Part shown: positions 1-64,000 of the stretch, piece after piece | Position numbering within the stretch: the stretch's first letter is position 1 | How the letters are laid out: each line of letters starts with the position of its first letter | From: Pegea sp. RAD2-039 | Taxonomy: Eukaryota; Chordata; Thaliacea; Salpida; Salpidae | Direction: 5' to 3' | Assembly: GCA_034620365.1 (NCBI GenBank) | Contig: JAQGEQ010000192.1 | Span: 4,459,001-4,523,000, forward strand | Length of the DNA stretch: 64,000 nucleotides | Position numbers and translations under genes: made by a program | Notes under the pieces: generated by a model | Seen by the model: only the letters and a program-made list of their open reading frames with translations | Told to the model about the DNA's origin: nothing | Database searches by the model: none

Positions 1-2020
1 ATTCGTTTTCAAAAGTGATAATTGTTTGTATTACACTACATAGTTTTGTTCGATTACATACATACGCAGAATGCAAAAACTTGAAAAAAAGCTTGAAAAA
101 ATAGCTTGAAAAAAACAAGGTCAATAACAGGAATAAGCCTCAACTAGATATTTTTAAAAAGACTTTATATACTCTATAGACGTTTCACGAAATATAAAAT
201 AAGCTTATAAGAAACTAGTAAAAACTAAATGGCAATAATTTTTCTTGTTTATATCCAATTTATTGCTCACCATAAAACAGTGATAAGGTCTGGAAATTAT
301 TTCGTGATCAAAATAGATTATTTATTTTTAGTAAAATTTATGTACCAAAAACAACGGTTCTTTCTTTAGTTATTTCTTATAGAAATATTTTCCTAAATTC
401 AATTAAGTAAATACTCTGTGTTAAAAATTTCAAAAATTTAAGGAGTTCTCTTTGACGTTTAACCACCAAACCTATAATATTATATACCTTATATACCTTA
501 TATATAACTTATAAAAATAATTGGAGCTTGAGATCTAGAATTGACCAAAGAAGGTTGTTAATGTTATGTACGAGTGTATAATCAGGGACGTTGCAGAAGT
601 CTACAAATGTTTTTTATCAAAGATTTATTCTTTTAACTATTTAATAAGAAACATATAATGATATACTTTTAAAATATGTTTTTAATCAATAAATCAAGTT
701 TTTTTACGATACGAAAGTTAGTTATATGTAAATAAAAAAGCGATATGCACCTAAAACTGTAAAAGAATTTTTTGATTAATAATCATTTATTTATCGATGT
801 TTCTTAATTCGTACATAATAATCGCATCCTTTCAAAATTTTAAAGAAATCAGTCATAATTTATTTGGGAAATACATCTTCTCTACTCATATGTGGCGTCG
901 TTTTTATCAGTAGACTATCTTATTAGGTTCTATTCGTTGAATAAGCTTTAGAAAACTTTTAAAAAACTTTCGGTTGCCATAAAAGCTGACTTATTAGACG
1001 ATTTTTACTTATAGTAGCAAAAAATTGTTTTCAGAATACCTTGTCATAATATGCAAGTAATATTGATAATTTTTATGTTACATTTTTCAGAGTTAAGTAT
1101 TTAAATATTTTATTATATAAAACTAAAGTTTTAATAAGGGCTACATTTATCTGTCATAACACAAATTTATAATAGAAGCTATATTTTTTTTTCTTTTGTG
1201 CTTAAAGTAAATCAGATATTTCAGTAAGTTCAATAAATTTAAAAGTAAAAGGTAAGACTTGTTAATAAAAAGTTATCTTATACAATCATATAAGAAAAGA
1301 TTAAAAAAAATTATTTTAAACTGAAAATTTGATTTGACCAAATATAGAGATTCAATCTCTAGAACAAAATCGAAAATACTTCAGAATTGTTTAGTATTGG
1401 TTTATTATCAATGCACCTTAGTCTTTATAACATCATGTTAATATCAATAGTTTAGTAACCTTCAGCTTTTAAAGAAAACCCAATTGAACCAAATAAAAAT
1501 GTTATACAGTAAATCCACAAAAGAAATCGGTCTAAAATAAGAGCAACGTACGCCCAATCGTCTTGAGACTGTAAACATATTTGTAAGTATTACAAAATAT
1601 TTTACAAGTTGTCTTAAGTATGCATATCTATAAATAATCTTTAGAAATTGTATAATATATGTTCTCTAAGTTAAACTTTTCACAGATAAATTTAATTTTT
1701 CAAGGATTTTTAAGATTAAAAAGGATTTTTTTTAAACAATTTTTATTATTTGAACAATTTTGTAGATTAATTTTTAGCTTTAATAATGATATTTTAGTTA
1801 TTCACAGCAGATAAGAAATAATGGTAAAAGATGTTTATAAATATTTAGAAAATGTCATTGAAAATAGTAAATTTAAATAAATATTCAAAGGATTAAAAAG
1901 TTTTTAATAAAGTACAAAAATCAGTCAACAATAAAACTAATTTAAGGCATACTAAAGAAATTTAAATCAATATTGAATACCGAAAACCTAGTTTAAAATG
2001 TTTCAGCGTAATGATAAATT
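1..2020. other. A+T-rich region without recognisable gene
   Basis: I see no open frame, conserved protein segment or RNA gene here. The sequence is A+T-rich with short low-complexity runs, for example a TTATATACC-type repeat near 480-510. It lies beyond the 3' end of the minus-strand receptor gene that stops at 2021. Confidence 0.6.
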
Positions 2021-4548
2021 TTAGACCTGTGATTTTTTATCTTCTTGCTTCTTTCGTTTAGCAACATAACATATTGATTGAATCGTGGACCAGACAATAG
2101 GTGACAACCCTAAGATAGAAGGAGGGTACCACTTTTTAGAAAAATCGTCAATACGTTCACTAGTTGAGCCATCTGTCATTCGTTTATTGATTCTTGCTGA
2201 AATTCCATATTCTCCAGACTGAGTTGAAGATTAAAGTACTTAATTTACTGATAATGTGAGTGAAGACTTTCAAATTACTTTTTTGTCTTTACATTCATTA
2301 TTTGAAATTTATTATACTAAATTTAATAAACTATCAAATAAACTTCTTATAGTACGAACTGGTAGTCTATTTACGCTTTACTTAAGCAAATAAAAACTTT
2401 TTAATCATGTTATATTTACATTAGCCTTATAACTTTAATTGTCTAAGTTAGAATTCCTACAATTTTAGTACATTATTCAAAAAATTTGAAACAAGATCTT
2501 ACATATTTTTTGAAAACTTTTTGACTTGGTGATAGATCGTCAGAAGCCTTATGCATATTTATATCAAACATGCTATCTGAAAAATGTTGCGAATAGAATT
2601 AATTCAATAAATGAGTTTACCAAAAACAGTGGTATTTGTTAGTAATTAAAAAAATCATTATTTGAATTTAGAAGAGTTATATATTATGAAGTAAAAACTG
2701 TTTCTTCATAGTAATACACTAAGAATGTTTTTTACAGTCTAAGTTGACCTGCCTTCTTCCTTAGTTTTATCATCCATTTGTTCCATTTCTTCTTCATCTA
2801 TCGAATTTGGTCTTTTTACTTTAAGTATAGGAGCAATTAAATCAAAGAAAATCCATTTAATCCACACTGGCATATCATGTGTGTTATTTGATCGAAAGTT
2901 AACATTACAGATAACTACACTGAAAAAAAGAGTGGTGAAGAGTTATCTTTTAACAACAGGTTTTGGCTTGTTTAAAACTAGAAATAGACCAAGAAATTAG
3001 TCCAACCTATAAAATATTGAATTAGTTTCTTTTGCTTCTACAAATAACTACTCATTTTTGATAAAATTTCTATTCTACTTTGTGCAACTTATGTAATCAC
3101 CTTGATATGACTGAAAACACAACTAAAGACATTACAAATAAGATGTAAGTTCCAATCAAGGGTACAGCCATTGATGTTTCAGGAGTACGCTGAGCTATTA
3201 GGAAAAAGAAAACCGTTTGTCCTAATAAAATTGAGATGGATAAGGTGAATTTTTCACCTAGAATATAAAAGTAGAGTAAATAGATAATGAATCTTTTATT
3301 CTACTTACATGTACACGAAGGAAGATAAAACACCAGACAGGAAAGAGATGAAAGGAGCATACAGGGAAGTATGATATTGATAACATAAAATTGAGGTTTT
3401 CTTTTGATGAAAATACAGAAAAGGTATCCGTTACGTTTTTTGCTTAACTTGGCGGAAGTATTTGTCAAATACCATTCTCCATTGTCTTGATAAGCTGACA
3501 AATATCAATAGAATGTTAATTACTTAATTAAAATTACATCAATTTGTTTAGTTTACCAGATGGGTCAATTGTTATAGTTTCTTTTACGAGTTGAAATTCC
3601 ATCTCATCTTCATGAAATGTTGGTGAAATTAAATGAATTTCACAAGATTGCTGATCAAAAGGAAACATGGCGATCTAATAATGAAAACATGGCAAAGTTG
3701 AAAATCGTTCAATCACTTTTTTTATCGAACCTGTTACTTGTGCTATAGATGTTTATGAAATAGATACTTTATATATATTGTATTAAAACCGTTGACTTTT
3801 CAAAAAAATTACTTTGATTGTGCATGATGATTTATATAATGTTGGTGGTAGCCATTCTATCGTTCCGTTAAACCAAACCAAGACATTGGTCAATAAAGAT
3901 ACATCGAAGGAACCATCCTTACTATATTCAACAGCAGTATGTTAACAAATCAACTTATTACAAACTACTTCATTAAAAAATTTATTTCTTTTAAATTTTG
4001 TCAAATAAAAAATCTTATAATTCAAGTAATCTTTGCTTTTGTATGTTCTGAACTTTTTACCTATTTTCTAATAATAAACGAGGTTTCCATACACTTTCCG
4101 CAGGCAAACGAAGAAGTTTTATATTATCGTAGTCCTCCGGATCCCAATGTAATCTTGAGTCTTCCCATTTATGAAAAAGATATGATGATGTTGTCAGTTC
4201 TTGTGACTTTTCATCCTTTAATAAAAATATATGACAAAAACTACCTAAAATCATGAAACATACAGACCACGCTTATAATTTGTGATAAAGTCATGTCGAG
4301 ACTAAAATTAAATTTTCCTTTTTTAGAAACTGGGCTGACCTGAAGATAAAAATTTGGCTTTTATGATTTTAAAATATTTCAATAAATTAGTATTTTTCAC
4401 TTCAACTTACTTGTGAGTTATACTCCTGCAATAAATCTTCAATCAACTTGCCTTCAACTGAAAAACTATCTAGAAGCTTTACACAAACAAAGTTACAAAA
4501 AAATATATATATATAAAAGCATCTTTGCAGGAAGCTGTTTAGTTTCAT
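2021..4548 (-). CDS. Nicotinic-type pentameric ligand-gated ion channel subunit (divergent, non-alpha)
   Basis: Ten exons: 4548-4411, 4339-4268, 4215-4061, 3921-3813, 3674-3557, 3494-3309, 3257-3101, 2919-2749, 2572-2503, 2218-2021; they give 457 aa ending in TAA. The protein starts with a hydrophobic signal peptide, then an extracellular domain with the W-D-x-R-L-x-W-D-P motif and a perfect 13-residue Cys-loop ([15 protein letters not shown]). Next come TM1 ([14 protein letters not shown]), TM2 beginning [12 protein letters not shown] (Glu at -1', Leu at 9', as in cation channels), TM3, a short acidic loop and a C-terminal TM4 ([18 protein letters not shown]). It should sit in the plasma membrane as part of a pentamer and pass cations when ligand binds. 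There is no vicinal Cys-Cys pair in loop C and the loop B Trp is absent (S-P-T-F instead of S-W-T-Y), so it is probably a structural or non-acetylcholine subunit. The exons from TM3 onward are less certain. Confidence 0.88.
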
Positions 4549-5690
4549 AATCAACCTAATAATTTCTTATTTTTATGCAGTGTATAAATTGAACATCAAG
4601 ATTTACATTTCATCTGAAACGCAGAAGCTCCTTTTATCAAAATGATATCGAGTAACTTGAGACATAATTAAAGTTTAAATTAGTTTGATGACGTCAGACA
4701 GCAGCTGCATTTTCTACACTTTATCACTTCAATAACTATAGTAAATAACAAAGAGCATAAAAAGAGTTTATTATAAATAAAACTGCTTCTTTTTAATTTT
4801 TGTATAAAGAGTTTTTAAAGGTAATAGCAAAAACAAAAACTTTATTTAGAGCACAGTTAAAATATCTTGCCTTTTTAAAAAATATTCAATGCTTAAATTG
4901 GAAAAAAAATCGTTGTTTTTATCGTTTACTATACACAAAGTAATAGCCAAACTGAAGGTTTAAAAAGTAAGCTGTTTATTTAAGAGCTCTAATGGCATCT
5001 AATTAGAACTGATTAATTTTTCTTATCGTTCGATGACAATCAATATCTAACATTAACTTAGTTAAGTCCAAAGCAACTTTCACTAATCTCCCATCAAAAT
5101 TTATTAAATAAATAATTTATTGAAAAGAAATTAAAGATTAGTGTTAAAAACTTTGTTAGATACAGATTTCATTAATAGGGTACCAAAGTAATTTTAAAAT
5201 TGAAAGAAGCTGAATTTTTCTGCCACAGTAACAATATCAAGCCGTTGAAAGAGTCCAATAAGCTTAACAAATATTCAAAGCTTAACTTATTGCTTTACAA
5301 TGCACCTGAAGACATCAATTCGAGTTAATGTTACAAACTCATAAAAGTTTAAAAACTATTGAACAACCAATTTAATAAAATCTCAAAAATTACTAATTCA
5401 CAAATCTAAGTACTATCAAACAACTAGACCTTAAACTTATTTACTCTTGTCTTCTAAGATTATTTGTAAATAATTTTAAACTGATGAAAAATTTACAGTA
5501 GTGTTCTTTTTAAAATAAGCCGTATGTTTTGCAAGAGTTGTTTTGAAGTTTTTCAAGAAAATAATTAAGTTAATATAAAGTTAACTTTCATTAGAAAGTT
5601 ACTAAAAGTATTTGATAGAATTGAGGAATCTCTTTTGCATTAAAAAAACAAAAAATACGAGGCCTATGCAGTAAAAACTTTGGCAATTAA
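4549..5690. other. Non-coding 5' flank of receptor gene
   Basis: No gene seen. A single TGACGTCA occurs at about 4688, one of only two noticed in the first 20.8 kb. An AG preceded by ATTATT lies 7 nt upstream of the receptor start codon and could be a 3' splice site in the 5' UTR. Confidence 0.5.
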
Positions 5691-5699
5691 GGCGTGATC

Positions 5700-5771
5700 A
5701 TCTCCGTAGTGTAGCGTTTATCACGCCCACCTAACATGCAAAAGATATCGGGGTTTTACGTTTCACACGCT
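5700..5771 (+). pseudogene. tRNA-Val(AAC)-like degenerate tRNA
   Basis: The segment TCTCCGTAGTGTAGCG followed by TTATCACG closely matches the 5' half of animal tRNA-Val. The CCTAACATGC that follows fits its anticodon loop with anticodon AAC. The 3' half has decayed: the T-arm reads GGTTTTACG rather than GGTTCGAAC, and neither the anticodon stem nor the acceptor stem pairs. I read it as a tRNA relic or tRNA-derived SINE fragment. Confidence 0.45.
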
Positions 5772-5867
5772 ACATTTGAACTTTATGAAATTCTTTCAAC
5801 CATTCTATTATATTTTTAGAATATAATTAGAAATCATATAAAATTCTATTGAAATGAAACAAGTTAG

Positions 5868-6972
5868 AGAAGATAGTTCATCAAATTGAGTAAGGGGAAA
5901 TCCCGAGAAGAAATGAGACCTTGACCAACAATTCCAAAACAACAAATATTAGCTAAAGACAAATTTCTCATTTGAAAGTCATTGATGATTAGAAAGCAGT
6001 TACTACTGGTAACTGATCGAAAAAGCAAATATTCACCAAACCCATAAAAAACTGTTTTCATGGTTTTTTTTTACTTTCTGTCAACCTAACCAACCCTTTT
6101 CTCTATCTTTATAAAAGTAAGCTCAAGATTAAATGGTAATAACAGTGAGTTAGTAGACCTGAAAGTCATCACATTTCTGTGGTAATATTTATATAGCAGA
6201 ACTGTTTCTCACTTAAACAGGAGAAATCTACTTTTAAATTTTACTTCATTTTTTGTAAATTAAATGCAAATTGTTACTTTTAACAACTCAACTATCCTAT
6301 TTCTTGAAATTACTTTTTATCTCTTATTAAAATGGTTTCAAAATTGTTAGTTGAAGTGATTTCCACATGAGTTACGTACAGAGTTTGTTTTAGTATTTTG
6401 TTAAATATTTTCACTTTCAATTATTATTTGCATTTCATTTTGTTACTTACTTTGCAAAGATTATTCAGCGTTGCTTATTTTAACCTAGGTACAATAGCAA
6501 ATGATGTAAAAGAATTTATCTATCAAATTGCAAGCAATATTAACCCAATTACTCGCTTAATTACACTATTATGGGAAGCAGCTCCAAAATGTAATTACAT
6601 TTTGTTCCAACTATTTTTATCAAAGCATCTAATTAACTTTTAATTAGCATTACAAAGAGCATAAAATACTTTTTACCCTTAAAACAGCAGCAATTCCTAC
6701 TCTACAGTAAATTGTAAGTGCCAAAATATCTTACTGGTAATCGACAGTAACTGTTTCAACTGAAGCTTTAGATAAAGAAAACAAAACAAACAACTTTCTG
6801 CAGTAGACTGGACATGTTAACATTTATTCTACTGATGGATCTGATTATAGATAAAAGTTGTTAGCGATATTATTTGCGAGAATGTGTATTGGCGAAAGAT
6901 ACTGTTTTCGGGCATCCTCCCTCGCGTTTATTGTAATAAAAATCTTGTTTTAACATAAATTACAAGAAGCGT
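5868..6972. repeat. 1.1-kb dispersed repeat, copy 1 (contiguous)
   Basis: This block is nearly identical to four separated pieces further right: 16526-16887, 18197-18619, 19033-19085 and 19608-19863. Here the pieces are contiguous. It contains an 81-codon open frame (6398-6643) that recurs almost unchanged at 18375-18620, but nothing about that frame looks like a conserved protein. I saw no clear terminal inverted repeats or target-site duplications. Confidence 0.75.
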
Positions 6973-7657
6973 TTAACAATTGAAAAAGCATTTGCTCACG
7001 GATTTCAAGCATTACAACAAATAGCTACTGATTACTTTTAACTTAAAATTCTGATTAAAACTTTAATTTTCATGGAATCAAAATGGCAGCAGAAAAAGTT
7101 ATTTTTATTAATATTTTAAAGTTAAAAGTATAACAGAAAGCTTTAAATACTCATACAAATGTCTACAATTTTTATTAGCAATAATCTTTATATTTCTGAC
7201 TGCCTAAACACTTTTGATAACAAACGTATTTGTCAGAAAATAAGAATTGCTCTGTTGTAAACAATTACCAAACAATTATGAAATATTAAAAATATTTATT
7301 TATTGACTAAAGAGAAAAGTTTTTTAGCAACAAGTTTCTTACAACTATTCCTACGCTTCATATGCTACGCTTGAAGTCAAAAGAATCTTTCAAGCATATT
7401 ATAATTTAGTCGACAAAAGTTAATGTCTAAAAATAACAGTTTCAATGAATAGAAAGAAGTGAGCTGTTCGTACAAGGTTACATCAGTTCATTAATTCAGC
7501 ATACAAAAGTAAAAGTTTATAAAATTAACAGTTTGAAAATAAAAGATGAGTTTTAACAAGTAAATAAGCTTAGAAAAAAGATTGTTTTATTATATTTGTG
7601 ATAAGTTCAAAGATATCTTTTATTAAATAAAGATTACTTTTGTCTTAGATACAATAA
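6973..7657. other. Short 5' flank of the CUB/protease gene
   Basis: Mostly A+T-rich. A good pyrimidine-rich acceptor (TTTTGTCTTAG) ends 9 nt before the start codon at 7658, so the mRNA probably begins with a spliced 5' UTR (cis or spliced leader). Confidence 0.5.
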
Positions 7658-10600
7658 ATGATGTTTTTAAAACTAAAGTTTTTTCTGTTTTTCTTCTTCT
7701 TGTTAGAATCTTCAGCTGAAAGTAAGTACTTTAAATGTGATAAAAATGATCAAAATTGTAGAATTCAACAGCTGATAAAGTTTTCAAAATAAAATTGTTT
7801 TTTTTTCGGATATTAACAGACATTTGCAGCGGTAATCCAATAACTGGTGATTCTGGCAATCTAACTTCACCCAACTTTCCCGACCCCTCCCCAAAGGATT
7901 TAGTATGTTCTGTAATATTTCCAGCTCTTCCTGGAAAGGTTGGTGAAATGTTATCATTTAAAAAGATTTAAAAACTTAACAAAGTGATTTTAAATAAGTT
8001 TTTCTAATAAGATTAATTTTGTAAACAAGGTAGATCAGTTTGTTTAGGTTTAGTTTTGGCATCTGACTACGTAGTATAACCAACGCATGTTTTTATGATG
8101 TAGCTTCTAGAGATTGAATTTACAAATTTTTACTTGGGTTACAACTTATATAACTTTGAAATCGACCATCTTTGTACTATTGAAAGTCTTTCTATAGAAA
8201 TTGATGGACAAAAGGTGAGAACTTCTATTTATACACACTTTCAAGTATTTAAATGTAATTTTATCTAAAACTTCACTATAAAAGTATATAAAACGTCAAG
8301 TTTATTCATTAACAAAAAATAATTTAAATCAAAAGCTACAATCAGACAAAATATGCGATATCAACAAGCCACCAAGCTTCTCAACTAGTAAAGAGGTGAA
8401 ATTTATTTATATGAAAAATGCAAGTTCCAACGTTGAAGGATTTAGATTGACTTGGAAGCGAACAGATAGTATGTTTGAAAAACTGTTGGTTTAAGCTGCT
8501 ATAATATCAATTATTATTCTACGTTTAAAAGTTATAATATTAACTATTTCATAAATAAAGTGTAAGCATTTGAGAGATCAAAAAAGTGAATTTATTTAAG
8601 ACATTGTTCTTTAAACTTTCTAGATAACTGTGAAGGTCAGTTTCGGTGCTGGGACGGAAGCTGTGTTGATTTAAGTGAAAAATGTGACGGGGTAGTAAAT
8701 TGCCCGGACAAAAGTGATGAAATACAATGCAGTAAATCAAAACTTATTAACTTGTTGTTGATGTCGTTAATTATTAGATAAAAGTGATTTAACGCATTAA
8801 AATGCTAATAAAAGAAGTTTGTCAAATCTTTTTTTTAACTTTTTCATAAAAAATAAATATAACTAATTTTTGAACATTTTAGACGAAAAAGTTTCAAATT
8901 TTTTGCTTTTTATTCACAGTTCATGAAAAAACAGATAAAAATCAATGTGGAAAAAATGCGATTGCTCCGAAATTTCCTTGGGTTAGATAAGTTGTTGAGT
9001 TTCTTACAATGCAAAAATTGTTTCTATTAATTTAAAAACTTGATGATTTAATGAGTAACTTTTAAGTTAACCAATTTTTGGTTGCCAGTAGCAACTTTTT
9101 AATGTTTTTAAAAGACTTACAGAGTAATACGCGGCGATCAAGCAATACCTCATTCTTGGCCATTTGTAGTTTCGTTCTTTGACGAAAGTAGTGGTTTTTC
9201 TGAATGTAGTGGAGCAATCGTATCACCAAGACATATTTTGACTTCATCGTCGTGTACAGTAGGAAGTCCGTTTAGGTAAAAATATATATTTTTAAATTTG
9301 CTCTCAGTTTTTATGAGAGCTACAATCATTTAGTTCAGCCTTTCTTTGCTATTAATTTTGTCTTCAAACTTTTTTTAGCTCGCATACACTAAAGTTTGGA
9401 ACCCATCAAGCTAATAATGCTCCAAAGTTTACAACTACAATTGAAAAGATTTACACTCCTCCAGTTAATGAGAGGTTGATTTATCATTTGATATCAGATA
9501 TCTGTGATGTACTAACTACAATTTTTGTCATTTACAGTGTTTCTGTAGTATTGTTAGAGACTAAAGATACAATTCCATTCGACGACACTATACAGCCAAT
9601 CTGTATTCCAAATTTCGAGTTTGAATTACCAGAAGGGGAAACATGTATAACTGGTGGTTGGGGTCGTTCAAGTAAGTACTTATTACAATTGTTTATTTAA
9701 GTTTAAGAAACCAAAAAAGCTGTAAAGTAGAAACTTTAGATTTATCTTCAAGAAAAAAAATATATGTATCAGAATTAAAATTCAATTTGAAATCTGACTA
9801 TTTTTACTTTTGTTTTTAAAATGATTTCAAATCTTTCTTATTTAAGGTGATTACTTATTGGATACAAATGTAAAGTTCACTCAACTCAGACTTTCTATAG
9901 TGAATCAAGACTTGTGTACGATTCTTACAAATGTCTCATCAAATGAAATCTGTGCAAATACAGAGAGTAAAGACGGAGGAGCACTTTGTGATGTAACTTT
10001 TTTGTGACTCAAAAATTTCTATAAAAATCATTTGACTCGCATTAAATTTTTAACAAAGTTTGAACAAAAGTATATCTCAATAACTTTATGTCTTAAGCAA
10101 TTGTAAACCTTGATTTTTAAATTTAAAAATACCAAAAAGTATTTTGTTATTTCATAGGGTGACAATGGTAATCCTTTAATGTGCCTTAAACATGGTTCTT
10201 GGTATCTAGTTGGAACCTCGACCGTCGATAACTGTGATAACAGCAGACCTGAAAAATTTGTTGACGTCAGGGCGTACTCTGAATTTATTAATAAAAGTAA
10301 GATTCTGAGCTAAGTAATATGAATCATAATGTTTAGGAGAAAATCTTTACTAGTTTCATTAGTGTTAAAAGATAATCTAGTCAAAAACACATATCTGCAA
10401 CTTATAAAACTACAAACTTTGACGGCTAATTTATTCAATTTAATTTAATCAAGCAGTACTAGTATTTCCTTGAAATATATTTCATATTAATACTGTGTTT
10501 GCACGAAACTTCTGTCTGAAACCGATAGTTCGGTATCAATGTACAATCTCATGTGGATATTAAATAGAATCTAAAATACTTTTATTTTGCAGTTATTGGA

Positions 10601-13600
10601 AAGTACTTTAAATCAGAAGGTGAGATTTGAAATGTTTTTACATATTTTTACAATATATAAATTTTCATTAAATCAACTAAACATTTATTTAGTTCAAAAT
10701 AGTGCATGTTTAAGTAATCAGTCTAATGTAATCTAATTACATGTAAGTAATGTTCTCAATCTTACCACTTCATTATAAAAAGTAGACTATCGCCAATAAT
10801 GATTAGTTGGAAAATATATAAAATAAAAATTACATCTCCATCTAAATATCTCTAAAATGAAATAATAGTTTTGAATTTTTAGTTTTATGTATTAACTACA
10901 TGAAACAAGTTCTTAATCTGCAAAAGTAAAGATATATTTACAATGTTGTCGAGATGTACACATTAAGCAACTAATTAACTAATTAACATTTGTAATCTTC
11001 TTAATTATTCTTATTACTAAAACCAGAAAAATGAACGAAACCGCTTTACCAAAAATGGTAAAGAAAGAAAAGTAGTTAATGTTTATGCTATTCACTTATT
11101 ACAAAAATAAATTTTGGAAAACGTTTGTTTTGTTGATAGAAGCAACCACTTATGAGTCAACTACAAAAGCGCCCGTTGAAGAATTGGGTAAGAGTTAACT
11201 TTTTTACAAAATTACTTTTTTATTGCTTTTAAAAATAAGACTAGGCGACCATCTTGTTGTAGATTCAGGTAAGAGCTTGTTCTAGTGTAATGTTTAATCT
11301 ATATTGTTAATTGATAAAAAAAGAGTTTCAGATACTTTTAGTAACATGAAAAGTATTTACCAAGATTAACCACTATCAACCAAACATTTGAAGCACATCT
11401 GTTTGATAATAGAAAGAACATTAACAAATTAAATTCAATCCACAGTTAGTTGATTGTTAAAAATGAAAAAAGAATAAATATAGAATTAGTCTGATGCGTT
11501 TCAACCTTCTAATTTCTAAAATATCTGACAAGCGTTCAGTCATAAAATTAGAAGATATTTCTTAAAATAGGTCATAAGCTACAATGTATTCAAAAATGTA
11601 GAAGATCAAAATTTAATTGGATGAGAAAGAAGAAAACTAAAACTTTTTGAAAATGATGGATAGAACTATTTCTGATTCTCGTCTTTGACAATCTTAAAAA
11701 GTTACATCTCATTAGTGATAATATGCAAAATTGGTTATTAAATTATACTTTATGAAAAGCAGAATTCCAAGAAATAACAAATAAATTTGAAAAGTTGTTA
11801 AATTTTAAGTTTTAAGTTTTGAGAAACAGTTTCAAAAACTTATCTTTGAAACGAATAGTTCTACCCTCAAAGTGAATCAAGCAAGTAGTTCATTCATGCA
11901 GAAACAAAATTTGCATTCACTATATTGATAAGCTGAAAACATTAGAAGATGGATAAATGAATAACAAAGTATAAAAAAGGTTGTTTCAAATGCTTTGCAT
12001 TCATAACCTTTTCAATTCCCTTTTTCGAATATCACCTTTTTTATTGTTTTTAAACGCTAATATTTATTTCTAATTTCACAAGTACATAGATTAAAGAAAG
12101 GACTTGGAATATTTCTATAAGATTTTTTCATTACTTAAACCTGAAATTTTCGTAAAACTTATTTTAAGCATTGAAGAAATTGCTTTAATTAAATATCAAT
12201 TAGCTAAAACCAAATTATATTTTATTGGCTAATAAACTAGTTAAGCAAGTATTTTCAAAAAAGGCGATGTTCTTGTTGTAATAATATTTATTAAGGATGT
12301 CTTGTTTGCATTGCTATTAACGATTATTTTCTTTCTTTTTTTACTCACAAGCTTCAAAAGTTGTTTCAACAAAAGAACTTATGCTTTAACTCATAACTGT
12401 ACTGATTAAAAGCTTTATCTCAATATTAATGTTTCGTCTTAGACATTTGCGGAGCTGCCGATTTAACTGGGAGTTATGGACAGCTTGTATCACCTGGGTT
12501 TCCTTCATCTTATCCCAACTTGAGAGACTGCCTTAAAACTATCACTGTTGCTAAAGGAAAAGTAGATAAAAGTTTTAATTTTCATTAATGTGATATAAAA
12601 ATTGGTCCAAAAAAAATTACATAATGTTGCACAAGTATAAGCTAAAGAACATACCAAACAAACTTCACTGAAAACTTAGTTATCATTAATACACTTGGTT
12701 AGTTTAATATTCGTTGATTTAATCAATTAAATTATTCGTCAAAGTTTATTTATTTATTTTTTAAATAGATATAGGAAAAAAATATTATTTGAAATGATGA
12801 ACCTAGATCTTTATAAGATCATAACAGATTTTCCAGATTAATATCGATTAGTTTTTGAAAATAATTTTAAGTTTTAATTAAATTAAAAGTTTACTTGCTT
12901 GCTTTTTATCATAACCTTCTAAATTTAATTTACGAAATTTAGAAAACGTTTAGAAACATATAGAAATTAGAAATAATGTAAAATAATACTTTTGCGAGGA
13001 TTTTATCTTTTCTGGTTTTCATTTTGTCAAAAATAAAATTGATATTCAAATTAATTTTTTAATGAAATCAGAACGCAGATAGTTTATCAGCTGTTTTTAT
13101 CTAAGATATTTTTTACTTTATCAAATTTATTTATTATCTTATAAATACTAGAAACGTGTTTTTATATGAGTTATCATATTTCTTGAAAAACGAAATATTT
13201 AAATATTTATTTTAAAGAAGAATAAATTGTAGAAATAAAATATTCAATTTTTTATACAACGTCTGGCTGTTTTTAAGTTTCCAATATAACCAACATTTCC
13301 AAACAGATTTTACAAGTTCGATTTGAGTTTATTGATATAGAGGAAGCGGATGATTGTGAATATGACAGACTTATGGTCTCTGATAGTGATGGCTTAGTGA
13401 GTTATCAGCTAAATTTATTTGTTTGTCGCCTAATAACTACAACAATTTTTTACTAGATTACAGGCCTTGCCGTATGTAACAAAGTTGTCCCTGTAAACTT
13501 TTCCACTACAGATAATATAACTTTCCAATTTGTGTCTGATTATTATGATTCGGGTTCTAAAGGATTCAGAATAGTTTGGAATATCACTGATGGTACTATT

Positions 13601-16600
13601 AAAATATAAAAATGAATATGAAACAACAATTTAATAGTGGCATATTGTTCTATTAAAGTTGTTTTAATTGTTTATTAACTTTAATATAATTACTCGACGT
13701 TAAATTTTAAGAAATCAATATTATAAAGTAATTATTTCTATTCGTCTTTAGATCCTTGTGCTGAGTCTGAATTTCGGTGCTGGGATGGATCCTGTATACA
13801 CGGAGATAAGAAATGTGATCTGATTGTAGATTGTGTTGATCAAAGTGATGAGATTGAATGCTGTAAGTTTTTAATATTCTCAAATAATCATTAAATTATC
13901 AATAATATCATCTACTTATTTTACATGCGACGTTATTACATGATTTGATGTTTCAAACTAGGAGAATAGAAACAATTTATTCAATACAAAATGTTTACAA
14001 CCAGCCAAATTTTAACATTTTTTACTTTTTAATTTTAGCACATACATCTGCAGAAAATACATGTGGAAACAATTATTCGCCACCAAAATTTACTTGGGTT
14101 TGAACCGTATATGTTTAATTTTTAGATTGTTAAATGTTATTATCAAAGGATAAACGGATTGTTGGGGGCCAAAAAGCAGCAAATAATTCTTTTCCTTGGA
14201 TAGCAAGATTAGTAGAAAACGATCTTAATATCTGCGGAGCTTCTGTTATATCAAAATCCTGGATATTGACTGCAGCTCATTGTATTGAATCTAATAATAT
14301 CAAGTATTGAAGATTTAATCTTTGTAGAGTTTATTTGAAAACTAATACAAACAAACAATACTTTAAGAATGATAGAACAATTTGAAAAAAGTTTTAAATT
14401 TAAAAAATCTCGGTAGAGCTTTTTATACAAAATTTAAATTAATTTTGATCTTATCTTACAATCAATATTATTTTAGTGTCTACTCTGTAATCGCTGGAGG
14501 AATTAAAATAGATGGTAGTGATGGTGTAAAGTTTAAAGTCAAAAGAATTATAAAACATCCAAATTACAAGGAGTTAGTTGTATAATATTTTGATAAGAGA
14601 TGTACAAAAAGTTGTTATTTCTTTCAGCTTCACGAATGATATTGCCTTGATTGAGTTTGTAGGCTCAGTTGATTTTGATAACACCATCCAACCTGTTTGT
14701 GTTCCAACTCCAACCGTTGAAATTAAGCAAGAGGAAATTTGTATAACAATTGGTTGGGGACAACTTCGTAAGATTAGCTTTTTAATTTTAATTGTTAAAC
14801 TTTTGTACTGTAAATATTAAAATAATTTTATTAGAGTGATTTTTCGAGAAATTGATATAATTTTGTAAGTAAACTTTTGAATAAAAGTTTATAAATCAAA
14901 ACATTCATGAGCCAAATGCTTTCATAAATTTTAATCACTTGATGTTGTACCAGAACGATCAGCGAGAAGACCAGATAGTTTATATCAAGTCAGACTGCCT
15001 ATACTTAACAGCACTGTCTGTAAAGGTCTCTATTCTGATTACACGAATTTACAAGTTTGTGCCGGAGATATAAAAAACGGTGGATCTGACGCTTGCCAAG
15101 TAAACTTGAAAAACTTCTTTCAAATTATTTTCATTGTTTAATTATTATAAGCTTAAGCGAAAAATGAGTTTGAACCAATTTGTTGAAGAAGCCAGTTTAA
15201 TCCATAAAATTTATAGCTTTCTATGATTTCTAAAAATTTATGAAATTGAAACAGGGTGATTCTGGAGGACCACTGATGTGTTTTAAAGAAAATTCTTGGT
15301 TTCAATTGGGAGTTGTATCAACTGGAGTTGGATGTGCTCTTCCTGGAAATGCTGGCATCTATACAGACGTTCGAAAATATTCTGATTGGATTGAAAGTAA
15401 ACTACTAAATTTCAAATCTTTGTAATTTTATTAAATCTTATGAAATAAATTAAACTGAATTTATTTTAAAAATTCGTTTTTTGTAAACCCCAAAATAAAA
15501 GTAACAGCAAAAAAGATGTAACAAACTACTGAAGTCATAAACTACAATGCATTCAAAAATGTAGAAGATCAAAATTTAATTGGATGAGAAAGGAGAAAAC
15601 TAAAACTTTTTGAAAATGATGGATAGAACTATTTCTGATTCTCGTCTCTGACAATCTTAAAAAGTTACATCTCATTAGTGATAATATGCAAAATTGGTTA
15701 TTAAATTATGCTTTATGAAAAGCAGAATTCCAAGAAATTAAAAATAAATTTGAAAAGTTGTTAAATTTTAAGTTTTGAGAAACAGTTTCAAAACTATGGA
15801 GAAATATTTCAAAAACTTATCTTTGAAACGAATAGTTCTACCCTCAAAGTGAATCAAGCAAGTAGTTCATTCATGCAGAAACAAAGTTTGATTTCACAAT
15901 ACTGTTAAGCTGAAAACTGAATAAAATGTATATAAAAGGTTGATAACCTTCATTATGTATCTTACTCTTGAAGCTGGTATAACGGCAAAGTAAAGAGATA
16001 ATTTGAAAAAAATAATTTCAAAATATTTCTAAAATAAATAACAATAATCATTTCTATACTATTTACTTATCATTAAATTAAAGTTTATAAAATATTTATT
16101 TTGTTAACAGAAACAACTACTTTCTATGAATCAACTACAACAGTTGATGTTAAAGAAACAGGTAACTTGTTTATGTTTTAAGATAGTAAAATCAATGTTA
16201 TTTTCAAGTTTGTAGCTTGTAATATCAACCGGCAACAATTGTGTTTCATTTAGTTCTTATAAAATTTTAGGATAAATAATTGATTCATTTATATAAGAAA
16301 ATTAATGTTTTATCAATAGAAACAACAACAGTTGAGTCCACTCTACATCTAACAACTTTAAGTGGAACAACAGGTGATAAACTCATATTGATTTCAAAAT
16401 TAATTGTAGGATTAAAGTTGATCGTTCATATTTTCTTTTGACTTTTTTTCTATCTTAAAATGTGTCATTATTTACAACATATACATTTGGTTTATAAGAT
16501 CAGCGATATTGAATTTAATCTCTCGTAGAGAAGATAGTTTATCAAATTGTGTAAAGGGAAACCCCGCAAAGGTATGGTACCTTGACCAACAATCCAAGTC

Positions 16601-18852
16601 AAGAATTATTGGCTAAAGACAAATCTCTCATTTGAAAGTCATTGATGCTTAGAAAGCAGTTACTACTGGTAACTGGTCGAAAAAAACAAATATTCACCAA
16701 ACCCATAAAAACTATTTTTATATTTTTTTTTACTTTCTGACAACCTAACCAACCCTTTTCTTTATCTTTATAAAAGTAAGATCAAGTAAGCTCAAGATTA
16801 AATGGTAATAACAGTGAGTTAGTAGAACTGAAAGTCATCACATTTCTGGGGTAATATTTATATAGCAGAAGTGTTTCTCACTTAAACAGGTCACGATATC
16901 CGACATGAGTAAAGTGACATTCTACAATATTTCTATGATTAGTTTTGTTTTGTTATAAATATTGTTTATAAACAATTATTTTCGTAAAAGAATCATTTTG
17001 AAGATTTAAAAAACTCTTCAAAAAAGCAAGTTATATAGAAGTTTGTGATAATAATTTCAAAATATTTCTAAAATAAATAACAATAATCATTTCTATACTA
17101 TTTATTTATCATTAAATTAAAGTTTATAAAATATTTATTTTGTTAACAGAAACAACTACTTCCTATGAATCAACTACAACAGTTGATGTTAAAGAAACAG
17201 GTAACTTGTTTATGTTTTAAGATAGTAAAATCAATGTTATTTTTATCAGACATGAGTAAAGTGACATTCTACAATATTTCTATGATTAATTTTGGTTTGT
17301 TATAAATATTGTTTATAAACAACTATTTTCGTAAAAGAATCATTTTGAAAATTTGAAAAGCTCTTCAAAAAAGCAAGTTATATAGAAGTCTGTGATAAAG
17401 CTGCCTTCAAAAATTTATCCTGCAGCAATTAATTATTATAATTAATAAAAACTCACTTGACTTTTGTCATTATAGTTCGATTATTTGATTATAAGCTCTT
17501 GTTTTTATACATATTTAATTTTATTTAATGCAATCATTAATATCGGAACCAGTTGATTGTGGCTATCTATACATGCCTTATAATAATCAGATTTTCTCAT
17601 CTAAAAATTCTGATTGTTTTGTTGAGCCACTTACTGTAATTCTGCTTTAATTTTTAAAAGGTTTCATAAAAATTAATTAATAGTTATATAAACATATTTC
17701 TATGAATCATTTCTTATTGTGAATATCGATTTTAATACCAGAAACGTCAACATTTGTCCAAACTTCGCCACCACTGACAGGTATCTTTCAGATGAAGTTA
17801 AAACTATTATCAGTAATTAAAATAAATTAAGTTTTGATTAATTTGATATTTTAGTTAAAGAAATTGATTTATTTCTAATAATATAGAAGTTTACAAGCCT
17901 TGGTAGCTTATGTTAGCTTACTTAGTTTATATAGTCAATAAAAAAAACTAAACTTTTTTCTCTTTGTAGCTAGTACACCTGATTTTGTTACAACAGTTTC
18001 TACAGCAGCAAGTAATAGCTTATTGAAATTTATCATCTTGTGGTTGTAACATTATAATTACCAACTTTTAAATTTACAGTTGTTCACTCTTAACGCGCTT
18101 GTTATATTACTAATATATTATCTTGAATATATGTTTGCAACTCATTTAATTAGCTTATTTTCACAAGTTTTCTATGCTAAGCAAAATATTATAATTTCAA
18201 AAATCTACTTTTAAGTTTTACTTCATTTTTTGTAAATTAAATGCAAATTGTTACTTTTAACAACTCAACTATCCTATTTCTTGAAATTACTTTTTATCTC
18301 TTATTAAAATGGTTTCAAAATTGTTAGTTGAAGTGATTTCCACATGAGTTACGTACAGAGTTTGTTTTAGTATTTTGTTAAATATTTTCACTTTCAATTA
18401 TTATTTGCATTTCATTTTGTTACTTACTTTGCAAAGATTATTCAGCGTTGCTTATTTTAACCTAGGTACAATAGCAAATGATGTAAAAGAATTTATCTAT
18501 CAAATTGCAAGCAATATCAACCCAATTACTCGCTTAATTACACTATTATGGGAAGCAGCTCCAAAATGTAATTACATTTTACTCCAAGTATTTTTATCAA
18601 AGCATCTAATTAACTTTTAGTTTATATGAATTTAGCTCTAATGTTGTCTTTTATTAAAATATACTTTTCAGCAGTTTAATAAAGTATTTTGATATTTTAG
18701 ATGAAAGCAAATTAAACAAAACTACTCGACCAGGTAAAGTATATTTCTGCTCTACAAGATTACCTTTAAAATTGTTTGAAATAATAATGATCTATTTTAA
18801 CATAGGTAATGGCTCGTTACCTAAGTTTCTAAAGAAGATTATGGAGAACTAA
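7658..18852 (+). CDS. CUB-LDLa-serine protease mosaic protein (two modules plus Thr/Ser-rich tail)
   Basis: Exons: 7658-7721, 7820-7938, 8104-8214, 8336-8468, 8624-8731, 8920-8981, 9115-9275, 9379-9474, 9538-9671, 9847-9992, 10158-10296, 10593-10619, 11140-11187, 11263-11268, 12443-12561, 13307-13396, 13457-13592, 13752-13862, 14039-14097, 14149-14303, 14477-14572, 14628-14767, 14954-15099, 15255-15396, 16111-16161, 16320-16373, 17150-17200, 17742-17780, 17970-18011, 18701-18733, 18806-18852 (954 aa). Order: signal peptide, CUB1, LDLa1, protease 1 (inactive), short linker, CUB2, LDLa2, protease 2 (active type), Thr/Ser-rich tail. Module boundaries fall on phase-1 introns. Two alternative ends exist by reading through a donor: TAA at 10311-10313 after protease 1, and TAA at 15423-15425 after protease 2. 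The product should be secreted and extracellular. I found no separate signal-peptide exon before CUB2, which favours one gene, but two adjacent genes remain possible. Confidence 0.8.
9115..10296 (+). other. Protease domain 1: catalytically dead trypsin fold
   Basis: Part of the gene at 7658-18852. The activation site reads R-VIRG. All three catalytic positions are changed: the LTAAHC motif is LTSSSC (His57 to Ser), the DIALL motif is VSVVLLE (Asp102 lost), and GDSGGPL is GDNGNPL (Ser195 to Asn). The scaffold cysteines and the GGWG loop remain, so this is a folded serine protease homolog rather than a broken exon set. Such pseudo-proteases usually act as binding or cofactor domains. Confidence 0.85.
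11263..11268 (+). other. 6-nt coding microexon
   Basis: ATTCAG is flanked by a TTGTTGTAG acceptor and a GTAAGAG donor. In phase 1 it adds Asp-Ser between the linker exon at 11140-11187 and CUB2. It is needed neither for frame nor for domain structure, so it may be a false call or an optional cassette. Confidence 0.4.
11571..11955. repeat. Intronic repeat D, copy 1
   Basis: About 380 bp with roughly 95% identity by eye to 15530-15920. Both copies lie in the same place relative to their protease module, just after the protease/linker exons. It has no open frame of interest. Confidence 0.8.
14149..15425 (+). other. Protease domain 2: intact trypsin-like domain
   Basis: Part of the same gene. 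The activation site is KR-IVGG. His is in LTAAHC, Asp in [10 protein letters not shown] and Ser in GDSGGPL. An Asp sits six residues before the catalytic Ser (D-A-C-Q-G-D-S), the trypsin S1-pocket position, so cleavage after Arg or Lys is expected. Without the donor at 15397 the frame ends at TAA 15423-15425, with an AATAAA-like signal about 15-20 nt later; this would make a shorter secreted form. Confidence 0.88.
15530..15920. repeat. Intronic repeat D, copy 2
   Basis: Partner of 11571-11955, differing by scattered substitutions and small indels. It lies between the alternative stop at 15425 and the first Thr-rich cassette exon. Confidence 0.8.
16010..17400. repeat. Tandem duplications carrying a Thr-rich cassette exon
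   Basis: 16010-16205 and 17045-17247 are near-identical and each holds the same 51-nt exon ([17 protein letters not shown]). The block starting with GACATGAGTAAAGTGACATT is present at about 16900 and again at 17249, so a unit of about 350 bp is in tandem. The cassette exons are phase 1-1 and can be added or skipped without a frameshift. Confidence 0.8.
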
Positions 18853-19863
18853 ATGAAGAAATTAGTTCAAGGACTTTTTTGATGATTTTAAAAAGCAACT
18901 TTCACTTTTTGTGTATTTGATATTGTACAAAACACTTCATCATAAAATTAGCAACTATACAGTATAAAATGCTTACTAAATGTATTGTTTTAAGTAATTT
19001 ATGTGCTTATGTACTAAATAAAATAATTATATGCATTACAAAGAGCATAAAATACATTTTACCCTTAAAACAGTAGCAATTACAATCTGATGAGTTTTTA
19101 ACTTCCCTTTGACCAAGATCTTCAGAAGATTTTTTTGAATCCAAATTATTTCCAACGGATGAAATTACCTTCATGAAATCTTTTAATATAAAAGAAAATC
19201 GTACTTAAAACTTTTAAATACTAAACTTCAGGATTATTCCAAGGAAGCAATATATTTTGATTGCTACATCATTTGAAAGCTCTAAACACTAAATGCTAGA
19301 TGTTTACTTTAATCGGCAAGAGACAGATGAAAGTGAAGAAAGGGATTTTTTTAAAACTGCTAGAAAAAAATAATTTGAAAATTCAACCAGTTTGTATTGA
19401 ATCAAGTAAAAAAGAACCTATTTGAGGCAGATTGGTTAAATTTTATTCCTTGTGAAACTCTATTAAAAATGTATAGATATTCTTGATATCTTGTCAAAGG
19501 TTTGTTTTAATATTCTACAAATTAAACAGAATTAAGAACATTTGTTTTCATTTTTAAGAGAAGACATTTTTGTAATGACTATGTATGAAACAAACGATTT
19601 TGTTCTAATTTCTACTCTACTGTAATTTAAAAGTGCTAAAATATCTTACTGGTAATCGACAGTAACTGTTTCAACTGAAGCTTTAGATAAAGAAAACAAA
19701 CAACTTTCTGCAGTAGGCTGGACATGTAAACATTTATTCTACTGATGGATCTGATTATAGATAAAAGTTATTATTTGCGAGAATGTGTATTGGCGAAAGG
19801 TGCATCCTCCCTCGCGTTTATTGTAATAAGAATCTTGTTTTAACATTACTTACAAGAAGCGTT
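16526..19863. repeat. 1.1-kb dispersed repeat, copy 2 (interrupted in three places)
   Basis: Pieces 16526-16887, 18197-18619, 19033-19085 and 19608-19863 align in order with copy 1 at 5868-6972. The gaps hold gene parts: the first contains cassette exons 17150-17200, 17742-17780 and 17970-18011, and the second contains the two terminal exons of the protease gene. Confidence 0.7.
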
Positions 19864-20142
19864 TCTTTCTCCAACTGTACTTTTAAACAACCAATTTAAT
19901 GACTGTGTACGCTGTTGTATTTCTGAACACAAAAAACTATTAATAATTGATCAGATTTTTTCGTTCTTTTTCTTGTTTTTAAATACTTTAAAGATGTCTG
20001 TTATCAAATTAAGATAATCTAAAGCCATTTTGTTCATTGCTAAATTTTTTGTTGAACAACGAGCCTTAATATAAATATACACAAGCTAAAATAATTAAAT
20101 ACCAACAAATCTTTGTTTTTATTAATCATAGTTAAAAACAAA
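18853..20142. other. 3' flank of protease gene to AREL1 start
   Basis: No further gene seen. It holds the last pieces of repeat copy 2. A TTAATCATAG acceptor-like site ends 11 nt before the AREL1 start codon. Confidence 0.5.
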
Positions 20143-23100
20143 ATGTCAAGCTTAAGTGAGTTAGAAATATACTCTATCATTATTATTTAAACTAGTTGAG
20201 TTTTAAATTATCACTTATATTAATATATTTTATTATTTGTATTTATAATTTCATCATCAATTTTTTGAAAATGAAATATTTTTCATAAAATTATTCAAAA
20301 ATCAAATTTAGAACTGTATTATTTGCTGAAAAACTTTGATAAATATTATTTTGAATTTAAACTAAAATTTAAAAAGTTAGTTTTTATTATTATGTTTAAT
20401 TTTATTTATTAATTTTGAAAATGTAGCTTGTCAAAACTCACAAACTGTTTCAAATATTTAATATATTTAATAATAGATATTAATTTTTGTAAGCTTCATT
20501 AATGAAAATATTTTTTTATTAATCATATTATATAATATATATTAATAATAAGAATCACCTTTGAAATTGTGAATTTTTTTATAAAAAGTTGTTTAAGTTC
20601 ACTTTTTTTTACATCTGATATTTTTTTAATGATAAAAATTGTTGGTTTTTAGAAAAGTAAGCCTTATTCATATTTTTATTCAACCAAATCTTTTATTAAA
20701 AAAATATAATAAAAAAAAGTATTTAATATAAATTTATAAAATTTAAAGATTAATTTTTGATCATTTTTTTAACCTTTTTAATCTTCTTTTTTTATAGTGA
20801 TTTTGTTCCTTATCTTCTTCGCTTCTACAATCTGGGGATTCAAACTTTTAAAAGATTTTCTTCAATCTAGAGCTTCAGAAAATTCACAAGGAGATATCTT
20901 TAAGTAAATGCTGATGACGTCATCATCACTACTTACCACGTGACTTCTAGATATTTGGCTGGTAGATATTTAGAGCGAAAGAAAACCCAAGTTCGGTGGG
21001 GATGGAAAGAACCAGCTGTAGTTGGTTCAACTTTCTCATTTAATCTTCAGGTTTGACATTATTGTAAAGATTTTTAACTTACGATGACGTCTTTGCAGTT
21101 TTTTTTCTGTAACTCCAGTTTATATCCAATTAGTGAAGACGATGACGTCACAGTCATCGTTATGGTTGATGGACGACAGTTAGACGTTGCCAAGGATTTT
21201 ATTATCACAAGTAAGTGATGACTTCTGAATCACCAATTGATGACGTCACTATTCATAAACTGACGACGTCATTGTTTACAGTAGAAGGAACGAAAGAACT
21301 TTGTGTCACTTTTACAGTTCGCATTTCAGGAATTTATCAGATTTCAATTCTTTACAACAATTTTCATATTCCGGAAAGTCCCTTTCAAAAACGATTTCTG
21401 CCAGGTGATGATGACGTCATAAGTTGTGACGACGTTACAGTAACATCTTTTAGGTAAGCTGTGTGCAAAAACAAGTCGAGTTATTCGAAACAATTTTGTG
21501 GAATTAATCGAAACACAAAATCGCGTAATTGCTACGATAGAAGCGCGCGATGAGTTTGAAAATCATTGTGACGTCATCAACGATTTTCAGTTGAAATTGT
21601 TTGAGGTAAAATTTGTTTTTTGCTTCGCGGTTTTAATGAAGTGATTTATAGGCAGATGGTGGCGACTGTAATGTTTGTCACTTGTGGGACGTTTTTGATG
21701 ACGTAGGTGCGAAGCAAGTGACGATGACGTCGTTTGCGTGTGGCTGCTTTAAGATTCAAATTTCACATGAAAATCAATTACTACGAGATGGAAATTTCTT
21801 CGTTATCGTACTTTCAGGTGCTCTTGATGACGTCATCATCTCTCAATAACTTTATAATTTGTATCTAGATGAGGAAAAATTAGAAGTTGATCAAAATGTA
21901 AAAAAGCGTGCTTCAAAACATTTCAAATGTCTTGTGACGTCACCAAGCAAACCAGTCAAGAAAATCAGTTGTTACGTCACAGTTAGAGTAAGTTGATGAC
22001 GTCATCATTCACATAATTTGTTGTCAATTTTTTCCAGCAAATAATATTTCGTGATTTTTATTTCGGAATAATCCCAAAATTTCCAGTTGCTGCATTTCGC
22101 GTTAGTCCAAACACAAAAGTGAGTGATGACGTCATTATAGTCTAGTGATGACGTCATCAAGACTTTACAGATACAGATAAACAACGATGAAGAATTTGAA
22201 ATTACAGATCATATTTGTCATTTAAAAGTAGTTTGTTCCGAGCAAAGTATTCTTCTTGCAACTTTTCAACAAATGCTTCACTTGGCTTCGGGTAAGTATA
22301 TGACGTCATCAGTGAGTGACGTCATCAGTTTATATTGCAGGAGGAGATTCAATTGAAGAAAAAATTGATTTTTTTCGGAACAAACTTTGTCCAAATATTT
22401 CTTCTAAACGTGACGTCATCAAATTAAAAATTGATCGCAACAAAATCTTACAATCAGTTAGTGCTAATGACGTCATCTATTTTAATCTAATGACGTCATC
22501 TATTTTAATCTAATGACGTCATATAGTCGTTTCAAGCGACACGAAATTTTTCGACTTCTGATTGGCGGAAACAGTTTTTCATCGAATTTCGAAATGAAGA
22601 AGGTCTGGATTACGGGGGTGTTAGTCGAGAGTGGTTCGAACTAATTTGTCAAAAATTGTTTCTCGATGTGGATCAAAAGGGATGCGGACTTTTCAAACAT
22701 CTTCAAAATGATTCTCAATCACTTGTAAGTAACATCATGTAATGAGGAAGTGATCTCTTATTGTTTGACATCATCAGACGTTACCATGCTCACTCAGTTA
22801 TGAACCTGGATATAAATTAAAACATTTTGAATTTTGTGGCAAAATTGTTGCAAAAGGTTTATTAGAAAGTTGTTACAATCGACAATATCACGTGACCGCC
22901 CGATTTGCTCGTTCCTTTCTTTCTCAAATCATCGGTCTGCCGGTTTCTTACGCGGTAATCAATGTTATCATGTCACGATTGCTTTTTACTATTTTCTTTG
23001 TAGCATTTTGAAACCGACGACCCTGATCTTTACTCATCTAAAATCGCGTTTTTACGTAATCATGATGACGTCAGAAATCTTCAGTTGACTTTTAGTGAAG

Positions 23101-23796
23101 AAGTTTTTTCAAAGGACGGAAAGTTAGACAAAGTAAGGATCGGGATTTTGAAGATATTTTAGCGAGAATTGAAGACTTAAATTCCTGCAGGTTTACGATT
23201 TAGTTCCGAATGGATCAAAGATAGCAGTAACAAATGACAATCGGTCGGAATATTTAAATTTGTTCGCGAAATTTCGTCTTTGTGATTCGATTAAAGATGA
23301 AGTTGAAGCTTTTCGGAAAGGTCTCTTTTCGTTGGTCAATGAAGAAAATTTACTAATTTTCAATGAAATGGAATTGGAGTTAGTAATGTGTGGTTCAGGG
23401 GAAATATCAGTCGAGCAAATGAAGACATTCTGTGTGATCGATGGAAACTTCGAGCTAATTTGTAATTGGTTCTGGTCAATAATTTCAAGTTTCACGAAAT
23501 CTGAGCTAGCTCAGTTGCTACATTTTACTACTGGTTGTTCTCAGTTACCATTTGGTGGATTCAAACAACTAAATCCTCCTTTTAAAATCTCCTTTCGTTC
23601 TTATCATGCTAATCAACTTCCTACTGCTCATACTTGGTGAGTTTTCGTGTTATTTAATGACGTCATCTTAGTTTTAACGTCTTCTTGTTGCAGTTTTAAT
23701 GAGTTATGTTTACCAAATTACGATTCATGTGAAAGACTTCATAAAATGTTAAAGATCGCAATTACTGAAGGATCTCACGGCTTTGAACTAGTTTGA
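20143..23796 (+). CDS. AREL1: AREL1-type HECT E3 ubiquitin ligase
   Basis: Sixteen exons: 20143-20155, 20798-20903, 20951-21050, 21099-21210, 21282-21404, 21454-21605, 21652-21817, 21869-21987, 22038-22118, 22171-22291, 22341-22456, 22527-22724, 22778-22954, 23004-23132, 23191-23636, 23694-23796; 753 aa against about 820 in vertebrates. An N-terminal membrane segment (residues about 5-20) is followed by the AREL1-specific motif K-V-x-W-x-W-K-x-P (here QVRWGWKEP), a filamin-like region, and a C-terminal HECT domain from about residue 400. The HECT domain has GGxxREWFEL, ELELVMCG and the catalytic end PTAHTCFNELCLPNYDS. Cys720 is the predicted ubiquitin-accepting residue, and its codon is split by the last intron. 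AREL1 is known to ubiquitinate IAP antagonists such as SMAC, opposing apoptosis. Start choice: M-S-S-L from a 13-nt exon is the only nearby ATG that keeps phase. Introns and exons hold 18 copies of TGACGTCA. Confidence 0.9.
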
Positions 23797-23986
23797 AGTC
23801 CGCCAAATTCTAGAAACTTCTTGATCACGGTAATCGACCTATTCAAATTGTGTGCCTTTGTTGGTTTTTTATTCAAGTATTAATAAATTTCAAGTCATTT
23901 GAAATTATGAATTGTTTTTATTTTGAAGAATCAAGTTAAAGAGATTTACAAATTCACAAAATGTGTATTGATGCAATTAATAAAAA

Positions 23987-26666
23987 TTATTTATATTTGC
24001 TGATGCGTCGTAGTTGTATATAAGCTAACATCAGAAATCCTAAACTGATGCTTCCCATGGCCAAAATATTCTGCCATAAACCCCAGGTACCGTAGGGTAT
24101 GCCCTGTCTTTCCATATATTCTTCACCAGTTGTGCTAAAAAAGTTAAATTCTTGTTTCAAAAAAAAATTAGAAAAAGAAAAAGTGACCAGTTAGCGATCC
24201 GTAAAGAATTTGTTGAGTTGAAGCAAGTTCTTCCATCAAAACCATTTGCTTCTGGATGATCAAAAAACACCAATCCACTCATTTCATTGACTGTTAAGCT
24301 CTGTCAAAGATCTAGTTCAGTTTTCGTTGCTTATCAACAAATTTTTTTTACATTGATTCCATATCTGAAGATACTAAACCATTTGATCCATTCTAACCAG
24401 TTCAAAATAGATTCAATGTTTGCAAGAAATCCTCCAAACATCATCATGAAGATATACGGAAGAGAAACAAGAACATTTGCGACAGCAAACACATTGACAG
24501 AAGCACTGACGAGGAATGCTACTGATGAGGCGCTTATTGCTGTTAGAACAAGAGTCAAAAGGAAAATAAAAAACTTCCCAGCTTCCATTTGAAATCCTGA
24601 GAAGTTGAAGAGTTGAAACTTTTTTTGATAATTTTAAATGAATTCGAACCGATCATGAAATAAATGAGAATTGAAAAGAAGCAATTTGGAATGACTCGAT
24701 TAGGGATCAAATCTGCAAAGACTTGCGCAACAAAATAGACAGAAGCTCGATAATAGCCGGAAGCAGACTCATGTCTGAAAAATGAAATGAAAAAATTTTG
24801 TTTAAAAAATGTGTTAGAAGACCTGAAAAACTTCCGATTTCTGATGAAGATTTCAAGAGCTGACAAGTTAGACATCACTTGTGACGTAATAAGGAAAAAG
24901 AAGCATCCAGCCCTAAAAAGAGTCAACTGCTAAATGTAAATTTGTTTTTAGATTATCAAAATACCTGTTTTGAATTCCACTTTTAAACGAAGTATCTGAT
25001 TGGAAGTAAATTAAACCAATGAGAACGCCGAAAATTATCATCACAACAATTTGAACGACTGATGTTATCGGGTTTCGTAAAATGTTCAGAATTGTACGTT
25101 TGGATAAAGCTCCAAGCTGTAAATAAAATAAAGTTGTTTGGAAATATTGTTATTAAAACAAAACCTGTTTAAAGAATCCATTTGCATATTCGTCAACTTG
25201 TTCAATTCTTGCTTCAATCATTTGAGATTGTTTCCAAGTTTGCTACGAAAATGAAAACCATGTTAGGGAAAACCCCGTTTTCAAAAATTTAATTATAGAC
25301 TTCAATTTGAAGTTGTTCATCTCTCCAAATTTCAGATTCCTTGAAAGTTTTGATTAATTCTTGAGTCAAATCTGACTTCTCATCAGATTCGATCGCTTTA
25401 CTAATCTCTTGTCCAGAAGACTCTAATGACATCGTAGATCAAATCCCAGTTTGAACAAATTTTAAACTTACTTTTGGTAACATTCATTTGTTCGATCAAT
25501 CTAGCTGTATTGACGTCGCCACCAATTACATCGAGAAAGAAGTCAGCTGGATTGTGATAGTCAGGACATTTGTAACCTAACAAAAGATAATTATTTGCCT
25601 AGTAAAAGAAAGTGATTCGCCTGGTAACAAGTATTAGTAAGAATTAAATGACTTACCAATCTCCTCAAAATAACCAACACATTTCTGACAGCTTCCAATA
25701 TAAGCAATATCTCCTTTTGTTAATAAAATGAGTCGATCAAACATTGAAAATATCGAATATCGTGGTTGATGAATTGACATGATTATATTTCTTCCATCTA
25801 ATGCTAATCTACAAGTAACAACAGTGATGTCATGAAGAGAATCACGTGACGTCACCAACTTGTAAAGAAGAAGAATAAGGGAGTTAGCTGTATTAGCATC
25901 AAGTCCAGTTGTTGGTTCATCGAGAAACAACACTGGAGGATCCAAGATCATCTCCATCCCGATATTAACTCGTTTCCTTTCACCTCCAGAAACACCTCGA
26001 ACAAATTCATTTCCAACAAATGTATTTGCGCATTCTCCTAATCCTAACTGCTCGATGACGTAATCAACTTTATGACGTTTGGCCTCATTTGAATATTCTT
26101 TACTCGATAATCGCAAATTTGCTGAAAAAGCCAAATTCTCGCGAACTGACAAGGTTCCCATGACAACATCATCCTGTGAGCTCATTTTTACATTTAGTCG
26201 CGATTTCTATAGACGTCACCTGAACAACGTATCCGCTCAGTAATCGGAAATTATCTCCGACTGGTTTACCATCCACCAACACAACTCCTTCGCGAAGCCC
26301 ACGCGGGTCTTTTCGCTTCGCCAAGACGTCTAGAAGCCTTCAAAAGAAGTATGATATCATTACGTCTCTATGATACCATCAACTGCTTACGAAGTTTTCC
26401 CGCTTCCAGTTGGACCCATTATGGCGTTTAATCCAGGCGGAACAACTCCACTAACGAAAATCCAAAGATAAAAAAAACCTTTTTTAGCTTTACTTCAAAT
26501 ACCTGACCGAATGAAGAATTTCTTTCTTCCCTTTCTTTCCACAAACTGGTTTGCTGTCCAATCTTTCATCTACCTCGTAGGAAATATTGTGAAAACTCAA
26601 TTGAACACCTTTCTTCTTCGGATTCGAGTTCTCGACATCAACAAAAGTTTCGTTTCTTTTCACCAT
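23987..26666 (-). CDS. ABCG2-like half-transporter
   Basis: Fourteen exons: 26666-26503, 26450-26391, 26337-26220, 26173-25860, 25808-25657, 25576-25472, 25422-25301, 25242-25165, 25116-24965, 24912-24823, 24774-24650, 24596-24352, 24300-24188, 24134-23987; 661 aa (human ABCG2 has 655). The N-terminal ATPase has Walker A (GPTGSGKTS), Q-loop region (VVQDDVVMGTLSVREN), signature (VSGGERKRVNIGMEM), Walker B (PPVLFLDEPTTGLD) and H-loop (SIHQPRYSIF). It also has the HNPADFFLDVI linker typical of ABCG2, and a six-helix membrane domain follows. The extracellular loop keeps cysteines (RTCFN, IANCTTGEEY). It probably works as a dimer exporting hydrophobic or conjugated compounds. The 51-nt intron between 25860 and 25808 is a multiple of three with no stop in frame; splicing at GTTGGT restores the family alignment. 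Its 3' end is 190 bp from that of AREL1 (convergent). Confidence 0.92.
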
Positions 26667-28928
26667 ATTAATGGTTTCAATTTTCTGAAATCACAATTTT
26701 GTTTGAATAAAAAGTTATTTTCACAATTTTTTTAATTCTTTTTGTTTTTTTAACTTTTGTTGATTTTTAAATGCTATATCTGAAACGATCAGTTACCAAA
26801 CAATCATAAGAAAGTAACTATTGAAATCTTCAAATCAGATAAAAATTAACATTCAACAATAAAGCTGATAAACAATAACAAAAACCTCTAAGGACTTTTT
26901 TAATCGAACTAAATATATTCAAGTTTCTGACATTGTATTTGTTAGCAAAGTTATTTAACATTCATTAATAAATATTTCAAAATATTAATTATTAAACTTT
27001 TAGAAAATCAAGTCAACTTATAATTTTGTACAAAATAGTTGAATTAATAATTTACAGGTAGTTAAACAAATATTTCATATCATTGAGTAACATAATAAAA
27101 AAAACGAAATTAAAAGAAATTGTTTGATTCATCTGAGTGATCTCAGTAACTTAGCTTTTTATTACAACATTGTTGTGAAATTTTTCTAAAAATTGTTAGA
27201 TTTTGTTCAAGCTTACTAAGTAATTCCAATAATTCAATTTTAAGCCTAAAATTATCTAGATTTTTAACATTCAATGAACTAAAACATAAATTCTTTACCT
27301 GAGTCATCTTAAAGTTGCAAATCACTCCAAAATTGTGACGACTTAAGCAATTTATTTTGTAGATAGAAATTTATAAGATTAACCTAAACGTAAACATTAA
27401 CGAGTTAATTGATTTATAATTAATACGAAAGTTGTTTAATGCTAATATCTTTTTTGGTTTACTATTAAAATATTAGCTTTATAAAAAAATTAGAAAAAAA
27501 AATTAGAGAAAACCTTATTAGACTTAAAAAGTCTATTTTTCAACTGCTTATTTCACAAAATCAACAATAATTTTTCAGACACTGTAGTTGTACAAACTAA
27601 CATAGTTGTAACTAAGATATGATCAAAGTATCTAATTTCAAGTAAACATCTATTTTGACGACGTCTAACGGATAAACTTTAAATTAAACTGAAAGTTTAA
27701 ATAAATCTGGTTTTACTTTCAAGTTATATAAACGAAATTAAATAGAACTAAAATATATTAATTATTTGTTATGCATTATTATAGATGCATCTACAATATC
27801 ATAAAAGCTACTTAACTTGCTGATTAAACAATAGCAACTAACTTTTAATTTAATTAACTTTCTCTTCTGCAAAGCTTTAAAAACTCAACAAAATAATTTT
27901 TTATTTACTATTATTTATTTATTTATTTGTATTATTAACTTTCATTATTATGTGTAGTAGACAAGTTTAAAGAAATATAGTACTGAATTCAAAATCTTTA
28001 AGCCATTTATTCGGATATACAAATTAAACTTTAAAATGATACAACTTTTTATTTAATCTTTTTCTTGTTTGAGTTTAAAACAAATTAAAGAAAGTTTGTA
28101 ATTATAATAAAGAATTAAGTAAAAATAAAGTTTTCTTGAAATTTATAGTTTAAAAGCATTAATCTGTTGCTAGGCTTAAATTATATAAAAAAAAATAATA
28201 TTTTTACTCAATTTTGAGTCAATTATACTAAAATGGTGTTTTTAAAATTTTCGATTACCAAAAGTAGATTAAAATAAAAATTTATTACCTGTTTGATAAC
28301 TATTGTAAACAAACAATGGTGTACTTAGTGACTGACAAACCCTCTAATTTCTGAAAAACCAATAATATTTACAAGCAAGAGATAATATAAATATAAGATA
28401 AGTAAAAACTCCACAAAATAATTGTATATTTTTACTGTCACTAGCATTTGTTTAACTGCTAATTCAGAATTGACAAATAAATTTGTAAATTTTTGTTGGA
28501 AATGAATATTATTTTAACTGAAAATATTTTCACATATTTTTTTAGGAATTAATCGAAATGATTTATTTTTTTTTTAAATAATCGAAACTTTTCAAGAATT
28601 TTTGATTTCTCTTTTGATGTATAAAACAAAACATGTTTTACAATAATAATAATTCTACTTCAGAATTTATCTATAATTTTCTTTTATTTGTAGTGATAAA
28701 AAAATTAAAGGTCAAGCATTATTTATATAAAAATTTTATTTATTTTAAATACTAAGCAATCTATATTTTAAACACAAAATAAAGCTTTTATACTTTTATA
28801 TTATCACTCTAAACCATTTTTGTTTTACACCATTTTTTTACTACTATTATTATTATTATGATTTAAATTATTTTAACAGTTGTCAGTTTTCTGTTAATTA
28901 TTAACATATTATTAACCGAATATTTTCA
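26667..28928. other. Intergenic region between divergent genes
   Basis: 2.3 kb, A+T-rich, between the divergent ABCG2-like and ABHD14-like start codons. A GTGATTTCAG acceptor lies 18 nt upstream of the ABCG2-like ATG. I see no coding exon and none of the TGACGTCA palindromes common elsewhere. Confidence 0.55.
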
Positions 28929-29751
28929 ATGGAAAAACAAATTCAGTTCAAAAAACGATTTATTTATGTTTTTTGTTTGTTTCTGTTGTTTGTTGCATTT
29001 TATTCATTTTTCAATAATCAATCTAAAATAAAAAATATTGGTGAGTAAATTTGTTTCATTATATGCAAAAAATTATTTTTAATGATGATACTAGTATAAA
29101 CTTTTCTGTTTTAAATATAAATAAATATATTTTCTGTAATTTTTTTTAGATTCAATAATGACTGAAATCCAAGAAAAATTTATTGAAATAAATAGTTTCA
29201 AAATTTTTTGTGTTTTTTTTACTCCAAATCCAAAATCGGCCAAAAATGTTCTTCTTCTTCATGGAATGAGGTTCACCTCTAAGAATTGGTTGGATATAAA
29301 AACATTGGAGAGCTTATCTTCATCTGGTTTTAATATATTCGCTGTTGATTTACCCGGATTTGGAAAATCTCAAAAACTTGAGATGGAAAAGTCAGAAGTT
29401 TTGAAAGAAATTGTTGAAAAGTTGAATTTGGAAAATCTTGTGATTGTTAGTCCTTCTATGAGTGGACAATTTTCGATTCCATTTGTTTTCAAGCATCCAG
29501 GACTAGTTAAAGGTTTTGTTCCTGTTGCTCCTGTAATAAATGGATATGATGAAAAAGATTTTGAAAGATTAAACCTTCCAACTTTGATAGTTTATGGTGA
29601 AAAAGATCAATTTGCTGAAAAATCCAACAAAATCCTTTCAGCAATTCCAAAAAGTGTCATAAAAATGATTCCTAACGGCTCACATCCTTGTTATTTAGAT
29701 AATCCTGAATTATTTCATCAATTTCTCATTGACTTTATCAAATCTATATAA
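28929..29751 (+). CDS. ABHD14-type alpha/beta hydrolase with N-terminal membrane anchor
   Basis: Two exons, 28929-29040 and 29150-29751 (237 aa). Exon 1 encodes a short basic stretch and one hydrophobic helix (residues about 11-30), as in ABHD14A; exon 2 is the whole hydrolase. Family marks: LLHGMRFTSKNW (oxyanion region), AVDLPGFGKS, SPSMSGQFSIPF with the nucleophile Ser at about residue 140, FVPVAPV, LIVYGEKDQF (acid Asp) and GSHPCYLDNPE (catalytic His). ABHD14B has been described as a lysine deacetylase-like or esterase enzyme; the substrate here is unknown. The anchor suggests a membrane or secretory location. It lies 190 bp upstream of CFAP300 on the same strand. Confidence 0.9.
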
Positions 29752-29941
29752 AATCATAACTACTAATTTATATTCAATTTATATAACATATTCATTTATC
29801 TAAAATTCTTATAATTATTATTTTTCTAATCATGATCTTATATTGACTATGATCTATAATAACTAATTGTAAAAAGTATTTTATTTTCAGATTTTTCAGG
29901 ATTTTTATATTTACTTCTGCAGTTTCCAAAAAGTTTTTAAA

Positions 29942-30937
29942 ATGTTGAATAATTACAAATTTGAAGTTTTAAATCGAAGATTTCCATTTTTTGAAAATAA
30001 AAAAATATCCGAACTTTTTGAAAAATGGTTTGTCCAAAAAGTATAAAAGAAGAAAACTTTTTATTTTCCTTTTGATTTCAGGGATTTAAAATTACGATTT
30101 TTCACTTTTTCTTTTAATCCTCATCTCCATCTTCCTTATCAAGACTTCTTACAACAATTATTTGATGACGTCACAGTTCAAACAGCTGTTTCCGCTTGGG
30201 TACCGGCGTTGTCATGGAATTGCGAAGGTGTCACCATCAATCTTTTAATTGATTCTAATTTCATTAATTGTAGACAGAATTATGAAAATAGAATCAATCA
30301 CAACATCAATTACTTCAATGACCTTCTTTGATCGTTTGATGACGTCAGAAGTAGTTAGAGAAAGTGGATCGATTCGAAAATGTTTCCACGAAATGCAAGA
30401 TGGAATCTTGATTTGCGATGAACTACGAAAGGTGATTATGAAGTTATAAGAGTTGTCATGACATCATTTCTACAGATGCTGTTAGTGGAAGATTCAGAAA
30501 ATTTTGAGATGTTTGATGAAGCGGAACGAAATGAAATGATTTTTCAACTTTTTAGAACCTTTGTGATTGGTGGAAGGATTTCACAATATGAAGATCAGAT
30601 CGATGCTTATTTTGATGTCACTAAATCTGTCTACAAAGATCTCGTTTGGTGAGTTTGTTGATATGACGTCATATGACTTGAATGACATCATTTGATTCCA
30701 GTGTACAAAAAGTGCAAGATTCAAATGATCTGAAAGTTATATCGAAAATATTTAAAGTCTCATTTCAGGTTAGCATCTGTTGGTTGTCATGACAATCCAA
30801 TTTTTTATCAATTTTACTTACAGAACAAAAAGACTGAAAATATCTTTCCTCCTGAACATGAACAAAACTTTATTTTTGTCATTATTGATCCTCTAAAGAG
30901 ACATACTCACCTGATGTTGCATCTTTCTGATTTCTGA
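29942..30937 (+). CDS. CFAP300: CFAP300 (cilia and flagella associated protein 300)
   Basis: Six exons: 29942-30027, 30082-30227, 30274-30431, 30476-30648, 30702-30768, 30824-30937; 247 aa (human about 267). Recognised by SMTFFDRL, DSGSI-like VRESGSIRKCF, ICDELRKMLLVEDSENFEMF, GGRISQYED, VTKSVYKDLV and the C-terminal FIFVIIDPLKRHTHLMLH. CFAP300 is a cytoplasmic/ciliary factor needed for dynein arm assembly and transport, so its presence implies motile cilia or flagella. An acceptor (ACTTCTGCAG) lies 19 nt before the ATG. TGACGTCA occurs in exons 2 and 3 (as DDVT and MTS) and in an intron. Confidence 0.9.
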
Positions 30938-31289
30938 ATTTTTATTTACATGAAAAACTTTCAATGAAATTTTATGATTTTCTTCAAAATTGTTTCTAAA
31001 CAATTTCTTGTTTGTAGATTTTCGTTGAAATTAGTTTCTATAGAAAGCTGATTAGATATTTTGTCTTATAGTTACCTCGTACATATAGTAAATTATGTTA
31101 TTTGTAAAAACATCATATTTGAAACTGTTTAAAAGTTTCTTTTTTTCATTTATGAGGTTTGAAATAGTTACTAGTAAAATTTTTTATTTCATTTGGTTAC
31201 AATAAAAAAGTCTGGTTAAGATCAACAACTGGTCCTTTAATAATCTCTCATTTTGATAGTTTCATTTTCAAGTTTTAATTTGTTTTAAC
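30938..31289. other. Non-coding 3' flank of CFAP300
   Basis: A+T-rich with an AATAAAA at about 31201. No gene seen. Confidence 0.5.
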
Positions 31290-33760
31290 AAATGCGAAGG
31301 AGGGTACCTTAAGAGAGCACCTTCCGCTAGCAAACATTCTCACAAATAATATTTATTAAGTTAAAAATCCAGAAAGAAAAATGATATTTCAGTAGTCCTC
31401 AAAGCATATGACAGTGAACAATTACATGGAATGTTAATAATATAAAAAAAGAAAAAAATCACAGTTTAGAAATGACAATATTGGCAATATTATAATGGTT
31501 CAACTTCTGCTTGAACAACACGAGTAACTTCGACATGACAATGTCTGATGGCAGTTGGTTCCAAGTATTAATTGTGCGGTATGAGAAAAAGTGCTCTCAT
31601 GAATGTACCAAGTGATATGAGCTTATTAAAATGCAATGTGTGTCGTCTGAGTTGATGTAGCCTGAAGGAAAGACTAATAGAAAAGAAATTATCAAACTGA
31701 ATGTCAATTGAATTGTGGATAATTTTAAAATAAGAGTTAAGTCGTATTTAACTCGTCGAATTTTCAGAGTATCTAAATAGAAGAAACTGAGACGATGTTT
31801 ACAACTATCATATTTAATATTAAGTTTGATGCATACCAATCTCGTAAATGTGGCCTGAACAGATTCGATTTTTTTGATATCGCCAACTTGATATGTCATC
31901 CATGAACTAAAATTATATTCAAGTATATACATTTTGAATAAATTAATACGAAATATGGATCTTATGAGTTAAAGGCCTTTATAATGAGGTAAACAAAGTT
32001 GATTGATTTTGCTAAGATTTTGGAAACATATTTGAGCTATTTAAAGTCAGATGATAGAGTAATTTCCAAGGTCTAGGACCAAAGATATTCGTAGAATAAT
32101 AAATCCATAGATGGAATATTGGTCCAAGGAATTTGCAGCTGATTTAGAGGTGAAAGTTCAGACTTTGTGGGCTGGATTTTGAGCTGCCAATTTGTAGACC
32201 AGTTTTGTACAGTGTGTACTACAGTTTGGAGGATTGCATATTATAACTTAATCTCATCTGCATGCACAAACACACTGACATCATCTACTGCTACTAGTCT
32301 TCTGATGAGCTCTTCAACAAAGACTAAAAATAGAAGAGGATCCAGAACAGAACCCTGAGGAACACCACTGGTGACTTGACTAATAGTAGATAAAGATCTT
32401 TCAACACGAGTTTGTTGGATTCTACTTAATAAGTAAATCCACTTTAAGATAAAGCTGTTGATTCTTAAATTTTGCAAAACCAATAATGAGCTTGTTGTGT
32501 GGGACAGAATTTTTAAGCTTTAGCAAATTCGAGATGTATGATGTCATAAGGAGCATTACTTTCATGATGGGCTGTAAGCTCGTTAAGAAAAGTGAGATGT
32601 TGAGTCAGGGAAGATCTCCGTTTCACAAAGCTATGCTGGACATCAAATATTAGATGGTGCTCTATCAAATGATTGTTTATATGATTGTGAATGATTTGTT
32701 CTTAAGCTCTGTAGATAGAACCTGAGGTCAGCGAAACTGATCTGTAGTTAAATACAGTGTTTCTGGGACCCTTTTTATGAATAGCAGAAGGGGTAGATTT
32801 CTTACAAACTCATCCACAACCCAGAGTGATGTTAAAGATTAGATGATGGAAACTAATAATTTCAAAAAGAGCCTTAGCCACTATATCGGCTGTTATGTCA
32901 AGATCAGTTATCTCAGAGACATTTGTGAGAATTTTGGGGCAAGAAAGGTAAGAGGAGGATAGATAGGTGTTGATATTTGTAAAGTTTGCTCAATAGAAGT
33001 TAAGAGAAGTCATATCATCATTGAGAGCGTTAATAGATGAATTAAACTGAACTATAAAATAAATAACAAAATGGTCACAGGCGAAAGAAAAAGAAGAATT
33101 AAATGAACAGAATAGTAGGTTGTTAAGGCTAGGATTGTTACAGAATAAAAATTCTAAAATTTTCCCTTTGAATGAGTGGGTTCATTAATACATTGAGTTA
33201 GAGAATTAGTAGTTTTGAAGTTGAGAAAGGTCAGAGTCGTCGGAAGATAGATGAATAGTCCAATCTATGTGAGGAAGATTAAAACTTCCTGACAGCTAGG
33301 AAGGAATATTAATATACAGAGCTTTACTAATAATGTTACAGATATCAGATAGCATTGATATATTTTCAGACAAAAGGGATAAAAATAGAATAAAATCTAA
33401 TTTTAGATTTCAATTTAAAAAGATCACCACAAATAATTCCAAAACTTTTTATGGAGAATAGGAAAGAATCTAAACTTATATGGACCTTTAAGCTTTGAAG
33501 ATACTTTTATAAAGAAAGTAGTCATCCCCTTCCCTGGTGTCTATGCAATCATGTCAAATGATATCATACTGAGGAGGCATACCATTAAGCTCAATATTTT
33601 ATGAGCCAGTCACGACTCAGCTAGGAGCAGTAAGTCAGTTTGATTGGAATCAAGACAGTGGGACACGATAGAGGTCCATCTTATTTGCCATAGATCTGAT
33701 GTTGTAATAATTAATTGTCGAAATATGCAAGGTTGGTTTGCAGTATTGATACTAGAAATG
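31290..33760 (-). mobile_element. Decayed non-LTR (LINE-type) retrotransposon
   Basis: Read on the minus strand from high to low coordinates there is an endonuclease remnant (NIRSMANKMDLY near 33680-33740; SFNLPHIDWT and THSFKGKILEFLFCN near 33130-33310). A reverse-transcriptase core follows (TSGVPQGSVLDPLLFLVF, then FVHADEIKL in place of YADD, at 32241-32400), and then the usual C-terminal segment (IESVQATFTRLVC, RLSFFYLDTLKIRRVKYDL, 31597-31932). Many stops and frameshifts break it, so it cannot be active. Motif style suggests the CR1/L2/Jockey group. It contains no TGACGTCA. Confidence 0.82.
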
Positions 33761-35416
33761 TTAGTATCAACCCCAGAGAAGCTCTCTCCAAGAAGAAATC
33801 CAAAAAAGCCTTAATAAACTTATTCAAAAATATATATGAGATTAAAATTGAAATAATATAACTTTAGATTCAACACCTTTTATCAACTGTTTCAAAGGTT
33901 ATCATTATCTTTTGCTATTATCATGTTAGTGCGAAATGGCGAGCAACTTAGAACATTTAAGGTTGTAGTAAGTGTCTGGTGGCTCGACTTGCTGATATTA
34001 TTTAAATAGTTAACAGATACCAATGGCAAGGTTTGTTCAAATAGATTTTATTTAGTATAAAATTAAGTGCTTTTTGTAAAATTTGTTTAAAATAAGAATT
34101 ATCGAAATTTCAGTTGTTACTATACTACGTAGAGAACTATAAAATATATATTCAAAATATGTTTAGATATTATGCACTGTTGTTACACACTTACGAATTT
34201 GATTATATTTTTATCAATAAATCTTGAATATTTTTGTAACAAAAAATATGATTGCTAATCAAAATTGTATTATACAATCTGAAGTTATTACAAGAATGCT
34301 TATCTTGGTTTAAGTTGATTTTTAACTCTGTTAATATTAATTGTATTTCTTGATTTACAAAATATTATCCAATTTCTTTTTTGAAAGTTTTTTACTATTA
34401 GAATCATTTTTTGTTAAAAGATTTCAATTTAAAGCTGCAACTTTGCAGTGGTACTTTAATGTCACGCATTGAGCATATATATCTAACTATCAAGTTTTCT
34501 CAAAGGTTGAAAAATTAACTGCCCTAACTGGTGGTGCTAAATATCTTAAAGAACTTTATTAACATCAAACAATTATAGTTTTCAGTCGAGTCTTTAACAA
34601 ATGAGAAACTTGTTCTTTTTATGGGACAAATGTATTCCGTGAATTTTAGAAAGTTCTCTGGAAATACATCAACCCATACAAGTTATTACAGTGGTAACTG
34701 ATGGTTGTACCTCCAGGATAAGGACATAAAAGACCCGTTAATGAGTAGTATGAAGAAAATAATCTTGATCAAGTGGCATTTTGTACCAAGAAAGCCTTTT
34801 GCCTGGACTTTAGACTTGACAAAGTTGTTACTTTAGCAATAAGTTGGGTTAAAAATATGCATCAAATCTTTGCAAGTTTTTCTGTTGTTGATGTCAACTT
34901 TGGTGAGTAATTGTTGATTGCAAATGGTAATTATTTTAAAAAGTCTTTTTAGATTTGGTAAATTTAGTGATAAAAGCTGAGATTTTTTGGTTCAGAGCAA
35001 ATTGAGACAAGGAGACTCCAGAGCATATTTAGGAATTTTTGAAAACACCTGAAGACATCAAGTTTGGAAAAAAGTTTTTATATAAATATTCTGCTGCCAG
35101 CAAATTAAATCTTGAAACTAAAACAGAACTTTGCAACTAAATTTGTTGCTTTGATTTTTACTTTTTTTATTTCAAGCTTCTAACAAGAAAGTCTGAAATA
35201 AAAATTGAAAAAAAAATTGTAGTTTTAGGTTCACCAACAATTGAAAGAAATCCCAAAGTATTGAAAATAGATGTGCTCCATCAGCTGGTTCTAATCCACA
35301 AATGAAAGTTGAGTTTTCAGGAGCAAGAAGAAAAATAAAAAACTAAACAACAAAAACAAAAGAAACCAGCAGGGTGATTTTTGGGGAAGTTGAGGCTTGG
35401 TTGGGTACTGAAGGCG
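33761..35416. other. Intergenic, possibly more repeat debris
   Basis: No gene identified. The stretch 34590-34910 is less A+T-rich and has broken coding-like frames (for example around 34745-34905), but I could not match it to a family. It may be another decayed element. Confidence 0.35.
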
Positions 35417-38409
<2,993 letters not shown>

Positions 38410-41400
38410 AAGATATTTAATCAGAAGGAAGCTCTATAAGAAAAATGACGTCATTATAAATTTGGTTATGATGATATCACTAAAAAGTTATTAAGATGAC
38501 GTAACAAAAGTATTGTTATGATGACGTTACACTCAAAATCATAGATTTTTATAAAACTAATTTGGAAATTTAATGTATAACGTCGTAACTTCTTGATCAG
38601 TAGATTGGCGGGTAACAGCAGTGCTTAGCGGCAGCGATTAAAAACGCGCGATTACAAGCAATGGCGTCATCAGGTGGTAGATTTTAAACTTTACATAAAA
38701 AGCGCGAGGTTTTACGAGGGTATTTCCCGTGGCGATGGTGACGTAATTGTATCGATGACGTAATTGCAACGACTTCAGAAACGATTAATAATTAATACAA
38801 TCGAAACAAAAAAGTAATGACATCATTAGCGAGCAATGCACAATTCTATGACTTCATCAAAAAAACAACATACCTCTTATTATTTACCGTTGAAAAAAAT
38901 TAAAAATATTTTAATAAAATCAGAAATTCTGTAAAAAAATGAATGAATAAAAAAAAATAAATAAAACTAAGTTGCAACTAACCAGAAGTTAGGTAAGGAA
39001 ACATCACAAGAGATGGAAACTACAAAATGATATTTTGCAAAATTTTAATAAGTTGTTAGTTAATATCTCAAAATTTATGAAAAAAAATATCTTCTAAATT
39101 TGAAAAAAAAATTGAAATCAGAACAAAATCATTCTTTAAACTATTTAATTCAACATTAACTAATCTTACAGGTATCAAAAAATAAAAGTTATAGTTTACT
39201 AAGACATCAATTACTAAAAATATAATCAATTTTAAACTATCTTATAATTGATTAACTTCACAGTAACAAATATTACTGAATAAAAATTATAATTCATCTT
39301 CATCATTTTTATTAATATTATTTATCTTTATCAATAAAATGTTTTTTGAAAACCTTTCAATCAAAAATTTATAATTAAAAATCAAACTATTGTAAGCACT
39401 TGAAAAACAAGTTTTGACAAGAAATAATGTTTTATAGAAATAATTTTCAATAAATTTCAGCTCTATCACAAAGCAGACAACAATAATGTAAACAAAATTC
39501 AGTTATATATATATAAATTTAATATAAAAGTTTATAACCAAACCAAAAAAAAAAGTTAAATCAAATAGTGAACATTTTTATAAAATTTCAATCAAAAATA
39601 AAAAGTTTTCTTACTAAGATAAAACTATCAAATAAATAGTAATAATTAATAGCACAAATAAAAGTAAAAAAATAATTTTTAATAAATAAACTATTAAAGT
39701 GTTTAACAGCATGGGAGAAAGTCTACAAATAAGACAATCTCTAAAATTATATAAAGAAAAATTTTTTAAAAATTACTTCTTATGAATTACTTCTTAAACT
39801 TAATTTAAGTTATTATTTATAAGAAAAGGTTAACTTCTAAACTTTAATTTACTTATAGATAATTCCTATTTATTAACAAATTGTTTAATATTTTTTAAAT
39901 ATACAATTATTTCTCTATTGGCAGTACTTTAAGGTTCAAAGATAGTGCATAGAAGACCATGCAGTGAATAAAAGATACACAAATGCAATTATAGCTTTTA
40001 TAAAAGTATTATTAAAACCGTTTCAAAACAAAAGTAAAGCTATACAAAAGAAAAACCAAAAGAATTTCAATAAAAAAAAATTTGATAAAAAATTTTTATA
40101 AGATAAAATATTCCAAATTAAATATTGAATTTAAAGCAAATTGTATAATGAAGTAAAATATAAAATTTGATCCATTTAAAAAGAGAAATATGATAAGTAA
40201 AAATTATATTTTTTAAATAAACAAATGTAAAAAAGAATAGTTTCTTTATTTATAAAATTATTTATGATTAAATTAACCTTAAAATTAAAAAAAAAACTTT
40301 TATAAATGATAAATTAATCTTTCCTAATTTTCATTATTAACTTTATTATCAAATTTGCATTATTAACTTTTTAAATAAAAAAATTAATTTTATAATATAA
40401 TAAAATCATAAGCTTCAAAAACACCAAAAAATAATATTAAATAACATTTTTCATACAAAATAATTTTAATGAAACAAAAAAATAATTGCTGAAACTATAC
40501 TTTGAATAAAGCAAGCTAAAATAACTAAAGCTAGAAAAAAATTTGCTCAACTAAAAAAACTGTTTTTATTTAGAATTAAAAATGTGATTAGTGATTTACA
40601 TTTACAAATAAAAATTTTTAATTCAAATAAATACGTAAGAAAAGGCTGATTAACTAACAAAAAATTAATTAAAAACGTTAAAATTAAAAAATTGAAATAA
40701 TAAAGCGAACCTTGTAGGCCTAGACAAGGTAAACAAAAAACAAACAAAATGGCGGCTGGTACTAAACTGAATCATGTAGTCATTGGTAATCGATATTTGC
40801 GCGCATTGAAAAACATAGAAACATAATAAAAATATACTATTAATTTCATACAATATTATACTTTTAGCATAATTATAAAAATAAGCTGAATAAAAATTAT
40901 CATTAAAAAAAAGAACGATCGACTTATAAACGGTATTGAAGACTTTGAAGTATTTTTCAAGGACTCTTAGGGTTTTATATGAGGTTTAAGATATATAGCT
41001 GTTAGGTAACTTTATAAACAATAAAATCATAATGATTATTTACAAAAATAAAATTGATATGATATAAGGCCACAAAGTTTATCAAATCTACTAGAAACAT
41101 GTATTCAAACCTAAATTGTAGAGACTGATTATATAAAAAAAAACTTTGTTTGGTAAAGCGTAAAAGATTGTCCATTAGCTTTGCAAAGCAATACAGTAAA
41201 TGTGATTTTACTTCCGAATTATAATAAATTTAATATTTGCAGACGAAAATTCAATTAGCAATCAAAAATGTTTGAAACTGTGAGTACTTAAACTAAAAAT
41301 TAAACATCTAACATAAATCTGTAACTCTCATGTAATTCAGGAGCTGTAAATTGTAAAATTAGTAAAAAAAGTAGCATTATAAATAGAGTAGTAAACTAAA

Positions 41401-43604
41401 TTCGTTCGATTTGAAAATTTTTAGAGATTAAATAAAAACAAATAAAGCTCACTTTTTAATATTTCAACTTTACAGTTGTCCGTATAAGATGATAGTTAAG
41501 TACTAAATTTATAAGTATTATTTATTCATATATACCTGAATTTTGAAGTAAATAAATCAATCAAGAATATAATCTAAATATTTGAATATCGTCTTACATA
41601 ATGTATACTACAAGTAAACCAATTAACCAAATTAATTTTATTGATTATACTTACCACTTTTTTCTTTTTTATAATTTTAAATGTATATAGAAAATTGTTT
41701 AAGGCTATATCATTTAAGATAACTTAGGTATTCACCAAATATGTCAAATAAACATCTGTAAAATACTTTCAAATAAAATAAAAGAAATTAAACGAATAAT
41801 TTTAAAAACGGAGAGTAAATAATAATAAAAAAGTCTTTTTAAGATTTTTCTGTTCTAATCTAATTATGATTTCTTTGCAAATTAAAAATATTTCTTTTGT
41901 AGAGCTTTTGCAACTAAATTAAAAAAAGTTTTAGTTATGTTATAAACTTTGTATACAAATATATTATCTTTTCTATTCATAAAAAAAGGAATTGCCGAGT
42001 ATTAAATGATATGATAAAAAACTCAAATATAAGTTCTTTCTTTATTTGTATTTTCAGTCAGAAGTAAATATCTACAAGACTTTTGATTATAAGTTTTCTC
42101 TTTGTTGATTCTTTATATTTTTGTATTTTGTTTTTATATTATAAGGTTAACAAAGAAATTATACTGGTTTAAATTAAAGGTTTGTTATAATATTTTTACT
42201 AAAATGGAATGATAATAATAAAAAACTTTAATTTTAAAATTACAGCCCTGATCTAAAAATATCATATGCCTAAAATAAATAAATATAAAACGTTTTTTTA
42301 TTTTGATTAAACTGTTTGCATTAATTATTTGAATAAAATTCAAACTTTAAAAGTCATAGCTTTAATCTTGAAAAATATTGAATCATAAGTTTTTCTAAAA
42401 GCAGGGTAGAAATTTCAATACAAGCTTTTATCATGATTTTGTTTGATAACTTTAGTTGATATTTATTTTTTTTTATAAATAAACATAAAAAAATGTTTTT
42501 GGTTTGATTATACATGAAGTGATTATATTAAATAATGATTGTTATTAAATATTTTCTTATTAAATTTAAATGTATAAGTTTAGAATCTGTTATGAAACAA
42601 ATAGAAAGTAAATATTTTATAATTTGTTTTTTGAAACTTTGCATATACAAAAAACCTAAATTTTCAAATAAAATTTATTAAAGAAAAATTTTTTTGATTA
42701 ACATCTATTAGTAGTAATTCTTAGGTTTAAGCCAATTTGTTTAAAAAGAAAATATAACTAGGTATTAAATGCATTTATTTTTCTTCATGTATTTTAATGT
42801 GAATGACGAATACTTGTTTTTACTTTTTAAATAAAATATTTTTTTGTTTTCTATCTTGAAAAATAGTTTCTATTTTATAAATGATATCTTTATTTATAAA
42901 TAAGTTTTTAAAGATATGTATTCAAAAGTTTTGAGCTATCTAAGTTATTGTTTATCATTAGTTGTAATTTAAGCTTTATAAAAAGTTTTTTGAAATATGA
43001 TTTTCAAACATTATGAAAGTTAGAATCTTTATGAAATAGATTTTTGATTTCATTATCAATATTAGCTTATAAGTGATGGAATCGATCACAATAGAAGTTT
43101 TACTTATTTAATGGGTTGTAAGAAAATTTATCAGTTAAATTTTGATAAATAGCCATTTTTGTAGGCTTGTAGTATGCGCCAGTTTCAAGCTAAATAAGCA
43201 AAAAACTGTTTTAAGAGCTTTTGAGAAAAAAATGTTGAGTTTTTTTTTTGTAGTATTTTTTTAAATAGAACTGATTCAAATTCTTTGAAACTTTTCCACT
43301 TTGAGCTAATTATTTAATAAAATTTATTTTTTTGACCTTTTCTCATAATTTACTGAATTTATTAAAAGAAATGAAGTTGTTATTTCAACATAATGGATAA
43401 GATTACTTTGTTGTTTTTGTTTAGCTTTGAGAAAGTTTTGTTTTTGACTTTAACTAAAAAACATTTTCAGTATTTAGATTTTCAGATAAACCTCATTTGT
43501 TCAAAAGCTTTTTTTATTAATTTTTTTTTCATCAGAACTACTTTAAATGAAAATTTTTTTTGGTAGTTTCGAAGAAATCAGAAAAATTTTGCAAAATAAA
43601 AAAA
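38410..43604. other. 5.2-kb divergent intergenic region
   Basis: The part next to DYRK1 (38430-38830) has several TGACGTCA/TGACGTAA sites, and an acceptor-like TTTTCTTATAG lies 24 nt upstream of the DYRK1 ATG. From 38880 to 43530 the sequence is extremely A+T-rich with no TGACGTCA and no convincing exon. The exception is a short GC-richer patch at 40705-40805 (separate entry). Confidence 0.5.
40705..40805. promoter_or_regulatory. GC-richer patch with YY1-like site; possible promoter
   Basis: Inside kilobases of A+T-rich DNA this 100-bp patch contains AAAATGGCGGCTGG (reverse complement has GCCGCCATTTTG), which fits the YY1 initiator consensus, plus a GCGCGC and AGGCCTA. It may be a distal promoter or 5'UTR exon of DYRK1 (minus strand). 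On the plus strand the same ATG opens a 24-25 codon frame (MAAGTKLNHVV...), which I do not believe without more evidence. Confidence 0.25.
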
Positions 43605-44249
43605 ATGAATTTTTTCACCAGTCTTTCTCAAAATTTTCATCCAAAAGTAAGTTTAGGAGATGTGACGTCACTGATAACGTCACTGATTACATCTATTTTT
43701 CAGGATTCGAGAAAACGAAAGAAAGTCAAGTTTACGGAAATGGCTTTTAGAGCGGTTTGTAGTGAAATTGATGACATCATTATCTGTCGATGACGTCGCT
43801 TGTAGTCACTTATCTGATGACGTCATCATTTCAGATGTGCCCTAATTCGTTGTTACCATTAGCAACAGAAGCTCTTCCAGAAGCTCCAAAAAAAACCAAA
43901 ATTTCCAAAAAATATTCGATTCGAAGACGAGAACCGGTAAGAATACCTTCATTTCGATTTGATGACGTCACGACCGCTGTTTACAGACGACCATGAGAAA
44001 GCGAAAGTCGAAGAAGAAAGAGACGATGACGTCGTCAAGCGCTATCGAAGTAACTAAATTTACTTTGGGCTTATGACGTCATTACTTTACGATTTTCAGA
44101 CTTCTCGCGCTCTTCCAAACTTTTTTTACGAAACTCCAAAATGTTTTGAGAATCAGCTTCAAGCTGTCGTCGAAGCAGCTGCGCAAATGACGTCATCAAC
44201 CAACAAATCTTTGTTTAATGAACAGGTGACATCATTACTTCTATTTTAG
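43605..44249 (+). CDS. Unidentified small basic protein
   Basis: Five exons, all phase 0: 43605-43646, 43704-43754, 43835-43936, 43987-44049, 44100-44249; 135 aa ending TAG. I do not recognise the family. It has three lysine/arginine clusters (SRKRKKVKF, KYSIRRREP, MRKRKSKKK) that look like nuclear localisation signals, then a less basic C-terminal half with PNFFYETPKCFENQLQ. Introns are 48-80 nt with good donors and acceptors and carry TGACGTCA, and two copies are translated (MTSS). The start is uncertain: an in-frame alternative does not exist upstream, while an ATG at 43547 is in another frame that hits a stop after splicing. The protein may continue if the donor at 44222-44226 is used. 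Confidence 0.5.
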
Positions 44250-44413
44250 GGGAAACAAATTTTCCAAATTATTTTCAAGCTCTTTAAATTTTTTTTAATT
44301 CAGCTAGTTAGTCGCTTAGCAACCAGCTAGCAATTATTCAGCAACCAGCTAATGACCTTTTAGAAACGGTTGAAAGGCCAACCAATCAAAGGCTACCTAC
44401 CATCAATAGCCAG

Positions 44414-44525
44414 TTAACAACCAATCAGCAACCACCTAACAACCAATCAGCAACCACCTAACAACCAATCAGCAACCACCTAACAACCAATCAGCAACCA
44501 CCTAAAGACCAATCAGCAGCCACCA
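44414..44525. repeat. 22-bp tandem array with CCAAT boxes
   Basis: Five units of TAACAACCAATCAGCAACCACC. Each has a CCAATCA core, the NF-Y/CCAAT-box consensus. Looser copies (AACCAGCTAG, CCAATCAAAGG) flank it at 44330-44560. It lies between the small basic protein and the RhoGEF gene. Confidence 0.85.
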
Positions 44526-45354
44526 ATCATTCAGCCGCTAGCTAAAAGCTAGTAATATTGTAGTAGTCAACAGTCTGTCAGTCAGAGAGTTTCAGCCGTT
44601 GTGTAATCTGCTGAAAAATGAGAAATTTCATAAAAAAGAGATTTAATCATAAAAAAAACTTAAACAATTTTTTTTTTTCATATTTATTTTAAATAAATAT
44701 TTTGTTTTTTAGTTAAATTTTTGATTTTCTATTTCAACTTTATTTGTTTTTCCTCATTTAGGATTTTTTATTGATTTTTATGTATAAGTTTTTCGAAAAC
44801 TTTGTTTCGTTTCGCTTCATTGACTTTCGACAAACTGTAGAAAAAATGAGAAGTTGTTCATATCAGTCACGTGCATGTGACGTCATCAGCAGATTAGTTC
44901 TACTACTTGTCAACAAATCAACTATAATTTTAGTTTTTAGACTTATATGCTTGTCACGTGTCAATCAGTTTTTTATTATTAACAACTAAAAACAATTTTT
45001 CTAATGAATGAAACTGTTGATAGGTGATTGACCGCAAAGTAATCGGTTGCTAAGTAATTATTTCCTAGGTGGTTGGTTGCCAAGTGATAAGTTAATTACT
45101 TCATTTTCGAATTTATAAATATCAAGTTTTTATGATTTTATTGTTGAAAAGTTTTCACGTGGTTAGTGACGTCACTTTTTAGTAATGATAGCTTCTAACT
45201 TGTTGTTGTCACAACTGCATGCTTACTACTATGTAATTTCCGTTGTAATAATGTGATGACGTCATTTCCGCCTTTTATCTGTCTTAAAATATGACGTCAC
45301 AAAAACATCAAATTTTGAAACTTCTTTTATAGATTTTTTAAATTTATTCTTTAA
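44526..45354. other. 5' flank of RhoGEF gene
   Basis: Contains several TGACGTCA sites (about 44877, 45168, 45255, 45291) and CACGTG sites (44869, 44955, 45157). An acceptor CTTCTTTTATAG ends 22 nt before the RhoGEF start codon. Open frames here (44771-44989) are not supported as genes. Confidence 0.5.
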
Positions 45355-48300
45355 ATGAAGAAAATTTTCTCTCAACGTTTTAAAATAAGTTCTAGTGATG
45401 ATGACGTCATCATAGCCTCGACACTTCCACCTGATTGTCAATTACCTACTGATGATGTGATGACGTCATCAAAACGTTTTTCGGATTGGAGAAAAAGATT
45501 TTCAGTTTTTCGGATTTTTAGCAAAATGCGAAAACAAAGAAGTAAAAAAAGTCAAATTGATGATGACATCACTTCTTGTGTATCTGATGACGTCATTTGC
45601 GAGTCCTCAATTTCTGAACTATCAAATCGACCTCGTTCATTCGTTTTGACCTCATCAGATATGATGACGTCACATTCTTTTAAATCAAATCAGTCAACAA
45701 TGATGACGTCATTAACTAGAAATTCGGAATTAAACTCTCAAGAATTTTTTCCAAACTGTTCAATTGATATGACGTCATCAAAACAAGATCAGAATCATAT
45801 GACATCATCAAAACAAGATCAGAACCATATGACGTCATCAAAACAAGATCAGAACCATGTGACATCATCAGTTGAAGATCAGAGCCATGTGACGTCATCA
45901 AAGCATAATCAAAGCAATTTGACGTCATTAAAACAATATCAGCACAATGTGACGCCATCAGAAGAAGATCAGAATCATGTGACGCCATCAGAAGAAGATC
46001 AGAGCCATGTGACGTCATCAGAAGAAGATCAGAATCATGTGACGCCATCAGAAGAAGATCAGAATCATTTGACGCCATCAGAAGAAGATCAGAACCATGT
46101 GACCTCATCAGAAGAAGATCAGAATCATGTGACATCATCAGAAGAAGATCAGAATCATGTGACGTCATCAGAAGAAGATCAGAATCATGTGACGTTATCA
46201 AAACAAAATCAGAATCATGTGACATCATCTGAACATGATCAGAATCATACTACGTCACCTGAGCAGGATCAGAATCAAATGACGTCACCTGAACAGGATC
46301 AGAATCATACTACGTCACCTGAGCAGGATCAGAATCAAATGACGTCACCTGAACAGGATCAAGAGCAAATGACATCTTTAGAAGAAGATCAAAAGCTTAC
46401 AGTGTCATCAGAACTAAATCTGACTTCATCAATGGAATCAGTGACGTCAACATCTCGCTGCAAGCAACTTGACACGCCGACAAAACGCGCCATCGCTTTT
46501 CCTGGAGTTGTATTTCGTCGTAAAAGAAAATGTGACGTCACTGCTTCTCAAGAAAACAGCAAAAATAATCGAAGCCATTTAGCTATGTCGCTAAATATGG
46601 ATGAATTACCGACTTATAATATCGGTTGTCATGACGACCATCAGTCCGCAGCTAGACGCGAAATTATTTGGCGTCGTTCAGTTTTAGCTGATAGTCAGTT
46701 AGCTAAAATGCATTTTAGCACTTTTGAAGATACTTCATTCGCGTTATCGCGCTTGGCAGAGCTTGTACGTCATCCTCGTGATGTCACGGGTAGACTTCAG
46801 GTCGTGCCACGTCATCTAATCGAAAAATTACTTCGAATGGATGATGATGATTTTCTTAATTTCTGTATTTCTCAAAATCAGGTTGAATTGGGCAATTTTT
46901 GAAAAAGGCCATTTTGTTAATTTTAACAAAAATCTTTTACAGGAACCAACTTCAAAGAGAACAAAATCGTTAAAAAAAGTCGCTCAAATGATGAGTCCTC
47001 AAATCTCACCACGTGACAAAATTCAGGTGACGATGACCTCATTTTTAGAGTTTCAACTTTTTCCTGTTTCATTTCACCATAAGCTTAGTGAGATGACGTC
47101 ATCAGTAGCACTATAACGTGCTATGCTTGTGACGTCATTAGTTGAGAGAAATAGTTAAAAGTTTTTCATTTAAAAAATGTAAATAAAAAAAGTTGAAAGA
47201 AATTTTGTCTGAAACCTCTATGAAGGCAGTTTTGAAATTTGAAAACAGTTTTTCAAGTTTTTTGTTTGTAATTAAAAATTTGTTTTTATTTTTTTATCAC
47301 AAATCTGTTTTTATTTGTTTTTTCATCAGTTTTTTTTTTAAACTATTTAAATCTTTTTAACTCATTAAATTTACTTGCAGTGTTGGTGATGACGTCATCA
47401 CGTGATGACATCATCAGCAAGTAACTGCTTCCGCTTAAAACTTATTTTGAAAAGCTTTTTACTTGAAGCAGATTTAGTTGAAGTTTAGAAAAGTTTTTTT
47501 CATTTTTACTTTTTTGTCTTTTGATGTCTTCTCCGCCAGCTAGTCACGTGACAACTCCAGGTCACGTGGCCGCCGGAATTCGCTTTTTTTCGATGGTATG
47601 ACGTCGACAGCAGTGATGCCAATCTTATTCATTTTATTATAGCGTTCATCGAGTTTTAAAGAATCAAATTCTTCTCGAAGAAGTATCACCGTGAAAGCCT
47701 ATCAGCCTCCAGGTCAAAGGTCAAACCCGCCTCGCCAACATCAGAGGCGGTTGTGGTGCGATCGTTTCTCGACTTCCAATTTATCTGCTGACGTCATAAG
47801 GCGTCAAGAAGCGATTTACGAATTGTATCTCGGTGAAAAGGATCTTATTCAAGATTTAAGGATGGCTAAGCAGGTGATCAAGATCTTTCATAGAAGTGTT
47901 TGATATTATCAACGTATTCTATATAAATGATGACGTCATCAGACTTACCGCGATTCGATGTTGACGTTGAAGTTAGTTTCTGATAAAGAATCTGAGATCA
48001 TTTTCGGAGGTTTAGAATCTTTGTTACCACCTCACGTGACTATGGTAACTAGAATCGAAGCCGAACGCGATAGCGCTGGATGTACTAATCAATTGGGTCC
48101 AGCACTTCTCGAATGGGTGAGTATGACGTCATCAACTTGTAATCTTCACTTATCATGACGTCATCAGCTGCCGACTTTGGATATGTACAGTGATTACTGC
48201 ATCAAGCAAATGAAAGCTAAAAAGACACTCGATGAGTTGATTAAGCGTCATGCTTCCGTCCGCGATTTTCTGCAGCGATGTATCGCGTCGCCCTTTTCTC

Positions 48301-49604
48301 GAAAACTCGATCTTTCATCGTACATCGATCTCCCAAGATCGCGACTCTTTAAATATCCTCTTCTACTCCGAAACATTCTTCGAAGCACTCCGAATCTTCA
48401 TCCTGATCTTGCTGATCTTCATCAAGCGGTTGGTAAATGACGCCGTCGCCTCATCAATTCATCAAATCTTCTTATTACAGTTGACACGAATTGAAGCAGC
48501 AATCCGAGAGATTGATCTTCGTCAAGCTCAAAGTCATCTTAAAGATTTAATGTCAAGAATTGAATTCATTGATGAAAAAAATCAAAAAATTTCAGAAATT
48601 GAAAAAAGTTCTTCAGTTTTGTTGTCAGGACCTCTCAAATCAGCAAAGGGAACTGTACGTCATTAAATGATGACGTCATCGCTTATTATAACGTCATTGT
48701 TGCTACAGAAGCTCACCGCGTATCTACTAGATTGCGTTTTCCTTCTAACACGTCCTGTTACGCGGGACAACCAATCACGTGATCAGATTTATCGACGTCC
48801 GTTCCCATTACGTCATTTACATGTCGAATTCGAGGATGTGACGTCATCAAGAAGCGGTTCTTTTCGTGGATCATTACGTAATAGTGAAAAAGGTTTGTGA
48901 CTTCATCACTTCGATAGTCACTGATAACTTTTCATCTCGCAGTGAAACATTCCTTTCGACTTAGCTGTGCTGAAGATGTCAAAGCTTCGATTATTTTAAT
49001 CGCCAATGACGAACACGATCGAAAGCAATGGTTAAACGCGATTGAAGATGCGATTCAGAAGTTGAACGAAGATAATGTCACCACACAGATGACGTCATCA
49101 TTAAATCATTTGAAGGTGATGACGTCACCTGTTAGCAAGCCAACAGCTACGACGATTCAACGCAAGTTAGGAATAAGTAGTTCAAAAAATTTACCGATTA
49201 CATCATCTATATCACTGCCAGTGACGTCACATGGTGATGACGTCACTTCTTCAATACGACGAAGTCGTAGTCTGACTTCATCACCGAATCCTCGTGACGT
49301 CACAATTCGTGTCAAAACTCCAAAAGATCTTCAAAGAAGATCAACTTCAGTCTGTGTGACATCATCAAATAAACGATACTTAAAAACTGATGACGTCACT
49401 GCAACTGATGACATCACTGCAACTGATGAGGTCACTACAGCAGCAACTGATAACGTCACTGCAACAGCAAGTAATGACGTCACTACATCAGCAACTGATG
49501 ACGTCACTGCAACAGCAATTAATGACGTCACTACATCAGCAACTGATGAAGTAGTGGCTGAAACGATTAAAGAAATTTTAACAAAAATTTCTGCTGATTC
49601 TTAA
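45355..49604 (+). CDS. NET1/ARHGEF3-type Rho guanine nucleotide exchange factor with long repetitive N-terminus
   Basis: Eight exons: 45355-46881, 46943-47026, 47643-47873, 47943-48116, 48168-48428, 48481-48654, 48709-48892, 48943-49604; 1098 aa. Residues 1-537 are family-specific and disordered, including 10-aa repeats at about 139-342 (type VTSSEEDQNH). The DH (RhoGEF) domain begins near residue 589 (RRQEAIYELYLGEKDLIQDL) and contains DFLQRCIASPFSRKLDL and DLPRSRLFKYPLLLRNILR, which are near-identical to NET1/ARHGEF3. A PH domain follows (KLTAYLLDCVFLLTRPVT to RKQWLNAIEDAI). The tail is rich in Thr, Ala and Asp (DDVTATDDITATDE...) because it is built from TGACGTCACTGC units. The family activates RhoA and shuttles between nucleus and cytoplasm. 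The vertebrate PDZ-binding C-terminus of NET1 is absent. Total length is nearly twice that of vertebrate NET1, and the excess is repeat-derived. Confidence 0.92.
45766..46390 (+). repeat. 30-bp coding minisatellite containing TGACGTCATCA
   Basis: About 20 units of 30 bp inside exon 1 of the RhoGEF. A typical unit reads TGACGTCATCAGAAGAAGAT followed by CAGAATCATG, giving VTSSEEDQNH; early units give MTSSKQDQNH. The palindrome is the most conserved part, and variants are mainly ATC/GCC/TTA single-base changes (TGACATCA, TGACGCCA). The antisense strand is also open across the array, a by-product of the repeat. Confidence 0.95.
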
Positions 49605-51267
49605 CAGACTGCGTCATCACTGTTTTTCGGCTACTCAACTGCCAGCTTGATTTTTTTACTCTGGTGACGTTATCAAGTCTTCTGCATGTTTGCTTTCATC
49701 CTAAAAATTTATTTTTTTATTTTGATACTTTTTCTTGAAGCTTTTCAATCCAAAGCGTGTCTAGAAGTGATGACGTTATCGTCATTTTTGAGTTCTTAAT
49801 ATAATCAGCGAAAAATATAAAACGTTTATACAAAAGTTAGAGTTTTGCTTCATAATGACGTCATTCAGATCTGAGATAATCAAACCTTATTCAATTTTTA
49901 ACTTAAACCTTTTTTTCTTAAATGCTGACTTCATCTGATAAAGTCACAGTAAATTAGACTAAAATTTTTTGACAAAAATTTTCTAAAATTTTCCTCTAAA
50001 CCAATTTGAAAATTTCTTTCATTTTCCAGCATTCAGATTCCTTTTTCAATTGTTTTGAAAACTTGAATAAACTTTAAATAATTTTGAAGAAGCCTTAGGT
50101 GATGAGACGTCACTGCCAAACAGTTGACGTGAAGTCTTGAGGTTATTAAGTTACTAAATCAGAATATTAATTTAAATAAAATCATTAATAAAAAATAATT
50201 GTTAACGTAAAAGTTACAACGAAGTACTTAGATAAGAATGAGACCCAGTTAATTTGAAAATTTAAATAATTTTATATATTATGAAATATATCTTAAAGTC
50301 TAAACCTAAAGTTTTTCTTAAATTGTATAAAAGTTATCTACCTTTTAGATTTGTATGTAAAATAAAAATGGAACAAGGACCTTTCCATTTAAAATTTTAA
50401 CTTTTTGATTTATTGCCTAACTATAATGAAATTTTATAATATTTTCCATACTGATTTTATGAATTACTTAAATTTTAGAGCATCTAAGTTTATGAGTACG
50501 CCATTATATTCATTTATCAGGTTATACAATTTTATTTTTTTTCTTTAAGAATTTATTATAAATAAAAACTTTATGTTTATACTTTCTGAATTTTTATTTA
50601 AAACCTAGATTAAAGTTCGACCAATTTGTTGATAAATAATAATAAGTAAGATTTAAAGGTATTTCAATTTTATTGCAGAAAGAACTTTGAAACCATAAGT
50701 AAAATATCTTTTAAATTAAAGTTTACCAAATATTTAAATTAAACTTATTTTTATGAATGCCAAAGATCGGTAAAAATACTTTTTAAAAATAATATTTAAA
50801 TTAAAATTTGAAAGTGTTAAAAAAGTTTCAATTTTGGATATTATTTTTAGTTTAATTTTAAATGTTTACTTTGAAAATAAACAATAAAACTTCGATTTTA
50901 TTTTAAAATAAAACAAATAAAGAAACTGAAGTCAACAGTTTATTTATGTTTAAAAGTATTTTTAATTTTCTATATATTTTTGATTTTCACTTCTACAATA
51001 ATTGAAAACATTTTATTGAATATTAATAATAATTTATACTTTCAAAAAAGCTATAATTTTTTTATAAATTAATTACATTGATGGAAAAAAATTTCAACAG
51101 CAGTTTCACTTTAAAGTTCTGAAATTGATTTTGTCTAAAAATTAGATAAGTAAAAAATAGTTTTACAAAAATCAAGTGATCTACTTATGAATATTATGAA
51201 ATAAGTTTATTATATTAATTTTAATGATTTATATTTTCAGAATATCTATAATTTAATTATTTACTTA
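49605..51267. other. Intergenic, RhoGEF to EED
   Basis: A few TGACGTCA/TGACGTTA sites occur before 50.1 kb, and then plain A+T-rich sequence. A TTATATTTTCAG acceptor ends 27 nt before the EED start codon. Confidence 0.5.
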
Positions 51268-53049
51268 ATGGAAGTTAATTCAGAAAGCTTAAATTCTGCT
51301 GATGGAATTTCTACTTTGGTGGAAATTGATCCCCAAACTTCAACTCCCATCAAACATTTTGCTTTGAACTCTAATATGACTAGTTCAAGATCAAAAAGAG
51401 GAAAAGGAAAAAGCAAAATGGCAAAAAAAGTTTCTCCTAAAGGAGGTTTTAAGCTGACAAACTCAATAAAAGTAATGTCCTTTTTTATCTTTCTTACTCT
51501 TTTATTCTTATCAATTCCCAGTCTTCATCATTTCCTGACCTTACTCACATTCTGATTCTTATCACTTCTTGTTCTTAATTGTCTTCTTATCTTGTTTGCT
51601 TCTTCATCAGGAAGATCATGGCAAACCTCTGTTTGGTGTTGCCTTCAATTATCATCTACCTGCAGATCAACCTCAGATGTTTGCAGCTGTCGGCAGTAAT
51701 CGAATCACTGTCTACGAATGTCGTCAATCGGGCTATATGAAAGCTATTCAAGCTTATGTCGACTCTGACGTTAGTACTTGATCATGATGTCATCACTGTT
51801 GACGTCATTACTGTCCATCGATTGCAGAGTGAAGAGACGTTCTATTCTTGCGCTTGGACAGTCGATACCACCACCCAACACCCTCTACTGGCTTTCGCCG
51901 GTGCTCGAGGACTCATTCGCTTACTCAACATTTTCACACGTGATTGCGTCAAGGTATCATGACGTCATCAATAAATGGATGATAGTGATTAGCTGATGTC
52001 GCAGCATTACATCAGTCACGGGAACGCTGTCAATGAACTCAAGTTTCATCCCACTCGACCTCATATCTTGCTGAGTGCTTCGAAAGATCATTCGTTGAGA
52101 GTGTGGAACGTGAAGACGGATGTACTAGTTTGTTTGTTTGCTGGAGTAGAAGGGCATCGTGATGAAGTCTTAAGTTGTGTTAGTGATCCTTATCTTTCTT
52201 CTGTTCTTTGTGCAATACTGAAACATTTTTGCAGGATTTTGATATTTGTGGAACTAAAATTATCAGTTGTGGAATGGATCACTCGTTGAAGGTGTGGAGG
52301 TTCGATACTGAAGAATTGCTTCTGGCACTGAAATCGTCTGATGTTTATGTGGGTGATTCTCCAGAGTAAGTTTGAAGCAAGTTAAAGTCAGAATCAAGAG
52401 ATTGGACTCGATTTGTACTTCAGAGCTTTTCCAACTTTACATTTTCATTGTCCTTACTTCTCTACACGAGATATTCATCGCAACTACGTCGATTGTGCGA
52501 GATGGTTTGGTGACTACATCCTCTCTAAGGTCTGCTCTTAACCTCAACCTTTATCATCTTCAAATATTTTTATTTCTAGTCTTGCGAGAACTCTATTGTA
52601 TGTTGGAAGCCGGGTTCTGTTAACAGTGACATCGATGATTTGAAACCCAAGGAGACTAACTTGACAGTACTCAGTCGACTTGAGTTTAATCACTGTGACA
52701 TCTGGTACATGAGATTTGCTATCGACTTTCATCACAAAGTGAGCAACTAATGATGGAATTAGTTTGATAAACTCATTCAAATTTGTTCTCAAGTATTTGG
52801 CGGTTGGTAACTTGTTTGGGAAAACATTTTTATGGGAATTAAATCAGTTAGATCCTCATAAATCCAAGTAAGTTGCTGAAACTTGTGCTGCTTGTTCAAC
52901 TATTTTCAATTTGTTGCAGATATTCTATACTTTCAACTGCAAGATGTTCAGCTACTATTAGACAAACAGCTTTCTCAAAAGATAGTTCTACTTTGATTTG
53001 TGTCTGTGATGATGCTACTATATGGAGATGGGACTCAAACAGCAAATAG
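51268..53049 (+). CDS. EED: EED, Polycomb repressive complex 2 WD40 subunit
   Basis: Nine exons: 51268-51471, 51611-51769, 51828-51953, 52005-52178, 52235-52365, 52424-52529, 52580-52738, 52794-52867, 52920-53049; 420 aa (human 441). After a basic N-terminus ([15 protein letters not shown]) there is a seven-bladed WD40 propeller with [96 protein letters not shown] and [10 protein letters not shown]. The aromatic-cage positions known to read trimethyl-lysine (the Phe of LFGV, Tyr of FYSCAW, Trp-Tyr of IWYMRF) are all kept. In PRC2, EED holds EZH2 and SUZ12 together and binds H3K27me3 to spread the mark. The short introns contain a few TGACGTCA sites. Confidence 0.96.
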
Positions 53050-53673
53050 TTTCTCAGTCGAAAATTTTTTTGTTATTTTGTGTGATGATCAAATAAAAGT
53101 TTTTATTTTCTAATTCTTATGATTAAATTAGAGAAATCCTCGCTTATTGTCTCAGATAATTTTCTTTTAAATTAATAATTAAAAATGTTGTTATTCTAGA
53201 AACGTTAAATAATAAATTTTAATAGAGTTTTTCTAAAAACCATTCTCCTTCAATTTCTCGGCAAATGTACCAAAATTATTCGAAGTTTATAAATAATCTT
53301 TAAATGATTTTTGTTAAAGTATTTTAGTTAAGTAATTATTAATAGTTTTCATTTTTAAATTCTTATAAGTTCTTAAAATATTTTCAAACTTGACCACAAG
53401 AGGTCGCTAAAGGTCGACTTCAACTTTAATTTTATTTTTCTGAAGCTATTTTTAAAATCTGAATATTTTTTATCTTTGAGTAGATTTTAATTGATTAATT
53501 AGCAAATCCTAAATTTCAAAATATCTTAAAATAACATTTCATGATTTTAATACAGATTTCACATTTTTTATTTTTTTTTTTAATGAATAATTAATCTAAA
53601 AAAAATTTCTGAACATTTTAATTTAAAAAAAAATCTTTTGTGAGTTCTCATTAATAATGTTCTCCTTGATATA
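53050..53673. other. Intergenic, A+T-rich
   Basis: AATAAAAG at about 53091-53098, 42 nt after the EED stop, is a likely polyadenylation signal. Nothing else seen. Confidence 0.5.
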
Positions 53674-53871
53674 ATGACGTCATCTGAAAAACATCTCGTT
53701 CCACTTGAGTTCACACGACAAGAAACAGTTTCATCAAAACACGTGACCTCATCACGTGTTGTTGACCTTGTGACGTCAGCAAAAAAGAAGGAAGATTTTT
53801 TACAAAATATTATCGACGATATTTACATGTCCATAGATTGGACGCTTAGCGGTCGTGACGTCAGCTTTTGA
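53674..53871 (+). CDS. Orphan 65-aa protein beginning MTSS
   Basis: Single-exon frame, ATG to TGA. The start codon is inside the palindrome (ATGACGTCATC), so the protein begins Met-Thr-Ser-Ser; two more copies are translated as VTSA and RDVS. The C-terminal half (KKKEDFLQNIIDDIYMSIDW) looks like an amphipathic acidic helix. I do not recognise a family. Base composition is higher in G+C than the surrounding intergenic DNA and similar to nearby genes. It could be an exon of a larger gene or a chance frame over a motif cluster. Confidence 0.4.
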   Translation: MTSSEKHLVPLEFTRQETVSSKHVTSSRVVDLVTSAKKKEDFLQNIIDDIYMSIDWTLSGRDVSF

Positions 53872-55185
53872 CGTTATCAACCGTACGTATGAGTCGAGCA
53901 AAAGTTTGAGAAATCAATAAATAAAGCAACAACAACTACAGTTTTAGTTTGAAGCGAAGATATCACGTGTATGACGTCATCATTTTGATCTTGTCACGTG
54001 GTTACGTCATCACTTCACTTATGAAACTCATAAAAATATTTTGAAAATGATTCTCTTTTTTTAAGTTTTTTTATTTTAACAAAATTTACAGAAAACAAAT
54101 TTGAAACACTGAAAAGCGCTAATAAAAGTGATTAAGAATATATTAAATCATCATCGCATAATAAACCATTTTCGAGAAGATTTTCATCAACAACAAAATG
54201 TTTTTGCTTTTTGCTGTAAAAGAAAATTTGTGAAATTATCTAAAAAAAAAGATTTAGGAAATTTCACTTTTCAAATCAACAACTTTCAGCTAAAAAGACG
54301 TCATCAGTGACATCATTAATTACGTCATCAACATCAACTAACTGAAAGGCGAGTCTGACCAACAATTAAATTTTCTTTCCTTTTTATTTCAGATTTCTTT
54401 CTTTTTTTCACATCTCTTCCAAACCTTCAAAACATATCATCACGTGACCTCCATTCACCGCGTGTGACGTCATAGACGCTCGACTTGTTGTTGTTTTTCA
54501 ACGGCTAGAAGTTTTGAGGGTTGTTTTTCACATTGACCTCATTTAACTGACGAAAAGCAAACCTTTCCTGGTTTGAACTTTTCTACTTCCGACACAAAAC
54601 TCAACAAATTTCTGCTTTTTTTGAAATTTTAATAAAAATTTTTTAATTTGTTTTTTTCTAAATTTTTCAGTTATTTTAAATTTTTTAATTTTCAACACTT
54701 TTTAACACTTTTAACATTTTTATTTTAACTTTTTCTACTTGTTTTCATAAATTGTCAATAATAACTTTCAACCATCTTTACTGTTAATACGTTCAATACC
54801 TTTTGAACTTGTTTGTTTTCTACCTATTTTTATCTTTATACATTTTCTTCTTGTTTTTCTACATTTTCTACTTGTTTTTCTACATTTTCTATTTATTTTT
54901 CAACAGTTTCTTCTTGTTTTTCTACATTTTCTTCTTGTTTTTCTACATCTTCTACTTGTGTTTTTATATTAAAAAAAACATTTTCTTGTTGTTTACATAA
55001 ACTTCAGACTTATATTGATATTTTTCTGTTTGTTTTATACATTGTTTGTTAATTTTAAGCTTCATTTATTTGTTTTTATTCTTTTTCAGTTTATTTGCAT
55101 CTTCTTGTTTCTATCTTTTTATTGCCTTATACTTGTTTGTAGACATTTTCTAATCGCTTTTATAGATTTTCTGCTTTTTACTTTT
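53872..55185. other. Intergenic with motif cluster and T-rich tract
   Basis: 53940-54520 has several TGACGTCA and CACGTG sites (for example TATCACGTGTATGACGTCAT near 53961 and GTCACGTGG near 53995). 54600-55180 is very T-rich. Open frames there (poly Phe/Tyr/Leu) are composition artefacts. Confidence 0.5.
54836..54960. repeat. 21-bp T-rich tandem repeat
   Basis: About six units of the type TTTTCTACATTTTCTACTTG plus one T, with small variants (CTTCTTG, CAACAGTTT). Confidence 0.75.
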
Positions 55186-56835
55186 CTATTTCTTTCCTGT
55201 CTTTTTATACAATTTAAAGGATACAATCGAATCAAGAGTCATTGTTCCTAAAGATCCAATCAGCCAAGGAGTTTGTCGAATCAAAAATTCTCGTCGAGAA
55301 ATCTTATTTGGAGGATCTTGGAGTAGAATCTACAAAAAAGAATTTTTAAGGATTATAGCATCATTAATGACGTCATTACTGAAGCGCCATAAAGTGAATT
55401 TCCTAAAGCTGCGAGAAGGAACAATGAGTAACAGACTCCGTCGGTTTTCTTGCGCCGAAACTGAAAGCAAATATATCTGATGACGTCATCATTGCTTACT
55501 AGAAATCAGTTGATCATCATCAGCTCACGTTTTTGATGATCTGAGGAATTCTTGACGACAAATAAAGAATTGCAGAAAGACAGCCGATGACGTAACCCGC
55601 GATCAGCTGCGGCGCCTATGACATCATTCAAATAAATCTTTAGTTAAATCTCCTAAGTCATTCTAACCCATTTTGTAAATTCAACTTCTAATAATCTTCG
55701 ACTTCTAAAAACTTCTGTTTGTTTGTTGTCATGGAAACCGAGTTTTGGGAGTGACAACAAAGCCGTAAATACACACGTGAGAACGATTGTTCCACGTCGA
55801 TGGGTTCGTGGTGACCAGGGTTGGTTAGCAACTCCTCGAAACGTCTCTATTACACGCGATGATGACGTCACTAATTATGACGTCACTTTTGGCGTATTAT
55901 TATGACTACCTCTACCCGGTTGCTCTTGGAGACGATGTAGATACAAGCAATAGAAAAATTGTGAGATGATGATGACGTCCATTGCAACGTAGTAACAGGA
56001 AGTGTAAAGCTGAACCGGAAACTGTTTGATGAGAACACATCCGATCTATAAACAGTGAGGTCTTAAGAAGCTTTAACAGCGTCAAAGATTTCCAGTGGAA
56101 GTTACCAGGTTACAAGAGTCCCCACATAACCAAAGCAACAATGAATATATGGACCAAGCTTCATGAACCTTTTTTTGTCGAAAGTTTGAGATTACTTGCC
56201 TGAAGAAAAACAATTTTTAAATCTGTGAAATGCAAAGTTAAAATGAAAGAGTAAACTCTCTGCTGTCGAGCACCTTAAACCACTAAACTTATTTGTCAAT
56301 ACGACAAGTTTTTGTGGCTCGATTTTGTTGGCCGAGGAGTTTTTACATTTAAGGTGCTACATTTTCGACTTAAGAAGATTGTTATTTATTTATTGTAGAA
56401 TTTCGTTCATTAAGATTACAACTAAGAAATTATCTAGATTGTGAAAACTTCTTAAAAATTGTAAAAAAAATGATTTATAACTAGCTGAACTAGAATCGCT
56501 GTCAAAAATATAAAAGAAATAGAGAAATATACAATTTATATTCAAATATAAACATATGATAAAAACAAAACAATTCAATAAACAAAAAACTTTAAAAAAC
56601 ATAAAATAAAAAGTTGATAAACAAATGGTTTAACAGAAAATAATAAATATTTGTAAATCGAAACTCACGGAAAACCAGCAGACATCCAACAACAGATTGA
56701 AACTAGTCCAAGACATAAACCAAGCTCTGACTTAAAGTTATAAACACACTGATTGAAAGTGTTGTAGATCCATAAAACAGGATTTGGTTGAGAACATGAA
56801 GTGTTTACTGCAAGATGGTAAGGAAAACCGTACAT
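55186..56835 (-). CDS. SLC66A1: SLC66A1-like lysosomal PQ-loop amino acid transporter
   Basis: Seven exons: 56835-56669, 56199-56106, 56045-55916, 55846-55668, 55615-55529, 55460-55380, 55329-55186; 293 aa (human 291). Two PQ-loops are present: SAGFPQVISNFRQKKVHEAWS and SSRIPQIIKNFRRKKTDGVCYS. The first is followed by LLLWLCGDSCNL and the second by LFLLAALGNSLYG and TPWLIGSLGTMTLDSIVSF. Seven membrane helices are expected. The family exports cationic amino acids from lysosomes (and the cysteine-lysine disulfide formed during cysteamine therapy). The acidic dileucine sorting signal at the vertebrate C-terminus is absent; the protein ends in KKTGKK. The ATG at 56835 was preferred over an upstream TTG in frame. 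Confidence 0.92.
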
Positions 56836-58230
56836 ATTGAAAAGTGAAATAAAAAGTAAAAAGTTTAACAAGTTGCTTATATTAGGTTTGTCAACATGTT
56901 CATTTTGATGAAGTTGCAGAAATTAAATCATCAAAGAAGTATCCACATCAAAGCATTTTAAAGAAAGTAGTAAACAATTTATAACTTAGTTACAGCATTA
57001 AAAGTTTGAACTTTGAATCTTAAATTGTTAGCAAGATTTTGAACTGAACAAAATTAAAGTTTGATTGAAAATGTTGTCACTTCAGAAACAATTATCAATT
57101 CTTAAACTTGATTAAAGTTAAAAAAGCTGCAAGTGAGTTGCAATAAAAAGTTCTTAATAAATATTTATCAACATTTTAAGATTATATTTATTTAATCAGA
57201 TAAAAGTCTTTTAAAAACTTTTCAAGTTAGAAATTAATTCAGATTGGAAATATATTTTTGATAATCTTTATTTATGTTTTAATTAAATTGGCTTTCAAAC
57301 TCTCAAACAGCTCTTCCTTAACTCAAGTTTTCCTGAAATCTTTCCATTTCTTTTTATACAGCTCTGACTTCATCTTTTAATTATTTTGATTTTCTAATTC
57401 TTCATCCCTTTGTACCGGAGTCATACCTATTTATTTTGATATCTTTTTATCCCTGTTCCTAAAGATCCAAACATGACTTCTTCCAATAATTCTGATCTAC
57501 AAACTTTCTAACTAACTTGTGAAGAAGTTATTTTTGTTAGAACTGATATTTATCATCTCTTCTTTCAAATTTCTAAAGATAGCTTCATCTTTCAATTACT
57601 ATGGTTTTCAATTTCTTTAAAAACTTGTCCCAAAATTTTATCTGCTCATTCTGATATCTTCCCGTCTCTGCATTTGAAAATCAAGCGTAACTCTTTCTTT
57701 TAATTATGGTTTATTCCAAAATCATTTCTTCTCCAGTTATTTTGATCTATAAACTTGTTTGGAGTTACATTTCTAGTATAAGAATATATTTCTAAATTTA
57801 TCTAATTTTTATGAAAACAATTTCTAAAGTTTGTTTCAAATATTTAATTACAGAATATTTCTATTTATTTTCAAACTTTTTTCAAAGCAGTTTTTAACCA
57901 AATTAGTTTAGTTACATTTCAAATGAGTTTAAACCTCACAACAAACTTTGTGGCTTTGGTTTCTCAGAAATTGGCTTTTAAATTATCATTCACTTTATTC
58001 AGAATTATATTTTTGAGAACTTTGCCAATTAAATATTTTTTTCTACCACATTTTTGATTTATTAAAATTTTTTCCACAATTTTTTTCTTATTTTTTTATC
58101 AGCATGCTTTTTTTCACAAAATTTTAGAAATAATTTGAGTTGACGACAAAAGTTCAATTTGTTATTAAAAAATTTGAATTTGATAAAGCATCAGCATCGA
58201 GATGACGTCACAAGGATCGTTGTGACGTCA
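56836..58230. other. Intergenic between SLC66A1 5' end and FHF 3' end
   Basis: A+T-rich; only T-rich low-complexity stretches. No exon seen and no TGACGTCA until 58202. Confidence 0.55.
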
Positions 58231-61202
58231 TCAATTTGAGCTTCGACTCCTCGCCACTCCTGAAGAAGCTGATCGGCTGTTTGGAACAATACTGAGATCA
58301 TTCAGACTTGGCTCTTTGAAGAGATGGACTGCAAAGATATGTCACGTGAGATGATGACATAATGACGTCACATACCTTCGAGCGGACATGGAATGAAGTG
58401 ACAATAAGCTTTATGCTTCTTGGCTCGGGAACCTTTCACAGGGATTCCATCTCGTGAAAAGCCGAGGTTCCAGGCCCGACCACTCTGAAGCTGTTTATAA
58501 AGTGTCGAGGTGTAGACGACATAGTAGTTTTCGAATACTGACTCTTTGAATTTACATTCTGATGTGAAAGTCTCCTAAAAATTGATGAAGATTATATGAT
58601 AATGATGGAAAGATTAAGATCAGATGATAGAGATCAAAAGGCATAGATTAGATGATGAAGATCAGAAGATGAAAATCAGATGAAAAAGATAAGAAGATGA
58701 AGATTAAATTGAAAGATTAAAAGATGAGAATTAGTTGAAAAACATCAGAAAATTAAGATTAAGAAATAAAGATTAGAAAATGAGGATGATGAGGATCTAA
58801 CAACCAAGACTCACTGTAGCATACACCTCTCCTTCACAATTCATCGCGATGTACTGAGAAGTATTTTGATGTTGGATGCAGACTATCCGAAGTCCAACCG
58901 GGATCAGATTGAATATATGTCCTTCAATTGGCGGATCTCCCTTGGGTAAACCTCTGACTTCTCCACCAAAAACTCCCAAATAGTATCCTTGTCGAGAGTA
59001 CAAACGAGTTCGCACCCCCTTCAACTGTGATTCTGCAGGAGAAAAACAAGATCAGAAGAAGATCAGAAGAAGATCAGAAGAAGATCAGAAGAAGATCAGA
59101 AGAAGATCAGAAGAAGATCAGAAGAAAATCAGAAGAAGATCAGAAGAAGATCAGAAGAAGATCAGAAGAAGATCAGAAGAAGATCAGAAGAAGATCAGAA
59201 GAAGATCAGAAGAAGATCAGAAGAAGATCAGAAGAAGATCAGAAGAAGATCAGAAGAAGATCAGAAGAAGATCAGAAGAAGATCAGAAGAAGATCAGAAG
59301 AAGATCAGAAGAAGATCAGAAGAAGATCAGAAGAAGATTAGAAGAAGATCAGAAGAAGATCAGAAGAAGATCAGAAGAAGATCAGAAGAAGATCAGAAGA
59401 AGATCAGAAGAAGATCAGAAAAAGATCAGAAGAAAATAAAAATAAAATGAAATTATAGAATCACTTTTAGGTTAAATATTATTTGACAAACTTTAAAAAA
59501 TCTAAACAGAACAGGAAAGTATTTTAATTTATTAAATCAATTCAGGTCATAAATTTCTTTAAAATTTAAGCTATAACAATAAAAAGATAAATGAAAGGGA
59601 AACCAATTGATCATAAATAGTAGAATTGTTTAAAAAACAGAAAAAAGCTCATTTATAAAAAGCAGCTGCAAAGTTTTATACAAAAATTTCATTTCAATTT
59701 AATTAGTGAAAAAATGCAAAATATTTGACAAATCTTCAAAGATTTTAATTAAAGTTTTTAAAGTAAAATTTTGAAGCTAAAAACTTAGTTCAACTTTCCC
59801 TCTCATTTAAAGACTTTTAACAATAATTTTCAGACCTGAACCCCGAAATTTCTCTACTTCCATTTCTTTGTAAGAAAACTTTGATACTAAAAGTTTCATT
59901 TTTAGGGCAAATTTTTACTGAAACTTTTGAAATTCTGCCAAAAACTTTTCGAAATACAATTTCAACTTAAATTATTTATAATAATCTTTCTACTATCTTC
60001 ACAACAACCATCTTAAACTAACCTTTTGTGTTTCTACTAGGTATTGGAGCTTTCAATTTTTCCATAGTCACCAACACCAAGCAATAAGCTAGTCAAGATA
60101 GAAAAACTTTCAAACATTTACAAACTCATCAATAATTCATTTGCAGCTTAATGACGTCATCAGACTGTCGCTAGTTTAGTCAAGAAAATTTTCTAAATTA
60201 TTAATTTCTATCTACTGATAATTGTTCTGCACAATTTGGATTTTTATCTTTCTGCGCTCACACTCAATTTGTCGCGAAGTGATGATGTCATCAGAGCTGT
60301 GACGAAAATTTTATAGTATTTTGAAAGTCTTGAAATTTTGATTTTTAAGAAAAAAGAAAACTTTATTGAATAAAGTTCAAAATTTCAGAAAAAAATCCAT
60401 AAAAATCTGTTTTTTTTTTAACTCCATCTAGCGAAAAAATAAACAAACACTCATTACACATTTGCAAGTACCTTTGCTGCTTTTTGAGAAAGTTCTTTGC
60501 TTCATTTGTCGAATTAAAAAGTTAAAATATCTAAAAATTTAAAAGTTATAAAATCAAAATTTTAAGAGCCCTAAAAAAATCATAAAATCTTTCAGAAATT
60601 TAATATCAAAAATGTTTCAAGCAATTAGCTTCAAAACTTCTTCAACTAAATGTTAAATTAACTGATCTTCAGCATATACAGATATCATGACGTCATTACC
60701 CGTTCCAGTTCACTGATTCATTTGATCTAAGTTTTACATCAAATTTTCAGATCTTATGTTTTCAGTTTTCAAATCAATCAAAAAATAACTTTTTGTTTTT
60801 TCATCGCCTCAGGCTTCGTTCAAAAAGTTAAAAAACAAAAATCTTCAAAAATTTCATAAATAAATTTCTCCAAAATTTCAAAAGAGAAAAATTAAAGTCT
60901 TCAAAATATGTTATGACATCATCAAAAAATTAAATTACAAAAAAACTTGTATTTGTAATCTAAGCCGGCAGAAGACAGCAAAGAGCAAATGATACAAGTT
61001 TGAAAAATCCCAAAAATAAAAGTGACAAAATTCCGATTTTGAAAAATTACAAAAATTTAGATTTTTCAAATGAAAAACACTGAAACTCACCAATTGTTGG
61101 AGCTCTTAGTTTCAAACCTTTTCCACACGGACAACACTTCAATGGCATTCCGGAACAATTTGGAAAATGAATCAAATAGAAGTTCAATAAGCCATAAGTC
61201 AT
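58231..61202 (-). CDS. FGF homologous factor (FHF/FGF11-14 class), three candidate 5' exons
   Basis: Common exons: 59032-58815, 58574-58376, 58328-58231. Alternative first exons, all ending in phase 1: A 61202-61091 (208 aa total; contains [16 protein letters not shown]), C 60505-60472 (182 aa; [11 protein letters not shown]), B 60065-60023 (185 aa; [14 protein letters not shown]). The beta-trefoil core reads [97 protein letters not shown] and KEPSLNDL. FHFs have no secretion signal; they stay in the cell and bind voltage-gated sodium channel tails, and vertebrate FHFs also use alternative 5' exons. None of the 5' exons here encodes an obvious signal peptide, though exon A begins with a moderately hydrophobic stretch. 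The stop codon TGA overlaps the extended palindrome (TGATGACGTCA). Confidence 0.9.
58600..58795. repeat. Degenerate GATGAAGATCAGA-type repeat in FHF intron
   Basis: Imperfect 12-24 bp repeats (AGATGAAGATCAGAAGATGA and relatives) in the intron between 58574 and 58815, related to the 11-bp array at 59042. Confidence 0.6.
59042..59435. repeat. 11-bp minisatellite next to a 3' splice site
   Basis: About 35 near-perfect copies of GATCAGAAGAA on the plus strand. On the transcribed (minus) strand this is TTCTTCTGATC, a pyrimidine-rich array that ends just before the acceptor of the FHF core exon at 59032. Because 11 is not a multiple of three, the array shows open frames ([10 protein letters not shown]...) on the plus strand; these are not a gene. 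Confidence 0.95.
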
Positions 61203-61364
61203 AATCTTCACATAGAAAGTTGATGATGTAGTTGCTGATGACGTAATTAGTGATTTAGTATTTCTTGATGAAATAATTAGTGAAAGTGAAGTTCTTGATG
61301 ACGTAGTTGATGATGACGTAGGTGTTAATGATGTAGTTGATGATGATGTAGTTTGCAGCTAATT
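61203..61364 (-). other. Possible Thr/Ser-rich extension of FHF exon A
   Basis: The frame of exon A stays open upstream of its ATG for 54 codons, reading LQTTSSSTTS...SSATTSSTFYVKI. It is built from ACATCATCA / TACGTCATCA repeats derived from the palindrome. A GAATTAG just upstream could be an acceptor, so exon A may be internal with a longer N-terminus. It could equally be 5' UTR. Confidence 0.3.
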
Positions 61365-61686
61365 CTTTAATGAAATTTTGGATTTTTGAAAAGCTCTTTT
61401 GGATGAATTATTAATTTTATGTTTTTATTTTTGTTGGTTTCAGAAATTCTCAAAGAAAATGAATAAAAGTGACAAAAATTAAAAAATCTGAAAAAAAATA
61501 AACATTATTAAATTTAAAATAAAATTTGAAAGATAATAGAAACAAAATCTAAGTTTTTAAAAATAAAAAATACATTTTTAAATGTTAAAATAACTAATTT
61601 GGAAAAATTATGTAAAACACTAACTTGAATAAAACTTCTATTAGTAGCTAATGCTACTAAAAGCGATGACGTCACGATCTAAAATA

Positions 61687-62047
61687 TTAATATCGAAGCA
61701 GACAAATTGGCGGTTTCACAAGTTGAGTTTGATCAATGAAAAACTGTTCCAAAGCCAAACTTGCTTCTTCACTAATTACAAACCTATTCGTGACGTCACC
61801 AGCATATGTCATTGACGTCATCGGTTGTTCGATGCTTTTCAGGTGGTATTGTAGTGACGTAGTCAGCGGGAAAAAGATCAGATTTAACAGTGAAGGAAGG
61901 AAGATCAATTTTAGAAATGAAAAATTTATAAAGAAACGAAAAAGAAGTAAAATTGAATCAATGAAATTGAAAGCTCGTCGAATTCAGTCGAGCGTGAAAA
62001 GTGAAATCTCTAATTATCAACTTCAAACATTTTTCTTTTCTTATTGA
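61687..62047. other. Ambiguous coding-like segment, both strands
   Basis: The minus strand holds a frame (61908-61687) ending SEEASLALEQFFIDQTQLVK...LLRY; the plus strand holds a 103-codon basic frame (61736-62047) with KKRKRSKIE. The segment is less A+T-rich than its surroundings and carries two TGACGTCA. I cannot tell which strand, if either, is coding, and neither matches a family I know. Confidence 0.25.
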
Positions 62048-62562
62048 GTTATGTTGACAACAAAATGACGTCACATAAACAGCTGATGACGTCACATAGA
62101 CACCTGATGACGTAGTACGGACTGCTGATGACGACATATCGACAACTTGTAACGTCATGTTGTCAGTGAGCTGAAAATTTTGTGAATTACAAAATAAATA
62201 AAAAATTGTAGAAAACTGAAATTTGTTGAAAACTCAAAAAAGGTTTCTGAAACGTCTTTCTGCTCTTTCCGACAACTTCAAATGCTTCTTCTCGTCTCGT
62301 TGTTGACACAAAGCTTTTGTCACAAATTGTGACGTCATAAAAAGAAAAAAAGCTGAAAATAAACAAAAAGCCTCAAATCTCGAAATGGTGATCATCCTCA
62401 AAATCTTCAGCTATTTTTATTAAAGTTGAAAATCAATAAGATCGCAATGATGACGTCATCAGCTATTCGGACAGCCAGCTATCAGATTAGAGAAAATCCG
62501 GAAGTTTTATAAAAGGGGAATTACCGGATTTGATTGCCGAGAAAAATCTAAATTTGTTTAAA

Positions 62563-62643
62563 ATGGAGACATATGTAATGACGTCATCACAGCGTTTCCG
62601 TTATCGTTTGACAGAATTAAAACTCGCAAAGAATAAAATTTAG
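62563..62643 (+). CDS. 26-codon small ORF containing MTSS
   Basis: ATG to TAG, METYVMTSSQRFRYRLTELK plus six residues. It contains a translated TGACGTCATCA. It is very short and may be chance or the first exon of a gene outside the window. Confidence 0.2.
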   Translation: METYVMTSSQRFRYRLTELKLAKNKI

Positions 62644-64000
62644 TTTTCGATTCGACATTCAAAAGATCAAAAATGAAGTTTATCGAATTTAAAAACTTAA
62701 AAAGAAATGAAATAAACGAAATTAAAAAAAATTAAAATGTTCAAAGTGAAGTTGTGTTAGTGACCTTGTCAATACTGAAATTGTCACAACAACATTTATC
62801 ATTTAGTTGCTAATTAAACACCTCTTCAGTCAATTACAAGTCAAAAGTTTTATTAAAGAACTTTTTTGGAAATGAAAATTTAACGGAACAAAAAGTTTTT
62901 AGATTTAATCAATGAATTAAATTTGAATTTCAAATCAGTTTTAGATGCCAAAAAAATTTTGATTATTTGTAAGAATTTATCGATTTATTCAACAAATTAT
63001 AAATGAAATTCTGTCTACAGTTTGAAAATTCCAATTTCTACAATTAATTGAATTTTAATGGAAATTGTAAAAAGCTTTAAAACAGCGTTTACAAATTCTT
63101 TTTATTTAAAAAATTAAAAAAGCTTTTAATAATTTATTTATTTAACGCATGGCTGCAAATTACAAATCATAAATCTTAACACCATATGACTGAAGACTAA
63201 TAAAAGAGCAAAATTTCATATGCCACAGCTCAGTAATCTTTTATAAGTAATAAAAAAACGGTATACTGCATAAGTATAACCTAGTTATGAGCTATAAAAG
63301 ATATAAACAAAGAAAATGGCAGCTTTTCATATCACTTTTCAATAAAATTACTCAAACAAATTTTTTCAACTAAATTTAAAAAAAGTGACAGAATTTGCTG
63401 TAGCTGGAGTCTGGAAGCAAATTATAATTTGTTTTAAATGAAATTTTACTTTTAGCAAAACAAAAATGTTACGAAACTATTTTTGAGATCTGTTTAGAAA
63501 TCGAAAACTAGACTGAATTTTCTTTGAATGAGTAAAAAAGGCTTGAGAAATATTTTCATTTATGAAATATCCGATGTATTAAATATTAATTCAAAATATT
63601 GAGAATAACTATTTCTAATAAGATAAGAGATAAATAGAATCTGACTAATTCAATTTTGTGTTATGTGCAAAAGTTAACAGTTTAATTTGATCTCTGGTTA
63701 TTAAATTAAAATTGTAAAAAAAAATTATTTGTTTTTAAATTAAAGTTGTAAAAATATCAAAAAAGCCAAATTGTTGGCAGTTGGCCTAGATTGTTGGATG
63801 AGAGGTTGAAAATTATTCAAATAAGTTGCTTAAATAAAAAAACTTTTATTTTATATCACTGTTTGAGATTAATGACTTGATTTTATCAAAATTTAAAATT
63901 CTTTAGAAAATTTGTTTAAGAAAAAGCTTTTTATGAGCAACTATTTAACTTTATAGATTTATTAGAACAATTTTTTTAAATAAAAGAAATTTAAATATTT
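62644..64000. other. A+T-rich region, no gene seen
   Basis: No exon, RNA gene or TGACGTCA palindrome seen in this stretch. Confidence 0.55.

Follow-up and report, generated by a model that had tools for sequence, protein, structure and literature searches.

The window, the stretch of 64,000 nucleotides that was analysed, contains several protein-coding genes that are occupied by copies of the palindromic octamer TGACGTCA (Table 1). The AREL1 model, whose assignment is supported by homologs matching at 37-38%, carries 13 copies in its introns (750 bp) and five in its exons (2,228 bp), an intron density about eight times that of the exons, and many of its introns hold one copy or none. Our recount of this gene gave exactly the 18 copies that had been counted by hand in the earlier note (at 20,915-23,658). 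A search of the genome for another haplotype or a paralog of AREL1, in which gains and losses of the word might be followed, recovered the window and a single match of 45 bp that spans two TGACGTCA copies. In DYRK1, five of the 15 copies fall in the coding tail, where the protein sequence yields to the word and lineage-specific residues are found, and the others lie in introns or in the 5′ part of the gene; a decayed array with units of about 35 bp is also recognizable by eye at about 37,690-38,300. The block at the RhoGEF-domain gene extends over about 6 kb, and both copies in EED are intronic, with none in the coding sequence. The matches obtained for EED and DYRK1 assign the DNA to a tunicate. 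As AREL1 and EED illustrate, the dispersed copies lie in transcribed sequence, mostly in introns.

Table 1. Genes and groups of TGACGTCA copies in the window.
Feature	Position	Strand	Details
AREL1 (HECT ubiquitin ligase) coding model	20904..23797	+	15 exons, 14 introns of 46-71 nt; N-terminus incomplete
Group of 3 TGACGTCA	30166..30671		
DYRK1 kinase gene	35417..38850	-	15 TGACGTCA at 35,579-38,446
Block of 43 TGACGTCA	43600..49900	+	RhoGEF-domain gene (NET1/ARHGEF3-like by eye) and upstream part
30-bp coding tandem array	about 45,770-46,380	+	Unit includes TGACGTCA; several units are one-base variants
EED (Polycomb, WD40) gene	51268..53046	+	9 exons; 2 TGACGTCA (51,800; 51,960)
Block of 9 TGACGTCA	53675..55885		
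Group of 3 TGACGTCA	58203..58370		
Block of 8 TGACGTCA	61667..62586		

Altogether, TGACGTCA occurs 106 times in the window, where dinucleotide frequencies predict 0.58 copies; the runner-up among palindromic octamers, AAATATTT, occurs 42 times, and TGATGACGTCATCA 12 times. The 105.7-Mb genome contains 27,792 copies, 29-64 times as many as palindromes of the same composition (ACTGCAGT, 969; GTACGTAC, 644; CATGCATG, 437). The claim that the word is repeated far beyond chance is therefore upheld, a composition-based model fails across the genome, and the over-representation is confirmed as genuine and genome-wide. Also enriched, less strongly, is a second word, TCACGTGA, and TGATGACGTCATCA is found 1,972 times in the whole genome, its reverse not once. 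The earlier note had described a single saturated genome sector, and 104 of the 106 window copies do lie within 20,900-62,600; the distribution is instead one of many gene-scale blocks in a subset of genes, with a density of 1,656 per Mb in the window against a genome mean of 263 per Mb, and with copies in four of 12 motif-blind 10-kb stretches (14 sites in 120 kb in total). These blocks follow GC- and CpG-rich gene stretches. Both GC and CpG are raised in motif-rich tiles, and when the CpG observed/expected ratio was computed with the TGACGTCA sites masked, the word was present in none of the 60 tiles below 0.3 and in 22 of the 37 above 1.2.

The flanks were studied in 214 sites (the window plus 21 loci), 172 of which kept clean flanks after array masking. 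Copies within tandem arrays are thus a minority, and a minisatellite unit as the main carrier of the word was rejected on this count. CTACGTCA, considered as a second favoured form, was likewise set aside, most of its copies among those listed coming from two minisatellites (L012 and L022). The varied flanks described previously are a property of most sites, but not of the minority in arrays such as the 30-bp coding array, and the view that the copies do not derive from a longer element stands, as the flanks fail to align beyond three bases. Within those three bases the word has a preferred form: 145 of the 172 array-masked sites read RTGACGTCAY, a purine before the core and a pyrimidine after it, which is the flank preference known for bZIP proteins (the string ATGACGTCAT was not found in the one eLife paper searched for it), and the flanks of the left and right half-sites are independent of each other (p=0.70). 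Decayed copies are few. The excess of one-mismatch words amounts to 0.34 per perfect copy, genome-wide and in tiles alike, while steady neutral decay would give about 8/7, so decayed copies are too few for a neutral steady state.

In coding sequence the preference is visible in the choice of codons. The dipeptide DV is encoded by GACGTC in 26 of 42 cases in the coding pieces, against 3.6 expected, and synonymous codons are skewed towards TGACGTCA in both open frames, while reversed-order controls are flat. The force therefore acts on the DNA and not on the encoded protein. Among 89 sites, neither the flanks nor C-to-T decay revealed any strand asymmetry; the preference for the word is at the DNA level and strand-symmetric. 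The codon skew, together with the lineage-specific residues, fits a gain by nucleotide substitution.

TGACGTCA is the classic CRE, the binding site of ATF/CREB bZIP proteins. The reading we favour, with a probability of roughly 0.4, is that the word (in its full form TGRTGACGTCAYCA) is a putative site for a bZIP dimer of the ATF/CREB class, and that its scattered, redundant copies serve as gene-body elements in some of the tunicate's genes. The preferred flanks and the independence of the two half-sites would be expected if each half is read by one partner of a dimer. The 8-bp spacing is favoured, while the 7-bp AP-1 site TGASTCA is not enriched, either genome-wide (11,142 vs 9,494 for the reversed word) or in motif-rich tiles (1 in 29.6 kb vs 16 in 163 kb). 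The synonymous skew, the strand symmetry, the higher intron than exon density in AREL1, the scarcity of decayed copies, and the tracking of CpG observed/expected are all consistent with such an element, and candidate binding proteins are encoded in the genome: JUN, a CREB-like bZIP (identified by eye), and 12 bZIP_1 matches. Each copy would add slightly to expression, or to an open, unmethylated state of the gene body. Copies would be gained mainly via point substitution, where introns or tolerant codons permit, and they may be retained by selection that is very weak but acts in a large population; with copies arising in this way and being retained, occupied genes would drift to saturation. 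A precedent for additive copies comes from an intron motif of Arabidopsis, for which the available part of the report describes expression rising linearly to at least 20 copies, and activity from coding sequence too (PMC6760150). Several observations fit this reading poorly. The density, at nearly fifty sites per 10 kb, greatly exceeds what known regulation requires, and it is odd that protein sequence yields in the DYRK1 tail if selection is so weak. The other enriched word, TCACGTGA, requires a second factor, and a number of unrelated genes of the window contain few copies or none.

A possible but more doubtful explanation is a mutational or repair drive like that proposed for HIP1 of cyanobacteria, in which a sequence-specific step perfects and protects near-miss sites with no benefit to the host. 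Candidates for this step are methylation, mismatch repair, and biased conversion, and a protein bound in the germline may direct it. The low number of decayed copies suggests upkeep or renewal of this kind, and in unrelated genes the word has entered not only introns and disordered coding tails but even domains. HIP1 is itself a palindromic octamer of like kind, which has been modelled via methylation-dependent mismatch repair in the available part of one study (PMC4390886). However, no enzyme of this specificity was found among the PF00145 matches that were read: the search gave 11 matches, and the copies read are DNMT1-like in one case and Dnmt2-like in the other (by eye). The gene-restricted blocks and the independent half-site flanks also suit a bound dimer better. 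A form that joins the two ideas, which we regard as unlikely, is a self-reinforcing word, where a CRE-binding protein that occupies gene bodies in the germline would tilt mutation or repair in favour of the site it binds, so that this site would colonise introns and rewrite codons in the occupied genes.

It is improbable that the word marks meiotic recombination hotspots like M26 of fission yeast (ATGACGT, bound by Atf1-Pcr1), where biased conversion would increase the GC and CpG around them and give rise to minisatellites. The word with A at position -1 does include ATGACGT, motif-rich tiles are higher in GC and CpG, and arrays include the word, but established theory expects hotspot motifs to be lost via conversion, not gained. 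In the available text on fission-yeast ade6, moreover, the full CRE is unbound by Atf1-Pcr1 and is not a hotspot (PMC9775316). Little probability is also left to passive survival, by which CpG words would persist in unmethylated gene stretches, with tandem duplication multiplying some. Sites do follow CpG observed/expected, and ACGTCATC lies inside several minisatellites, yet same-composition controls mostly refute this explanation: GTACGTAC, a CpG palindrome, reaches only 644 copies against 27,792, the reversed-order codon controls are flat, and a trinucleotide model falls far short of the word's frequency in motif-rich tiles with arrays masked, because the half-words alone exceed that model after all perfect copies are masked. 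An RNA-level element, whether a pre-mRNA hairpin or a splicing signal, is very improbable. Of the six stretches that were folded, three, all of them AREL1 introns holding two or three perfect copies, do reach z < -3, but the remaining three gave only z = -0.8 to -1.7, many introns have a single copy or none, and the strand symmetry of flanks and C-to-T decay speaks against RNA, so the RNA hairpin proposed as a unit in the earlier note is not supported. A search of the genome for the SL1 RNA family gave no match, as did its controls, and a search for COX1 gave none either. Remnants or excision footprints of transposable elements are least credible: copy number is high and close pairs occur, but no conserved flank was found beyond three bases on either side of TGACGTCA, which is therefore not a transposon remnant, and six close pairs on one contig (C1) have six different spacers of 3-4 bases.

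The original interpretation is partly supported. Composition-matched counts and alignable flanks both fail to explain the copies, and either a functional site under selection or a very short spreading word may be right; the single sector and the RNA hairpin do not hold. A word resembling a transcription-factor site bends codon choice across unrelated genes, and protein sequence too in the one tail examined. This also means that gene-body motif counts cannot be taken for enhancers unless controls of the same composition and of codon order accompany them. The compact tunicate genome, related to those of Ciona and Clavelina, allows a direct test of whether mutational drive, or weak selection spread over thousands of redundant sites, can have this effect. 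A self-reinforcing word, if true, would give eukaryotes an equivalent of HIP1 and would add a new kind of force to those that shape genomes. A literature search on the 14-mer found nothing, viral contigs contained no double motif, and titles and abstract openings among the matches listed held no description of octamer saturation of introns or gene bodies in invertebrates or tunicates.

Among known systems, the Arabidopsis intron-mediated enhancement motif TTNGATYTG is also a short word dispersed in transcribed sequence, with additive copies and activity from exons, but it lacks palindromic symmetry, its activity is limited to about 1 kb from where transcription starts, and no comparable saturation is described in the available text (PMC6760150). 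The M26 hotspot, according to the part of the source available, is a CRE-like heptamer inside a gene that is read by an ATF/CREB dimer; it differs in consisting of single sites with a recombination function, and the perfect CRE is inactive there (PMC9775316). The ctenophore loop-anchor motif of CTEP1/2 contains CpG, lies in promoters and intronic enhancers, and is bound when unmethylated; its proteins are zinc-finger proteins, the motif is GC-rich, and gene-body saturation is not described in the available portion of the paper (PMC12221973). HIP1 (GCGATCGC) shares with TGACGTCA a palindromic octamer with CpG, massive excess, the lack of a longer repeat, and upkeep despite coding constraint, and, as in a HIP word, the genome-wide count of the palindromic octamer greatly exceeds the counts of words with the same composition (27,792 vs 437-969). 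In contrast to HIP1, the present word occurs in an animal, in gene-scale blocks and with flanks like those of a bZIP-dimer site, and no cognate octamer methyltransferase was found among the PF00145 copies read. With the CRE of ATF/CREB bZIP proteins it has in common an identical core, the purine and pyrimidine flanks, and the exclusion of AP-1 spacing. However, known CREs act mainly as one or a few promoter copies, while here a single gene body has dozens of them, in its exons as well as its introns.

The CRE-like palindromic octamer TGACGTCA occurs 106 times in the window (64 kb, 71% A+T), where dinucleotide frequencies predict 0.58 copies, and 104 of these lie within positions 20,900-62,600. 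Across the genome (105.7 Mb, 387 contigs) there are 27,792 copies, compared with 969, 644 and 437 for the same-composition palindromes ACTGCAGT, GTACGTAC and CATGCATG; the excess far over chance claimed in the earlier note thus holds genome-wide and is not a product of composition. The 14-mer TGATGACGTCATCA is present in 1,972 copies and its reversed form in none. Site density in the window, 1,656 per Mb, exceeds the genome-wide mean of 263 about sixfold. The idea of a single saturated genome sector is not borne out, as 14 sites altogether were found in 4 of 12 motif-blind 10-kb stretches; two stretches selected by the 14-mer hold 31 and 19 sites, and those on either side of the window 0 and 5. 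At motif-rich density (47 per 10 kb), the full set of copies would occupy ~5.9 Mb, or about 6% of the genome. Full-text searches, whose coverage leaves out preprints and most subscription papers, gave no paper for the 14-mer, and among the papers listed for the octamer no title or opening of an abstract describes such a phenomenon.

Sites form gene-scale blocks, and the borders of the blocks are sharp. In our model of AREL1, a HECT ubiquitin ligase, intron sequence (14 introns of 46-71 nt, 750 bp in total) contains 13 sites and exon sequence (2,228 bp) 5, giving exactly the 18 copies counted earlier by hand, while the 10,263-20,914 interval just before it has none. EED (WD40) has two, both intronic, with none in its coding sequence. 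The kinase gene DYRK1, the RhoGEF-domain gene and, at other loci, genes with BTB, SAM and ankyrin, alpha-galactosidase, SH2 and Ig domains carry or adjoin sites (names beyond domain names were assigned by eye); the ABC transporter and alpha/beta hydrolase genes of the window, among others, have few or none. At sampled locus L007, 30 sites at 4,103-6,603 are followed by none up to 10,000. Judged by the homology of EED and DYRK1, this is a tunicate genome: the hand-spliced EED protein is 81% identical to its best-matching sequence, 71% to Ciona intestinalis, 66% to Phallusia and up to 60% to vertebrates, and DYRK1 is 69% identical to Phallusia and Ciona over 99% of its length, 86% to Clavelina over 74% and 62% to Styela over 99%. 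The best matches of AREL1 are vertebrate (37-38%). Separately, window 58958-59450 is a purine-rich tandem array with three open forward frames that read as amino-acid repeats, and it lacks TGACGTCA.

Given the amino acids, synonymous codons are skewed towards the word, and the force is on the DNA. Our coding sample covers 12.5 kb in 16 gene pieces, mostly from motif-rich genes, those other than AREL1 and EED being unspliced open frames that possibly include some intron sequence. Its 57 sites are read as TS (33) or DV (24), never in the stop-containing frame. Codon use within these pieces predicts that 3.6 of the 42 DV pairs would be written GACGTC and 8.2 of the 79 TS pairs ACGTCA; the observed numbers are 26 and 38. 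With the array-bearing piece dropped, the counts are 23/37 and 24/54. The reversed codon order is flat, at 1/13 for VD (1.1 expected) and 1/34 for ST (3.5 expected). Protein sequence yields to the word too, since the aligned positions of Phallusia, Ciona, Clavelina and Styela lack the five motif-encoded TS pairs of the poorly conserved DYRK1 tail. Among the five exonic AREL1 sites, two fall where some homologs have DV or NDV; the remaining three coincide with different residues or sit in a variable loop. This giving way of protein sequence, together with sheer copy number, speaks for the main rival explanation, a repair drive like that proposed for HIP1, the highly iterated palindrome of cyanobacteria. 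In a set of 89 sites that have a known gene strand and lie outside marked coding intervals, the flanks have no strand asymmetry (p=0.28) and C-to-T neighbours are balanced (8 and 7). When six stretches were put through RNA folding, z fell below -3 for the three AREL1 introns that carry two or three perfect copies and was -0.8 to -1.7 for the rest.

The site consensus is TGRTGACGTCAYCA, the 8-base word with up to three weaker bases on each side, and aligned sites have no conservation past these bases, which rejects a longer transposon with alignable flanks and agrees with the earlier observation that the word is not part of a longer element. No two of six close pairs on contig C1 share a spacer. 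With tandem arrays masked, RTGACGTCAY fits 145 of 172 sites, and 79 of the 172 are ATGACGTCAT. Independent variation at positions -1 and +8 (A/G table 97, 50, 27, 11; Fisher p=0.70) indicates that each half is read separately, as by a dimer. AP-1 sites (TGASTCA) are not enriched, with 11,142 genome-wide vs 9,494 reversed, and counts of 1 in the motif-rich tiles (29.6 kb) and 16 in the motif-free tiles (163 kb), a pattern that favours CRE-type dimers over a general effect of TGAC half-sites. The genome encodes JUN, a CREB-like bZIP (by eye) and 12 bZIP_1 matches, a count made in this genome only. A second, weaker over-represented palindrome, TCACGTGA (4,614 vs 237 reversed, and vs 644 for GTACGTAC), could be a bHLH-zipper site; it and CACGTG are found in the same tiles as TGACGTCA (CACGTG 6.8 per 10 kb in motif-rich vs 0.55 in motif-free tiles), in the window mainly at 37,000-39,000, 47,000-48,900 and 53,700-54,500. 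The word also recurs inside minisatellite arrays of unrelated units (see table). At the start of contig C1, L005:1-60 and ~8,066 have identical sequence in opposite orientation, as in terminal inverted repeats.

The genome has 37,125 one-mismatch places where the reversed control has 27,699; the excess, ~9,400, amounts to 0.34 per perfect copy, a rough figure as this control is without CpG; array-masked motif-rich tiles also give (58-10.7)/139 = 0.34. Constant gain with neutral decay would yield about 8/7 by our estimate, so copies appear to be kept, renewed or recent. Counted within the window only, the ratio is higher, in part because of arrays, and TGACATCA is the commonest form (21).

Site number rises with CpG o/e (observed/expected; sites masked; Spearman 0.38) and with GC (0.44) across 448 tiles of 500 bp drawn from the window and L005-L020, a set in which L007 and L008 had been chosen for the motif. 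The fraction of tiles with a site is 0/60 at CpG o/e <0.3, 11/129 at 0.3-0.6, 17/143 at 0.6-0.9, 23/79 at 0.9-1.2 and 22/37 at >1.2. The CpG effect persists at GC 0.30-0.40; below 0.25 there are almost no sites regardless of CpG, and above 0.40 the CpG classes are nearly alike (1.69 vs 1.38 sites per tile). In 1-kb tiles with sites unmasked, GC and CpG o/e are 0.346 and 1.21 when motif-rich vs 0.269 and 0.62 when motif-free. A split into methylated and unmethylated gene sets, as described in Ciona (PMC3827831), would explain the CpG contrast. L014:4500-6500 is a 2-kb stretch where GC is 0.47-0.50, against ~30% for the genome, and CpG is practically absent (o/e 0.00-0.04). Seven cytosine-methyltransferase matches lie in stop-free open frames of 832-873 aa, possibly retrocopies or mobile-element cargo.

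Locations of minisatellites and cytosine-methyltransferase match regions
Feature	Location	Remark
Minisatellite, 33 bp	L012:1287-1881	contains ACGTCA(T/C)C
Minisatellite, 12 bp	L022:2354-3013	contains ACGTCA(T/C)C
Minisatellite, 30 bp	window 45770-46380	contains ACGTCA(T/C)C
Cytosine-methyltransferase match region	C57:819728-826344	stop-free open frames
Cytosine-methyltransferase match region (L032)	C249:1740707-1742050	stop-free open frames; the one match inspected is DNMT1-like
Cytosine-methyltransferase match region	C32:10146-38173	stop-free open frames
Cytosine-methyltransferase match region	C52:9209-10639	stop-free open frames

We favour a dispersed gene-body element, a candidate site for an ATF/CREB-type dimer, whose copies would pile up by weak additive selection; the gene-scale confinement of sites and their dimer-like flanks point this way. 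HIP1, which is tied to methyltransferases, is the closest known phenomenon to the word excess (PMC4390886). For an additive dispersed gene-body element, the precedent is an Arabidopsis intron motif, whose effect is additive to at least 20 copies and which is active from coding sequence too (PMC6760150).
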